Part shown: positions 1 through 64,000 of the stretch, one piece after another
Position numbering within the stretch: position 1 is the first letter of the stretch
How the letters are laid out: each line of letters opens with the position of its first letter
Origin: Dicyema japonicum
Taxonomy: Eukaryota > Dicyemida > Rhombozoa > Dicyemidae
Assembly (NCBI GenBank): GCA_011109175.1
Contig: RDEW01000021.1
Location: 934,797 to 998,796 of the forward strand
Direction of reading: 5' to 3'
DNA length: 64,000 nucleotides
Made by a program: the position numbers and the translations under genes
Notes under the pieces: model-generated
The model's input: only the letters and a program-made list of their open reading frames with translations
The model's database searches: none
What the model was told of the DNA's origin: nothing

Positions 1-2
1 AA

Positions 3-647
3 CATGATAATGTTCTATATGACGACTTTATATATCCAATTTTTAATGTTTTTGAAAATCTAACTAAATTCGGGAAAATTCGACCTCTGGTTAGAAAGAG
101 TGGACTAATTAATTGTGTATTGTATGTTTTGTGTAATTTTAATAGGAAATATGTTTATCACGAACATTGGCCGGACATTTATGTTGCTCTCTGCATTTGT
201 CTATCAAACATAATGAGTGACTTCACTAAATACCTGGAGATTTGCGATATTTTTGATGCTGAAGATAATAACATGTCTGAAAATATTCTTTCTGTTCAAA
301 TGATAGTCGGGAATATGAACTCTATGACAGATATCGTCGCTTAGATTTCATTAATACAAAAGATCGATTGATTCACTCGTAAACTTATTAAATGAGGACT
401 TGGATCAAAGACTAAGGCTGTGGGCCATTTGGGAATTTTCTCAAATGGTTTACTACAAACGTAATATTTGTTGATTCAGTAGCACATATATTTATCCCAA
501 TGATGATTCCTAAAAATGTCTTCAGTAAAATTGAGACTCTTTCTTCACTCTCTAATATCGAAAATCTACAAGAATATGCAATGAGGTTTGAGGAATCTTA
601 TAATGTATTTTTTGGTATAATTTTAGAAATACTTTTCGAATCATTAA
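3..647 (+). CDS. 3' part of an unidentified multi-exon gene
   Basis: The gene runs in from the left edge. Proposed exons are 3-121, 146-274, 307-460, 483-604 and 627-647. The introns are 24, 32, 22 and 22 nt, all GT...AG; the last two match the 22-nt size typical of this window. The joined product is about 181 residues, rich in helix-forming and aromatic residues, with stretches such as HEHWPDIYVALCICLSNIM and DLDQRLRLWAIWEFSQMVYY. It reads like the end of a HEAT or armadillo-type protein, perhaps of the importin/exportin kind, but I cannot name the family. One base seems to be missing between about 345 and 385, because RRLDFINTKDRL and VNLLNEDLDQRL lie in different frames. The first intron is a multiple of three and could also be read through. 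Confidence 0.4.
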
Positions 648-989
648 TATTAATGATATTTTCTTTATTTAATTTTTTTTAATAACTTAAAACTTTTCGA
701 TCACATTAGGTTTAAGTTATTTTTTAAAATATCAAGTCACAGGGACTACCGATTACCGAGCGCGAAACGTTACTTAATGCTTGAATTTTTTTTTAATTTT
801 TTTCTAAGTCCATTCGGGTAACGAGTAGCTCAGTAATTCGTTATTGTCTGTGACATTTTATCATCAAAAAATAAACAAAAATTTATCAACTCAAAAGTTA
901 TTAACTAAATGAATGTTGACAAGAGATTAATAAGCGTGTTTTGCACCGACTCTGTTGAATTTGAATTATTAACTTTTGGTTACCAGAAA
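648..989. other. AT-rich intergenic DNA
   Basis: No gene or named repeat is visible here. The DNA is very AT-rich with short homopolymer runs. Confidence 0.5.
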
Positions 990-1359
990 ATTCATCTAAA
1001 ACAATTCATCTAAATAAAATGCATCTAAAACAATTCATCTAAATCGTCATGTTTGTCTAATAACAATTAAATTATTTTATTCAAGATATTTAAAAAGAAA
1101 TATTGTGAGCTATTTTTCTAAGATATTCATTTATATGTTCAAATCTAAAATTTTCAACATTTCATTTTATGCGTGAAGCACTTGAAAAAAAACACTTTTT
1201 TGGGGATTGTACCTCTCTTCCCGCTACAAATTGTTCTGATTCATTCAAATTTTGTTTTTTGTCAGACACTCGATAAAATTCCATATATTAGGGTGGTGCG
1301 ATCCAATTAGAAAAACATGACGATTTAGACGAATTGTTTTAGATTGTTTTAGACAAATT
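990..1359. mobile_element. MITE-like element with long inverted arms
   Basis: The left arm (990-1051) and right arm (1316-1359) are inverted copies that meet at CATGACGATTTAGA. Each arm repeats a short unit, AACAATTCATCTAAA or a variant, two or three times. The centre (1052-1315) has no reading frame. The design fits a non-autonomous DNA transposon whose ends hold repeated binding sites. No clear target-site duplication could be defined. Confidence 0.5.
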
Positions 1360-1811
1360 AGCCTAACTTTTATGACCAGAATAAGTAAAAATGATGTTTC
1401 TCATGGTTACTAACATTCATTCATTTAACGTTTGAAATTAATTGTTTAAGATGATAAGGTTGGAAATCAACTACTACATTGACACTGATTGTAACTAAAT
1501 TTCACTATTTTTTGCAAAAATAAATTCACAGACTAGAATATCTCGAACCAGAATTCACACTATAAATTAACAGTCCTGAAAAATTATTAGAACTATTTTA
1601 TTTTTCAATGAAATTCTATTCATTTTTAGCATTTTCAGTATATCAACACCTTAAATAATGAATAATTAATATACGCATGGAAAATGGGAGATTCCTTTAT
1701 AGTAAGATAAATAAGATCCTATAAATTGTATATTTTTATATACTAGATTTATTTCTTATATAAGTTCTAGATTTGGTAATTTTAGCGCTAATAAATTTTT
1801 TATGTCGTAGA
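1360..1811. other. Intergenic DNA with no recognised feature
   Basis: AT-rich sequence without a supported reading frame or repeat. Confidence 0.4.
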
Positions 1812-2000
1812 AAATTCCCCAATCGGCTTCCTCTGCAAGGATCAAAGAAGGCATTTCCGTTCGACAGTAGGAACAATGGAGGCGCACAGGCTTAGGATGG
1901 CACATTTGGTTGCGGGAACTGGGATCACCTAACTAGTTGACTTTACTTTGTCTTTTTTTCTCGGTGATCCACTTGTCCTGCTCATAAGTTATGAGGACAC
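1812..2000 (+). mobile_element. LINE 3' end (family of the 51060-51970 element)
   Basis: This stretch reads in the sense direction and matches the minus-strand LINE end at 51076-51250. It encodes the ORF end (HRLRMAHLVAGTGIT then stop), followed by the 3' hairpin arms GGATCACC and GGTGATCC. Only the 3' end is present, as expected of a 5'-truncated LINE insertion. Confidence 0.7.
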
Positions 2001-2159
2001 TTTAATTTTGATTTGAAGAATTCCTTTGGAAGTGCCATTCAGTTTCCCGACACTCAATTACTTACTTTCCATTGTTGAAAATTTTCTTTGCTGCATAGAG
2101 TTGCTCGGAACAACCAAGGGATGTGACAATTTTGTAAATTCATATTTTGAGGAAATAAA

Positions 2160-2618
2160 GTTGGATTGGAATGCTTTGGTATCTACACTGATGTTGCTGC
2201 AACGATGACCGAAAAGTATGATAATGCGCTACGTGGGTCCATGTGGTGTTGTGTGGCTAATTGGTTGAGGTTATCTGTTTGCTTGTTTGTTCCACCTCTT
2301 TCTTCATATTAGAGTGGCGTCATGTGATCCGCCTGTCTAGGTGGCGCCCAGTGCTTGGCTGGCACGAAAAAGGATCATTTGCTTTCCCNGTTGGATTGGA
2401 ATGCGTGGGTATCTACACTGATGTTGCTGCAACGATGACCGAAAAGTATGATAATGCGCTACGTGGGTCCATTTGGTGTTATGTGGCTAATTGGTTGAAG
2501 TCATCTGTTTGCTTGTTTGTTCCACCTCTTTCTTCATATTAGAGTGGCGTCATGTGATCCGCCTGTCTAGGTGGCGCCCAGTGCTTGGCTGGCACGAAAA
2601 AGGATCATTTGCTTTCCC
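2160..2618 (+). repeat. Direct duplication across a single N
   Basis: Bases 2160-2388 recur almost unchanged at 2390-2618, separated by one N at 2389. The copies differ at only a few positions. The unit contains the start of a SINE-A copy. The same unit-N-unit layout occurs at 17004, so this may be a join of overlapping or allelic contigs rather than a real tandem duplication. Confidence 0.8.
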
Positions 2619-2780
2619 ACAATCCACTGGAGAGGATTCCACAACTGCAAGTATGGACGTCTTTTACCCTATATGTTGATTGCGGATGGACTCTTTTTCT
2701 AGAAGTGGAAACTGGGTACATTTAGTTAGTTGTTTACTTTATCTTCTATCTCGGTGTATCAGAAGTTAATAAAAAAATAA
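2474..2780 (+). mobile_element. SINE-A copy
   Basis: A SINE-A copy that starts at GTGTTATGTGGCTAATTGG, passes the core AGTGGCGTCATGTGATCC and GGCGCCCAGTGCTTGG, and ends in a TTAATAAA-type tail. Homologous copies lie at 20490-20822 (+), 18740-18970 (-) and 61047-61375 (-). It has no coding capacity. Its 3' 70 bp resemble the LINE 3' end seen at 51080. Confidence 0.7.
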
Positions 2781-2794
2781 ACAATAACTGGGCA

Positions 2795-3560
2795 ATTTAA
2801 AAGCTGTGCCAGAACGACCGAAGGCGATGGGGCGGCAACCAATTCTTCACTGGTTTTTGAGACAAGATTATCTGTTCGGAGATTGGAGTCCAACAAGAAG
2901 ACCCACTTGGTCCACTTCTCTTCGCTCTGGGTATCAATGAAATTGTCCGCTCTATCAACAGAACTAAACCTCTGGTATCTTGATGACGCCACGATTGGAG
3001 GGCCGTGGAGAAAAGTTCATGACGTTCTGTCACAAGCCGTGCCAGCACTACGAAACCTTGGACTTGAGATAAACATAAAGAAATCGGAGCTAATAAATAT
3101 CACATACTCGGAAAGTAATTTTATCAACGTGGTCGAGTCTTTCAACTCGGTACTACCTGGAATTAATGTCGTACCCAGGGAGCGGACATACTTTCTTGTG
3201 TGACCACTTGACGAAAAAGAACTAACAAAAGAGGATGAACTCTCTAGAGTTACGAAAAAACTATTCTTACTCGATGCTCATACAGCGTTCTTCCTTTTGA
3301 AGAATAGCATCTGCTTGCCCAAATTCCTATACGCTCTCCGATGTTCTCCCTGCTTTAAACATCGTGACATCCTCCTGTCACTGGATAGGACATTGAGAAA
3401 ATCAGCCGAATTGTTTCTAAACTTTCACTTTGACGTGCCGAGTTGGAATCAATTCAGGCTTCCTACACGACTCGGAGGTACGGGTCTCAGGTCGCCGCTG
3501 GAGATGGCCTTTCCAGCATATGTGTCATCGCTCTCAAGTGTATTAGTAAAATACTGATAA
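2795..3560 (+). mobile_element. LINE reverse transcriptase remnant (RLE group)
   Basis: Broken frames encode the RT core of a non-LTR retrotransposon. VQQEDPLGPLLFALGINE is the segment before the catalytic box. LNLWYLDDATIGG holds the catalytic Asp pair in the form LDD rather than YADD. Downstream are LRCSPCFKHRD and TRLGGTGLRSPLEMAFPAYVSS. The last block is shared with the element at 47690, which continues into a restriction-like endonuclease. Several frameshifts and stops make it inactive. Confidence 0.75.
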
Positions 3561-4035
3561 TTGTTAAAAACTATGTGTTCCGTATAAAATGAAAAATGTC
3601 ATTTGAACCACTGCTCTAGAAAGTATGGTAATTGTGCACAAGCGCGGATTCACGGTGTCTAATAGAGAGTTCGTTACTGCTCCAAACCAACTGTTAAATT
3701 CTCATTAATGGTGGTTTTGGTGATATCTCATTCGAGAAAGGGGAAATAGATGAACTCAAGAGGGGGTGATTTTCTGTGATTCGAACAGGACACCACAGTA
3801 ATACTCAAATTATGATTTACTTTGGTTGATCATAATTCTTTATATTGAGAAATTCTTTAAGGTTATTAAGAATCCTCTCGTGCTTGACCAGTCTCCTTCA
3901 TCTTTCTTTTTTCCTAAGCGTGACTATGCCGTCTTGTGCGAATAGTCCCTCTTTTATTTTGCCAATGTTGGTAATTACTAAAGGATTTATTCTTGTATAT
4001 CACCTTTAAACACGATTGTATCAGATAATAAATAA
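3561..4035. other. Non-coding stretch
   Basis: No gene is supported here. The sequence may include diverged LINE debris. Confidence 0.3.
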
Positions 4036-4039
4036 AATG

Positions 4040-4320
4040 ATTCAAAAGACCAAACTAATTCTTTGATCCTGACACGTTCCAGTAGAACCTTCACTAAGAA
4101 CAGTGATCCAGAGGACGTTGTTCGGAGAGCTGAGGTCGATTCCATAACTCGTTCCCTAGGGAACAAAAATGTCTTAATGGGAAAGAATAGTTGGATTCTT
4201 TTGAATGCCGCCCAGGCATTGGGTGTCTCTGAGTAAGGGGAGTCCAATGACGCCATCAGAGGGAAAAAGGGAAATTTTCAACCAATTAGCCACATAGCAC
4301 CACGGTCTCACGTCACTTAA
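4040..4320 (-). mobile_element. SINE fragment with SINE-A head and another tail
   Basis: Read on the minus strand it begins GTGGTGCTATGTGGCTAATTGG, like SINE-A. It keeps the central TGGCGTCATTGGA and CCCAATGCCTGGGCGGC block, then ends in a tail like those at 50450-50610 and 56645-56870 (TCAGGATCAA). It is a diverged, non-coding copy. Confidence 0.5.
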
Positions 4321-4754
4321 ATTTATTCAACACATATGATAGGTAAAGTCGAAACGATTGAAAAAGAACATACTCGAAGATCTTTTATGGATCTTTATTA
4401 AGTTTAAGACATTTTTCATATCCAAGGTATATAATTTTACATTTGATTTTTTAGGCAACTCTTCAACTGTAATTACTCAATTTCCATTCATTACACTTTT
4501 TTATTTTTTTATAACTTGTTAATAATGTGGTGGAGAAAGTCAAATAATATTTTATCTCAACATCAGGGATTTGGAAGCAAACTAACACGTTAACAAACAA
4601 CCAGAAAGAAAGAACAACGAGGAAATACAACTAAAAGTGAATTTAATATTAAATGATAATTAATTATATTTAGCTATAAAATTCAGTAAAAATATAAATA
4701 AGTTTAGCAAATAAAAAAAAATTTAAATTTTCATTCTTTGTAGTGTTCTAGTAG
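4321..4754. other. Upstream region of CDC5L
   Basis: AT-rich sequence with no reading frame. It presumably holds the CDC5L promoter, but I see no specific element that I can support. Confidence 0.4.
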
Positions 4755-7261
<2,507 letters not shown>

Positions 7262-8135
7262 TTTTGTTAATGATTTGTTATTTCTAATGTGATGATTATT
7301 TCTGTTGGTTCAATGTTGGTCACAAAACACCTGGTATTGGCTGGCCAATTCAGTTGACTACCTATCTTTGTCCGGGCTCTTATTCTGTATGTTTGATAAG
7401 CTCGTAGCTGCACATTGGTCACAGAGTTTCCCTTTTAAAGGTTTTCTTACATTAATCCTCGAATTAGAAACTTTGATTTAATTATTATGGCACATGCGCT
7501 GTTGATGATTAATTTGTTATTATTTTTATTAGGGGTCGAATTTCTTTATCTAACTATTACTGAATGTGTCCCCTTAAAGTAGAATTAAACTTTTTCGACG
7601 CAATACATTTTGACTTGTTTTATTGGAGAATTTGGCATATCTCTTGCTTAGTTCTCGAAAGATGTCTGAAAGACACTAAACTATAGGATCAATTGACTTG
7701 ATCATCTCAGCAAGAAAGGAACACCACGTTACGATGGCCTAAACAAGTACAAAACATCTTATACGTGGTTGTGTGGTTTGTCAAAATGTTCAATAAATTT
7801 TGAATAATGTTTAATAAAAGGTGAATTAAAAAAAACCATTTTTATAATTAAATAAAAAGATTATAATAAATAAACTACTAAATTCTAAAAAAATAAAAAA
7901 GCAAAATTAAATTGAAATTCAACATAGCTCAGCACAAATAGAAAATTGTGTATTGATGATGAACAACTTCCAGCATTTTTATATTTTTGTTAACGATACG
8001 ATCGTTTAATATTCAATGCAGATGTCGTCGCCTATTTTGAATAAGTCAATCCTGCTTTGTATTTTGTATAACGAGTTTTCTGTTTTTATTGGATACACTC
8101 ATCTTTTTAATTCCGTTATTATCCATTTTCATTAA
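7262..8135. other. Intergenic region
   Basis: AT-rich, with no supported gene or repeat between the CDC5L stop and the minus-strand LINE. Confidence 0.4.
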
Positions 8136-8141
8136 CCGCGA

Positions 8142-9370
8142 TCAAGTTATTTTTATTAAAAATTTTTGCGCAATTTGACTTTTTATTAAACATAATGGAA
8201 AAGTTATTAAACAAATCGAAAAACCTTGTAAAGGATTTCTGCTGATTTCAAGGATCCTGGAGATGCTAGCTTCTATGATTCTATCCCTGCGAATGCTATT
8301 GAAAGCATTGCGGATGTCTAGTTTGACTGTTATAGCATTCATAGTGTCTGGAGGACTGGCAGCAAAATTCCTGATCGAGTGGATTACTGCCTCGCACTCA
8401 TGAAGAATTCCAACCCCATGTTGAGTAGGGCTCAGTTGGGGCATAGAGTATTGCTCGCTGCTCTGGCAGCAATCTTCGCCTTCAGGCGCCTGAATACGTT
8501 GCCTATAGCGATGGGTCTTAACCCACCGCAAGGCTTTCTGAATTTTGGATGCAAAAAGGAGTCCTCTGGCATAGTTGGAGATATCAGCCCGAAGAAAGCG
8601 GTCTGTAAGGGTCTTTATTGAACTAATGAGGGAATTCCCCATATCGGCGGCTGTGGCATAATTAAGGTCTTTCATATGGCTCGGACGTAGGCCGACCAAG
8701 CCAGCACTACTGCTTCCTGGGAAAGATGAAATAGCAGATCGTATATAAATTGTGGTGGTTGCCAAATGTGGATTGTCTTTCCCAATTTCTGTTTTGCTTA
8801 GATCTGATGGGGCGGATGGATATTTTTGGATGATGAGCTCGAGAGGTTTCTTAAGTTGGTAAAAAAAACCTTGTTATTGCTGGAGAGCGTGCGCAGGGCA
8901 CCCCGAATGTCCCCGATCATGAACTTCTTATTCACTTCTTTGCGTATCCCACTTGTCTTTTTTGATCCTGGACGATGAGGGAGAATGATCAGCAATCGAA
9001 TGACTTCCCAGTGCAGTCGCCAGGTTAACAGTATCGTGTTTAGAGGCATTTCTCTTGATGATTGAATCGAGGCTCCTTTCTTTCAGTTCGGTTGATGTGA
9101 TCCGAGGACAAGAGGTGAAAAGCAGAGAAGGCGTATCCAGACATCTTGAGTATTGTTATCGACTGTCATGGTAATTAGCTTTGAAAGACAGGAGGCAGCT
9201 GTTAGACGTGTCGACCTTGGGATCCTGACTGGGATAATCCTCTCCGACACAAAACGATTCAAACGGCGTAGACTTAAATTTGGCCGCGTGGCGCTCTGTG
9301 GTGATGTGGCTAGTATGTCACTTATTATTTTTCCTCCCTCTGATGGCGTCATTAGATCCACCTTACTGAG
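8142..9370 (-). mobile_element. LINE N-terminal and RT region (RLE group), degraded
   Basis: On the minus strand the fragments run in order from 9370 to 8142. First comes a linker, RIPRSTRLTAASCLSKLI. Next is FMIGDIRGALRTLSSNN. Then RT segments follow: SSAGLVGLRPSHMKDL, LSPTQHGVGILHECEAVIHS and VKLDIRNAFNSIRRDRIIE, the last carrying the first catalytic Asp. The order and motifs belong to the same LINE group as 2795-3560 and 47690-48440. Frameshifts separate the pieces and the C-terminal half is missing. Confidence 0.75.
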
Positions 9371-9505
9371 GAGATACCCAATGCATGGCCGGCATCAAGA
9401 GGATCCACTATTCTTTTCCCGGGGGACAATGTCGTTTTCCGGAGACAAGTTCTGGAACGCTGGAACGAGTCAGGATCAAGTCCCACATGCCAATTTCATG
9501 TAGCC
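9330..9505 (+). mobile_element. SINE fragment (SINE-A head, alternative tail)
   Basis: Contains GATGGCGTCATTAGATCCACC, a GGCATCAAGAGGATCC block and a GTCAGGATCAAG end. These match the minus-strand copies at 4040-4320 and 56645-56870. It abuts the LINE on the other strand. Confidence 0.5.
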
Positions 9506-10559
9506 ATTCACTCCCCACATTTTACCCCACGAATTTTTTATGAGCCAATACTTTTATCCTTTCGAAACTCCATAACCGACAACAGAAAAAGAATGTAAAT
9601 AAATCTTATTTACACAATTTTTTAAATGAAATATTCCTAAAAGTTTCATTAATATTCACCACTATGATAATTTTTAAAGCCGAGATAAGTATTAACAACT
9701 GTAACAGGACCACCATCTACAAGCGTACGCAAAAGCATATTTTCATCACCTTTTTTCAGTACTTATTAAACTTAATATCTGGTTGACCTCCATGTTTGCA
9801 TTTACCTTCCTATATAATTATCCGTCGATTTATTTTGGCAATGTATGGATACCGTTTTCCAGAATTTATTCCTCCGTATTTTTTTATGTAATTATTACAC
9901 AATAAATTCATTTCCATCAACGCATCCGTCATCACTAGGGCGATTTTTGTCAATAAAGTCAAAAATTGATATGTTCTTTAAAATTGTTTAAAACTTTTAA
10001 AAATGTAGTTTTTAATCAAAAATATTATATTAATCAAAAGTTATAAAGTCAAAAAAAGTCAAAATTTTTGGTAAAGTCAAAATTTAATTTTTTCAGGTCA
10101 ATAAAGTCAAAATTTTTTATCATCATTTATTGTGTTGCCGCGTTCAATCAAGAATGACACTGAAAAAATTAAGTCTGTTGTTAAAAAATATCCTGATGGA
10201 AATTTTTTTGGAATTTGTGGGACATTTGTAACTGCAAAAAAACAATTTTTATAGAATCATATAGATCTTCTAATAAGCATATCAAATTAGCAGGTTTATT
10301 TTTTTTACTATTTTAAAGGTTTCTATACTATAAACCCATTAATTTTCTCGTCCCATCTGCCGACACGTGCGTCGATAAAGTCACTAAAGCTTTTTTCGAA
10401 TCCGATATTCCCTTCCATAAGTTTACAGTAAAAGCTTACGAGACTTGTTTAAGAGTATTGGACATAATCTTCCTTCTACTTACGCTTCCCGAAAAAATGT
10501 AGAAAATTTATGCCAGAAGCAGCTTGACAGAATTAAGCTATTTTTTAGGTTTTATTATC

Positions 10560-11170
10560 TTTTATTATAGATCTGAAAAATTTTGTTTTGATCTACGAAA
10601 TCCATGGACAGAAATATCTCAATACACTTATTGCAAGAATTTCTGATCTCAAGAAAACTGTACTAGTTAGGAACACAACATCGAAGCCTTTCAGGACAAC
10701 AGTTAGAATACCTCAGGAGACTTTCTATCTCCTGTTCTATTCGTCGTATACCTGGAAGTAGCATTGAGAGCTCTTAGAACAAAATGTGAAGAATGCATGC
10801 CGATAGAGATTATATATGCAGATGACATAGATTTTGTGTCAGAAAATGATCTTGGACTTGCTTTAGAGAAAATCCTTGGAGAATTAAAAATTGGTCTCTG
10901 CGAGTTAATCAGGAAAAGACTGAACACATAAGAAGCACAAGGGAATTAAAATATATTGATGAAAATTGAAGGGAAAAAAGGAAATTGGGATCCTTACTTG
11001 GTGATAGTAAGGATATGATGCATAGAAGAGTTCTAGCCACTGCCATGTTATAAGAAAATGCAGAAGATATGGAGTTACGAAAACTAATAAAAAAAAACAA
11101 TCTAAAAAAGACTATACAACGCATATATAAAGCCGGGGCTATGTACAACTGGGGTACATGGGGGTCACAA
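10560..11170 (+). mobile_element. YADD-type LINE RT fragment inside the hAT-like element
   Basis: Broken frames encode TTVRIPQ, then GDFLSPVLFVVYLEVALRAL, then EIIYADDIDFVSE with the catalytic Asp pair. Further on come KKLGSLLGDSKDMMHRRVLATAM and a C-terminal part ending near MYNWGTWG. This is a jockey- or CR1-like RT of the same group as the fragments at 16560-18430. Stops and frameshifts make it inactive. Confidence 0.7.
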
Positions 11171-11505
11171 AGCTAGAGCTCAAAGAAAATGGATGGTCCA
11201 AGAAGATTTCAAATATGAAATTATACTCTTTGGCACAATCGAGGCCAATAATCTCCATCTTGATTCAATAATGTCGGAATCAGGTGCTTTCTATTAATTG
11301 TCAATCAAGTGCTTTCTATCACAGAAGTGAAAAAAACAACATATTTCTCCATATGTATAAAACTATCTGAAAAAGAGTTCTTCCACATAAGTTGAGAAAA
11401 GTTTTTCTTTATTGGAAAAATTACTATCTAAAGATCGAAATTTTAAACCCGAAAACGTTTTGAATTAGGATTTTTTTAATTTTTTTAACAATTAAACAAA
11501 TGTCA

Positions 11506-11826
11506 GTTGAGGAAGCCTGCTGCGTGGATTGCGAACGAGTTCCCTCGGAGTATGGCTATTCCAATCTTTTGTCTTAGCCATAACCCTTCTCGCTGATCCA
11601 TTTTCTTTCTGGCAAGCAATCCTCCGAGTTCTCGCAAGAACTCAGCCGTCATTGGACCAACAGCTCCCAATGATTCGGTCGCAACAGGAGTAAATCGGTA
11701 GCTATCCCCGAGGCAAAAATATTTCTTGATTTTTAGGTTTTCCGCAGTCGAAGCAGCTGCTCCAAGTGTCTGAACCGATTTAAAAATATTCGAGCAAGAG
11801 AACGTGTCTGTACAAGTTGCGTTTGA
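11506..11826 (-). mobile_element. RLE-group LINE 3' tail
   Basis: Very similar along its length to 55336-55660. On the minus strand it encodes AASTAENLKIKKY, SLGAVGPMTAEFLRELGGLLARK and the conserved end GNSFAIHAAGFLN. The closeness of the two copies suggests fairly recent movement. It lies within the hAT-like element. Confidence 0.75.
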
Positions 11827-12024
11827 ATTATATTATTATGTATTTTTGATTAGTTTTTTTATATTAAAAATTGATTAGTTTTTTTTTTATATTAAAAATT
11901 TTTTTAGATAAATTTATCATAAAGTCAAAAAAGTCAGAATTTTGAAATTTTAAAGTCAATAAAGTCAAACAATGTCAAAATTTCCGATTTATAAAGTCAA
12001 AATAAAAATCGTCCTAGTCATCAC

Positions 12025-12640
12025 TCACACCATATTTGTTCGCTCATTGATATAAGTTTATCGTGTTTGATTGCGTAATGTGATTCCAACGTAGTCAACT
12101 ATATACATTAAATTTAATATCAGTTACGGTTTCTTTCAACCCAATTAATTGATGAAGGATATTTCTTTTCATGGATAGGTAGTAAGGAGTCTTCATCTTC
12201 TCTATGCAATAAGTATGGTATTCGCTACACCAGAAAGTTGAGGGCTCATAAGGTGCAATCTGAGTAGAGAACACCAAGGTCTAAATTAAGGTAAACAGTG
12301 TTGTCCGTACCTCGGTGCTAGTCAAGCACAATAAACCGGACATTGTGGTACACGATTGGAGTCTAGCCAAGTCCTATCATAGACTCTATGATGACATTGA
12401 GGTTGGTACTACGTCTCAAGACCGTTTGCAGACTGTGGAGATATACCAGAATAGTTTGTTTTTTCAGTTCTTCCTCACCTGATTAAAAAAAATTGATTTA
12501 AAAAACCTTCTACTCCTCAAATTGTCTGGCTTGGTGCAAGTAATCGTGAACGGAATGGCATCAATTTATCATCCGCCGGTTAGATACAAAATAATTATAT
12601 TTATAATGACAGACTGTGCTGATCACATAAAAAATGAATG
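12025..12640. other. Non-coding stretch
   Basis: No gene is supported in this segment. Confidence 0.3.
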
Positions 12641-12649
12641 ACATTTAGT

Positions 12650-12840
12650 AATTGTGCAAGGTCTTTTAGATGGAGTTGGGTCCCTTGCTTGGTTTGACAA
12701 GTGGCGCGTCATCAGTGAACATCTCACTGCGGAGCCGGATCGTCCACAAAAGGACTCGCACCCAACAAAAAAAAGAAGTGAAGAGCATTCCTTGGTTTTC
12801 TCTCATCGATTAGTTAGCGTAACTGTTCTTACTTAAAGTG
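12650..12840 (+). mobile_element. tRNA-related SINE, 3' part
   Basis: Shares TGGTTTGACAAGTGGCG, CATCAGTGAACATCTCACTG, AAAGGACTCGCACCCAAC and a purine-rich AAAAGAAGTGAAGAGCATTCC end with the fuller copy at 40735-40990. The tRNA-like head is not preserved here. Confidence 0.65.
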
Positions 12841-13780
12841 TCCTACCTGGGGAGCTATAGCTAATATGGCTCTTCGTAAAGTGCACTATTATTATGGGTA
12901 CCCTTTCATGATATATTGGAGATTTGATAAACGAAAAAATGGAGTCATTTAGAATTCGAGATTACAAAATACAAGTGTAGTATTCACAAGACCTATATTC
13001 AAGAGCATAATGATCTATCTTGTTATTCTTCTAACCACTAGATAGGGCCCAATAGCACATGAAGAGTCCACCATCCCTATTTTATCTCCCAGATTATGAT
13101 TTTTTAACTATTGAGTTTCAAAAATTCCTGAGACTTTTTTTCTTCACTTTCTCATGATACAAATTAGTTTATTTTTATTTCCGTAGTGAAGTAGTAGACA
13201 TGTTATACGCAGACTGAAATACAAAGCTAAGTGATAACTAGCTCACTGGCATTCAAAATGGTGGTACTTACTTGTATTTCCATATTACAAAAGTATCCCC
13301 TCATTATCGTGTCCTTTGATGGAGAAGTATGGGAAAACATTACTGTTTATATAAAAACCGCGAATCACCATTAGGTGACCTCTATCACCTGGCATTGTAA
13401 AGGCTTTGAATCGAAAGATATCAACCCCACTCTCCATTACCTCCGAGTCGCATCCCATAATGGATTCGACCTCTAAACCTTCTTACCTACGTTTCTTTGG
13501 TTCAGAGATTTCATGTATCCAATGTCTCCGAATTCGAATAAAGGAGATTACACGAGACAAAAAATTTAACGCAATGAACTCGTCTCCAGCTTAACTTCTG
13601 GTGGTAATCAGATAATATACGCTAAGATCGCTTTCAACATGGACAAAAATGACCACCGTCTAGCAAACAAGTGAACCACCCTGTAGTGCCAAAACAAAGT
13701 AGTACAAGACACCAGCCTTCCATACGTTCACAGACAATTTTCCCCCACCGAAATAACAAAAAAAGTATTAATAAAATAAG
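12841..13780. other. Intergenic DNA downstream of XPA
   Basis: No reading frame or repeat here could be tied to a family. Confidence 0.35.
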
Positions 13781-14466
13781 TCAAATCTCCTCAATTTCGA
13801 CCTCAAAATTACAAATAGCACATTTCTGATAGTTTTTATTCCTTCCTCTATTAATAACAAACTTATGTTTGTGAGGCTGACTCGACCTCGTAGCGCTCAC
13901 TTTGTACCTCAGTTCTATCGAATGTTAATACAAACATACTCGTCATCATTAGGTTGTATTTCTTCTGTTTTTGGTGCTCTTTCTTCAGACTTCTCTTCTC
14001 CTTCTCTTCCATCAGCCTTGCCAGACTCCCCCAAACAAGTACAGCACGTTCTTCCACCTGGGCGGAGACGTACAGTCTCATCTGCCCAAAATATTTCACC
14101 ACGTGAGGATTTCGTTTGGAAATGAACCTCAAAGGAGGCTTCAGGGAGTCAAAATGAGCGTCTTTTAGCAGATAATCCAACTTTGCCTGGGATTTTGTAA
14201 TCAACTTATGAACTCCGTCTTTGTCCCTTAAATTAGATCACTCTGAACCTGCAGTTGTCACACACTGAGTAAGAAAAGTTAGCATATAGGTATGAAAATC
14301 TGAACTTGTCCTGGCAAATAATGCAAACTGCTTGTTCTGTCCGAGAATAAGGGAGCTGATGTCCTTATTTTAGTGATATTCAACCTGGAAGTGGGTTTAC
14401 AGGTTTGATTGGCTGTAATTGGGAATTTTTGTCAATCATGAATCCTCCTTCGCTATATTGAGTCAT
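13781..14466 (-). CDS. XPA: XPA, nucleotide excision repair damage-binding factor
   Basis: XPA verifies DNA damage and organises the nucleotide excision repair complex in the nucleus. Minus-strand exons are 14466-14385, 14363-14249, 14226-13940 and 13914-13781, with introns of 21, 22 and 25 nt. They sum to 618 nt, 205 aa, shorter than the human protein (273 aa). The N-terminal GGFMID motif is present. A C-X2-C...C-X2-C zinc finger follows (VCIICQ, then VCDNCRDKDGVHKLITKSQA). The DNA-binding core contains KLDYLLKDAHFDSLKPPLRF and ISKRNPHVVKYFGQMRLYV. The last exon restores the family C-terminus (NYQKCAICNFEVEIEEI), which a single open frame would miss. Shortening is mainly in the N-terminal tail, the part that in human XPA lies ahead of the zinc finger. 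Confidence 0.92.
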
Positions 14467-14639
14467 TGTTCCACTTATTTATTTGACCACTAGAAATAGT
14501 TAACGCAGATCTAAATTTATTATTTTGTTCCACTAGAAATAGTTAACTCAGTATTTGAATTTATTATTTTTAAAAATGATTTTAATAAATTTACAAATTA
14601 ACTTAAAGTTCTGGTAACCAATCTTAGAAATGGAATCTT

Positions 14640-14800
14640 TTTAACTTATTTTTTTCTTTTTGTTGCGTGTGAGTCCTTGTAGACGACCTAGTGGAATATT
14701 CACTGATTACTAGTCATACCCAAAGCATGATTGAACCTTCATCCGGAACGAGAAGCAGATTCGATCCCGGAATCATAAGGATTTTGTCCAGAATTTATAA
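14640..14800 (-). mobile_element. tRNA-related SINE, reverse copy
   Basis: On the minus strand it has a B-box-like GGGATCGAATC, then AATCAGTGAATATTCCACTAG and AAGGACTCACACGCAACAAA. It is homologous to the copies at 19540-19735 and 40735-40990. It recurs in the downstream duplicate at 17005-17110. Confidence 0.6.
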
Positions 14801-14916
14801 ATTCACCATTCCGGCTTTTTATCTAAAATTTCCTAAGCATAGAACTTAGGCACGTTTGTCTACAATAATGCTCTCGCAAACTATCCTCTCTGCATAGTTT
14901 AAACCTGTTACACTCA

Positions 14917-15066
14917 ATCCCATAAATGATGACCCAATTCCCATAAATGTTGACCCAATTCCATTAATGTTGACCCAATTCCTATTAATGTTGACCCAAT
15001 TCCCATTAATGTTGACCCAATTCCCATTAATGTTGACCCAATTCCATAAATGATGTCCAAGTTATA
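14917..15066. repeat. Left iteron array of the transposon
   Basis: Seven tandem units of 20-21 bp, consensus CCCATWAATGWTGACCCAAT; the last is a divergent CCATAAATGATGTCCAAGTT. Such units may be multiple transposase binding sites. Confidence 0.85.
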
Positions 15067-15108
15067 TAAATAATACACGAATAAATCTATATTTTAATTT
15101 CCCCTATT

Positions 15109-16110
15109 ATGGTATCAACTAATACAGATATGAAAAGTCGCAAGGTTTTTATAAACGAAAGTCTATTTAATCAAATTAAAAGACTTTACAAAGTTAAAAC
15201 AAAAGAAGAGTTGATTGAGAACACCTCGATCAGTAAAAAGAGTTTGAACAGGTGTATACAAAAGATCGAAAGCTGTGAACTCGAGGATCCTACTTTCGGT
15301 GATCTTTACAAGACAGTAGGCCGAAAAAAGAAAGATAAAGAAATGTTGAATGTCGAAATGAGATCTATTTTTGGAAATGACAACTCGCTGACACAAGTTG
15401 GTCTTCAAGAAAAACTTTCAGTGAATCTTTCTAAGTCTCAAATTTCAAGAGATTTAAAGGAGGCCTGCATCACAAGAAAAAGACTCAAGAAAAGGTCCGA
15501 AGTTAGATTGAGTACAGAAAATTTGGCAGAAAGGGAAGTATTTTCATCAAGAATGTTAGGGTCTATAAATAGGCCGTTATTATTTTTGGATGAAACCGGG
15601 TTTAATTTGCATACATCAATTAATTATGGGTATTCTCCAATTAATACTGAAGCAGTTTTATACCAGCCTAAGTCCAAAGGGAGAAACATCTCAATGTGTT
15701 CGGTTATTTCCATAAATGGAAATGAGCATAATATGATATTGGAGGGGTCTTTTAATCGGGAATCATTTTTAACCTTTCTAAATCAATGTGATGAAAAGGG
15801 GATATTTACAAATTCTCCTGTTGTTGTGATGGATAATGTTAGATTTCATCATTGTGATGAAATTAAAGACTTCTTTATTAGGAAAAGTGTTACAACAGTT
15901 TATTTACCCCCTTATTCACCTGACCTAAACCCAATTGAAAACTTTTTTTCTTGTGTTAAATCTTGCCTAAATGTAATTAGACCAAGAGCAACTGTAAGAG
16001 GAGAATTGCTAACAAATATCGAATTTGTTATGAGTGGTCTCGAAACCGAGATTTGTCCTCATATTACAACAGTTTTTGGGAAAGGGTACATGGAATTAAT
16101 AACAGATTAA
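15109..16110 (+). CDS. Tc1/mariner (IS630-type) transposase
   Basis: An uninterrupted 333-aa transposase that would cut and paste the surrounding element at TA sites. The N-terminal 130 residues contain helix-turn-helix-like segments (for example SISKKSLNRCIQKI and LSKSQISRDLKEACITRKRL) expected to bind the inverted ends. The catalytic triad is visible: Asp161 in FLDETGFN, Asp242 in VVVMDNVRFHH, and Glu277 in YLPPYSPDLNPIENFF. Asp242 and Glu277 are 34 residues apart, the D34E spacing. There are no frameshifts, unlike the LINE remnants around it, and an empty allele-like site is nearby, so the element may be recent. Which named family it belongs to was not determined. ATG 15109 is the first start in this frame and follows the repeat array. 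Confidence 0.92.
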   Translation: MVSTNTDMKSRKVFINESLFNQIKRLYKVKTKEELIENTSISKKSLNRCIQKIESCELEDPTFGDLYKTVGRKKKDKEMLNVEMRSIFGNDNSLTQVGLQEKLSVNLSKSQISRDLKEACITRKRLKKRSEVRLSTENLAEREVFSSRMLGSINRPLLFLDETGFNLHTSINYGYSPINTEAVLYQPKSKGRNISMCSVISINGNEHNMILEGSFNRESFLTFLNQCDEKGIFTNSPVVVMDNVRFHHCDEIKDFFIRKSVTTVYLPPYSPDLNPIENFFSCVKSCLNVIRPRATVRGELLTNIEFVMSGLETEICPHITTVFGKGYMELITD

Positions 16111-16147
16111 TTGAATAAAATACTTTTTTCCTAAATTATTTATTAGT

Positions 16148-16231
16148 ATAACTTGGACATCATATGGGAATTGGGTCATCATTTATGGGAATTGGGTCAT
16201 CATTTATGGGAATTGGGTCAACATTTATGGG
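16148..16231. repeat. Right iteron array of the transposon
   Basis: Four inverted units of the same family as the left array (AATTGGGTCATCATTTATGG), including the divergent innermost one next to the transposase gene. It has three fewer units than the left end. Confidence 0.85.
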
Positions 16232-16559
16232 ATTAGAGTGTATCGTCCTATTTTATGGATTTTCTGTTATTTGAAGAATATTTTATTCTGTAAAATACAA
16301 ATGGTCAAATGTGAATTAAAAACCCGAATGTTTTCCACGTGGTTTTATTAGCAAAAATATACATTCCATGATTTCTGTTTTTAATTCCATTTCAGTTCAG
16401 AAAATCACTTGATCGGTTATTTAATTATTACTTAGAGACATTTGATGGAGTCGATGGATTTATCTACATTTTTAGGTTCCTTAAATGTCTCTTATTAATT
16501 GTTGGGAAACTTATCTTTACACAAATTTTTAAATCGAACCTGCCTGAGGAGACTGGTGA

Positions 16560-17003
16560 TCAAGTAGCCTATGAAGTTGTTAAAATATTTACTTTTTTGT
16601 TGGTTAAGTTAGTTAGTTAGTTTAAAGCTCCTTCGCGTAGCCCTAAAAGGGTTTCGCTTGAGCCACGCTTTACAGTCATCCTCTTCGCCATCCTCGCCCA
16701 CGCCATCTTGTTTTTGGACCTCATTCGAACATCATCCAGGTTATCTGCTATCACCAATTTACGACCGATTGTCTCGTAATCATCTTTTAAGCAAATTGGA
16801 AATGTATTTCTTGGTCTGCCTCGAAATCCGTGACTTTCGGCGCAGTAGAAGTATTCTTCCATTATTCTGTTACACGGCGTAGTCGGGTCCGACAAATATC
16901 CTCAGCGTCACCTAGTAGTGAGCCGAGTTTTTTTGTATGTCTCCAGAGTTCGTCATTTCTCGACTTGGCTCGTTCAGTTCCTGTAGAATACCCATGAGTT
17001 TTT
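16560..17003 (-). mobile_element. YADD-group LINE fragment, copy A
   Basis: Minus-strand frames contain KNKMAWARMAKRMTVKRGSSE and an upstream block around AESHGFRGRPRNTFP, from the C-terminal part of a LINE RT protein. The same sequence recurs at 17575-18020. Copy A ends at the N at 17004. Confidence 0.6.
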
Positions 17004-17004
17004 N
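17004..17004. other. Single N at a duplication junction
   Basis: The N separates copy A (14679-17003, which includes the transposon) from copy B (starting at 17005). The base after it restarts the sequence found at 14679. Confidence 0.9.
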
Positions 17005-18020
17005 GTAGACGACCTAGTGGAATATTCACTGAATACTAGTCATACCCAAAGCATGATTGAATTTTCATCCGGAACGAGAAGCAGATTCGATCCCGGAATC
17101 ATCAGGATTTTGTCCAGAATTTATAAATTCACCATTCCGGTTTTTTATCTAAAGTTTCCTAAGCATAGAACTTAGGCACGTTTGTCTACAATAATACTCT
17201 CCCAAAACTATCCTCTCTGCATAGTTTAAACCTGTTATCGTTCTATTTTATAAATTTTTTGTTATTTGAAGAATATTTTATTCTGTAAAATACAAATGGT
17301 AAAATGTATAACATTAGAGTATCATGAATTGAAAACCCGAATGTTTTCCACGTAGTTTTATTAGCAAAAATATACTTTCCACGTGATTTCTGTCTTTTAA
17401 TTCTACTTCAGTTCAGAAAATCACTTGATCGGTTATTTAATTATGTACTTAGAGACATTTGATGGAGTCGATGGATCTACAGTTATCTACATTTTTAGGT
17501 TCCTTAAATGTCTCTTATTAATTGTTGGGAAACTTATCTTTACACAAATTTTTAAATCGAACCTGCCTGAGGAGACTGGTGATCAAGTAGCCTAGGAAGT
17601 TGTTAAAATATTTACTTTTTTGTTGGTTAAGTTAGTTAGTTAGTTTAAAGCTCCTTCGCGTAGCCCTAAAAGGGTTTCGCTTGAGCCACGCTTTACAGTC
17701 ATCCTCTTCGCCATCCTCGCCCACGCCATCTTGTTTTTGGACCTCATTCGAACATCATCCCAGTCTTCTGCTATCACCAATTTACGATTGTCTCGTAATC
17801 ATCTTTTAAGCAAATTGGAAATGTATTTCTTGGTCTGCCTCGAAATCCGTGACTTTCGGCGCAGTAGAAGTATTCTTCCATTATTCTGTTACACGGCGTA
17901 GTCGGGTCCGACAAATATCCTCAGCGTCACCTAGTAGTGAGCCGAGTTTTTTTGTATGTCTCCAGAGTTCGTCATTTCTCGACTTGGCTCGTTCAGTTCC
18001 TGTAGAATACCCATGAGTTT
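17005..18020. repeat. Copy B of the 14679-17003 region, without the transposon
   Basis: Matches 14679-14910 and 16243-17003 in order, with scattered substitutions and small indels. The junction CCTGTTATCG at 17231-17240 is the unoccupied target of the transposon. Either an allele or an older segmental duplicate. Confidence 0.85.
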
Positions 18021-18430
18021 TTTCTCTGTTGATGCTGTCAAAAGCCTTCGTTAGATAGAATGTAAATGACTTTCTTGTAATTTTGACATATTATGTAAGC
18101 CATCGATGACTCCACACGATATCTGAGGTAGACATTCCACTTCTAGACCCACTTTGACTTTGGGAGAGGTATTTTTCCACTGGTTAAGCACTATGATCGA
18201 TAATGTCTTCCTGATAGCTGATAGGCCTTAATCCATCTAGCGATCCCTCTATTTTACCAGGTTTGTGTATCGGAATTAAGACTCCATGTCCTAATGGAAG
18301 TGAACAGTGAAGTTCCATCGACTCGTTTAATATATCCGTGATTATATTCCCAACAATAACCGGAGCATGTTTTAGTAACTCGCCGGGATGCCATCATAAA
18401 CAGCTGAACGATTGCCTTTTAGGTGTATGA
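17575..18430 (-). mobile_element. YADD-group LINE RT fragment, copy B, longer
   Basis: On the minus strand it reads from 18430: LPLGHGVLIPIHKPGKIEGS, a segment DGLRPISYQEDIIDHSA, a SQSGSRSGMSTSDIVWSHRW block and LTKAFDSINREKLMGILQEL, which contains the first catalytic Asp. It then continues into the segment shared with copy A. Broken by stops and frameshifts. Confidence 0.7.
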
Positions 18431-18739
18431 ATGCGTTTGTTACTTTTTTATTATAATTTTGTTTGCAAGAGGTCTTGGGATTTCCAATAAATTTAGGTAT
18501 ATTCACCCCAACTGAATTAAACTGCCTCGAAGTGTTTGGCAATATGGTTTGCTTTATCCTTTGGGTTTTGTAAATAATGATTCGCGTTGTCGCAGATTTT
18601 CAGCGGCTTTTTCGCAGTTCCTGTGTTTTTTGGTTAAATATAATTTATTTAAAAAATTTGATATTTATACCCTCGGTCAAATCTTTACATTATATTGTTT
18701 TTATTTAATCTTGCCTTTGGTCCTGAATTTTTTTATTTA

Positions 18740-18970
18740 TTAACCCGGATACAGAAAGAAGTTAAGTAAACAACTAATTAAGTGTATCCAGTTTCCACTT
18801 CTACAGAAACAGAGTCCATCCGGAATCAGCATAAAAGGTAAGACGTTAATTACAGGCAGTTGTGGAAACCCCTCCAGTGGAGTGAGGAAGAGCAAATGAT
18901 CCTTTTTTCATGCCGGCCTGGCACTGGGCGTCACCTAGACAGGTGGATCACATGACGCCACTCTCCTGAA
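18740..18970 (-). mobile_element. SINE-A copy, reverse
   Basis: Starts with the TTATTTATTAACCCGGATAC tail and reads back through GTGTATCCAGTTTCCACTT, TCCACTGGAGGGGTTTCC and GGCGTCATGTGATCCACC when reversed. Truncated at the head compared with 20490-20822. Confidence 0.7.
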
Positions 18971-19099
18971 TGAGAAAACATGTGACATAAATGAGACCCA
19001 TTCAAGATATCCATGATGGACATAAATTTCCAATGGGTAATTAAGGCTGTGTTTCCACTGATCTCCCCAAAGTGTTTCCACTGATCTTTGAGAATGATC

Positions 19100-19235
19100 T
19101 TTGATTATTAATATTATTTATAGTCCCAGGATTAATGGGTTAAAAGAGAAAAGAATGCCCTAAGCTAACTAAGTGATCCCAGACCAACAAGATGGAAGCC
19201 AAAATCAACGGGGTCGAGCATCTTGAACTACTCTC
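19100..19235 (-). mobile_element. LINE 3' end fragment
   Basis: On the minus strand it contains GGGATCACTTAGTTAGCTTAG and a CTTTTAACCCATTAATCC end. This resembles the 3' end of the LINE at 57022. Short and diverged. Confidence 0.45.
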
Positions 19236-19535
19236 CATATCTCGGGTGGTTTATGTTGTATTGGATAAGGATGTCGTAGATGGGGCCGCTTGATAGGTTT
19301 GCCGCATGCAAAAATTTTTGTTGCTTAGAGATTCATAGACTAGATGACATTGTTAACGGTATCCTGGACTGTGAACAACTTATGAGGGAAAGAACTGGAA
19401 ATGTCCATTGACGACAATGCACTTGCGTAGGCAAATATTAATAATACTGCACTTTTCTAGACTCATATTAACCCATCGCTCCTCCCAGGAAGAACACACA
19501 CTTTATTTTATGTAAAGAACAGTTATCACAACTAA
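19236..19535. other. Non-coding stretch
   Basis: No feature recognised. Confidence 0.3.
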
Positions 19536-19539
19536 TCGA

Positions 19540-19735
19540 TGAGGGAGAACAAGGAATGCTCTCCACTTCTTTTGTTCTTTTTGTTGGGTGTGAGTGAGTC
19601 CTTTTGTAGACGATTTGATTCCGCAGTGAGATGTTCACTGATGACGGCGTCACTCGTCAAACCAGAGAATCGTAGATGTGCGGAACCTTCGGCTGGAATG
19701 TATAACAGCGAGATTCGAATTAGGGGCCATCATAT
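19540..19735 (-). mobile_element. tRNA-related SINE, reverse copy
   Basis: On the minus strand it contains a B-box-like TTCGAATCTCGCTGTTATAC, GACGCCGTCATCAGTGAACATC and AAAAGGACTCACTCACACC, followed by a purine-rich end. These blocks match 40735-40990. Confidence 0.65.
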
Positions 19736-20485
19736 TTCTGGAGAGGATTCCGATTCTATTGTCTTTAATTATTGCCTCATCATATTAGAGACTCCAAGAT
19801 CATTCCAGAAACTTGGGAGTTGTGCGAGACTTAAAACGAGGCCAGTTGTAAATTGGATTTATAGAAGAGGTAATTTTATTGTTAACTGGGGCTCCTAAAT
19901 TTCTGAGTCAGATTCCTTTTAATTATCAGAAGCTCATAGAAGCATTCTTGCAACTAATTTCGATGAGGACCCAAATTCACGCTATTAATTTCGTGTCATT
20001 ATAAGATTTTTCTCCGCAGTCCTACAAGCTGGCCGATCAGCCTGATAAACTTTGCCTTACTGGGCCAAAGTATTTTGAATAATATGTTTGTTTATCTCGG
20101 AAGCAGATCACTGACCCTGCTGAACTGTATCAGATCGCCTCTCGCAAGGAAGAGGAAAGATATTGGGGAAAGGATCTGGCTTATTGAGTCCATTTCCTTA
20201 AAAATCGTCATGGTAGATAAGTTTTCAATTCTGAAAGCTCCCAACCTTGACTGAAAAAAGCTTCTATTAGTTGTTAAAGGTCTGTATTGTTAAAATAAAA
20301 CAATTTTCTTTATCAAAGTTTATTTAATTATAATGCAGCTTAGCGCAGTATTAAGTGAGTTATTGAAACTCTCGAAAAAAAGAGAAATTTTAATAAAAAT
20401 AATGTTAAAAATTACATAATTATGTTTTATAATAAATAAAAAAATTATTTGATCGATTTATAAATTTTTTGATGGTTATATTATT
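19736..20485. other. Non-coding stretch
   Basis: No gene or repeat identified; it becomes very AT-rich toward 20400. Confidence 0.3.
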
Positions 20486-20489
20486 CACT

Positions 20490-20822
20490 TTTAGTTGCGT
20501 AGCGCCATATGGTGCTTCGTGGCTACTTGGTTGAAGTTTCTGCTTTGTTCGTCTGTTCCTCCTCTCTCTTCCTATTAGAGTGGCGTCATGTAATCCACCT
20601 GTCCAGGTGGCGCCCAGTGCTTGGCTGGCACGAAAAAGGATCATTTGCTTTCCCCCAATCCACTGGAGGGGTTTCCACAACTGCAACTATGGACATCTTT
20701 TACCATTTATCTGATTCCGGATGGAATCTGTTCCTTTAGAAGTAGAAACTGGATGCACTTAATTAGTTGTTTACTTTAACTTTTTCTCGGTGTATTCTGG
20801 GTTAATAAATAAATAAAATAAG
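20490..20822 (+). mobile_element. SINE-A, near full-length
   Basis: Head TGGTGCTTCGTGGCTACTTGG, core GGCGTCATGTAATCCACCTG, then GGATCATTTGCTTTCCCCC and AATCCACTGGAGGGG, ending in GGGTTAATAAATAAATAAA. The 3' hairpin arms are GGATGCAC (20751-20758) and GTGTATTC (20790-20797), which pair with G-U wobbles. No coding capacity. Confidence 0.75.
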
Positions 20823-20859
20823 AAATAAATTATAAGTTGCCTGTGGCAACTAACTAATC

Positions 20860-21140
20860 CAAGGAAAGAACCTAGGGATAACATCTGCTTGTGCCGACCA
20901 AATCCATCCTCCAATAGTTCCTTACAAGCTTCCGCTTCAGAAGAGAAGTGGAGAGGTAGGTTCGCTTTTTTCCATTTTCATCAAACGTTCTATCGTCACG
21001 GACGTCACTTCATTCTTCGGCAAAAGGGTTTTTATAATGGCAATTTCCATCAGTGGATTTGGTCAGGGGAAAATAGGAGGATATCTAGGATTCGAAAAAA
21101 GTGACCCTTGTGGTTGATCAGGAATTTCACATTACAAAAG
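20860..21140 (-). mobile_element. SINE-B copy, reverse
   Basis: Reversed, it matches the family at 27040-27310: GAATGAAGTGACGTCCGTGACG, a GAGAGGAGG-like centre, GGATGGATTTGGTCGGCACAAG and a GGAACT-rich end. Non-coding. Confidence 0.6.
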
Positions 21141-22536
21141 TGTCGATGATTATAAACCCACAACCACAATGTACTCGATTAGTCATGAAAACCACAATGT
21201 ACTCGCTTGCATCTCTCATGGACAAGTAAGATGATCAGGGGGAGAGAAATAATCTGTATAGAAAAAGTGGAAGTATTATGAGACATTAAGTCAATAAGTT
21301 GAAATATAGTTGGCTGTGAGAGGACCGAACAGCGGAGCTATGGTGAACACAGCCAAGTAAACTGCATGGCATTTTTAGAAAAAAATTTTCGGTTTCTATT
21401 TATAAAGTAGTGACCCCCACTTTCTCCTTAAAATTTACCATATCAATTCAGTTCTTAATGAAGAAATCAAGGAGTTTTATTCTCGTTGGATAGCCAAGAA
21501 TTATATGAAAATAGCACAAGATGTCTAGTTTGGAAGTCTGGAGTCAAATAAGAGGAGGGAGAGGACCGTGATGAAATGGTCCTATGTCATAGTTGCTTGA
21601 ATAGAAAACTTTTTTATAAAATATTTTAGTCAATGGTTGAATATATTTGGTTGAATAATAATGAATAATATTTTAGATATCACCCCCAACAAGTAAGCTC
21701 ATAAAGCGGTGGTATAGTAATCAAAGAGAATGATCTACCTGACTTTAGTAATATTGAAATTCTTTTGGATGCTAATGTATATTATTTTGCAAAACTTAAC
21801 TAAAAGAGTTTTCTCCTCGTCGCTTCTGAAACACCGCGGACAATCTTCCATGTTAGATTCCTCCACACTCTCATTGAAAAGGTGATTTTTCGAAGGCCAT
21901 CTAGGTAGTTAGCATTTTAGAGTTTCTTTTTTACAGTTACAAGATTTTTGTGAATTGCAATAGAGAGAGAGTAGCGTGGACGTCCGCGGTATCCACAACT
22001 GCTCTGTAAGTAAGCTTCCATATACTTTTTGAAAATTTATAAAGTCAACTAATTCCTACTTTAAAGGTTGTAGTTTGTATTTATAACAAAATGTGCAAAT
22101 AGACCCGAATTTTGTGGATATGTTTGGTTTAATTTCTGACAAACACATGACGAGGAAGCAATGTAGAGAAGGAAGAAACATTCCTTATTAATAAGTTTAG
22201 AAAGGATTTTTATTGTAAATTAAACTGTTTCCTTATATTCTGATAATATACTAACAAAATCAAACGATCGGCTTTGTTGTCCCTTTTATACGACCTAAGA
22301 TGGGCTATTTCTTCTCTTTCTCCGGTCCACCTTCGAGTTCTTTTTTAATCTTACAATAATAATTTTATTAAGAACTTAAAAGATAATTATATTAGGATGA
22401 ACAATAGAAAATTAAAAAAATTATAAAAATTCGACGGAACCGTTAAATAAAATTATCCAAATTTAATAATTTCATAAATTATTTTTTAATTAAAATAAAA
22501 TAAATTTAAATATATTACCATCATAAATTTTGTGCT
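21141..22536. other. Intergenic region upstream of SF3B1
   Basis: About 1.4 kb without a supported gene. The last 200 bases are very AT-rich and lead into the SF3B1 start. Confidence 0.4.
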
Positions 22537-25500
22537 ATGTCAGGTGTTATTGACAGTAATGAAAGTAAGGCTTTAAACATAAAAAAATATAAAATTAACA
22601 CAAATAAATACCTTATTTTTAGATATTGAAAAGAAGGTTAAAGAAATTCAAAATAATAGAGCTAAAATTAACAATGAGAAGCAACGTATGGAATCACTCG
22701 TGGGAAATTCGTCTAACTACGATGATGACATTTATAAGCAGTCTGCGAGTGAGTATGTAACCTCAATCCCTCCTATTGACAGAATGGATGTTGAAATATT
22801 GCATAATCCTTAGGGAAACCAAATAATAAGCAGGGATCTTAATAATCTTCACAATACGGATAATACCGAAGATCCTTTTGCTGAATATCGTGTCCCAACC
22901 ATAGCAGACAGGGAAGATGAATATCACTCACGTTTTCGTAAGAGAGGGATATCCCCAGAAGAGGCAGGACCCATTCACATATGGTGGTGATACACCTGTC
23001 TTCTCAAAAGTTATGAAAGAACGTGATTTGGACGAAACTCGAGTAATTTAAAGATCATTTATAGAAAGGAAGATTATATTAAGCAACTAAGTGGGAATTC
23101 TGGAGGAGTTAAGCGTAAATGGACTGAAGAAGAGACTCCCTTAAAGCAGGATTGGGATCAAACACCATTATATGTGAAAAAGGAAGCCACTCCCGTCAGA
23201 GATTTTGAAACCACCCCTAAAAGAGCAATTGATATTGGTGGTAGACGAAACAGATGGGACTCGACAGCAGTAGAATCAGTTGAAGAACCAACTCCAGGTG
23301 CTGGGTTGAGAAGATCTCGTTGGGATTTAACTCCCGCCAATATATCTACCCCAGTGACTCCAAAATACGAGTCTCAAGATGACGACTATGACTTTTCTAT
23401 ATCCAATTCTGAGGTTAAAACGCCTTTAAATATGGATGCTCCCACACCAATGGGAGAGTTCGCATCTGAAATGATGACTCCGACGCCAAGTTAGTCTATA
23501 CATACTATTTTAGGTCGTGTCATTCAAATGACTCCCGAACAGATTGTTGCCTACAGTCTGCAGAGAGAACTAGATGCTAGAAATAGACCAATGACTGATG
23601 AGGAACTAGATTCCCTCCTCCCTGCTGGATACAAAGTACTTAAACCCCCAGCATCATATGTCCCTATAAGGACACCAGCTAGGAAAATCACATCGACGCC
23701 TACACCAATTACAGCTGATAATTTCTTTTTGCAAAAGCCTGAGGACAAAATTGAAGTTCCAAATTATCAGCCTGATGGTGACCTCCCAGTTTTAAAGCCG
23801 GATGATCTTCAATATTTTAAAAAATTGATGGTTTGACGTTTTAATTATGGTAGGATAACGTTGATGAGAATCAATTGGATTCTAATGAGAAGAAAGAACG
23901 GGAAATAATGGCATTTTTATTGAAAATAAAAAATGGTACCCCACTTATGCGAAAATCTTCCCTTCGACAAATTACAGAAAAGGCTCGTTACTATGGTGCT
24001 GGGGCCTTGTTTGGTCAAATTCTGCCTCTCTTAATGTCCCCAACTTTGGAGGATCAAGAACGACATTTACTAGTGAAAACAATTGACAGGATTTTGTATA
24101 AACTGGATGATTTGGTGAGACCTTATGTGCATAAAATACTTGTCGTTATTGAACCAATGTTGATTGACGAAGATTATTATGCCAGAGTTGAGGCAAGGGA
24201 GATTATTTCCAACTTGGCTAAGGTATGTTTTATAATTATATTAGGCTGCTGGTTTGGCCACAATGATATCTACATTGAGACCAGATATTGATAATATTGA
24301 TGAATATGTTAGGAATACTACAGCTCGAGCTTTTGCAGTTGTTGCCTCTGCCCTTGGTATACCATCACTTTTGCCCTTCTTGAAGGCTGTCTGTCGGAGT
24401 AGAAAGTCATGGCAGGCTAGACATACTGGAGTAAAGATAATTCAACAGATTGCAGTATTAATGGGATGCGCAATTCTCCCCCATTTAAAAGGAATGGTTG
24501 AAATTATTGAGAAGGGTAGATATTTAATGGTAATTGGGTAGGTTTGGAAGATGATGAACAAAAAGTGCGTAGTATAACAGCAATGGCTATAGCGGCTATG
24601 GCTGAGGCATCAACTCCATATGGTATTGAATCATTTGTTTCAGTATTAAAGCCATTGTGGAAGGGTATAAAGCAACATAGAGGAAAGGTATCAATATTAT
24701 GAATATTTTAGGGATTGGCTGCTTTTCTAAAGGCTGTGGGTTGTCTCATTCCCCTAATTCAGGCACAACATGTAAATTTATATATTCGAGAAGTTATGAT
24801 AGTACTAATTCGTGAATTTAATTCAGCTGATGATGATATGAAAAAGACAGTACTTAAAGTAACATTATATCAATATTTGAGGTTGTTAAACAGTGTTGTG
24901 CTACTGATGGGATTGAAGTTAGTTATATTAAGAGTGAAATACTTACTCCGTATTTTAGAAATTTTTGGAATCAGAGAATGTCAATGGATAAACGTAATTA
25001 TCAACAAGTAATTTATTAGTATTTACTATCAGGTTGTGGATACTACGGTTGAGATTGCTGGGAAAGTTGGGGGAGCAAATATTATTTGGAGAATTGTCGA
25101 TGGATTGAAAGCTGATTCTGAACAATTTAGAAAAATGTCGATTGAGACGATTGAGCACGTTTTAATAAATTTGGGTTCTGCTGATATTAATTCTAAATTG
25201 GAAGAGTATTGATTGATGGTATTCTCTATGCTTATCAGGAGCAGACAAGTGATGTATTATATCATAGTTATAATATAGGATAATGTTGTTCTAAATGGGT
25301 TTGGGGCTGTCGTTAATGCTTTGGGAGAGAGGGTAAAGCCTTATCTCCCCCAAACGTCCGGGACAATCCTTTGGCGATTGAATAGTAAAAGTGCTAAGGT
25401 CAGACAGCAAGCGGCCGATTTAATAACAAGAGTGGCTCCCGTGATGAAGCTTTGTCATGAAGACAAACAAATGAGTCACCTATCTGTCGTGCTTTATGAA

Positions 25501-26572
25501 TATTTGGGAGAGGAGTATCCTGATGTTCTTGGTAGTATTCTTGCGGGACTTAAAAGTATTGTTAACGTGGTCGGAATGACAAAGATTAATCCACCAATTA
25601 AGGATCTTCTTCCTAGATTAACTCCAATACTAAAGAATAGGTAATATTTATGGTTGACTGTTAGAAATGAAAAAGTACAGGAGAATTGTATTGATTTGAT
25701 TGGTCGTATAGCTGATAGAGGCGCAGAGTTTGTTTCTCCCAGGGAATGGATGAGAATTTGCTTTGAATTGCTTGATTTATTGAAAGCTCATAAAAAATCA
25801 ATTCGTAGAGCAGCAGTTAATACTTTTGGCTATATTGCTAAGGCTATTGGGTATCATTATGAATTATAACATAGTCCTCACGATGTTCTAGCAACATTAT
25901 TGAATAATTTGAAAGTTCAGGAACGACAAAATAGAGTGTGCACTACAGTAGCTATTGCCATTGTCGCTGAGACATGCTCTCCCTTTACTGTCCTTCCATC
26001 ATTGATGAATGAGTACAGAGTTCCTGAATTGAATGTTCAGAATGGTGTTTTGAAAGCAATGAGTTTTATGTTCGAATATATTGGGGAAATGGCTAAGGAT
26101 TATATTTATGCTGTTATGACTTTATTACAAGATGCCTTAATGGATCGGTATTTTTTGGTTTTCATGTGATAGTGATCTTGTTCACAGACAGACAGCCATG
26201 TCGGCTATAGGACATATGGCTATCGGTGTTTATGGGTTTGGCTGTGAGGATGCATTGATGCATTTAATTAACTACACATGGCCTAATATATTGGAAACCT
26301 CACCCCACGTGGTACAGGCTTTTATGTGTGCTTTGGAAGGATTCAGAATTGGACTTGGACCAATTCCAATTATGCAATATTGTATTCAGGTTTTTATTAT
26401 GTTTTTATTTTAGGGATTGTTTCACCCTGCTCGTCGTGTCAGGGATGTTAGTTGGAGGGCATATAATACTGTTTATATTGGTAATCAGGATGCATTAACT
26501 CTGGCCTACCCACGTATTCCTGATGAAGGACGTAATCATTTTGTGAGATATGAACTGGACTATATTATTTAA
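22537..26572 (+). CDS. SF3B1: SF3B1, U2 snRNP branch-site recognition subunit
   Basis: The product would clamp the branch site within the SF3b complex of U2 snRNP. Exons: 22537-22564, 22623-22789, 22814-23042, 23065-23489, 23514-23830, 23854-24222, 24245-24515, 24542-24687, 24712-24858, 24882-25007, 25033-25253, 25279-25640, 25665-25850, 25875-26147, 26173-26389 and 26414-26572. The first intron is 58 nt; the others are 22-26 nt. With three one-base corrections the protein is 1213 aa (human 1304). The N-terminus keeps RWD-type ligand motifs ([16 protein letters not shown]). Next is the block MTPEQ...RPMTDEELD, then the HEAT domain (for example [51 protein letters not shown]). The Lys equivalent to human K700 is present (DEQKVR). 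Frame breaks: an extra base near 22967, an extra A near 23065 and a missing base near 25208. Confidence 0.95.
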
Positions 26573-27035
26573 CTTTTTCACCCTAAAGTAGTCTTTGATT
26601 TTTATGTTTGCTTAATAAGCCATCATATTCAAGGACACATTTCATAATAGCTCCACTTGTCTCGAAGTAACTGCATGGAATGTAAAGAGGTCGAGAAGTC
26701 ATTAATATTTATTTACTTTAGTCTTCTAGTACCTTTATCGCTCCTGATAATATTAGTAGAAGATAGGGAGTCGATATATGTGGCTACTCTTCTTCGAATA
26801 GAAAGAGTGTAATTCTGTCGAGCTTCTCTGTCTCCTTAATTCAGGTAAACGATTTCCAATTTGAAGGAATCAGGCAGACTTTAGTGGATCTCATCATTTC
26901 GTGAATTTTCTTCAGCATGAAAGAGCATAGCTTCCATAGGTATCGATGGTTCTACTACATCGGTTATCAAAGCCCACAAACAAATTAAACAGTGGAACAT
27001 CCGTTTCCTTTTGTTAGCTGTTTCACTTTCTTTGT
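26573..27035. other. Intergenic DNA
   Basis: No supported feature. Confidence 0.3.
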
Positions 27036-27039
27036 GGGT

Positions 27040-27310
27040 CTCTTCTTTTTTGGCTGGTTTCGATATTCCGCTAAAGAATGAAGTGATGTCCGAGACGGTA
27101 GTACGTGGGACAAAAATGGAAAAGGGAGGATTTACTTTTCCACCTCTCTTCGGAAGTGGAAGCCTGTAATGAAGTATTAGAAGATGGATTTGGTAGGCAC
27201 AAACAGATGTTCTCCCTTTGGTTCCTTCCTTGGATTAGTTAGTTATGACTGTTTGTGCTGGGTTTACAATGATAAGCCTGGGGTTAATAATAAGAAACAG
27301 GCAAAACTAA
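27040..27310 (+). mobile_element. SINE-B copy
   Basis: Shares GAATGAAGTGATGTCCG, GACGGTAG, TCCACCTCTC, GGATTTGGTAGGCACAA and GGTTCCTTCCTTGGATTAG with copies at 43180-43465, 54455-54725 and 20860-21140 (-). Ends in GCCTGGGGTTAATAATAA. In better copies the tail can fold (GCTTAC with GTAAGC at 54700). Confidence 0.65.
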
Positions 27311-27479
27311 TGAAGAATCCTTTGAGCTTCTTATCCATTAATCTAAGATTTCCGCTACCAAAAATATGTTAGCAGCAAAAATCAATTCTCGTCAAGCAAA
27401 TCCTACCCGTGAGGCGACGAGTCTTTTAGGCACGGCACACTAGTTGAGCAGATTTTCTGGTGAAGTAATCTTCACCAAA

Positions 27480-27610
27480 GGATTATGAAAACTCTTTGAC
27501 GAAGAATGAGGTGATGTCCGCGACGGTAGGATTTTTGATGAAATGGAAGAGGGCGAACTTACTTCTCCACCTCTTGCAAAAGATTGTAAGCCTATGGAAA
27601 TAAATAAAAG
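27480..27610 (+). mobile_element. SINE-B fragment
   Basis: Contains GAATGAGGTGATGTCCGCG, ACGGTAGG and TCTCCACCTCTTGC, then AAAGATTGTAAGCC. An internally shortened copy of the 27040 repeat. Confidence 0.55.
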
Positions 27611-28370
27611 GATTCGTCAAAAAGAATAGAATTCATTAAAATTTTATGATAATTGTGATTATTTTGTAATTTTATTCCAAACATAGGCACCTTGTCTCTA
27701 AAAGTAAGTAACAATTAGACCTTTCCTTTACACGGGTAATTCTCTTCCTTGCGACAATTATAGATTGAATCATAGCAGATTTGTTCCACCAGGGTAGAAT
27801 TAGGAGATTGGGCTTCAATAAGATTCACAGGAACTAAGAAGAAATACAACAGCAGACCTATCCCTGGTGTATGTTGTTTCATTATCTCAGAGTAATTTTC
27901 ATTATTTTTAAGCTTATGGCGTTTATAGTCATTTTTGCTAGTACTTAATGATTTGGCGGTATTTTTGACGGAATTGTCGTGTTTGCTGAATTAACTCGAA
28001 TAAAATACAAGCTTTTCTCAGATTCGATTGCTTTGAAAACGGGTTCGTTCAGAGTTCTGGCGTTTTCTCTCAAGACGGACCAACTGTGTGGATGGGGGGC
28101 GTTTCTCCTATCATCTGGTGTTAACACTATGGAAGTTATTTCTTCTTTTTCTTGAAGTTTCGAAAAATTTGATTGTTTCTGTGTTGAATATGCGGAATGT
28201 ATCGACACTTAATATAATCATTTTTTTACTTTTGCAGAACTTTCTTTCTGGATTGCATAACAGGAACATAAAAGAAATCCATGGAAATGAATATTTATTA
28301 ATAATTAATATTTTTTAAATATTTTTTAAGTTTATTTTTTTAAACAAGATAATTTATTTTTTAAATTATA
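27611..28370. other. Non-coding stretch
   Basis: No gene supported; it is strongly AT-rich from 28200. Confidence 0.3.
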
Positions 28371-28375
28371 AATAA

Positions 28376-28715
28376 CTAGGACGACAGAATGGCGAAGGCG
28401 TTACCTCTGATAATCCCCATTTCGAGCCTCTGCCTCAACCAGAGCCTATTCCGTGCCTCATACCTTTTTGAGGCGAGTTTGCTTCCAATACTGGAGAGAA
28501 AGGCGTCCGTCTTCGCTTCCACGGTTCCAGTTATCTCCACAGCAATAAGTGTGAAGTGGTATTGATCTCCGAAAAATTCGTATTTACGGATCTTCTTGGT
28601 CTCCGCTTGGTCGGCTGCGTCTCCAGGAGAGTGAATCGCCGTCAGCGATCTGGCCCCTGAGAAGGTGCCCACACACGTTGCGTCCCAGACGAGTGATTTT
28701 CCGTGGGAGTATGGA
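28376..28715 (-). mobile_element. RLE-group LINE 3' tail
   Basis: On the minus strand: GKSLVWDATCVGTFSGARSL, which holds the last acidic residue of the nuclease core. Then IRKYEFFGDQYHFTLIAVEITG, LASKRYEARNRLWLRQRLEMG and the end GNAFAILSS. The rest of the element is missing. Same domain as 55336-55960. Confidence 0.75.
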
Positions 28716-29039
28716 AATTTTTTAAGTTAATTGAAAGTATTGGTTTAATATCAGTTACTGGCGCACAGTCCGCTTACAGTCTCTGCGTCCTATTTAATAG
28801 CCACTGGTCTAATTATGGATGCCTCATGGTTTCTCCTCGAAATCATAAAAATCATTTTACTCCCATTTTGGGACCACATGTCGATACTGCGGACACACAA
28901 ACATAAGAGGATAATATAGATATTCTATGTTTTGCTGCTAATTAGAGATGTCAATGTTAACCTCAGTCCATATTGGACTTGGCACGAAAAGGTAACAAAA
29001 AATTTCGTCTACCATTAAGTTAAATAGGTACCTCATGTA

Positions 29040-29865
29040 ATAATGGTACTTCACTGCTTCAACCTTCCAATTAACCAGGCGAAAAGGATCATTTCTTCTC
29101 CCACTCTACTAGAGGAGTTTCCACAACTGACAGGACTGGACGTTTTCCTTCCATTTCAGTTGGTTTTGGTGGGCTTTAGTGACATTGAAAGGAAAAAATT
29201 AAAAAACATGTCCGTGGTCGTGCAAGATACCCCTGGGTACAGGGTCAAGTTGAACAAACTAAACAAAAACATTATAATATATGATCTCTTCGACTTGTCT
29301 TTCAAACAAGTTGAATTATAAGTGGATTACGATTCTGGATGAGATCACGAGATCGTACAACTCCATGGTCCATTTCAACTACGGCATATTCACCGTTCAA
29401 GCTTATGTTCCGGTGATAATGCCGACGAATCGTCAAATATTTATTACACGGAAAAAAAATTAATTTATTATTCCATCAACTCGATACAGGCGATGATGAA
29501 GAGGAGAAGAATGCAAGTCAGTTCGTTACTTATTTTGGACGGAAAATGAAGTTAAAAAAAGAAAGGTTCAATAAATTTAAATTGAATTTAGGCTGTCGAG
29601 TTTTCCAATTTTAAAAGCAAGAGGTTCTGGAAAACGATTTAACGGTTTTCAAAATTGGAGACAGGGTTGTTAGAAGAGTACGCACTGACACAAATATAAA
29701 AACTCGTAGAGGTGCTCTGAATGAGCATATGGACATCAATATTTATTACGTTAGAGATATCTCTCCCACTGGGATGATAATATGTTGAATGCGAAGATGG
29801 AACTATTATTAAAGAGAATAGCAGAGACTTGGCTAATTTAGAAACAAAATAAATGATTTTTCGAT
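29040..29865 (+). mobile_element. Possible LTR-retroelement pol C-terminus, degraded
   Basis: A SINE-A-like fragment sits at about 29075-29150. After it, scattered frames include ILDEITRSYNSMVHFNYGIF, DDEEEKNASQFVTYFGRKMK and NDLTVFKIGDRVVRRVRTDT. The last continues to INIYYVRDISPTG and an EDGTIIKENSRDLA block. The order recalls the integrase C-terminal end of gypsy-like polyproteins, but I saw no integrase core or LTRs. It may also be a decayed cellular gene. Confidence 0.3.
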
Positions 29866-30430
29866 TAAAATTAATTTGTTGTTAATATTTTAAAATGATT
29901 ACTTTTTATTGTCAATATTAGTATAAAAACAACATCTAATAAATATAATTGATCAGGAGTATGTTAGCAAAGTGTAGGAATCTAATAAATATAATTCATC
30001 GGAGTATGTAGCAACATCACATTTCATATTTGTTTTACGAAAAGTATGTTACCAAATTTTGGAACGTGCGTACATACGACGACAATCAGTTAGTTTACTT
30101 TTTAATAAAGATATTTAATAAAGTATCTTTAGAATTCAAGTTTTTTGCTCGAGATCGTTCCCTCCCTTATGTGAGTTGATTTTTCTCCCAGAAAAAAAAT
30201 CGCGTCATCTCACTCCCAGACAAATCAATGAGGCGGCAATTAAGTTTGCTTTTTGAAAGGAAACTGGATGAGGTTTTCGAACAAAGAAAAGAACAACCTT
30301 GTGGAGTCCAGAAAAAATTACAAGTTTTCGAAAAAGACACTTATCTCCGACTCGCATACATAAGTACAAAAAGTGAATGGGATTTTTGAAGAGTTCAAGC
30401 TGCAAGGTATAATAAAAGAAATAGTGGTCA
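29866..30430. other. Intergenic AT-rich DNA
   Basis: Contains a near-direct repeat, ATCTAATAAATATAATTGATC at 29934-29954 and CTAATAAATATAATTCATCG at 29982-30001. Otherwise nothing was recognised. Confidence 0.35.
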
Positions 30431-30434
30431 TACA

Positions 30435-30505
30435 TTACAGAGATCAGTGGAACCTTCAGCCGGAATGTACAGTAGCGAGACTCGAACTAAGGGCTTAAGA
30501 CACTG
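30435..30505 (-). mobile_element. tRNA-related SINE fragment
   Basis: Reversed, it contains a B-box-like GTTCGAGTCTCGC and CTGTACATTCCGGCTGAAGG, matching 19675-19720. Only the head region remains. Confidence 0.5.
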
Positions 30506-31885
30506 CAACATCCAGGCTAATGACCATAGTTACTGGCAAATAATGGAATTTTCAACGTTTAAAACATAAAATTCACAAATTTATGTAATTTTTTTTTCTA
30601 TCGGAGTTACATTTTTATAACTAACATGTACATAAAAATAATTCCTAACTCTACTCCCTAAAACCAATTCTCTAAAAAACATTGCTATTTTCTGAGAAGA
30701 CAGTCAAGTCGTTATTGACCACGTGGATGATATTACAGGAGTGCTCTTTGGTTGATACTAAATAGCAATTGCTAACGACTACAATATATGGCCCAGTATT
30801 TGTGCTCAACAGAGAACTGTCATTTATTTCTTTTAGAGGAGATTAGGACCAAAGATTAAAGCCCCTCAAAACCATTCTACCAGGAAACGAGTTTTGAACA
30901 GGTTTTGGCGAATGAGAGAGTTCAAGTGGTTACGGCGTTATAAATGTCGATCATTGTCGATAACCGTAATATTGAGTCGTACTAAGAGCATCGTAACTTG
31001 AGAATCTGAAAATGGGAATCCATTAACGGTGGATCATCATGATCTTCCTATGCAATATAGACGACAACCTCCACTTCGAGTTCAGCTTGTCAAGCAATTG
31101 TTGAGCGGAATCATTTTAAATGAAAATGTTAATGAAATCAGTGAATTAATTCATTATTTTTTATTAAAATTATGGTTTTGGTTGTTTTTTGAAAAATTCT
31201 TGGATTGATGTGACAGATTCTCGCCTTGATGTAATGAATTCTCAGAGTGATGTAAAAGTGTTCTCACTTAGACTTGAAAACTCTGTAATACCTGGAATCT
31301 CCCCAAAATATTAGAAGAAACCTTTTCATTTATGGAGATTAATCCAAGATTCCAAGACATTGTAAGTTCTTAACTGATTATCCTGAAACTAGTTTGTTTA
31401 GCCTTCTTTGCCACCTCACATATCAACCTTTATCGATATCCAAAGAAATTATTCTGCATTTCGTTCCAAGGTATTACTTTCACCCGTATCCACGTGGTAA
31501 TTACATCTGGCAGATATTCAATAATTTTCTCTTTTTGGATTGGACCTAATAGACAGCCTTTAGAACAAAAACATGGAAATCATTCTGGGAGACCAGAAGT
31601 ACTCCCATGATTGTGACCCGAAGGTTATATCATTTTTTCAAAAATAAAAAATATAGAAAATGAAATTTTGGTTTATTGCTGATATCTCGTTGAATTACGC
31701 CATTTTTGATTATAGCCAACATTTTTTGAGTTACAAACAATTCTAAAAACACAAACTTACTACTAACCAGCGTCTCCTTAGTGATGATAGGATGGCATCG
31801 TTAGTTGCTAGGAGACGGTTGGAAGCGGATAAACAAGCAAATTTTAAAATGCTCTCCGGCACCCGCAATCATCTTATCTAAATGA
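30506..31885. other. Long non-coding stretch
   Basis: About 1.4 kb with no supported coding exon or assigned repeat on either strand. Confidence 0.35.
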
Positions 31886-31889
31886 GAAA

Positions 31890-32050
31890 AAGGGAATATT
31901 AGGCGTCATCCGCCTAACTCAGGAGACGGCCAATTACTGGCTGGTACCTAAAAGGGATCCCTCTATTCCCTACTCCAGTGAAGGAGGTACCATAATAGTG
32001 AATGTGGTAGGACGTAATGCTTAGAAAAGACGCGTCCTGCTCAGATGGAA
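31890..32050 (+). mobile_element. Diverged SINE-A-like fragment
   Basis: GGCGTCATCCGCCTAACTCAG, a CTGGCTGGTACC block, AAAGGGATCC and CTCCAGTGAAGGAGG occur in the order seen in SINE-A, but with many changes. Confidence 0.4.
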
Positions 32051-32536
32051 AGCAGAAAAAACTTCTTTGGATATTACCCGAGGTTATCAAAAAAGGCCAC
32101 AAAAATTAATTGACAAAAATCTCCTGTAGGGACATAAGTAAAGATCCCAGAAAACATAAATTGGAGTGGACTGAAAGAGCAGAAAGGAATCCTTCGACCA
32201 AATAGATAGCGATGCTGGAATCAATCCTACAACTAAGCGCGACACTAGCGTCAACACTAATCACTACTCTACGGTAATGCCTGAAATGCAAATTAATGAG
32301 ATAAATTTCTATAATTTTTAATGTTTAGAGATGTGGTAGAAATCAAAGTAATCAAGCTAAATTATCTGTAAATAAAAAAGTAATTACCATAATTAATGTT
32401 ATTTTATGAATAGACAATCAGCAATTAAGTCTCACTACAGATATATCACTCATAAAGATTTATCATTTATTTTAAAATAAGAAAAATTGATAATAAAAAT
32501 TATTTTATTATTAATCAATAAAAATATATATTTGGT

Positions 32537-33429
32537 TTATTGTGATCCATATCCACTTGACTGTGACGAGGACTTTAGAAAGTCTTTGAGTTCCAATTTT
32601 AGCTTCTTGCACTCCATAATGTCCTTCACCTAAAATGATCCCTGGCCATACCATGCTCATTTCATCCTCATCTGTCGTATTGTGCCGACTCATAGAATAA
32701 TTGGAATGATCCAAAAATTCATCAAGCGATGGGAGATGCGGCAGAGGAAGCTGTGATAGGGGTTTCGGATTGCTTCCTTTTTCCCGCTCATATTTCTGAA
32801 ACGCATTTTTTATAATTTCATTTTTCTTGTTCTAAGTTAATCAATCCAAATAAGTGCCTTGTTATCCATCGCTGATAACTCTAGCTTGTTTGACCATCTG
32901 CTGCATTTGTAGGCAATGTAGTTAGACTTTATATGGGAGATGTCCTCGAACCAAGCATTGTCACACATTATTATATTAATCCCTAAGGTTAATACTTCAT
33001 CTACTCTGTTCGTGGGAATTCCCCTTTATTTCAGTAACGAGTGCTATATTGCCTAGATAAACCGTTATATTTACTTTTGGGATAATCCTGAAGCAAATAT
33101 TGCATGATTTTATTGATCATTGCCTTAATCCCCCTTTCAGACGAATTAAATTTTCTTTTAAATTCTAATTCTGAATTTTCATGTTTCAGTTTGAAAGTTT
33201 TGGCTCCAAAAATACTTAATATCTTCAACAAGTCCCTCAGAGTTTCCTCCCTGTCCCTTAAATTCAGTTTAGAGGCTCCAAGACAAGTCACAAAGTAAAA
33301 GTCTCTCCTTTTGTGGCAAAAGATTTTTCGAAATTTGGCTAGTTCATCGTGACTGATAGACTCCCCCCGGGGGATAACGACTCCATTGGGTTTCTTTGAC
33401 ATTACAAATAAACCAACGTAAGACTGCAT
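32537..33429 (-). CDS. Unidentified 266-aa protein, five exons
   Basis: Minus-strand exons are 33429-33075, 33052-33005, 32982-32858, 32831-32652 and 32629-32537, summing to 801 nt. Introns 1, 2 and 4 are 22-nt GT...AG. Intron 3 (32832-32857) is 26 nt and starts with GC. The sequence starts MQSYVGLFVMSKKPNGVVIP. It continues with a charged helical part (REETLRDLLKILSIFGAKTF), then a hydrophobic beta-like part (RINIIMCDNAWFEDISHIKS). Near the C-terminus is a Pro-rich piece (PKPLSQLPLPHLPSLDEF). A short Lys-rich helix and a Ser-rich tail follow. I do not recognise the family. The clean frame across five exons makes it a real gene. Polar C-terminal segments may be disordered. No neighbour suggests a function. 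Confidence 0.7.
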
Positions 33430-34285
33430 CCTCGCAAATTCAACGTGACGGTCGTCGTCGATCTATATTTAATATCTGCCGGCCCGTAGATCGGCAAATT
33501 CAAATTTTCAAACATTTAATATAGATTTTAATACACGGGTAGACTAATTTAGCACGTGGTTTAAAGACTCTCTTTTTGCTTGATTATTGATTGGATTGGT
33601 GAAAGGCATTTTAATAACAAAAGAAGAAAGATGGCAATTAATATATTTGTCAAGTCAGCTATTAATCATTCCAGGGTTCTTGTCAATTCCTTTGATAAAT
33701 CGTTGTTTATGGATGGGGCACTCATAGTCACTCATGGTTTAGTGGCAAATCAACATATTTCTAGTGATGTAGGTTAATGATAGGTGGACGTATTATAGTG
33801 CATTTTATCTCATTGGACTATTATTGTTAGTGCATAAATTAAATTTTGTCAAGGCTATTAAAATGCTTTTATGATTGTTCTTTCTGAAATTGCAGACTTA
33901 ATTGCTTCAGATTAAACAGGATTTGGTAAACTTCCAGTAGTTCTTGTGATTGGGGACAATGGATGGAAATGCGCTCTATTGACCATCCCCCTTCTCGGAC
34001 GTCCCTCATCCATTAATGATGTGATACACGTGGGGAGGAAATTGTAATCATACTTTCTGTAGTAGATTGGATTTATCGATCACTTATACAATCTGGAATT
34101 TATCGCAGATGGGGATGAAGACTAAAAACTCTTAATTAAACATTTTCGCATTTCATTTACAAATCGATAACTTTGAAGAAATGGCGTTCCCTAGATGACT
34201 CCTTGGTAATTGTGATTGCCTTATCTATGGAGATTAAGCATTCTCCCATTGAAGATCTCTCGCGTGGGTGTGTTGCCGTATTCAC
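33430..34285. other. Intergenic region with a possible small exon
   Basis: A plus-strand frame at 33631-33777 encodes MAINIFVKSAINHSRVLVNS and then KSLFMDGALIVTHGLVANQH. It could be a first exon, but no continuation could be joined with confidence. Confidence 0.25.
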
Positions 34286-34289
34286 TGAT

Positions 34290-34545
34290 TCAGGTTGTCC
34301 ACTGACTGGTCGTTCTGACTACCACAATGCTGACTCTACTGAACGGAGGAAACCTAAGAAATACTCAGGTCTAGGCGATCGTTTCAATTTGGTCTCAATC
34401 GCCTTTGGAACTTCTGGAGCGGTTGGAACAAATGGTAAAGGAATTATAAAATTGGGAATACAATCGGAGCGCGACTATGAGACCCATGCGAACGTAGACG
34501 ATTCTCACACCGCCTTTGAACCTCCACCGGCATAGGCCGTTGTCT
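34290..34545 (+). mobile_element. RLE-group LINE 3' tail
   Basis: Encodes YHNADSTERRKPKKYSGLGD and RFNLVSIAFGTSGAVGTNG, homologous to the region after the nuclease core in 55336-55960 and 62450-62750. Truncated at both ends. Confidence 0.65.
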
Positions 34546-34834
34546 CTTTGATATTGAATTGTCATTGAAACTTATTGTTTTTTCAACAACAAAGTGTTAT
34601 CAATTTAGCATTGTAATTTATATCATTTGATTAGCAATTAAATTACCAATATCAGCAAATTCTCAAATTATCAGTACTTTTATCTAATAAATCAATTTTA
34701 TATAAATTCTACCTGCAATGACTCCTCTGCGGATGGGATAACTACTTTTCCCTATTTTCGCGTGGGAGAACTCTCTGGGGGATGTAGTCTCCGATGACTT
34801 TCCTACTTCTCAAGTATTACATTGACAGCTCATT

Positions 34835-35110
34835 CTGACTGCCTAAATGCCGACTCTGTTGAACAAAGGAAACTCGGTTTATGGAAATTGTTTCCACTTC
34901 GTCTCAATTGTCTTCAAAACCTATGGAGTGGTTGGGGATGGAGCAGTGGAATTGTCAGCGAAATCTGAAAAGGGATTACGACGAGACACAGCGACTCTCG
35001 CGAATGGAGATAGTTCTCATAATACCTGGGGATGGTTATCCACTGAGGCATTGCCACTGCCTTTTGGTAGAATGATTAAAATTAACTTTTCGTATAAACT
35101 CAGGTTTCTG
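34835..35110 (+). mobile_element. Second RLE-group LINE 3' tail, diverged
   Basis: Encodes LNADSVEQRK, then, with frameshifts, a KPMEWLGMEQW-type segment in the place of TSGAVG. Parallel to 34290-34545, so these may be two insertions or a duplication. Confidence 0.5.
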
Positions 35111-35383
35111 TCAAATTGTGTTCCCATATTACCAAAGGTTGGGAGATAAGAAAATTTGGGGGTGATTAAACAATTCTTACATATGCTTTTGAATATTAAC
35201 AGTCAACGCAATAAATGAAAATCTCAGTGAGATATTGATTTCGGCTTAACACTGCCTTACTTTTGCAATAAAATTATCGATAAAGCTTAAATCTTAAGAA
35301 ATAAGACGGAAGATAAACAATGCAGCTTTATTTTCTCACGAGTTTTGCCTGGATTTATTAAGTTCCCTTTAAAATTCATGAAA

Positions 35384-35791
35384 TTAGAATTGGTAAAGAA
35401 TGGAAGGACGACTCTCCGTGTCGTTTGCTAGAAACTCAATTGCTCTTCCATCGATATTATCCGATGTGCTGCAGAAATCGATGAGGAAGCAGGACATGAG
35501 GTGCCTCTGTGATATGTTGACCGCAGTGGAAGTGCGCCAAATGAACGAAAACTTTCCGGGGTAGGGGAGCTTAACTTCCATCAATGTTTGGTGGTGGAAA
35601 CTAAAGAAGCTCGTTGATACTTTTGGTGGTATTAGTAAATACCTTGTTGTGGATAATTCTGAAATGTCAATGAATAGCCTCTTTTTAGGAAAAAATTCCA
35701 AAATGAGAATTTTTTCACCGAGGGTTGGAACAATCCCCCTGATATTTGCCGAGTGTACAGGCTGTGTACCAGATGGTCCAGCATTTTGCAT
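35384..35791 (-). other. Open frame of 135 codons, unknown
   Basis: An uninterrupted minus-strand frame (MQNAGPSGTQPVHSANIRGI and onward, with FSFIWRTSTAVNISQRHL). It has no family resemblance I can name and no flanking exons I could join. It may be chance or repeat-derived. Confidence 0.2.
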
Positions 35792-35834
35792 TATCGTGAA
35801 ATTGTAGGTCGAGCATTAGGAAGAGAAAATTGCT

Positions 35835-36075
35835 AAGTACCAGGACGGCATCGAAAAGGATCACGTGTTCCCTCCTCTATTCCAATGGATAATTTCTTGA
35901 AAGGGTTCACACAATCGTGGTTTCGGATGGCTTGTTCCCCCTATGAGTTCTCCTACACACCTGATATAGCTGACAGATTCCTGGGAGCGTCTCATTAGGT
36001 ACTCATTTTCTTGTTAGTCACTGATCACCTTCACTTGAGGGGATCGGGGGAATAAATAAATGGATGAACTTGTCC
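35835..36075 (+). mobile_element. Diverged SINE-A-like element
   Basis: Contains GGCATCGAAAAGGATCACG, CCAATGGATAATTTC and a 3' end GATCACCTTCACTTGAGGGG, followed by GGGGAATAAATAAA. The layout matches SINE-A. Confidence 0.4.
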
Positions 36076-36163
36076 CTCAACGAATTGTAGGGACTGAACT
36101 TCTTTCTCGTTGTATGGGGGTTAATAAATAAAAACAATTTGAAATAAGAGTTTCAAATTATTA

Positions 36164-37700
36164 TCACCTCTGTTTATCCATTGAAAGACGTCTTCTCTTT
36201 TCAGCCATTTTTCGATTGTACTTCTCAGCCATAATCTCCAAACACTGCAGTCCCGTTAATTTTTTGGTCTCAGGTCTCAGTTTCTCCCCAATAGCACATA
36301 CAGTAGCAGGATTCTCCACATAAGCAAACATTTCCTCCCGTTTTATCATCTCATTCAGTCCATCTAAGACTTGTAACTTCAGCTTCTTCCTCTTCTCCGT
36401 TTTACTCTAAGATAAGTCAGTGGAATACCTCATTCAGCATATTTGAATCTCTTTGCTCCCCCACTCTGTAAATGTCATCTCCATCGACTTTATATCTTCT
36501 TCCTCGAAATCACTGATCCGCGAGGTCACTAAATTTTCTACTTCCTCAGCCAGATTCCTTTCAGAGATTCTCCCAGAAGCACCGAAGCGGCTTTCAAAGT
36601 CCTCAAGCTTATTTATTAATAAAACCTCCAAAAGACCCAAAACTTGATCTCGTCTTGCAGGAGTGATGAACCTCTGCTGAGCGTATGGGGGAACCCCTTC
36701 CTTGAAGTCATCTCTCACGTGCGAATTTTCCAAAGAATACCTCACAACCTCGAACTATAATCACTAAATTCAGTCACAAAGTCAGAAGGCAAAACAAGTG
36801 ACTCGTCAAGTGAGGACAACATACTCACAAACTCATCAAACCTCTCATACAAGGCTAACCCAATGAGGTTAGAAACCTGACAGATCGGTTCATGAAGACC
36901 GAACTGCCTGGTGGAGAAGGCAAGAGTCTTTCCACAGAGTATCTTTTGGCTTTTAATCTCAAAGTGATCATCGTAGAACTCGTTTTCGACAAACTTGACT
37001 CTCTCATAGACTTCCTCCTCTTCAATCTGCGAGAATTAAATGGAAAAAAACAGCAGATTCGGTCACTGAAGGTTCAGACTTTGAGGAAGCAATCAACGGA
37101 GTAACAAACTTTGCACAAATTAGCATGGAAAGAAGTTGAACAATCGGAGAGGACATTTGTTCCTGTAGCATATCATCAACGGCCACATCAAAGGCGTCCT
37201 GGATAGTGTTGTTGAGAAGGTGATGATTAATAAGGATGGCTGAGGCCCACTGATCAGGAAACACACCAAACACGAGTCTATCCATGCAAATATCAGTGAG
37301 GGACAGAGACTTTGACAATTTTAAGAGCGAACGGACGACAGCGTGATGAAAGGACTCGGGGACTGAAAGATACTGCTGAGATTTCCGAAAACTGTGGTTG
37401 ACCCATTAAATTAACCTGCGAAGGATATCCACGAAGAGGTCGAAGACCTTCATGTCCTTGAGGAAGTACATTTTGCATGCAAGCTACAATAATAGCAGGA
37501 ATAACCAATTCCACCAAATGAGGACTGAAATATTCCTTCTTTTGGATCCTTTCCTGGATTAGGACAGCTAATTCCTCTGAAATTCAATCTTAGGGTTACC
37601 GGCAGATTTAGCAGGAATGTTAGGATAGTTGAGACTTGCAAGCCAAACAGAGTCATCAGTGTATTTGTGTGTTAGATAAGTCCTTTTAGTAAACTCTATG
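36164..37700 (-). CDS. Unidentified multi-exon gene encoding a helical protein
   Basis: Minus-strand exons run from about 37697 to 37600, then 37576-37488, 37456-37416, 37391-37052, 37026-36778, 36754-36429 and 36406-36164. The introns are 23, 31, 24, 25, 23 and 22 nt. The product has at least 450 residues. Representative stretches are YTDDSVWLASLNYPNIPAKS, VFDLFVDILRSFRKSQQYLS, LTDICMDRLVFGVFPDQWAS, VPPYAQQRFITPARRDQVLG and FGASGRISERNLAEEVENLV. The end is basic (MAEKYNRKMAEKRRRLSM). It looks all-helical, perhaps HEAT-like; a weak likeness to NELF-B is too thin to name it. The frame between EMTFTEWG and RDSNMLNE needs one more G in the GGGGG run at about 36458. The 5' end is not found. Confidence 0.6.
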
Positions 37701-37880
37701 TTGTTATTTTAAATTAATACTTAATTTATTACAAAATCTAATTCCCAATCTCAACATGCGATTTTAAATTAATTTTAATTATTTAATTTAAATAATTTTA
37801 CATTATTATTTTTTCTGTCCCGGACAAAGTAAAGTGGGTCGGTCCAAAAGTTATCTTCCCCAATCGATTACCTTCCCAAG
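37701..37880. other. AT-rich sequence 5' of the helical gene
   Basis: Contains TTTAAATTAATTTTAATT-type repeats. It may hold a longer intron or the promoter of the minus-strand gene. Confidence 0.3.
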
Positions 37881-37884
37881 TACG

Positions 37885-38040
37885 AGCGGAGGCGTTTTCT
37901 GGCAGCGATTAATACAATGGAGAATCACAAACGTAAGATGTTGATGCTAATTTCGGACACTGGGATCACCTAACTGTTCGACTATACTTTGTCCTTCTTC
38001 TGGGTTACTCAGAAGGTTCTAAATAAGATGCAAAGTTATT
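37885..38040 (+). mobile_element. LINE 3' end fragment
   Basis: CACTGGGATCACCTAACTG and ACTATACTTTGTCC match the LINE 3' end at 1918-1965. The second hairpin arm is decayed. Confidence 0.5.
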
Positions 38041-38920
38041 GAACAAAAGTTTAAAAATCAAATTAAGAGTTTATAACTAAATGAATGTAGATGCCCGGAC
38101 TTGATGTCTAAAATGCTAGCGAAATGAATAGCCAGCTGATATCTGGCTTCCAAGTCGACCCAGAAATTCCTGCAATGAAGTTTGATGGCATCAGAAGTCT
38201 CCACGACGGAAGGAGTAAATATCACTCCTTTGGTAGGTGAGAATTTTTTTCTTTTCAACATTTTGGCTCTTCAAGATGGCTTTGGATGTACTCTGGTTCT
38301 ATTTGTGTTCAATTACCAACTCCTAGAGGGGTCACTCATTTACTTTTATAAATATTTGATCATAGCTCTAGTATGAGCTTAAGTGATTAGAATGTTTACT
38401 AGGAGTCCAGCCAAACTACATACTACCACTAAAAAAGGAAATTGACTCATCTACGTCAACATTAGTGAGGAAGGTGGTCTAAGGTGTGGATCTAGGTTCG
38501 CAATGTTTATAAGGACAGAATGAAGTCTTTGTAGTTGTTATCAGTGTTTATTAGTCGAATCATGTAATTTCATCTACATCTTGTTGGAGTGAGCCCGTCC
38601 TACTCGGTGGAATTATCTTTCAGCGCTCTGTGATGTTTTTGAGGTCCAGCCAAGCGATCTCCACTGTTGATTTCTGTAAAATCTCCACAAAGCCGAATGA
38701 TATTGTTCTTTCGCTATGCCAAGGTCGAGACAAACCATGTGCAATCCCGAGAGACTAACAACAACGTCATCCTACTCAACTTGTTCCTGTCACAAGCAAG
38801 CTCCCGTATTCCATCAAGACCTCTCCCTCTCTGGGACATTTCTCGGTGATATACTTTATTGGAATTATTAATATTTAAAACAATTTAAAATAATATTAAA
38901 ATTTAAATTATAATCCAACT
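38041..38920. other. Intergenic region upstream of U2AF1
   Basis: A minus-strand frame (38058-38261, starting MLKRKKFSPTKGVIFTPSVV) is protein-like but cannot be assigned or extended. Otherwise no feature. The 60 bp before U2AF1 are very AT-rich. Confidence 0.25.
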
Positions 38921-38927
38921 TGGTCAC

Positions 38928-39667
38928 ATGGCGGAGTATCTTGCTTCTATTTTTGGTTCAGAGAAAGACAAGTATTGGTGTAATTATCATAAATCAGAGT
39001 AAACTGCTCCTTCTACTTTAAAATCGGGGCATGTCGTCACGGGGACCAATGCACTAGAATACATAATAAGCCGACCTTTAGTCAGGTTAAAGGTTTTCAT
39101 AAAATTAAGACAATTCTAATCTCAAATATGTTCCCAGGGGCTCAAATCCGTCAACTCTACTCAGGACCAACCACAGGTTGTCTTAAATAATCAAATGTAG
39201 TTCCCCCCGACTCAGAAGAGCAGAGAAAGTTTGAAGAATTCTTTGAAGAAGTGTTTGTTGAGTTAAACGAACGAGTTTCGATTTGTCTAATTTAAGTATG
39301 GGGAAATTGAGGAAATGAATGTGTGTGAGAATGTTGGAGACCATTTACTAGGGAATACTTATGTTAAGGTGGGGGATATATATATAATTTAGTTTTATAA
39401 CGAAGAAGATGCCCAGAGAGCGTGTAAGGAACTGAACAATCGTTGGTTTGGGGGGAAACCATTATATGTTGACCTTTCTCCAGTGACTGAGTTTAGAGAT
39501 GCCTGTTGTAGGCAACATGAAGTCGGGTATCAAGTTTGGTTGATGTTAGTGAGTGCACACGTGGGGGATTTTGTAATTTTCTGCACATTCGGGCTATTTC
39601 TGACTCTTTGAAGTCATACCTTTACCAGAGAGGTAGAGGTGGGAGGTTTTGTTTGGCTAATGTGTAG
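38928..39667 (+). CDS. U2AF1: U2AF1 (U2AF35), 3' splice-site recognition factor
   Basis: U2AF35 reads the AG at the 3' splice site and works with U2AF65. Exons: 38928-38971, 38998-39085, 39110-39176, 39201-39274, 39297-39368, 39393-39526 and 39550-39667. The introns are 26, 24, 24, 22, 24 and 23 nt. The total is 597 nt, 198 aa, with no frame break. It starts [20 protein letters not shown], and the first CCCH zinc finger follows ([16 protein letters not shown]). An RRM-like U2AF-homology domain contains [28 protein letters not shown] and [10 protein letters not shown]. The second zinc finger is [20 protein letters not shown]. The C-terminus stops soon after ([16 protein letters not shown]), so the RS domain of the human 240-aa protein is almost absent. 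This makes it shorter than usual but complete in its two zinc fingers. Confidence 0.95.
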
Positions 39668-40720
39668 GAGACGGAGATATTAGTGCTGATTTGTTTGGAT
39701 TATAATAGGCATTTGTTAATTTATTTTCATTAGGGATTATTATATTGTAGGCTAACAAGACTTGTAGTTTATTAGTTCTTAATTAACATACATTCACCGT
39801 GGTTGTCTACATTAGTGTTTCTCAACGAGGGACCAAGTTTTTTCATGGGAGCGAAACGAAAAATGGTTGGGAAACACTGATCTAGACGATTAGTGCTGTC
39901 ACTCGCCTCCCATTTGGGTTAGGTACCCACATTGATGCTTGGGGATTTCCTTTCTGTTTTTTGCCTTCTTTAGTTCCTAGAGGTGTCATTGAATAGAAAT
40001 CGGCAAAATTGAAGGTATTATATCTAACGGAAAAAAACGAAAGTTTTGGTGGTAATTATGGAGCATAAAGAACGATGCGTTTAATTTTTTTTAAATTGAC
40101 TTTTTGATGTCTTGTCGATGGTCTTTAAGAGAGTGGTATATTCAAGGTAAGGGATAGTCTTTATTAAAAGAGAAGCTGTTGTGAGGAGTGAATTTTTGGT
40201 AAAAAAGAGGTGTGAGTCGAGAAGAGGCAAATTGCGATATGTTTTTGAGATTTTCCATGAGATAAAGGAAAACTGAAGAGGATATTGCTGAATGAACAGT
40301 CGAGTCTGCAGCATTATTAACAGAGATTCTGAGAATAAGCGAACGAAGAGTCGGAGTCTAAACATTTTAAGTTGATAATCCTGAATTTCTGCATTTTGAT
40401 TAAGGAAGTAACAAGATCGATCCCCAAGACAGAGTATGGAGTCAGTTGATGCACTCCGATTCTGTACTTTAGAGCATTATGACCGAAAATTAATGAGCAA
40501 GGCAGGTTTTACGGTGGTTAACCGTTAAGAGACATGCTAGAATGATTTAACCCCGACGGATATAATTGAAGACATTACGGAGGTCTATGTTGACCACGAT
40601 GCCATCTTCAGCGTCAGATGGGTTAAAAGTATATTCTTGAAGTATGTGGATAGCGGTCTAGAATCGTTGGATTCAAGTCCGAGTTTAAGAGATCATAGGC
40701 GTGCAAGACATATCCAAAGG
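39668..40720. other. Non-coding stretch downstream of U2AF1
   Basis: About 1 kb with no supported gene or repeat family. Confidence 0.35.
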
Positions 40721-40734
40721 TAATCGGGCGAACT

Positions 40735-40990
40735 GGGTGGCGCAATGTAAAGAGTGCCGGGCAAAAGGCCTGATTGCCCCTAGTTCGAATCTCGCTGCAG
40801 TACGATGCATTGGTTTGACAAGTGACGCTGTCATCAGTGAACATCTCACTGGGAATCGGATAAAGGACTCACACCCAACAAAAAGAAAAAAGAAGTGAAA
40901 AGCATTCCTTGGTTCTCCCTCTACGATTAGTTATCATAACTGCTCTTTACCTAAAGCCCGGGAGGAATATAGCTAATGTGGATCTGCGTA
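40735..40990 (+). mobile_element. tRNA-derived SINE, fullest copy
   Basis: The head resembles a tRNA gene, with box A-like TGGCGCAATGTAAAGAG and box B-like AGTTCGAATCTC about 35 bp apart. The body has GACGCTGTCATCAGTGAAC, AAGGACTCACACCCAAC and a purine-rich tract. Related copies are at 12650 (+), 14640 (-), 17005 (-), 19540 (-) and 30435 (-). The spacing of the boxes supports transcription by RNA polymerase III. Confidence 0.7.
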
Positions 40991-41109
40991 AAGTGAAGTA
41001 TTTGTGAACACAGGGATTGTCATTGAGAGAAATTAAGAGAAAACACCACCATTAGGTGATCCCGCTTCTCTCAGCAATCCCACACACCTCCTATGAGGAG
41101 CACTGATTT

Positions 41110-41720
41110 TTATGTTATTTATTTAACCCAAGACCACGGTAGAACCGAACTAATTGTCACGTGATCCCGATGCATTCTAACAGAGACCTCATCTTTGCCC
41201 GGTGTTCATCCTTCGTGCCCGCGTATGAACGTACAGGACGGCTGCCTGAATTTTCAGGGCCACCTTCCCGTGATCTGGAGTCTTGTCTCATAAGGTCCTC
41301 CGCCTCCAGAGGCGTAGGTTCGGTTCAGTGATTTTCACAAATCAAACGCTCCGTTACTCTGTGAGCCCTCTTTTGCATTTCCTCAATTTTCTTCATATTT
41401 GTCCAAGACATGGACGGTCCCCACGAGGCGCATGCATATGAGAAACATGGCTCGATGTACTGTTTGTACACGTTCATCAAGACTGGGTGAGTACCACTCT
41501 TCCATATTCCAGATAAACATTTCAATACGTTCAGTTTCTTCTCCCATTTCAATAGAATGTTTTCTACGTGTGGTGTCAGAGATGCATATCAATTGTCACA
41601 CCCAAGATCCTTTGACATCTGTTGAAAGGGATGCCGACTTTGTTTAACTTCAAGGTGACTGTCTTCCTTCCCAATCTCTTGTCAGAGGTAAATAGTGCCG
41701 GGCAGGCATTGGGAAGAGCC
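41110..41720 (-). mobile_element. Jockey-like LINE, 3' half
   Basis: On the minus strand: ALFTSDKRLGRKTVTLKLNK, then MKWEKKLNVLKCLSGIWKSG. Next are VYKQYIEPCFSYACASWGPS and IEEMQKRAHRVTERL, the usual C-terminal RT order. The 3' end has hairpin arms GATCACG and CGTGGTC (41160-41166 and 41132-41138 on the plus strand) and a TTAAATAAATAA tail. Degraded by frameshifts. Confidence 0.75.
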
Positions 41721-42030
41721 CTACACTCTTCGTATACCGAGAGTTTCATCCATGAAATACCTGGGGATTGCAGTAGATGGGAGAGGATCATACCTGAAGG
41801 ACATCGAAAGGCGAAAGAAGAAGGCTTTGCAAGCACTGTTCTGCACTAGAAGACTAAAGTTGGATGTTGATTCCATGCTCTTTGTCTTTCGGAATGTGAT
41901 TCTTCCCAGACTTATTTACAGAAGTGAGGGATGGTTCTACACCCCCTCGAGAGAAGATTCTCGCCCGACTAGAGAAAACAAGGCGAGCGGCAATCAAACC
42001 GCTGCGCTCTCAATCTGAGAGCAGCCAGTA
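41690..42030 (+). mobile_element. LINE RT C-terminal fragment, plus strand
   Basis: Encodes SMKYLGIAVDGRGSYLKDIE, RRKKKALQALFCTRRLKLDV and MLFVFRNVILPRLIYRSEGW, a YLG-type segment and downstream thumb of a LINE RT. It butts against the opposite-strand LINE at 41110-41720. Confidence 0.7.
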
Positions 42031-42835
42031 GCCTTTAACTATTTGGTTTTATTCTTCAATAAATTGTTATTGATTTAAAGAAAAAAAATTAAAAAAAATA
42101 TCAAAATACTGGGGATCATATAAGACCTAATTATTTCAGCAAGCATGTCAGCAATGTCATCACCTTTTCCACAAAAACTAAACCTATAAAATCACTTTTT
42201 GGATACCATAAAGGGTGTTTCCACTCAACCTTAAGTTACCTTTATGCGCAATACAATTAGCTACGGCTGTACGGCCACGTATCTTTTTATCTCGGTGATC
42301 CTTGGTTATAAATAATATGGATTCATCGATGGACTTTTGTTGTTGAAATGATTTCTTCCGTGCAAATAAAAGACTAATAAATGTTTACTAAACTTTTATA
42401 GACCAAGACTGGATGAGGATGACCAGAACATACATAGCGAAATCGAACTACATGTTAACTTTCCTGAATGTGTAAAAGTACCCCAAGTAGATTCCCTGTC
42501 TCAAATTATTTTCTATTAATCTGGAGGCAATGGAATGTAAAAATGCTTTGATCTAGTAATGGTATACCAGATCAGCGTGAATTAATCGATAATCTAATTT
42601 GACACTTCCACCCAAGTCCCTCTGAATAGCGACTTCATCGTTTCCTGATGTTTCTCTCGGAAACCAACGCATTTTCTATATACAATTTTGGGCGATCTTC
42701 CAGGGTGGAAGAACGGTAGCAAAAATACTCACGAGTGCTTAGAATGAAACGTGAAGTTTAAATTCAAATCATTTTATTTAAAATAATGAAAATTAGGCAA
42801 TAATTAGGATCTTCTTGACCTCCGCCTGTCCAGGT
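42031..42835. other. Non-coding stretch
   Basis: No supported feature. Confidence 0.3.
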
Positions 42836-42839
42836 TAAT

Positions 42840-43175
42840 TTGTATTCTTTCTGTGACCTTCTGGATGTTCTGATCTCGGGAAGCCAACACAATATCATCC
42901 GCATAGGAAAGTAGAACATCATTATGCTTAAAGAGTAGGGAGATCAGTCAGAAAGAGGTTAAACAGAGCAGGGGATAACGGATATCCTTGGGGGACTCCT
43001 TTGGGGAAGAGCCGTGAGATTGATTTCAGGCCCCTGAGGAGAACACGTCTCCTTAGGAAGTTAGTGATCCAAAGCTTAGCCTCCCTGGGATCTCCGATTG
43101 AAATATTTTTTCTAGATACTGATATAGAGAAAGTAGAATATCTGATTTTATCAAAGACATCTATAGTAAAATCTA
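42840..43175 (-). mobile_element. LINE RT fragment
   Basis: On the minus strand: NISIGDPREAKLWITNFLRR, RVLLRGLKSISRLFPKGVPQ and GYPLSPALFNLFLTDLP, followed by a decayed YADD region (ATAGGAAAGTAGAACATC in plus orientation). Only the palm segment of the RT remains. Confidence 0.65.
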
Positions 43176-43179
43176 CTTG

Positions 43180-43465
43180 TGTTAAAAGGGATCTTCCTAT
43201 CTACCACCAGACGAAATCCACTGGTGAAGATTACCATTATCAAAACTTCCGACGAAAAATGAAGTAATGCCAGGAAGTGCGATGAATATGGAAGAGGGTG
43301 AACCCATTTCTCTTCAGAGACGGAAGTCTGCAATGGACTATTGAAGGATGGATTTAGTAGGTACAAGCAGACGTTTCCCTGAGGTTCCTTCCTTGGATTA
43401 ATCAGTTGTGACTGTGGGCTTACCAAAGATTGTAAGGCTGAAGTTAATAAATCTCTATTAAAGAG
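43180..43465 (+). mobile_element. SINE-B copy
   Basis: GGGATCTTCCTATCTACC, GAAATCCACTGGTGAAG, TGAAGTAATGCC, GGATGGATTTAGTAGGTAC and GGTTCCTTCCTTGGATTAA, with the end GATTGTAAGGCTGAAGTTAA. It lies just downstream of the VPS4 stop on the other strand. Confidence 0.6.
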
Positions 43466-43486
43466 CAATTCCAAAATATTAATAAA

Positions 43487-45012
<1,526 letters not shown>

Positions 45013-45049
45013 AACAAAACAAATACAAAAATTAATTTATTAATTAATA

Positions 45050-45773
45050 TTATAAAATCAATTGAAAGGAAGAATAACAAGTATCACATATTCTATGTTT
45101 CTCAGTGGACAAACTCTCAAGGGCCCATCGATGAGTAGAACAACTCCGACATATTACATTCCCACACTTGCGACAGTGATGCTTACATTACTCCTGCATA
45201 TACCTTACGATTAATTGCTGAGAATTTCACTTTTGAACAGCACATGCACACTGTAGCATCAGAGTCATCAACCCACTTTATTGAGTTGTCGCCAATCAAC
45301 TCCATGGCTGATATTTTGTTAATAATGCTCTCCTGACATTTCCTAATGTTGCTGTACCACTCATTCCTCTCAGTTGGGCAGCTTGCTGATACAATCATAG
45401 CCTTCCTTGCTATGGTCAGCCGCATACAGTTTTTCATCCCTTCAATCTCATATAATATAACCCTCACAGTCTGGAAGGCACTCCACCTTTAAGCTCTTTA
45501 GTTCCATCACCCTTTGTTTGTCAAACTAACTAATTTGTAAGATAATACCTCCTTATTATAAACTACAACGGTTCCATATATGAGGATGTCGTTGAATAGA
45601 AAAAATTGTCTGTTCTTTTCTCCATCCTTGCACTTTTTTGTAAGAATTCCCTCACCAACCAACACTCTTCCAGGTTTGGCTAGTGGCTGTTAATAATAAC
45701 TGTTTTCATGACTAACCACTCCTTTGTCGGCGAAGCACTCCTCAATAAAAGTAATTCTGTCCTTGTTGCTCAT
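45050..45773 (-). CDS. PLEKHF2: Phafin-type PH-FYVE protein (PLEKHF family)
   Basis: Phafins bind PI3P on endosomes and act in endosomal fusion and autophagy. Minus-strand exons: 45773-45717, 45686-45549, 45525-45462, 45439-45204 and 45181-45050. The introns are 30, 23, 22 and 22 nt. They total 627 nt, 208 aa, with no frame break; human PLEKHF2 is about 250 aa. N-terminus: ITFIEECFADKGVPLAKPGR, then VLVGEGILTKK. The PH domain includes RQFFLFNDILIYG. The FYVE domain has WVDDSDATVCMCC, RKHHCRKCGNVICRSCS and RICDTC, giving all eight zinc-binding Cys and the R(K)HHCR lipid-binding motif. The acidic tail of vertebrate phafins is missing. The symbol marks the family; PLEKHF1 and PLEKHF2 cannot be told apart here. 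The gene lies upstream of VPS4 on the same strand. Confidence 0.93.
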
Positions 45774-46495
45774 GATCCGTACTTAACCTTAAAACATTCC
45801 TTACCCAACTCGTACATCACTTATTGTATATTTTAATGTTTAATAATCAATATTATATTGGGGTTTAATATGATTTATTAATATATTTTATTATTTTTCT
45901 GGTTATAATAATAAAATATTATTTAGTGGTACTTTAAACTACGCATTTGAAGCACTACCAATCGAACTATGACGTAATTTTCTAAGAACGGCCAACTTTC
46001 AAACAGCCATTTTATCAGATCTTTCTCAGATACCTTAAAAACCACTCCAAGATATAGGTTGACGCCATGGTCAATGAGAGGAGTAATCCACGATGACGTC
46101 CTCATTGGTATTAGCCTCTCCCTTGAAGGGTTGGGGCACTTAGATGACGACATTCCCATTTCTAACCTAGTGATCATTGTTAATAAACCACACAGCAATT
46201 AATTTAGTCGGTTTTACAAATTTAATGACATTTTGATATTGACAAAGTCATACACTAATCATCAATTCTACATTGCTTAATGGCAATGAAGCCATGTCTT
46301 CCTACTTATTGACGAAGTGAAGGATTCAAAGATATCGAAAACGCAGGAAATGTTGCATACATAAAATATCCTGTTTAGATCTTGAAAATTGAAAAAAATT
46401 TTTTGATAATAATTATGACATTTTTTACAAAAGTTAAAATTTACAATATAATTTATAAACCACAAAATATAGTATTTAAAAAACATAGCATTAAG
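45774..46495. other. Upstream region of the phafin-VPS4 pair
   Basis: A minus-strand open frame (about 45923-46198, containing KWLFESWPFLENYVIVRLVV) could be a gene fragment, but no family or confirmed splice joins were found. The rest is AT-rich. Confidence 0.3.
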
Positions 46496-46499
46496 ATTT

Positions 46500-46640
46500 T
46501 TAGTTAAGAGAGCATGATTGCGAAGGCGTTCCCACTGATCACGCTATTTCGAGCGTCAACCAGACTCCTTCTCATGGCTAGCATCTCTTCGAGGCAAAAC
46601 TTCGTCCACAGTTCAACCCCTGCCCCAATAGAAAAGCTCC
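46500..46640 (-). mobile_element. RLE-group LINE 3' end
   Basis: On the minus strand: LAMRRSLVDARNSVISGNAF and AIMLS before the stop, the conserved terminus also seen at 28376 and 55336. Confidence 0.6.
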
Positions 46641-46985
46641 CCAAATATGGAGTAAAATAATGTATCCATTTTTTCAATACTATTTTTTATTTTTTAAAAT
46701 TAAATAGCATTTTAAAAATAAAAAAAGCCATTTTATTTATTAATTAAAAAAGTAAGGGCTAATTCCCATCATTATTGTATTTTTCCCGTAATTTCTTGGA
46801 GACGTAAGTCTGAAATCATAATATTCTCTAATTACTTGAGGACAATCATTAAATACTGAATTTTCAAGATTTATTGTGTCTTCAAAGCTATGATTTTCAA
46901 TTTCATCACACCCATCATATAATTTTGTGTTATTTCAATTCCAGTGATAATAAATTAATTAGGTGAAAACAACCCGTGATTGCAG
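46641..46985. other. AT-rich non-coding stretch
   Basis: No feature recognised. Confidence 0.3.
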
Positions 46986-46989
46986 TTAG

Positions 46990-47460
46990 GCTCGTGAAAG
47001 ATATTAAACTGACGGGTCTTTGGTTCTCGAAGAACCGTCTAAATATATCACCAGGAAAATTACATGTAACGACGTTTACCTCATCACGAAAAGAAATACG
47101 GGCAACGCCAGAAATAATTGTATGATTCCCAGATCCCTATTAAGAAGACCCTTTCAATCCTTGGAGTCATCCTGGATCCTCTCCTTCAATTCAGTCATAG
47201 TGGACCTGGTAAGTACCCCTGTGCTGCATGGATTGCCCCGTTATCTCTATCGGCACAGAGCAAGCTGGAAGTTTTACAAAACCATTTCTCATTGAGATCG
47301 TCGAAAAAGACGTCTACTTCGTTTCTACGGAGAACCATAAACGTCCCCCAATCATGGAATACCTTACGGCACGCCATCGGGATTTCCTCAAGATGGCAAA
47401 ATCCCCTGACCATTCCCTAGGGCTGGTCATCAATTGTGGAGATTAATCCAGGACTCCAAA
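46990..47460 (+). mobile_element. LINE RT C-terminal fragment
   Basis: Encodes IKKTLSILGVILDPLLQFS, then YPCAAWIAPLSLSAQSKLEV and LQNHFSLRSS. This is the usual thumb region of a jockey-type LINE (Y...W.P.LS..Q..KLE.LQN). Truncated and frameshifted. Confidence 0.65.
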
Positions 47461-47689
47461 CTAACCACAGGAAGGACTGGTATGGACACCAAGATCACTT
47501 AATTAAACAAACTTTTATCCTCTTTCCCGTGATTTCTGGGCCACTAAATTCGATGTCCATTAAACTTAAAATATGAGTCTCCAAAAGTTCATATTGAATT
47601 CTTGTGCAAATTTCGGGAACATTATCTCTAAATTCATTTATTTTATTCCAACAATTATTTGTTGTGTCCTAGCTACTGGATTCCAGTCT

Positions 47690-48440
47690 TCTCCAACAAA
47701 TACGACACCCTCGGAGGAACGGGTCTCAGGTCGCGATTGAGATCGCCTTTCCAGCATATGTGTCATCGCTCTCAAGTGGAAGCCTTTTGATCCAATATTT
47801 ACTACGTTTACCAACCGGACTTTCTTGGGAAAAAGTCTTCGACGAAGCTCGTCGCGAATGGTGTAAAACTGGTTCGGAGTGGCCAAACAATCCTTCGAGG
47901 AAACGTGACTGGGATGAGATCTACTCCAAGAATATCTTTGACGTGCTAAAGTCTATGGCCAACCAGTATCTTCTTGCATGCCTCGTGTCAAGGGAGTGAT
48001 TGGATGCACTCCCGTGTTCCTTTCTGAGGACCCTTTTGGACGATGACTGTATTCGTATTGGGATCGAACAACGCCTGGGAGTTGATGTTTGCGTCGAACA
48101 TCAATGTCGCTGTGGAGGGATCGTCGATGCCAAGGGCTGCACCCGCTCTCGTGCAAATGGAGTGCGGGTAGAGCACCCCGCCATGCTGCTATGAACAACA
48201 TTGTCTTGCGAGCTCTTGAAGCAGCAGGCTTCCCGGCAGTACAGGAGCCTGTGGGATTGGACCGCGGAGATGGGAAAAGACCGGATGGGTTAACTATCTT
48301 TCCGTTCACTGAGGGAAAATCGCTCGCATGGAACTGCACTGTTGTGGACTCGTTCTCGAACTCGATGATGCTCAGCTCGGCGCAGTTTGCTAGTTCGGCA
48401 GCCGATCTGGCCAAAAAAAACGTGCAACTTTATACATTTT
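47690..48440 (+). mobile_element. LINE C-terminal half with restriction-like endonuclease
   Basis: Overlaps in content with the end of 2795-3560 (GGTGLRS) and then extends it. Next is WCKTGSEWPNNPSRKRDWDE. Then a CCHC zinc motif, split by a frameshift (CRCGGIVDAKG, then LHPLSC), and RALEAAGFPAVQEPVGLDRG. The nuclease core is KRPDGLTIFPFTEGKSLAWN. The PD...D spacing and the preceding CCHC match the restriction-like endonuclease of R2/NeSL/CRE-type LINEs. Here the last Asp has become Asn, so this copy should be inactive. Confidence 0.75.
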
Positions 48441-48945
48441 AGATATTTCCCTTTCGGACATAGAGTTCCTTGCTAAGGCTTCAAAAATTTTTGCTTCAAT
48501 TTTTGGCATGGTTGATTATTATTCTATTGGTCGGAAATTAAATAAACTACATAAAATGAAATTTATATAATGTTATGTTTTGAATTTCCTGTTCATTTGT
48601 GTAATTTCAGTATTTTCTTGTCTCTGCGTGAATGCCTTGTGGCAACAACATCTGGATGACATCCGATATCTCTGAAAAGATATCTTCGAGATTATTCTTT
48701 GTTGTAGCAGTTTTGAATTATTTTATGACTCGAATCTTTTATTTCATAGGGAACAAAACAGTCGAGCATTCTGAATTTCAAATTCGTCTTTGAACCGTAG
48801 GCATACATATTTGTCATATATTGATTTAGTGTTCTTTGATGTGACGTACACCAAACACGTTTAGTTAGCTAATTGATTATGGGTAAAAATTTTATAGCAT
48901 TTATTTGTCAAAAAATAAATAATTATATTTATAACGGCTTGATTG
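48441..48945. other. Non-coding stretch
   Basis: No supported feature. Confidence 0.3.
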
Positions 48946-48949
48946 GACC

Positions 48950-49400
48950 CCACGTTTGGAACGCGTCAATTGTGAAGGCTTTGGAAACTAAAGGATGTTT
49001 GACCACAGTCTGCCTTGATATTTCCAAGATAAAAAAGCATTCTGTTTTGAGCACTGTATATAAACAATTCATTGAACCATCCATCTCTTATGCATGTGGT
49101 ATATTGGCCCCGCTCATCTCTTGAACGAATGTCTTGAAGATCGAGGCTAGCAGGAAAAGATCCTCCAAAATCACAGAACGCTGGAGAGTTCCAGGCACCA
49201 TTGCCACTTGAAGCCTTGATACGAATGAACCATGGAACGCGTCGTCGTGACTGCAAAGGTTTAGTCACTCGACCGATATGTGCTTGTGTAGGGTCGAGGG
49301 AGGAACATCGGGCAAAGATGAGGTCCCTGCTAGTGCGTGCTGGGATCACGTGATTAGTGAGTTTGTGTAACCGTGGTCTTTGGTGTTATTATTATTATTC
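48950..49400 (+). mobile_element. Jockey-like LINE 3' end
   Basis: STVYKQFIEPSISYACGILAP is homologous to the minus-strand element at 41110. The frame then decays and ends in GLVTRPICACVGSREEH and RAKMRSLLVRAGIT. Hairpin arms are GATCACG (49344-49350) and CGTGGTC (49372-49378), followed by a TTATTATTATTATT tail. Confidence 0.75.
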
Positions 49401-49572
49401 GACACTGTGTGACATCTTGGACTTCTTATTTGTCTTGCAAAATGTGGTGTTGAAAATGAACTTTATTTTTGGCTTTGGTAACTGAGAAACAATTGAAGAC
49501 GTACATGGGCCAGATCGAAGAGGGTGTAATGAAAACTTAAATTTACTAACCTGAGTAGAACTTGAGAGCTTA

Positions 49573-49790
49573 ATGAGTACCTCGCTACTATTATATATTC
49601 AAAGTTCACGATTAGAAGATTTGAAAAACGTGGAGAGACTACCTATGGTAAAACTAATAATAGAAAACCGTAGAGAAGCCCAGTTTTTGATTAGACTTGG
49701 TTTCTCAAAAGTTACGACGGAGTGGTTTAGAAAACCGGAAATTCAATGCATTCGTTGCCTGCTGTTCGGACATATTTTGCAAAAATGATG
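49573..49790 (+). mobile_element. LINE ORF1 (gag-like) fragment
   Basis: Encodes LIENRREAQFLIRLGFSKV and WFRKPEIQCIRCLLFGHI, a pattern like the nucleic-acid-binding end of jockey ORF1 with the start of a zinc knuckle. The frame stops right after. Confidence 0.45.
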
Positions 49791-50445
49791 ACGTCATAGT
49801 AAAGAACGCAACAAAATGTTTATAAAGGAAGCACTAATGCCAGAAAGATCAGCGAGAACAGTAAAGATCTGATCGAGGCAATACGGAACGGGTGGAACCC
49901 GATCACTCCTCGGAATACAAAATATATTGGAGATGAACCCTTAAAGTCTTCCATTGACAACAAGATCCTAATGAATTTGAAAATCCAACATTAGAAAGAC
50001 CTGTTCGTGAAGAGGAGAAATTTCAATGTATTGTTGACCAATTGTCCCAAAATATTGAGATGACAAAATCGAAGTAGGATGCCAAGTCCAAATATAGAAA
50101 GTTGGTTTATCTCCATAAAAGGGACGAAATAACAAAGGATTTAATGATACTTGAAAGTCCACCATTGAAAGAAGTATTTATTGTCCTTATTCACTGCAGA
50201 GATATAGCTGTACGCCCGTTGCAAGCTGGATTCCTCAATGAAAAAATTGGAAAATAAAGTTAAAATTTCTTCATAATTAAAAACAGCATATTGAGTTGAT
50301 TAATCAGAACTTTATAAAATTTTGATAAATCTTGAATTTTCAATAATGAAGAAATAATAATACACAATAATATTACACAAAAATGACCACAAAAGGCGAT
50401 TACAACACGTGTAATAAAGTTTATTAATTTTGGTTAACCACATTA
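49791..50445. other. Non-coding stretch
   Basis: Mixed LINE-like debris and AT-rich DNA; no intact feature. Confidence 0.3.
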
Positions 50446-50449
50446 AAAT

Positions 50450-50610
50450 AATTAAATTATAAAGACCAAAGGTAAAACAAACTAACTAAATTAATTATTT
50501 AGAACTAATTCCGTGATCCTGACCCGTGCCAGTGGGACCCTCATCTAAACACAGTGATCTAAAGGACAATTTCTGCTTCCCTGCTCCAATGGAGGGGTTA
50601 TTGCAATGAT
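50450..50610 (-). mobile_element. SINE fragment with alternative tail
   Basis: Reversed, it has CTGGCACGGGTCAGGATCACG and ends in TAGTTTGTTTTACCTTTGGTC. Related to 4040-4320 and 56645-56870. Confidence 0.5.
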
Positions 50611-51070
50611 AGATAAAACGAACGAAATTTTATTAGTAACAAAAAAAATAAGGAGTAAAGTGGAGGGTGTAGTATTTTTAATCCTGCCATTAGGCTGGAC
50701 ATTTCGCCTGTTTCCCTCTCCTTAGTTTAACTTTGTCTGAATGTAAGAGCTTCGGACTTTGGTTTTCACCATGAAAACCTCTATTTTCCTCTAGATTACG
50801 CACTTAATTGGTGTTAAGAGTTTATCTTTAGTTAATTCATCCATTAGCCTTCTTATCAAGGCAAACTTGATGTCTGTCCTTCTTTTTCTCTAGTAGGGAA
50901 TCTATTTTGTCCTTCTTTTGGAGAAAAACCATCCCTCACATCCTTAGAGCAAATTTGGGAGAATTACTCCACAGATGAATATGTCTTTGGTTACGTGTAG
51001 CTTTCGTATATATAAAAGCGCTTGCAGAGCTTTCTTATTCTAATATCTTCCATATACACACGGCTACTTA
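50611..51070. other. Non-coding stretch
   Basis: No supported feature. Confidence 0.3.
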
Positions 51071-51075
51071 TTTAT

Positions 51076-51970
51076 TTATTAACCCAGGGATCACCGAGAA
51101 AGAAAGACAAAAGTAAAGTCAACTAGTTAGGTGATCCCAGTTCCCGCAACCATCCTAAGCCTGTGCGTTTCTATTGTTCCCACTGTCGAACGGAAATGAC
51201 TTTTTTGATCTTTGCAGAGGAAGCAGGTTTGGGAAGGAATTTTCTTAGCCAACCGATTTTCTTTTACGTGGAACAGTGAGAGGCTTAGTGGGTGTACATC
51301 TTTCTCGCAAATGCGGAGAAATCCCGAACCACATCTACGAGTTGTAGATTCCGCCAGCAGGGGAGGTATTTTTGTTCCACATTGTGGTCCCAGCATACGT
51401 ATTGTTTTCCTTTGCAGTAAGTTTAGTTTTTGGATAGTGGTCTCTGATAACGCGAATCTCCACGCAGCAGAGGCATATTCCACGATTGTCTGGCGGTATA
51501 TGGTTCCGATTGCTTTATTCATATTCGCTGGGTCTTCTGGATGAGGGCCCGTGTGACATTCAATTTCTGTAGTCCTTTGGTGAAGAATTGTTTGGCATGG
51601 TAGGTGAAATTAAGCAGCCTGTCGTATGTTACTCCCAGTATAGATGGTTTCTTGTGACAGGTATCCGAGTATATCTGATGAAGATTTCTGGTTTTTCTTT
51701 GGACCGCCGGGCGGAAATGAATAGAGTGCCTGTTGATTTTGGAGCCGATACCGAGAGACGGTTAGCTATCAACCAATTGTGGATACAATCCACTTTCTTG
51801 TGCAAGTGAGACTGCTTCTGATGTTGAACCGCTTCTTGTTGCAATGATGATATCGTCAGCATAAGAAAGCAGTAGGAAGTTCTTGTCAATGTCTGCTGGC
51901 AGGTCGTGGAGGAAAAAGTTGAATAGAGTTGGGGGACAAAGGCGAACCTTGGGGCACTCCGTTTGGTAGT
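51076..51970 (-). mobile_element. Jockey-like LINE, RT to 3' end
   Basis: On the minus strand: LLSYADDIIIATRSGS with the catalytic Asp pair, LIANRLSVSAPKSTGTLFIS, KAIGTIYRQTIVEYASAAWR and LLQRKTIRMLGPQCG. The frame ends at HRLRMVAGTGIT. The 3' hairpin arms GGGATCACC and GGTGATCCC lie at 51130-51138 and 51087-51095 on the plus strand, followed by GGGTTAATAAATAAATAAG. A few frameshifts interrupt it. Shares its end with 1812-2000. Confidence 0.8.
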
Positions 51971-54450
51971 CTTGGAGAATAAAAAAGTGAAATTTTACTG
52001 TTCAAGTATTCTTTTGACACACTGGTTCAATTAAATTGTTATATACGATATCTGCCTCCTCTTTCGTCGAACAATTCCTCCTAAAGCTACCCTAGAAAGA
52101 TAACTGCCCTCTTCTTTTTTTGGGTTAAACAACTAACTTTTTTGTTTACTTATTTATTAACCCCGGGATTTATTATTTTTTGTTTATTTATTTTTGTTTT
52201 GTTTATTAAAATAAAATATTATTATTTAAATTAATCACGTTTATGTTTATTTTTGTGGTATTTGTCCGTCTTAATTGACTGTTAATTTAACAGTTAGCTT
52301 TTGGCGGAGACATTGTTGTTGGTTTAAACGCTATGTTCACTGAATGTCGTAGTTCTTGCCAAATACATTTAATTATTGTTGTAATTATTACCGTTATCTT
52401 AAATTGTTAACGAACATAAGAGAATTGACTATTTTCAAGGTGGCATCGAGTTCTATGGCGGGATCAAAGGGTTCGTTTACCATCAGCGGCACAAATATGC
52501 AGGATGCATAGTCCCCCCATTGACGTTCTATCAATAACATTGGGATAAGGGTAAGTATATTTTTTGGATAAACGAACATCTTAAAACTCATAATGAAGTC
52601 AGATTTTCAGTATCCCAAAGACCAAGACGTGAAGAGATGTTTCAGCATCTTTTGCCTACATTCCTGTAGGGGCCATCAGTCATTGTATCCATGATTAATT
52701 TTTCTGGAATCCTTAAAAATCTTTGTCAAGAAGAAGGAATTAAAGACCTGATCTTTATTTTGATGATGCCCATATTCATCATTATTGATTAAAATAGCAA
52801 ACCTCCATGACTCTATTTACCCCCTTATTCAATAATTTTTTTGTTACATCGTTTTTTACCTTTAAAAAATTTAGTGACACTATTGGTAGGGAAACGACAC
52901 CTCTATTGCACTATGTCTTATTCGTATTCCTTACCGACTTCTCCGTTCACTCTGGGATCTTTCAATTGAAGAGGACATAATCAACCTTACAAGAAACACC
53001 AACTGGTATGCAATCTAACCAAATATGACGTCTCTCTCTGCTGTCTACAAAGAGACAAAAACGACCATACAATGTACAGAACTGTTTGGAAAATTCCACC
53101 TTTTTATCCTCCCGTCGCCTGCCGACATTATGGTCTCGGATTTGAGTCCATCAGGACCTGATTCACTACGTTACAAGAGTGAACAGTATCTGATATGTGC
53201 GCAACAGAAAATCATTGTCGAAGCTAACGGAGAGGATGATTCGGAATACGCCACAAGGGAAACTTAACTAGTTTTATGTTTTCTCGGGAGTGCTTTTTAA
53301 TAATATAATAATTGGTAGGGAAAGTTACGCTAATGGTTGGGAAGCTCTAAGAATCCACACTTCCTATGGAAATGTCATACTATGGTCACTATGTAATACG
53401 ACTAGGGATTTAAGAAAAGTCGTGGCTTACTGCATCGGAGACTTATCCAACTTGTATCGTGAAATGAAAAATGTTAGACAATATGAACGAAATGATATGG
53501 GAATTAATTCTAGGAACAAAGAACTCACTATGTGATCGATCGTTTATAAGCTAGTTGAATTTGCTTGATGTGGTGCAAAGATTCTGAGAGACCGTGCCAC
53601 CGAATGAAAGAATTCCAGTTCTTTGAATTCTGCTTTCTAATGCCCGACGGTAAGAAATGTTATAAGAGTGCGGTTCCGGGCCGACATCATAAACAAGACA
53701 AAAGTAAAAAATGGATTAAAACTCACTTTTGGTGGATATCACTAGTTAAGTGTGAGATGAAATGAAGATCCACAATAGGAACGTCCTTATTCTACTGATG
53801 TAACCTGTAGACTAGGAAACCTTAGTATGGACGTCTATTGAAAACTCTGTCTTCCTGTAGTGATGGAGACAAACTGGGGTTTTTTCTCACTTGTTCTATC
53901 GCATTGGAGCATCCTATGAAATATTGGAAGTAACCCATTTCAAAGGCTGAACCCTAACATGTTTTTCCTGACTTGATATTAGACAAATGGACCGGGATCA
54001 CCACTGGAAGATGCTGATAAGCTGTGTAACTAATATTAACTATCTGAGCAGATGTATCACCTAAAAAAGACCAATTATGTAAATTCTCGTGATCTTATCC
54101 CCCATTGGATTTATCACAGAATAGAAGGGGACTCAAGAGAATCCTTCTTGCCTACTAACCAGATGAGATAGTCACACTTCGTGAATTTCATGTGAGTAAA
54201 TGAAAAATCAATGTTAATGAGACTCTTCAAAAAGTGACCCGAGAGTCAAATCTAATTTGACGGTAGTTTAAAAAATTGGGTATATCCAGGTCGATTGAAG
54301 TTGCCAGGCATCAGAATGACACCTAAACGAGAGGAACCCAACAATGACACGATAAGCTACAAGCCAATAGGTTTAATGTGCTTGATGCCAAAATGATGAA
54401 ACACATCGTCTTCAAGTGGCTCTCTGAACATGTTGAATCAAGTAATTGTT
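51971..54450. other. Long gene-poor region
   Basis: Several short open frames occur: 52394-52591 (-) with IERQWGDYASCIFVPLMVNE, 53025-53267 (+) and 53290-53535 (+). None could be joined by introns into a recognised gene. The first is the most protein-like. Confidence 0.3.
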
Positions 54451-54454
54451 TGGG

Positions 54455-54725
54455 TCTGAAAGGGATCTTCCTACTTTCTCCCTGACCAAATCCTCTGGTG
54501 ATTACATAATGAAAACATTCTGCCGATGAATGAAGTGATTTCCGCGACGGTAGAACGTGTGATAAAAATGGAAGAGGGGCAGCCTACTCTCCACCTCTCT
54601 TTTGAAGTGGAAACCTTGGTGGGTACAAGCAGATGTTATCCCATGGGTTCCTTCCTTGAATTAGTTATAACTGTTTGTGCTGCGCTTACTAAAAGATTGT
54701 AAGCCTGGGGTTAATAATAATCATA
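54455..54725 (+). mobile_element. SINE-B copy
   Basis: GGGATCTTCCTACTTTCTC, AAATCCTCTGGTGATTAC, GAATGAAGTGATTTCCGCG, GGTTCCTTCCTTGAATTAG, then GCTTACTAAAAGATTGTAAGC, a small perfect 3' hairpin, and GGGGTTAATAATAATC. Confidence 0.65.
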
Positions 54726-55330
54726 ATAATCTCCCCCTCCAACCTTGATATGACAGCAAATCACCCAGAGTCAGTCTCGGAAAAGGCTAAGAAGAGGATA
54801 TATGAATGTCTCGGGTTGACAGTTCATTTTTGAACCAGTCGCCGGAAGCTGTTCACTAACCAAGCTAAACCGTATCCCTTATCGCAATAAGAAAAAGAAA
54901 CGATGAGAAAGGACCTGGATCATTGCATTCCTTACAATCGTCGGTGGTTCAATTTTAAAATCTAATACATTCGAAGCTGGATCCTACGTGCTCTCTTGAC
55001 TTTCTTTGCATAGAACTTCGTGTTTCCGATATCTCTCGAGTCGCTCACATCTACCATGCTTACGAGAAAGGAAGACTTAAATCTAGCAGACATTATGTGC
55101 TTAAAGTACGTCACCATTTCATTCTTTCAAGTAATTAACCATTGATTATCTGAAGTGCTATTAAAATTTCTTAGAATGTGCATTCACTCACGGAAAATGT
55201 TGACTCGGCTTTAATTTTAAAATTAGACAATTTCAAAGTTATTTTGATTGTCTTTTGACTAATAATTTTTTTCTGAATAAAAAAATTTCAAAGTTAAAAC
55301 AGCACGTATTGAATTTTTTTTAAACCAATT
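54726..55330. other. Non-coding stretch
   Basis: No supported feature. Confidence 0.3.
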
Positions 55331-55335
55331 AAAAA

Positions 55336-55960
55336 AATGTCAGTTGAGGAAGCCTGCTGCGTGGATTGCGAACGAGTTTCCTCGGAGTATGGCTATTCCT
55401 ATCTTTTGTCTTAGCCATAACCCTTCTCGTTGATCCCTTTTCTTTCTGGCAAGCAATCCTCCGAGTTCTCGCAAGAATTCAGCCGTCATTGGACCAACGG
55501 CTCCCGATGATTCGGTCGCAACAGGAGTAAATCGTAGCGATCCCCGAGGCAAGAATATTTCTTGATTTTTAAATTTTCCGCAGTCGAAGCTGCTACTCCA
55601 GGTGTCTGAACAGATTTAAAAATGTTCGTGTTTGAAAACGTGTCTATGCAAGTTGCGTCCCAGACCAAAGATCTTCCAGACGTGAAGGGGAAAAGGGTCA
55701 TCCCATCAGGTCTCTTCCCATCTCCTCGATCAAGACCCACTGGTTCAAGCTGTGCTGGGAAGCCTGAAGCCTTCAGAGCTCTGACGATCACATCATTCAG
55801 AGCAGCATTGACGTGGTCCCCTTCCGGCGCTTCTTCTGCAAGGACAGCGGGTGCAATCCTTTCGCATCGACTGTTTTCCCGCATCGGCATCGGTGCTCCT
55901 GGCAAACGTCTAGTCCCAGCCTTTGTCCGATTGAATTTATAAAAAAATTGATGCCTTATA
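55336..55960 (-). mobile_element. RLE-group LINE C-terminus, best-preserved nuclease
   Basis: On the minus strand: [20 protein letters not shown], then LDRGDGKRPDGMTLFPFTSG and RSLVWDATCIDTFSNTNI. The PD...D residues are intact. The conserved tail domain follows (STAENLKIKKYSCLGDRYD, SSGAVGPMTAEFLRELGGLL) and ends GNSFAIHAAGFLN. A frameshift splits it at about 55520. Very similar over the last 320 bp to 11506-11826. Confidence 0.8.
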
Positions 55961-56325
55961 AAAATCAAGGATATCACGTATTACTCAAGTTAAGAGAATC
56001 TGAAAAGAGTTTGTCACATAAAAAATCGAAGGAACTGTGAACGTAAGCTTGGGACAGTTGAATTACCATGTCTAAGGATCATTTAGTCACAAATCCGCAA
56101 GAAATGAGACCCCTTATTTCGCGTTAAGAATAAATTAATATTGCTCCAGAAAGTGTTTAAAATCAGAAAATAATCATGATTTCCTAAGGAAGCTTAGGAA
56201 AGTGTATCCATTTAAATAGAAACTGGCCTGAGATGTATTTTGCCCTGCTATTCTTGGAAAATTAATACAAATCAAGTCACTCTTGCAGCGCCTAGCGTTT
56301 ATCTACAAAACAGCTGTCGGGCGAA
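55961..56325. other. Non-coding stretch
   Basis: No supported feature. Confidence 0.3.
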
Positions 56326-56329
56326 TAAT

Positions 56330-56640
56330 AATAACTCCAGAGACCACGGTTACACCAAACTGACAAATCACGTGATCGCATCACGCTCTAGCAAAGACCT
56401 CAACTTGGCTCGATGCTCCTCTCTCGACCCCACACAAGCACGTATTGGAAGAATGACTGGATCTTGGTAATCATGACGGCCACCCATGGTTCATATGTAT
56501 CATGGATTCTAGAGGCATTAGAGGCTGGGACTTTCCATAAGTTAATCGTTCCGTAATTTTGGTGGCTCTTTTTCGGCTAGCCTCGGTCTTCAAGATATTT
56601 TTCCAAGAAATGAATGGATCCCAGAGGCCACAAGGATTTT
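56330..56640 (-). mobile_element. Jockey-like LINE 3' end
   Basis: Reversed, it resembles 49130-49400: a decayed WRGSIHFL segment, ARIGRMT-like residues on the plus strand, and the hairpin arms GATCACG and CGTGGTC (plus strand 56371-56377 and 56342-56348). A TTATTATTATT tail follows. Confidence 0.65.
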
Positions 56641-56644
56641 TAAA

Positions 56645-56870
56645 TTAAATTTATTCCAAAGACCAAGGGTAACCAAACTAACTAACTCCTTGATCCTGAC
56701 TCGTAGCAGCGCTCCAGACTTGTCTCCAGGTAACGAAATTGTCCCCGGGGAAAGATAGTGGATCCTCCTGATGCCGGCAAGACATTTGGCGTCTTCTCAG
56801 TAAGGAAAGAAAATAATTATGACAAACTAGCCACATAGCACAACATGGAACCACGTGGCCAAAAATTGTG
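56645..56870 (-). mobile_element. SINE with SINE-A-like head and alternative tail
   Basis: Reversed, it starts GTTGTGCTATGTGGCTAG, has GACGCCAAATGTCTTGCCGG and AGGATCCACTATCTTTCC, then the hairpin arms GATCAAGG and CCTTGGTC. Non-coding. Confidence 0.55.
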
Positions 56871-57021
56871 ATTGATAGTAAATAATATTTATTTCATTTA
56901 GAATTCGACACCATCCGCGCGTCCATGATTGCGAGATAGGGAGTTTGCGACTCTTTTCAAACAATTCAAGTGAGCAATGCCACCACGTAGGCGAGTCACA
57001 CGGCATGAAATTTCGTAAATA

Positions 57022-59260
57022 TTATTATTACCCCCAGGATCACTGGGTCAAAGAGAAAGAATAAAAGTTCTCATCTAACTAAGTGATCCCAGATCGACAA
57101 AGGAGAGGACGAGTCCTGGCGTGGGTCGAGAATCCTGAACAGCTTTCTCATTGGACATGGAATCGGCTCAAATTTCTGTATGATTGTAGATATTTCGATA
57201 GTGTATGGAATAGCATCGGGCCTCCTTTAAGAGTTTCGTTGTAATTCGATTAAAAATTTTCAATGGGATGGATTTCGTGTTCTGGTCCAATTAGCCTTAT
57301 TGCAGTTTCCTCGATTGCGGATAGTATCAATGGAGGATTGTGAAATCTGCATTGCCCATGAAGGACTTGCACACGTCATCTTGGTCGGATAAATTGTTCA
57401 TAAATCGTGGCAAGGCCACTAGTTTGGTCTCTAATGTTTTTGAGAGCATTTTAAAATTCTCATTTTCTTCAGAGCAGAAGTTACTTGTTTTTAACATGCC
57501 GGATAAAGGTGAGTCCCTGATAAAAGGTTACTTCCAGAATCTTTGGTGTTTTGTTAATAGAGATAGCTTCGTTCTTCATAAAGACTTTTGGTTCGATACA
57601 GAGCTGTCTCTTGTAGGTGGTAAACAGTGTGAAAAAGGACTTTGCTGCTGATGTGTCGAGTCTCCGCTTCGAGAGCCATAGTTCCAAGTTGTCGAGCATT
57701 TGTTGAGCAAACTGAGTCGCTGATTGAATGCTTCTGTCCTTGGAGGCAAGAATGATATCGTCGGCGTATGAGAGGATTAGACAGTTTTCATTACAGGTTT
57801 GTGGCATGTCGTTTATGTAGAGATTGAAGAGTTGGGTGATAGTGGGAGCCTTGAGGGACTCCATTTGGGAAATAGCGAGATCTTGATTTGATGTTGTTGC
57901 AGAGTACTTGTGCTCGTCTTCCATTTAGGAAGTTTCCAAGCCAAAGTTTCAGGTTCGGATGGATGTTGGTTTCAAATATTTTCTTTGTTAGAGTTTCCTA
58001 GGGACTGAGTCGAACGCTTTTGTGATGTCCACGGATATAAGTACTGTCCTCTGATGGGGTTTGGGGGAGTTAAATCCTTCCGCAATGAATTGTGTGAGGG
58101 TTGTAAGGTGTGTTGTCGTCGAATGGTTTGTCCCCGTGCTGGGTCGGAGGTATTGAGATTGAGTCTTATATTTTTTCCAAAACAAGCCTTTCAAGGATCT
58201 TTCAGACCGGACTTAGAATAGATATTGGGCGATAGGAAGATGGTTCATCTATTAGTTTGTTGGGTTTTCGGATAAGTCTGATTAGAGACTTTTTCCATAT
58301 TTCAGGGATTGTATTTGTGTTAATGGATAGGTTGAATATATAGGCTTATAGTTCCAGGGCTCGATGGCCTAGGTGCTTCAGTTCACATGTGGTTATGTTG
58401 TCTGGTCCTTTGGCCTCTGAGTTGTTGGCCTTGGATATGGCTCTGCGGACATCCTGGCTAGTAAATAGGATCCAGTCATCGGAGCGTTTCGGTTCAATCT
58501 TTTTCAGGAATACTTGGTGTTCTTTTGAAAACTTCTTGTAGGAGATAGACGTATAGTATTTTATCAGATTGTCTGGTTCTATGTAGACTTCGACTTTTCT
58601 CTCTGGGAAGGATCTTTTGATGTTCTTGATCCCCTTCCAGACTCTCTGCATTAGGGGGTTTTTGCAGAGAGCCTTTGATAGTCTCGTCTATCTACTTGCA
58701 TTTTCTGCCTTTATGTTGTTGTCGATCTCTCTGTTCAATTCACGTATTTTTCTGATGTTCTCTTCTGTTGGCGATTTTACCATCTTTAGATTATTTCGTT
58801 CTCTGATCAGATGTTTCGTCGTTGTGTTGAAACGTTTTGATGACGTAGGTTGTCTCCCCATAGGAATGTACTTAAATTTAATAGTACAATACAATTATCG
58901 ACGTAATCCTTGAATCCTCTCCAATTCGCAAGGCTGTAGTTAGTAATCGTTGGGCACTGTTTTTTTATCCGTGACCTTGTTTTGACCTCCAAAAATATTG
59001 GATTGTGGTCACTCCTGATGTCATACTTCACTGACCAGTCAATAAGAGGGGCCAAGGACGGTGATGACAATGAGATGTCGATAGAAGAAGTTTATCGTTA
59101 CGTCGAGTAGGTGTTCTTGTATGAGATGCAGGATCGTTGAGTATGCATAGGCTGTGTAGGTCCTCAATTATCATCTTCCCTCTTTTGTCGTAGGTTTGTC
59201 CTGTCAGCCACAGTGGGTGGTTCGCATTGAAGTCACCACAGATAATCACATCCTTCAGTG
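57022..59260 (-). mobile_element. Jockey-like LINE with endonuclease and RT, degraded
   Basis: The longest LINE in the window. From 59260 downward: apurinic-type endonuclease (VIICGDFNANHPLWLTGQTY, then DIRSDHNPIFLEVKTRSR). Next is a linker, then the RT: NNSEAKGPDNITTCELKHLG, RTVLISVDITKAFDSVPRKL with the first Asp, LFNLYINDMPQ and LILSYADDIILASKDRS with the Asp pair. The 3' end has arms GGATCACT and AGTGATCC (plus strand 57082-57089 and 57037-57044) and a GGGGGTAATAATAATA tail. Several frameshifts and stops make it inactive. Confidence 0.82.
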
Positions 59261-59426
59261 ATGCGAGAGGAGTGAATCACATCCGTAAATAATATAGTAA
59301 ATTACAACAGAAAATGAAGAAAATTACTGAGTTATTAATAATCAGTAAATTGAAAACATTTTTTTAAATAAAAATTTTGAATTAATTTTAAAATTATGTT
59401 TTGTTGTGATTTATAATGTGACTTAA

Positions 59427-60344
59427 ATGGTTGGAAATGGAATACTTAACGAAGGAATATATGAAATTGTATTGGGGGACTCTTTTTATAAGGATAGACC
59501 TAACAAACAGAGAGCTTGCCACCACACTATCCGCTGTATAATTACTATATTTATTTAGACGACTTCAAACCCGCCTCGGTGAATGAAAACAACGGGACAA
59601 TTGAATTTGAAGATGACGCAGTTACCCTGACCCACCCGACTATAGAAGCAGTACTCATGAACCTCTATTTAGACTCGCCCTGAACATGAAATAGTCTACA
59701 AGGGAAGCAAGAGGCCGACAAATAGAGAGTGCATTATTATCGTCGACAACGAAAATAAGAGGCTCATCTTCGAGAGGATTTCTTCTGCCATCAATCTGAA
59801 GAGGTCTCAGACTATCACGTCATCATCCACCTATATGACGTCATCGGATTTGGTGACGCCAGAAGGTGGAAAGGATACTCTCACAGAGAATTTTAAACGA
59901 GGACTAAAAATCCCTGCTGATATTGGGGAGGAAGTCGACTCTGAAAAACCGCCTTGTCTGCTTGATTCAGATTTAAATAAGACTGGTACCTCATCAAATG
60001 GCGACCCACGTGTAAACGAACCAAATAACACATTCATTTCAACTGTTAAGGATTTCAGGGATCAAGAAAGATCAAATCTTGCCAAGAGACCGTGTTTATC
60101 CCGAAGAAGTGTTACTGGGGATCAACCAGTAGCTGGTACCCAGACCAAACAAGTCATCTCCCATGAAAAAATGAGTCAGTTAAATTGTCATAATTTATCT
60201 GATTCAGAGTCTTCCATTTCTGAGAGTAAGGGTGACTCTGACCTAATCATTGATACAAATGAAGGAGCTCTTGGTTAGTGTTGTCATGATTTTGTAGTTA
60301 ATGACCTGGTGTTATCTTCGGACTCTGATCTCGTTGATTTGTGA
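59427..60344 (+). CDS. EAF: EAF, ELL-associated transcription elongation factor
   Basis: EAF proteins bind ELL and raise RNA polymerase II elongation in the super elongation complex. Exons: 59427-59535, 59559-59650, 59673-60273 and 60298-60344. The introns are 23, 22 and 24 nt. They total 849 nt, 282 aa (human EAF1 and EAF2 are about 260-270), with no frame break. The N-terminal domain shows VLGDSFYKDRPNKQRACHHT, IRYDFKPASVNENNG, VYKGSKRPTNRECIIIVDNE and RLIFERISSAINLKRS, in the family order. The middle is Ser-rich and disordered, and the end is acidic (NDLVLSSDSDLVDL), like the transactivating tail of animal EAFs. The start is chosen because the family begins a few residues before LG(D/E)SF. 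EAF1 and EAF2 cannot be told apart. Confidence 0.92.
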
Positions 60345-61040
60345 ATGTTTGTTTTTATAAATTAAATTTGTTACTTTTTTGTAAATAATAGCTACCCTGC
60401 TTCAAGTACCTGTTCTGCCTGTAAGAGTGCCAAGACATTAAAATTTCAAATATGCTAACCTCCAAGGCAATGTGACGTTTTTTCCTCGCTGTGGGAACTT
60501 GGAAATCTAATTTCGACCCACTCGGAAGACGTTAGCGAAAACTACTATTCGAGCGGAATTCTTTGGCACTACGGAATAGTGGTCCTCGACTTGAAAGTGG
60601 TCAAAAAATAATTTTATCAAAAAGTAGAATAGCCACGCAGTTAGAGTGCGGCCCTGTAACTCTGATTTTGTTTGTTTTTGCTATTATTTCAGTATTTGTC
60701 AAATGTATCGTTTTAGCCATCCATATTTGTACTCGTTACTGCGCTACACCTTCATCAAGGGACCTTTTATGTGGATTGTAGTTATTTCTGATCACTTTTG
60801 TTTAGCTTGAAGAAACAACTCCATTAGACTCACAACTCGGATAAATTCATTGGTACAAACACAAGCAAGTACCACTGAATGGTTTTACTTTGAATTTTTT
60901 AGAATCAATTAACTTCCCTCTCAATGCTTGTCCCCATCAATTCGTGATTTATATTAGTTCCAGCCGTTAACAACTTTTTTGGGCACTTATTAGAGCAACT
61001 TTCAGGAAAATCCCTTAAAAGTATTCCGGAAAAACACACA
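60345..61040. other. Region downstream of EAF
   Basis: A plus-strand frame near 60563-60780 has a hydrophobic stretch (LILFVFAIISVFVKCIVLAI) that could be one membrane segment of a small protein. No splice joins or family were recognised. Confidence 0.25.
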
Positions 61041-61046
61041 AGGATT

Positions 61047-61375
61047 TTATTTATTAACCCCGGATACACCGAGAAAGAAGTTAAAGTAAACAACTAATTA
61101 AGTGTATCCAGTTTCCACTTCTACAGAAAGAGTCCATCCGGAATCAGCATAAAGGGTAAAAGACGTCCATAGTTGTAGTTGTGGAAACCCCTCCAGTGGA
61201 GTGGAGGAGAGCAAATGATCCTTTTTCGTGCCGGCCTGACACTGGGCGCCCCCTAAACTGGTGGATCACATGACGCCACTCTAATGGAAAGAGAGAGGAA
61301 GGACAGACAAACAAAGCAGAAACTTCAATTAATTAGCTACGAAGCACAACACGGAGCCACGCGGCTATTTTCAAA
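61047..61375 (-). mobile_element. SINE-A, near full-length, reverse
   Basis: Reversed, it starts near GTTGTGCTTCGTAGCTAATT and has the core GGCGTCATGTGATCCACC and TCCACTGGAGGGGTTTCC. The hairpin arms GGATACAC and GTGTATCC (plus strand 61102-61109 and 61062-61069) pair perfectly. The tail is GGGGTTAATAAATAAAATC. Confidence 0.75.
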
Positions 61376-61485
61376 ATCCGGGAATAAGAATTTATGGAAT
61401 CTGAGATCACCGACGAAAGTAATGTTTTTTCACAGAGTGAGATTATAAAATTTAATATTATTAATATAATTATTTTAAATATTTT

Positions 61486-62083
61486 ATGTCGTTCAGGTTG
61501 ATACAACCTCGTCTTTTAACAAACTTAAATATCACTAGGAATGGTATATTAGGGGGTAACTTTAAATAGCATGGCACAAACACTGGAAGCCCTCTTCGTA
61601 CCCCAAAACGGAGGCAGAACGTAAAAAGTCTGCTGAGAAATACGGTCTCCTCCCAGAAGATTATGAGCCATATCCCGATGATGGTTGCGGAAAGGGGGAC
61701 TATCCTAAGCTTCCAAGAGTCTCTTCCCTGGCGAAGGATCCCTACGAAGATTGGGACTACCCTGAGGAACGGAGGGACTTCAACGAACCCGTACTGTCCA
61801 CTATAACGTTAGATGCACTCCTTCTATGAAACCATGTCTCCCTCACGTTGGGACTCCAGCAAGAAGCTTCCTCATTCGAGGTTTTCCGTGGTACATATTC
61901 AGTTTGGTCACCGTGCTTTTGTGTGTTCTAGCACCCGTGTGTTCTGCACGTGGAATTATATACAGACTAATTACATCCCCATCTTCCCTGCTGTACTTTA
62001 TTTCACCTCAATTAAAGATGCCCCGACAGTACCCATCAGAAGATGGAAGTCTCGTCCACTACACTTTTAAGATTATTGACTAA
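61486..62083 (+). CDS. NDUFB8: NDUFB8, mitochondrial complex I accessory subunit
   Basis: NDUFB8 (ASHI) is a single-span subunit of the complex I membrane arm. Exons: 61486-61543, 61570-61790 and 61813-62083; the introns are 26 and 22 nt. After removing one extra base the product is 182 aa (human 186). The N-terminus MSFRLIQPRLLTNLNITRNA is basic and hydrophobic, like a mitochondrial presequence. The diagnostic block is KYGLLPEDYEPYPDDGCGKG, then DYPKLPRVS. After NEPMHSFYETMS comes a membrane segment (FPWYIFSLVTVLLCVLAPV) and the end PRQYPSEDGSLVHYTF. The frame changes at about 61880, where the TTTT of GGTTTTCC probably has one T too many. Confidence 0.9.
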
Positions 62084-62445
62084 CCGTGCTTAGTTAACCT
62101 TCATTAATAAATTTACTTTGATCTGCTTTGATCTCAGTGAAAGAGTATTTTAGAATAAATAATTCATCAAGTTACTGCAGGTTTGGCCGGGGGTTCGAAC
62201 CAGGTGTTTTGTATGAACAAATGATAATTTTTGATGTCCTTTCGATTCTGGGCTCTTCTTGAGATTGTAGGATCAGGCCAGTATGTGTAAGTAGTTGGTG
62301 GGCGACTTTTTGTACTCACATACTGTGGGAGGTCGATATAATTTACTAAAGAGTTGAAAATGCAAGACCGCGTTATTCTCCAGCTTTGATGGACAAGGTG
62401 ATTCAGGTCTACTTGGAGATTCAAAGACGTTCGCGGAATCAATGC
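62084..62445. other. Intergenic DNA
   Basis: No gene or RNA supported. A GGTTCGAACCAGG motif at 62193 resembles a tRNA B box but has no tRNA fold around it. Confidence 0.35.
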
Positions 62446-62449
62446 CGCT

Positions 62450-62755
62450 TTCGGGGATCACTCAGCTAGGCAAGATTGCGCTTCTAATCTCTTGGAGAAC
62501 ACCTCTGGTTACAGATCCAGTCACACCCGAAGTCTCAAATGCAATTGGGACGAAACAGAAATGGTCCCCAAGCGCTGAATATTTAGCCACTTTCCTCCGT
62601 TCGGCAGAGTCAGAGGCAGGACAGTCAGAGATTATACTGAGTACCACATTAGGCATTGAAAAAGCATCAATACAAGTAACAGTCCACACGAGAGCATCCT
62701 TGGGTAAATAAGAAGATTGTTGTGGTCTCCCCCGGTCGTACCTCATTGTAATAAT
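62450..62755 (-). mobile_element. RLE-group LINE tail
   Basis: On the minus strand: DALVWTVTCIDAFSMPNVVL, then ASDSAERRKVAKYSALGDHF and CFVPIAFETSGVTGSVTRG. The nuclease Asp in WD is changed to Thr. Truncated at both ends. Confidence 0.7.
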
Positions 62756-63395
62756 GTATATACAGCTTCATTATGAGTGAAAACCCTCGTCTTCCTTCTT
62801 CTAGTGAGCATGGATGATATGCATATTAAGAAGTTGGAAACCCAAAGTTTTGAACAAAGGAAAAGTCAGGTGCACGTAGAATCCGGACTCAAATCTCGTC
62901 CAGGCAAAATTAAAAGAACTTGGAGAATTACTTACCAAAAGCCGCGCGTATGGGATAGTTAATGTATGCTACTAATAAGCAGATCTCCAGGGTAGAATCG
63001 TCCAAATGTTACTATGCTCTAAAGTACTTAAATTAAGGTCTTTGATATCTAAGTAGAATTTGTCTCAAATATTAAAGAAATGTTGTTGTTAGCGTTAAAG
63101 ATTTTGTATCCCCTCTGTCTGGTTCCTTCATTGTACGAAAGTAGAATTAAGGCCTTTACTGAAACAAAAATTTTTTATTAAGCAGGAAGCATGAATGGAA
63201 CAGTAGGGACCATAATTTCTTGGCCCTGCCCTTCACATTCCTCATTCCTTTTAGACTCGTATGTACAAGTCAAAAATTTAAGTTTTTTTTATGAAACTTG
63301 GAATTTTTTTTCTCGTCGATCTCTGAGACAAATTATAGGAATTCTGTCATTAGTGACTCTTGGAATCTCGCCTTTGTCTTTTCGGTGTTAAGATA
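62756..63395. other. Non-coding stretch
   Basis: No supported feature. Confidence 0.3.
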
Positions 63396-63399
63396 AAAT

Positions 63400-63790
63400 A
63401 GACAGTCTACACAGCACCGACCAGGCCAGAAGTTAAGCTGATGCTCTCTCAGAAAGTCTGTATCTTCGACTAGGTCCTAAATTTCTTTTGAAAATGATGC
63501 ATGAGGTTGATAGGCAGATAGCTCAGTGAATCCATTTTAAGCTTTCCTGTGTTTTTGCAATCAGTACAACAGTGTTCTTCCTGGGAACATCTCTCGTTTG
63601 CACGGATATGTCCCCCGGAATTCTAGTAAGAGCCTCCTTGGACATCCCCACCTTTATATTGTCGAAACCCGGAGCCTTGTTCCACAGTCCATGATAGGCA
63701 TCTTTATTTCTCGTAAGGATATCCTTTAGTCTTCTTCAAAGGTGTCTACTGACGATAATCTCTGGGAATTGGGTTGTCACATGTCACTCC
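63400..63790 (-). mobile_element. LINE RT fragment
   Basis: On the minus strand: DILTRNKDAYHGLWNKAPGF, DNIKVGMSKEALTRIPGD and DVPRKNTVVLIAKTQESLK, the fingers region of a LINE RT (KAPG.D.I). A further piece follows with stops. Confidence 0.6.
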
Positions 63791-64000
63791 CGGAACCAAT
63801 TGAGGTGGTTGAATACTCCTGCGCTGACAATAATGACCAATTAGTAAAATGTGGGAAATGCAATGAAAAATAATTTCGAGTTTTCCCATAAAAAATGATA
63901 TTTTTAGGAATATCTTTTGTAAGCAATCTTGGTACGATCGGCTTTAAAGTTTGATTTTATGTGCCAATGTAACATAATTAACTCTCTTGACAATAAGACT
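63791..64000. other. Right edge, no feature
   Basis: AT-rich DNA without a recognised gene. Confidence 0.3.

Follow-up and report, generated by a model that had tools for sequence, protein, structure and literature searches.

Several LINE and SINE copies in one stretch of the Dicyema japonicum genome end in a hairpin whose arms differ between families but stay mostly complementary, which raises the questions of what keeps the arms paired and how the families came by the same kind of end. All positions given here refer to the window, the 64,000-nt stretch of contig RDEW01000021.1 (934,797 to 998,796, forward strand) that was analysed. A sequence-only reading had placed such ends at eight sites, and all eight arm pairs are found there; each pairs as that reading gave it and contains 0-2 G-T pairs. 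Its other descriptions fared less well: the loops, put at 28-45 nt, are 19-37 nt when counted from the coordinates with the cited arms (19-22 nt in the four GATCACG/GATCAAGG hairpins), and the tails are as described at five of the eight sites (TTAATAAATAAA, TAATAATAA or the near form TTAAATAAATAA) and differ at 49344, 56342 and 56661 (Table 1). The stem has up to 11 bp with a core of 7-9 bp, and a short AT-repeat tail lies behind it. Two additional like ends were found (2715-2760, + strand; 18746-18790, - strand), as were degenerate ones near 1920 (+), 37961 (+) and 19126 (-).

Table 1. Hairpin ends in the window and the elements that carry them
Feature	Position	Strand	Description
LINE F2 hairpin	51087..51138	-	GGGATCACC / 34-nt loop / GGTGATCCC
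Broken F2 LINE, 3′ part	51069..52001	-	RT and C-terminal pieces; ends ...GTGIT-stop within hairpin
LINE F3 hairpin	57037..57089	-	GGATCACT / 37-nt loop / AGTGATCC
Broken F3 LINE	57015..59276	-	EN and RT pieces; L019 relative; both limits approximate
LINE B hairpin	41132..41166	-	GATCACG / 21-nt loop / CGTGGTC
Broken B LINE	41115..43200	-	RT and C-terminal pieces; ends ...IGIT-stop; extent approximate
B LINE fragment, 3′-end hairpin	49344..49378	+	ORF2 end ...AGIT-stop; tail TTATTATTATT
B LINE fragment, 3′-end hairpin	56342..56377	-	Tail TTATTATTATT
SINE S2 hairpin	56661..56695	-	GATCAAGG / 19-nt loop / CCTTGGTC; tail AATAAATTTAAT
SINE S2 copy	56644..56859	-	5′ limit from similarity to S1 head
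SINE S1 hairpin	61062..61109	-	GGATACAC / 32-nt loop / GTGTATCC
SINE S1	61046..61365	-	About 320 nt
S1 copy hairpin	20751..20797	+	Two G-T pairs
SINE S1 copy	20497..20813	+	87% identity to 61046-61365 copy
SINE S1 copy	2462..2777	+	Hairpin 2715-2760; partial S1 copy 2232-2387 ahead
SINE S1 copy	18732..18964	-	5′-truncated; hairpin 18746-18790

We consider it probable that this hairpin is the 3′-end recognition element of one clade of APE-type LINEs and of two SINE families exploiting those LINEs. Mere counting of hairpins does not single it out: a scan of the window for any stem plus AT tail, with 30 dinucleotide shuffles as control, gave 12 clusters (nine of them these elements, at eight loci) versus 6.8 +/- 2.8 in the shuffles, with a shuffle maximum of 15. 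The window count is thus near chance and does not clearly exceed expectation, so it is the family-level patterns that carry the signal. Generic hairpin-plus-tail scans were rejected as a discriminator owing to numerous AT-rich chance hairpins, and an Rfam scan of the window returned nothing at gathering level. Seven chosen representatives were folded against 200 shuffles each, giving z scores of -3.5 (F1), -3.1 (F2), -3.6 (F3), -2.1 (B), +0.26 (E1), -5.0 (S1) and -1.6 (S2); S2 is marginal, with 12 of its 200 shuffles equally stable, and E1 folds no better than its shuffles.

Genome-wide patterns with part of the arm positions left free gave 489, 258 and 173 matches, the second of these patterns fixing most of the 3′ arm, and the reversed controls gave none in any case. 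Because the L032 copy is a variant, a pattern made from it matched just 8 times (5 distinct ends once L032's duplicate is set aside), and further F1 copies were taken by genomic place instead. The families and the register of S2 are our choice. With patterns of like strictness, the SINE arm pair has 503 matches in the genome, while two mixed SINE/LINE pairs have 0 and 5, and by eye four of these five are S1-like with one 5′-arm base lost and one is apparently unrelated.

Pairing across families was evaluated by exact permutation of the eight distinct arm pairs, of whose positions 49/56 are Watson-Crick paired versus a mean of 39.6 (p 0.0012), or 55/56 versus 45.9 when G-T is included (p 0.0012); these values, like all our covariation tests, ignore relatedness. 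The alignments behave similarly, with 93.9% of cells paired in the first versus 84.8% when shuffled (0/500 as high) and 30-47% when partners were slid by 1-3 columns, and 91.4% in the second versus 86.1% (2/500) and 26-52%. Two-sided changed pairs (3 vs 2.2 shuffled, 192/500) and further pair types (6 vs 6.1, 410/500), each one of five measures, showed no excess in the first alignment; further pair types in the second numbered 5 vs 3.5 (55/500). The permutation result and the scarcity of mixed arms agree with the claim of the sequence-only reading that arms change in compensation between families, and such changes support the view that RNA pairing has been under selection.

Where the changes fall differs between LINEs and SINEs. 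In the LINE families that were read, ORF2 runs in frame through the 5′ arm, as a rule finishing with Gly-Ile-Thr, and its stop codon opens the loop; F2, F3 and three copies of B end in GIT-stop, and the L017 family in GIN-stop. Among LINE arms, two-sided change is seen at p11, the pair in which the third, synonymous base of the Thr codon lies. Among the matches listed, this base and its partner are T-A at 52 of 62 loci, C-G at 7, T-G at 2 and T-T at 1, and they are G-C in the five B rows of alignment A3. In the SINEs other pairs have changed, with compensation, and the loop of the partner LINE is kept. Independent compensatory events are few: S1 changed p5-p7 as a block, S2 changed p10, and a small number of lineages changed p11. 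Stem mutations in single copies, as seen in the 258-match list, are often uncompensated, which is expected because these copies are dead.

Another explanation would be that the arms are alike through recent kinship and protein coding, with no selection on pairing. The arm does encode the ORF2 end in the LINE families read, p8 and p9 are invariant across the eight arm pairs, and a mismatch (U opposite U at p7) is kept in all 17 copies read of F1, the family with the intact 1037-aa frame. Even so we find this explanation unlikely, since the non-coding 3′ arm tracks both the synonymous p11 base and the rewritten arms of S1 and S2, mixed arms number 0 and 5 against 503, and pairing collapses to 26-52% on sliding the partners.

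The sequence-only reading had taken the LINE families to be unrelated types that appear to have reached one recognition element by convergence or exchange. In our RT tree a single clade with support 100/100 holds F1, F2, F3, B and the L017 family (the F2 and B rows being short), a further 16 LINE RT fragments from this genome lie in a separate clade, and L016 stands elsewhere; named references for L2, CR1 or Jockey are absent from the tree, and it does not separate the inner branches of the hairpin-bearing clade. The first 20 genome regions were chosen by their top RVT_1 scores; most of them carry other LINE clades, which provide a contrast and do not represent LINEs at large. In the L032 frame (1036 aa) PF14529, PF03372 and PF00078 all score above cut-off, placing an APE-like endonuclease and an RT in one ORF2; an intact ORF2 frame was found here for F1 only. 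A scan for fully paired 7-bp hairpins behind 17 frames of other clades (3.5-5.4 kb each) found none near the frame end, the stray matches lying 4317 bases on (L020) and 1209 bases on (L016), although the scan is insensitive, recovering one of three own-clade controls (the terminal hairpin of L019) and missing F1 and L017 owing to mismatches.

Because the hairpin begins at the same place in ORF2 in each family read, and because its LINE carriers form one RT clade, the site appears homologous across the LINE families and points to common descent, with which the description as unrelated does not agree. Given a homologous site at the in-frame ORF2 end, convergence is hard to hold. It is true that the carriers are divergent (F1 and F3 RTs share about 41% identity over 301 residues, and about 51% in the core) and that SINE tails did derive from LINEs; with other-clade RTs outside, and no terminal hairpin behind their frames in the insensitive scan, we nevertheless regard convergence or exchange among unrelated LINE types as very unlikely. 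Within the clade, LINEs may still have exchanged tails, as its inner branching is unsettled.

The suggestion that the SINEs borrow a LINE 3′ tail, in the manner of eel UnaL2, is supported. The closest LINE tail is that of F2 for S1 and that of B for S2, the loop being kept within each pair, and the whole S1 tail agrees with F2 at 59 of 64 aligned positions and with F3 at 56. These likenesses indicate that the SINE tails derived from LINEs, on which the SINEs appear to depend. Thirteen S1-matching loci were fetched, 12 of which lack any LINE protein match; the other (L056) has one far upstream, and L054 matches S1 over its last 71 nt only. Part of the head is common to S1 and S2, and their tails differ. 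A tRNA search of the window found none, and all Rfam matches to S1 and S2 are far under gathering scores (best E 0.3). Flanking repeats, as target-site duplications would leave, exceed the control maximum of 7 nt in two of six S1 copies (11 and 8 nt) and not in the other four.

By analogy with UnaL2/UnaSINE1, the hairpin most likely serves stringent 3′-tail recognition by the LINE reverse transcriptase. The ORF2 protein would bind the hairpin of its own RNA, position that RNA's 3′ tail on the nicked target and begin reverse transcription, and would likewise copy SINE RNAs whose loop is identical and whose stem is paired. The coding role of the LINE 5′ arm would confine compensated change there to the synonymous Thr third base, and SINEs, being free of coding constraint, could rewrite other pairs with compensation.

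A different role, in formation or stability of the RNA 3′ end rather than in recognition by reverse transcriptase, might be read from the tails: AATAAA, the canonical polyadenylation hexamer, lies directly behind the stem within TTAATAAATAAA, and several tails contain it. SINEs with AATAAA have been described (PMC8466645). The F3 tail TAATAATAA and two B copies (49344 and 56342) nevertheless have no AATAAA, and the loop is common to each SINE and its partner LINE despite their presumably different polymerases, which makes this role highly improbable.

Recognition by reverse transcriptase could also be linked to translation. The distinctive feature of these hairpins is the stop codon inside them, of which we found no report in the titles and abstract openings covered by our literature search, an absence that is not thereby proven. 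A terminating ribosome would have to open the hairpin, as the last ORF2 codons form the 5′ arm and the stop begins the loop, and upon its release the hairpin would refold beside the newly made ORF2 protein. That the hairpin links termination of translation with binding of the tail in this way is a speculation to which we give little credence; if true, it could explain the preference of a LINE for its own RNA, and SINEs, being untranslated, would escape the coupling and be free to rewrite the stem.

LINE/SINE pairs with a common 3′ hairpin are already known. UnaL2/UnaSINE1 of eel and ZfL2-1/ZfL2-2 of zebrafish are stringent L2-clade LINE systems in which the LINE protein likewise binds a 3′ stem-loop (PMC4176376), one that in eel is common to LINE and SINE (PMC4176376, PMC3747384). 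The Dicyema hairpins may differ from theirs in having a 5′ arm that is coding and a loop that begins with a stop codon. L1-clade LINEs of plants and the SINEs of monocots also share a 3′ hairpin with a compensated variable stem and conserved loop nucleotides (Ohshima 2013, PMC3747384), whereas Dicyema presents another LINE clade and another sequence, AT-repeat tails, and a contrast between LINEs and SINEs in which pairs changed. Avian CR1 with TguSINE1 and PittSINE is similar in its LINE-derived SINE tails, presumed RT-binding hairpin and short terminal repeat (the CR1 end being an 8-bp microsatellite), but there a common tail is joined to different heads, while S1 and S2 have a partly common head and different tails (PMC5729268).

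In the present case a number of divergent LINE families occur together with two families of SINEs, their stems changed on both arms and their loops kept. In zebrafish L2 LINEs stems are exchangeable and loops specific, and the UnaL2 stem requires a bulge (PMC4176376); the Dicyema set would be a natural version of the zebrafish stem-swap experiments. Since compensation falls at a synonymous base in the coding LINEs but elsewhere in the non-coding SINEs, selection acting on the RNA can be told apart from selection acting on the protein in a single short element.

An RBBP4-like frame shares at most 49% identity with the proteins listed for it. When the transposase of the window and a LINE were used as protein queries, the best hits were unnamed proteins.

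In the sequence-only reading, LINE and SINE copies of the window shared a 3′ hairpin with compensatory arm changes, loops of 28-45 nt and a tail behind. All eight hairpins cited there occur at their coordinates, but the cited arms enclose loops of 19-37 nt, and at three of these hairpins the tail is unlike the description. Counted generically, as a stem of 7 bp around a loop of 18-46 nt with an AT tail, such motifs form 12 clusters in the window, against 6.8 ± 2.8 in 30 shuffles, whose maximum was 15; the window by itself is therefore an insufficient basis for the finding.

Hairpin-bearing LINE (F1-F3, B) and SINE (S1, S2) families and further hairpin copies; plain coordinates are those of the window, and L-numbers are loci fetched from the same genome
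Feature	Window position (strand)	Other loci	Remark
F2 LINE	51069-52001		carries hairpin
F3 LINE	57015-59276	L019	carries hairpin
B LINE	41115-43200	L044-L046, L048-L050	carries hairpin
B LINE fragments	ends at 49344-49378 and 56342-56377		carry hairpin
Additional LINE		L017	carries hairpin; stem with one mismatch (our own reading)
SINE S1	61046-61365 (-)		shares head stretch with S2
SINE S2	56644-56859 (-)		carries hairpin
Further hairpin copies of this type	2715-2760; 18746-18790
Degenerate hairpin copies	near 1920, 19126, 37961

The genome searched comprises 64.67 Mb in 191 contigs and contains the window. A pattern with fixed complementary arms gave 740 matches genome-wide, many of them overlapping readings of a single tail, and its reversed control gave none. 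Controls were also empty for the family patterns, which gave 489 matches for F2 and S1 (3′ arm free), 258 for B (3′ arm mostly fixed) and 173 for F3 (both arms largely free). By our count by eye, the 5′ arm is of LINE type (GGGATCAC) at seven places among the F2 and S1 matches listed, and the SINE 3′ arm occurs at none of the seven; at the remaining places the 5′ arm is SINE-type or a point variant thereof. Searching the genome directly for arm combinations returned 503 matches for SINE 5′ with SINE 3′ arm, none for SINE 5′ with LINE 3′ arm, and five for LINE 5′ with SINE 3′ arm, four of which resemble S1 copies minus one base while one seems unrelated. Single copies among the B matches listed often have stem mutations without compensation.

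Across eight distinct arm pairs, both sides have changed at five of the seven core stem positions (p5, p6, p7, p10 and p11). Watson-Crick pairs fill 49 of 56 cells, against a mean of 39.6 over all permutations (p = 0.0012, kinship ignored, families and S2 register being our choice). The independent events are few, since the changes at p5-p7 occur only in S1 and that at p10 only in S2. In the nine-row alignment A2, 93.9% of cells are paired versus 84.8% when shuffled (0 of 500 as high) and 30-47% when slid, kinship again being ignored. Two of its five measures do not stand out from the shuffles. Pairs in which both members changed number 3 versus 2.2 (192 of 500 as high), and further pair types number 6 versus 6.1 (410 of 500). 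For the seven-row alignment A3, likewise regardless of kinship, the paired share is 91.4% versus 86.1% shuffled (2 of 500) and 26-52% slid, and further pair types are matched in 55 of 500 shuffles. RNAalifold recovered the outer stem unprompted; it also drew a small helix inside the loop (A2 columns 21-23 with 37-39), changed on both sides in some rows and broken in several. Some results fit less easily. Folding of E1, one of seven representatives, was no better than shuffles (118 of 200 as stable), and that of S2 was marginal (12 of 200). All 17 F1 copies read have a U-U opposition at p7.

In a tree of 44 reverse transcriptase (RT) rows, F1, F2, F3, B and L017 form a single clade (support 100/100) beside relatives P0121-P0124; the positions of F2 and B within it are unsure because their rows cover just 20% and 33% of the columns. 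Sixteen other LINE RT fragments of the genome form a separate clade (97/90) and L016 is placed elsewhere, all 17 being drawn from the top-scoring RT list and not representative of all LINEs. Behind the frames of these 17, no hairpin of this type was found near a frame end by a scan that accepts only complete pairing and failed to detect two of its three own-clade controls. Read by eye, 15 of 19 LINE 3′ ends show the hairpin, either intact or with slight damage; it is absent in L037, L042 and L047, and the L051 piece is too short. A second set of 20 ends held 16 F1, three F2 with the hairpin, and L091, which lacks the 3′ arm. Behind a LINE of another clade stands a different hairpin (L013:4600-4657 (-) and L014:4680-4739 (-)), TTTCAGGA/TCCTGAAA with a 42-44-nt loop and then ATTAATAATAA, possibly a parallel case. 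The F1 LINE L032 has an intact 1037-aa frame with endonuclease (EN) and RT domains and no Pfam match to RNase H. Near the start of this ORF2 (L032:351-3458 (+)) stands LLILLCGDVETNTGP, which we take to resemble the 2A ribosome-skipping motif with Thr in place of Pro; the relatives P0121 and P0124 have GDIESNPGP and GDIETNPGP.

The two SINEs are nearest to different LINEs. The whole tail of S1, a SINE of ~320 nt, is nearest F2 (59/64 aligned positions; F3 56/64, F1 54/64), as is its loop (27/30; F3 23/30, F1 22/29), and the S2 tail is nearest B (46/51; loop 18/18 aligned positions, with gaps). In their heads S1 and S2 are 80% identical over a 35-nt stretch, and they are more weakly alike over 20 nt further inside (E = 0.16); thus a related head seems to have been joined to two LINE tails. 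No small-RNA origin of S1 or S2 was found by a tRNA search of the window and an Rfam search of both elements. Six fetched copies of S1 agree in their 5′ end to 5 nt or less. Target-site duplications exceed control in two of six S1 copies. A second, partial match to the S2 body (window 9361-9480 (+), 83% over 120 nt) adjoins inverted repeat I14.

With TAA, TAG or TGA behind it, CTGGGATCACN translates in frame to Gly-Ile-Thr-stop in F2, F3 and three copies of B, and L017 reads Gly-Ile-Asn-stop. Sixteen F1 copies have GGGATCACCTAA, with CTAGG preceding in one; the F1 frame is taken from L032, whose own end is Gly-Ile-Ile-stop. ORF2 therefore ends within the hairpin, with the 5′ arm coding and the loop opened by the stop codon. 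Position p11 coincides with the third base of this Thr codon, which can vary without changing the protein; among the fixed-arm matches listed, 62 loci have T-A (52), C-G (7), T-G (2) or T-T (1) there, and five B rows of A3 have G-C.

A study of zebrafish L2 LINEs describes exchangeable stems, specific loops and binding of the stem-loop by ORF2 via the region between EN and RT (PMC4176376). By this analogy the LINE protein would recognise the hairpin as a template tag, and template recognition is its most likely role. Two other papers report common 3′ hairpins with compensatory stem mutations in plant L1s and SINEs (PMC3747384), and in CR1-tailed bird SINEs a hairpin viewed as an RT binding site (PMC5729268). 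Beside those accounts, the present elements are a further member of a known phenomenon, in which several families occur within one genome and the stop codon lies within the structure.

Another repeat type in the window (27213-27330, 43376-43480 and 54639-54740, all (+)) contains sequence resembling TTAGTTAGTT and, ahead of CTGGGGTTAATAATAA or a variant, a short hairpin with the arms GCTTAC/GTAAGC or GGTTTA/TAAGCC. An open frame at window 15085-16107 (+) encodes a DDE_3 transposase domain, and the best matches of the frame are mostly unnamed metagenome proteins. At L020:2988-3770 (-), a frame resembling RBBP4 has ≤49% identity to the listed proteins, which is low for so conserved a protein, and could be a divergent paralogue.
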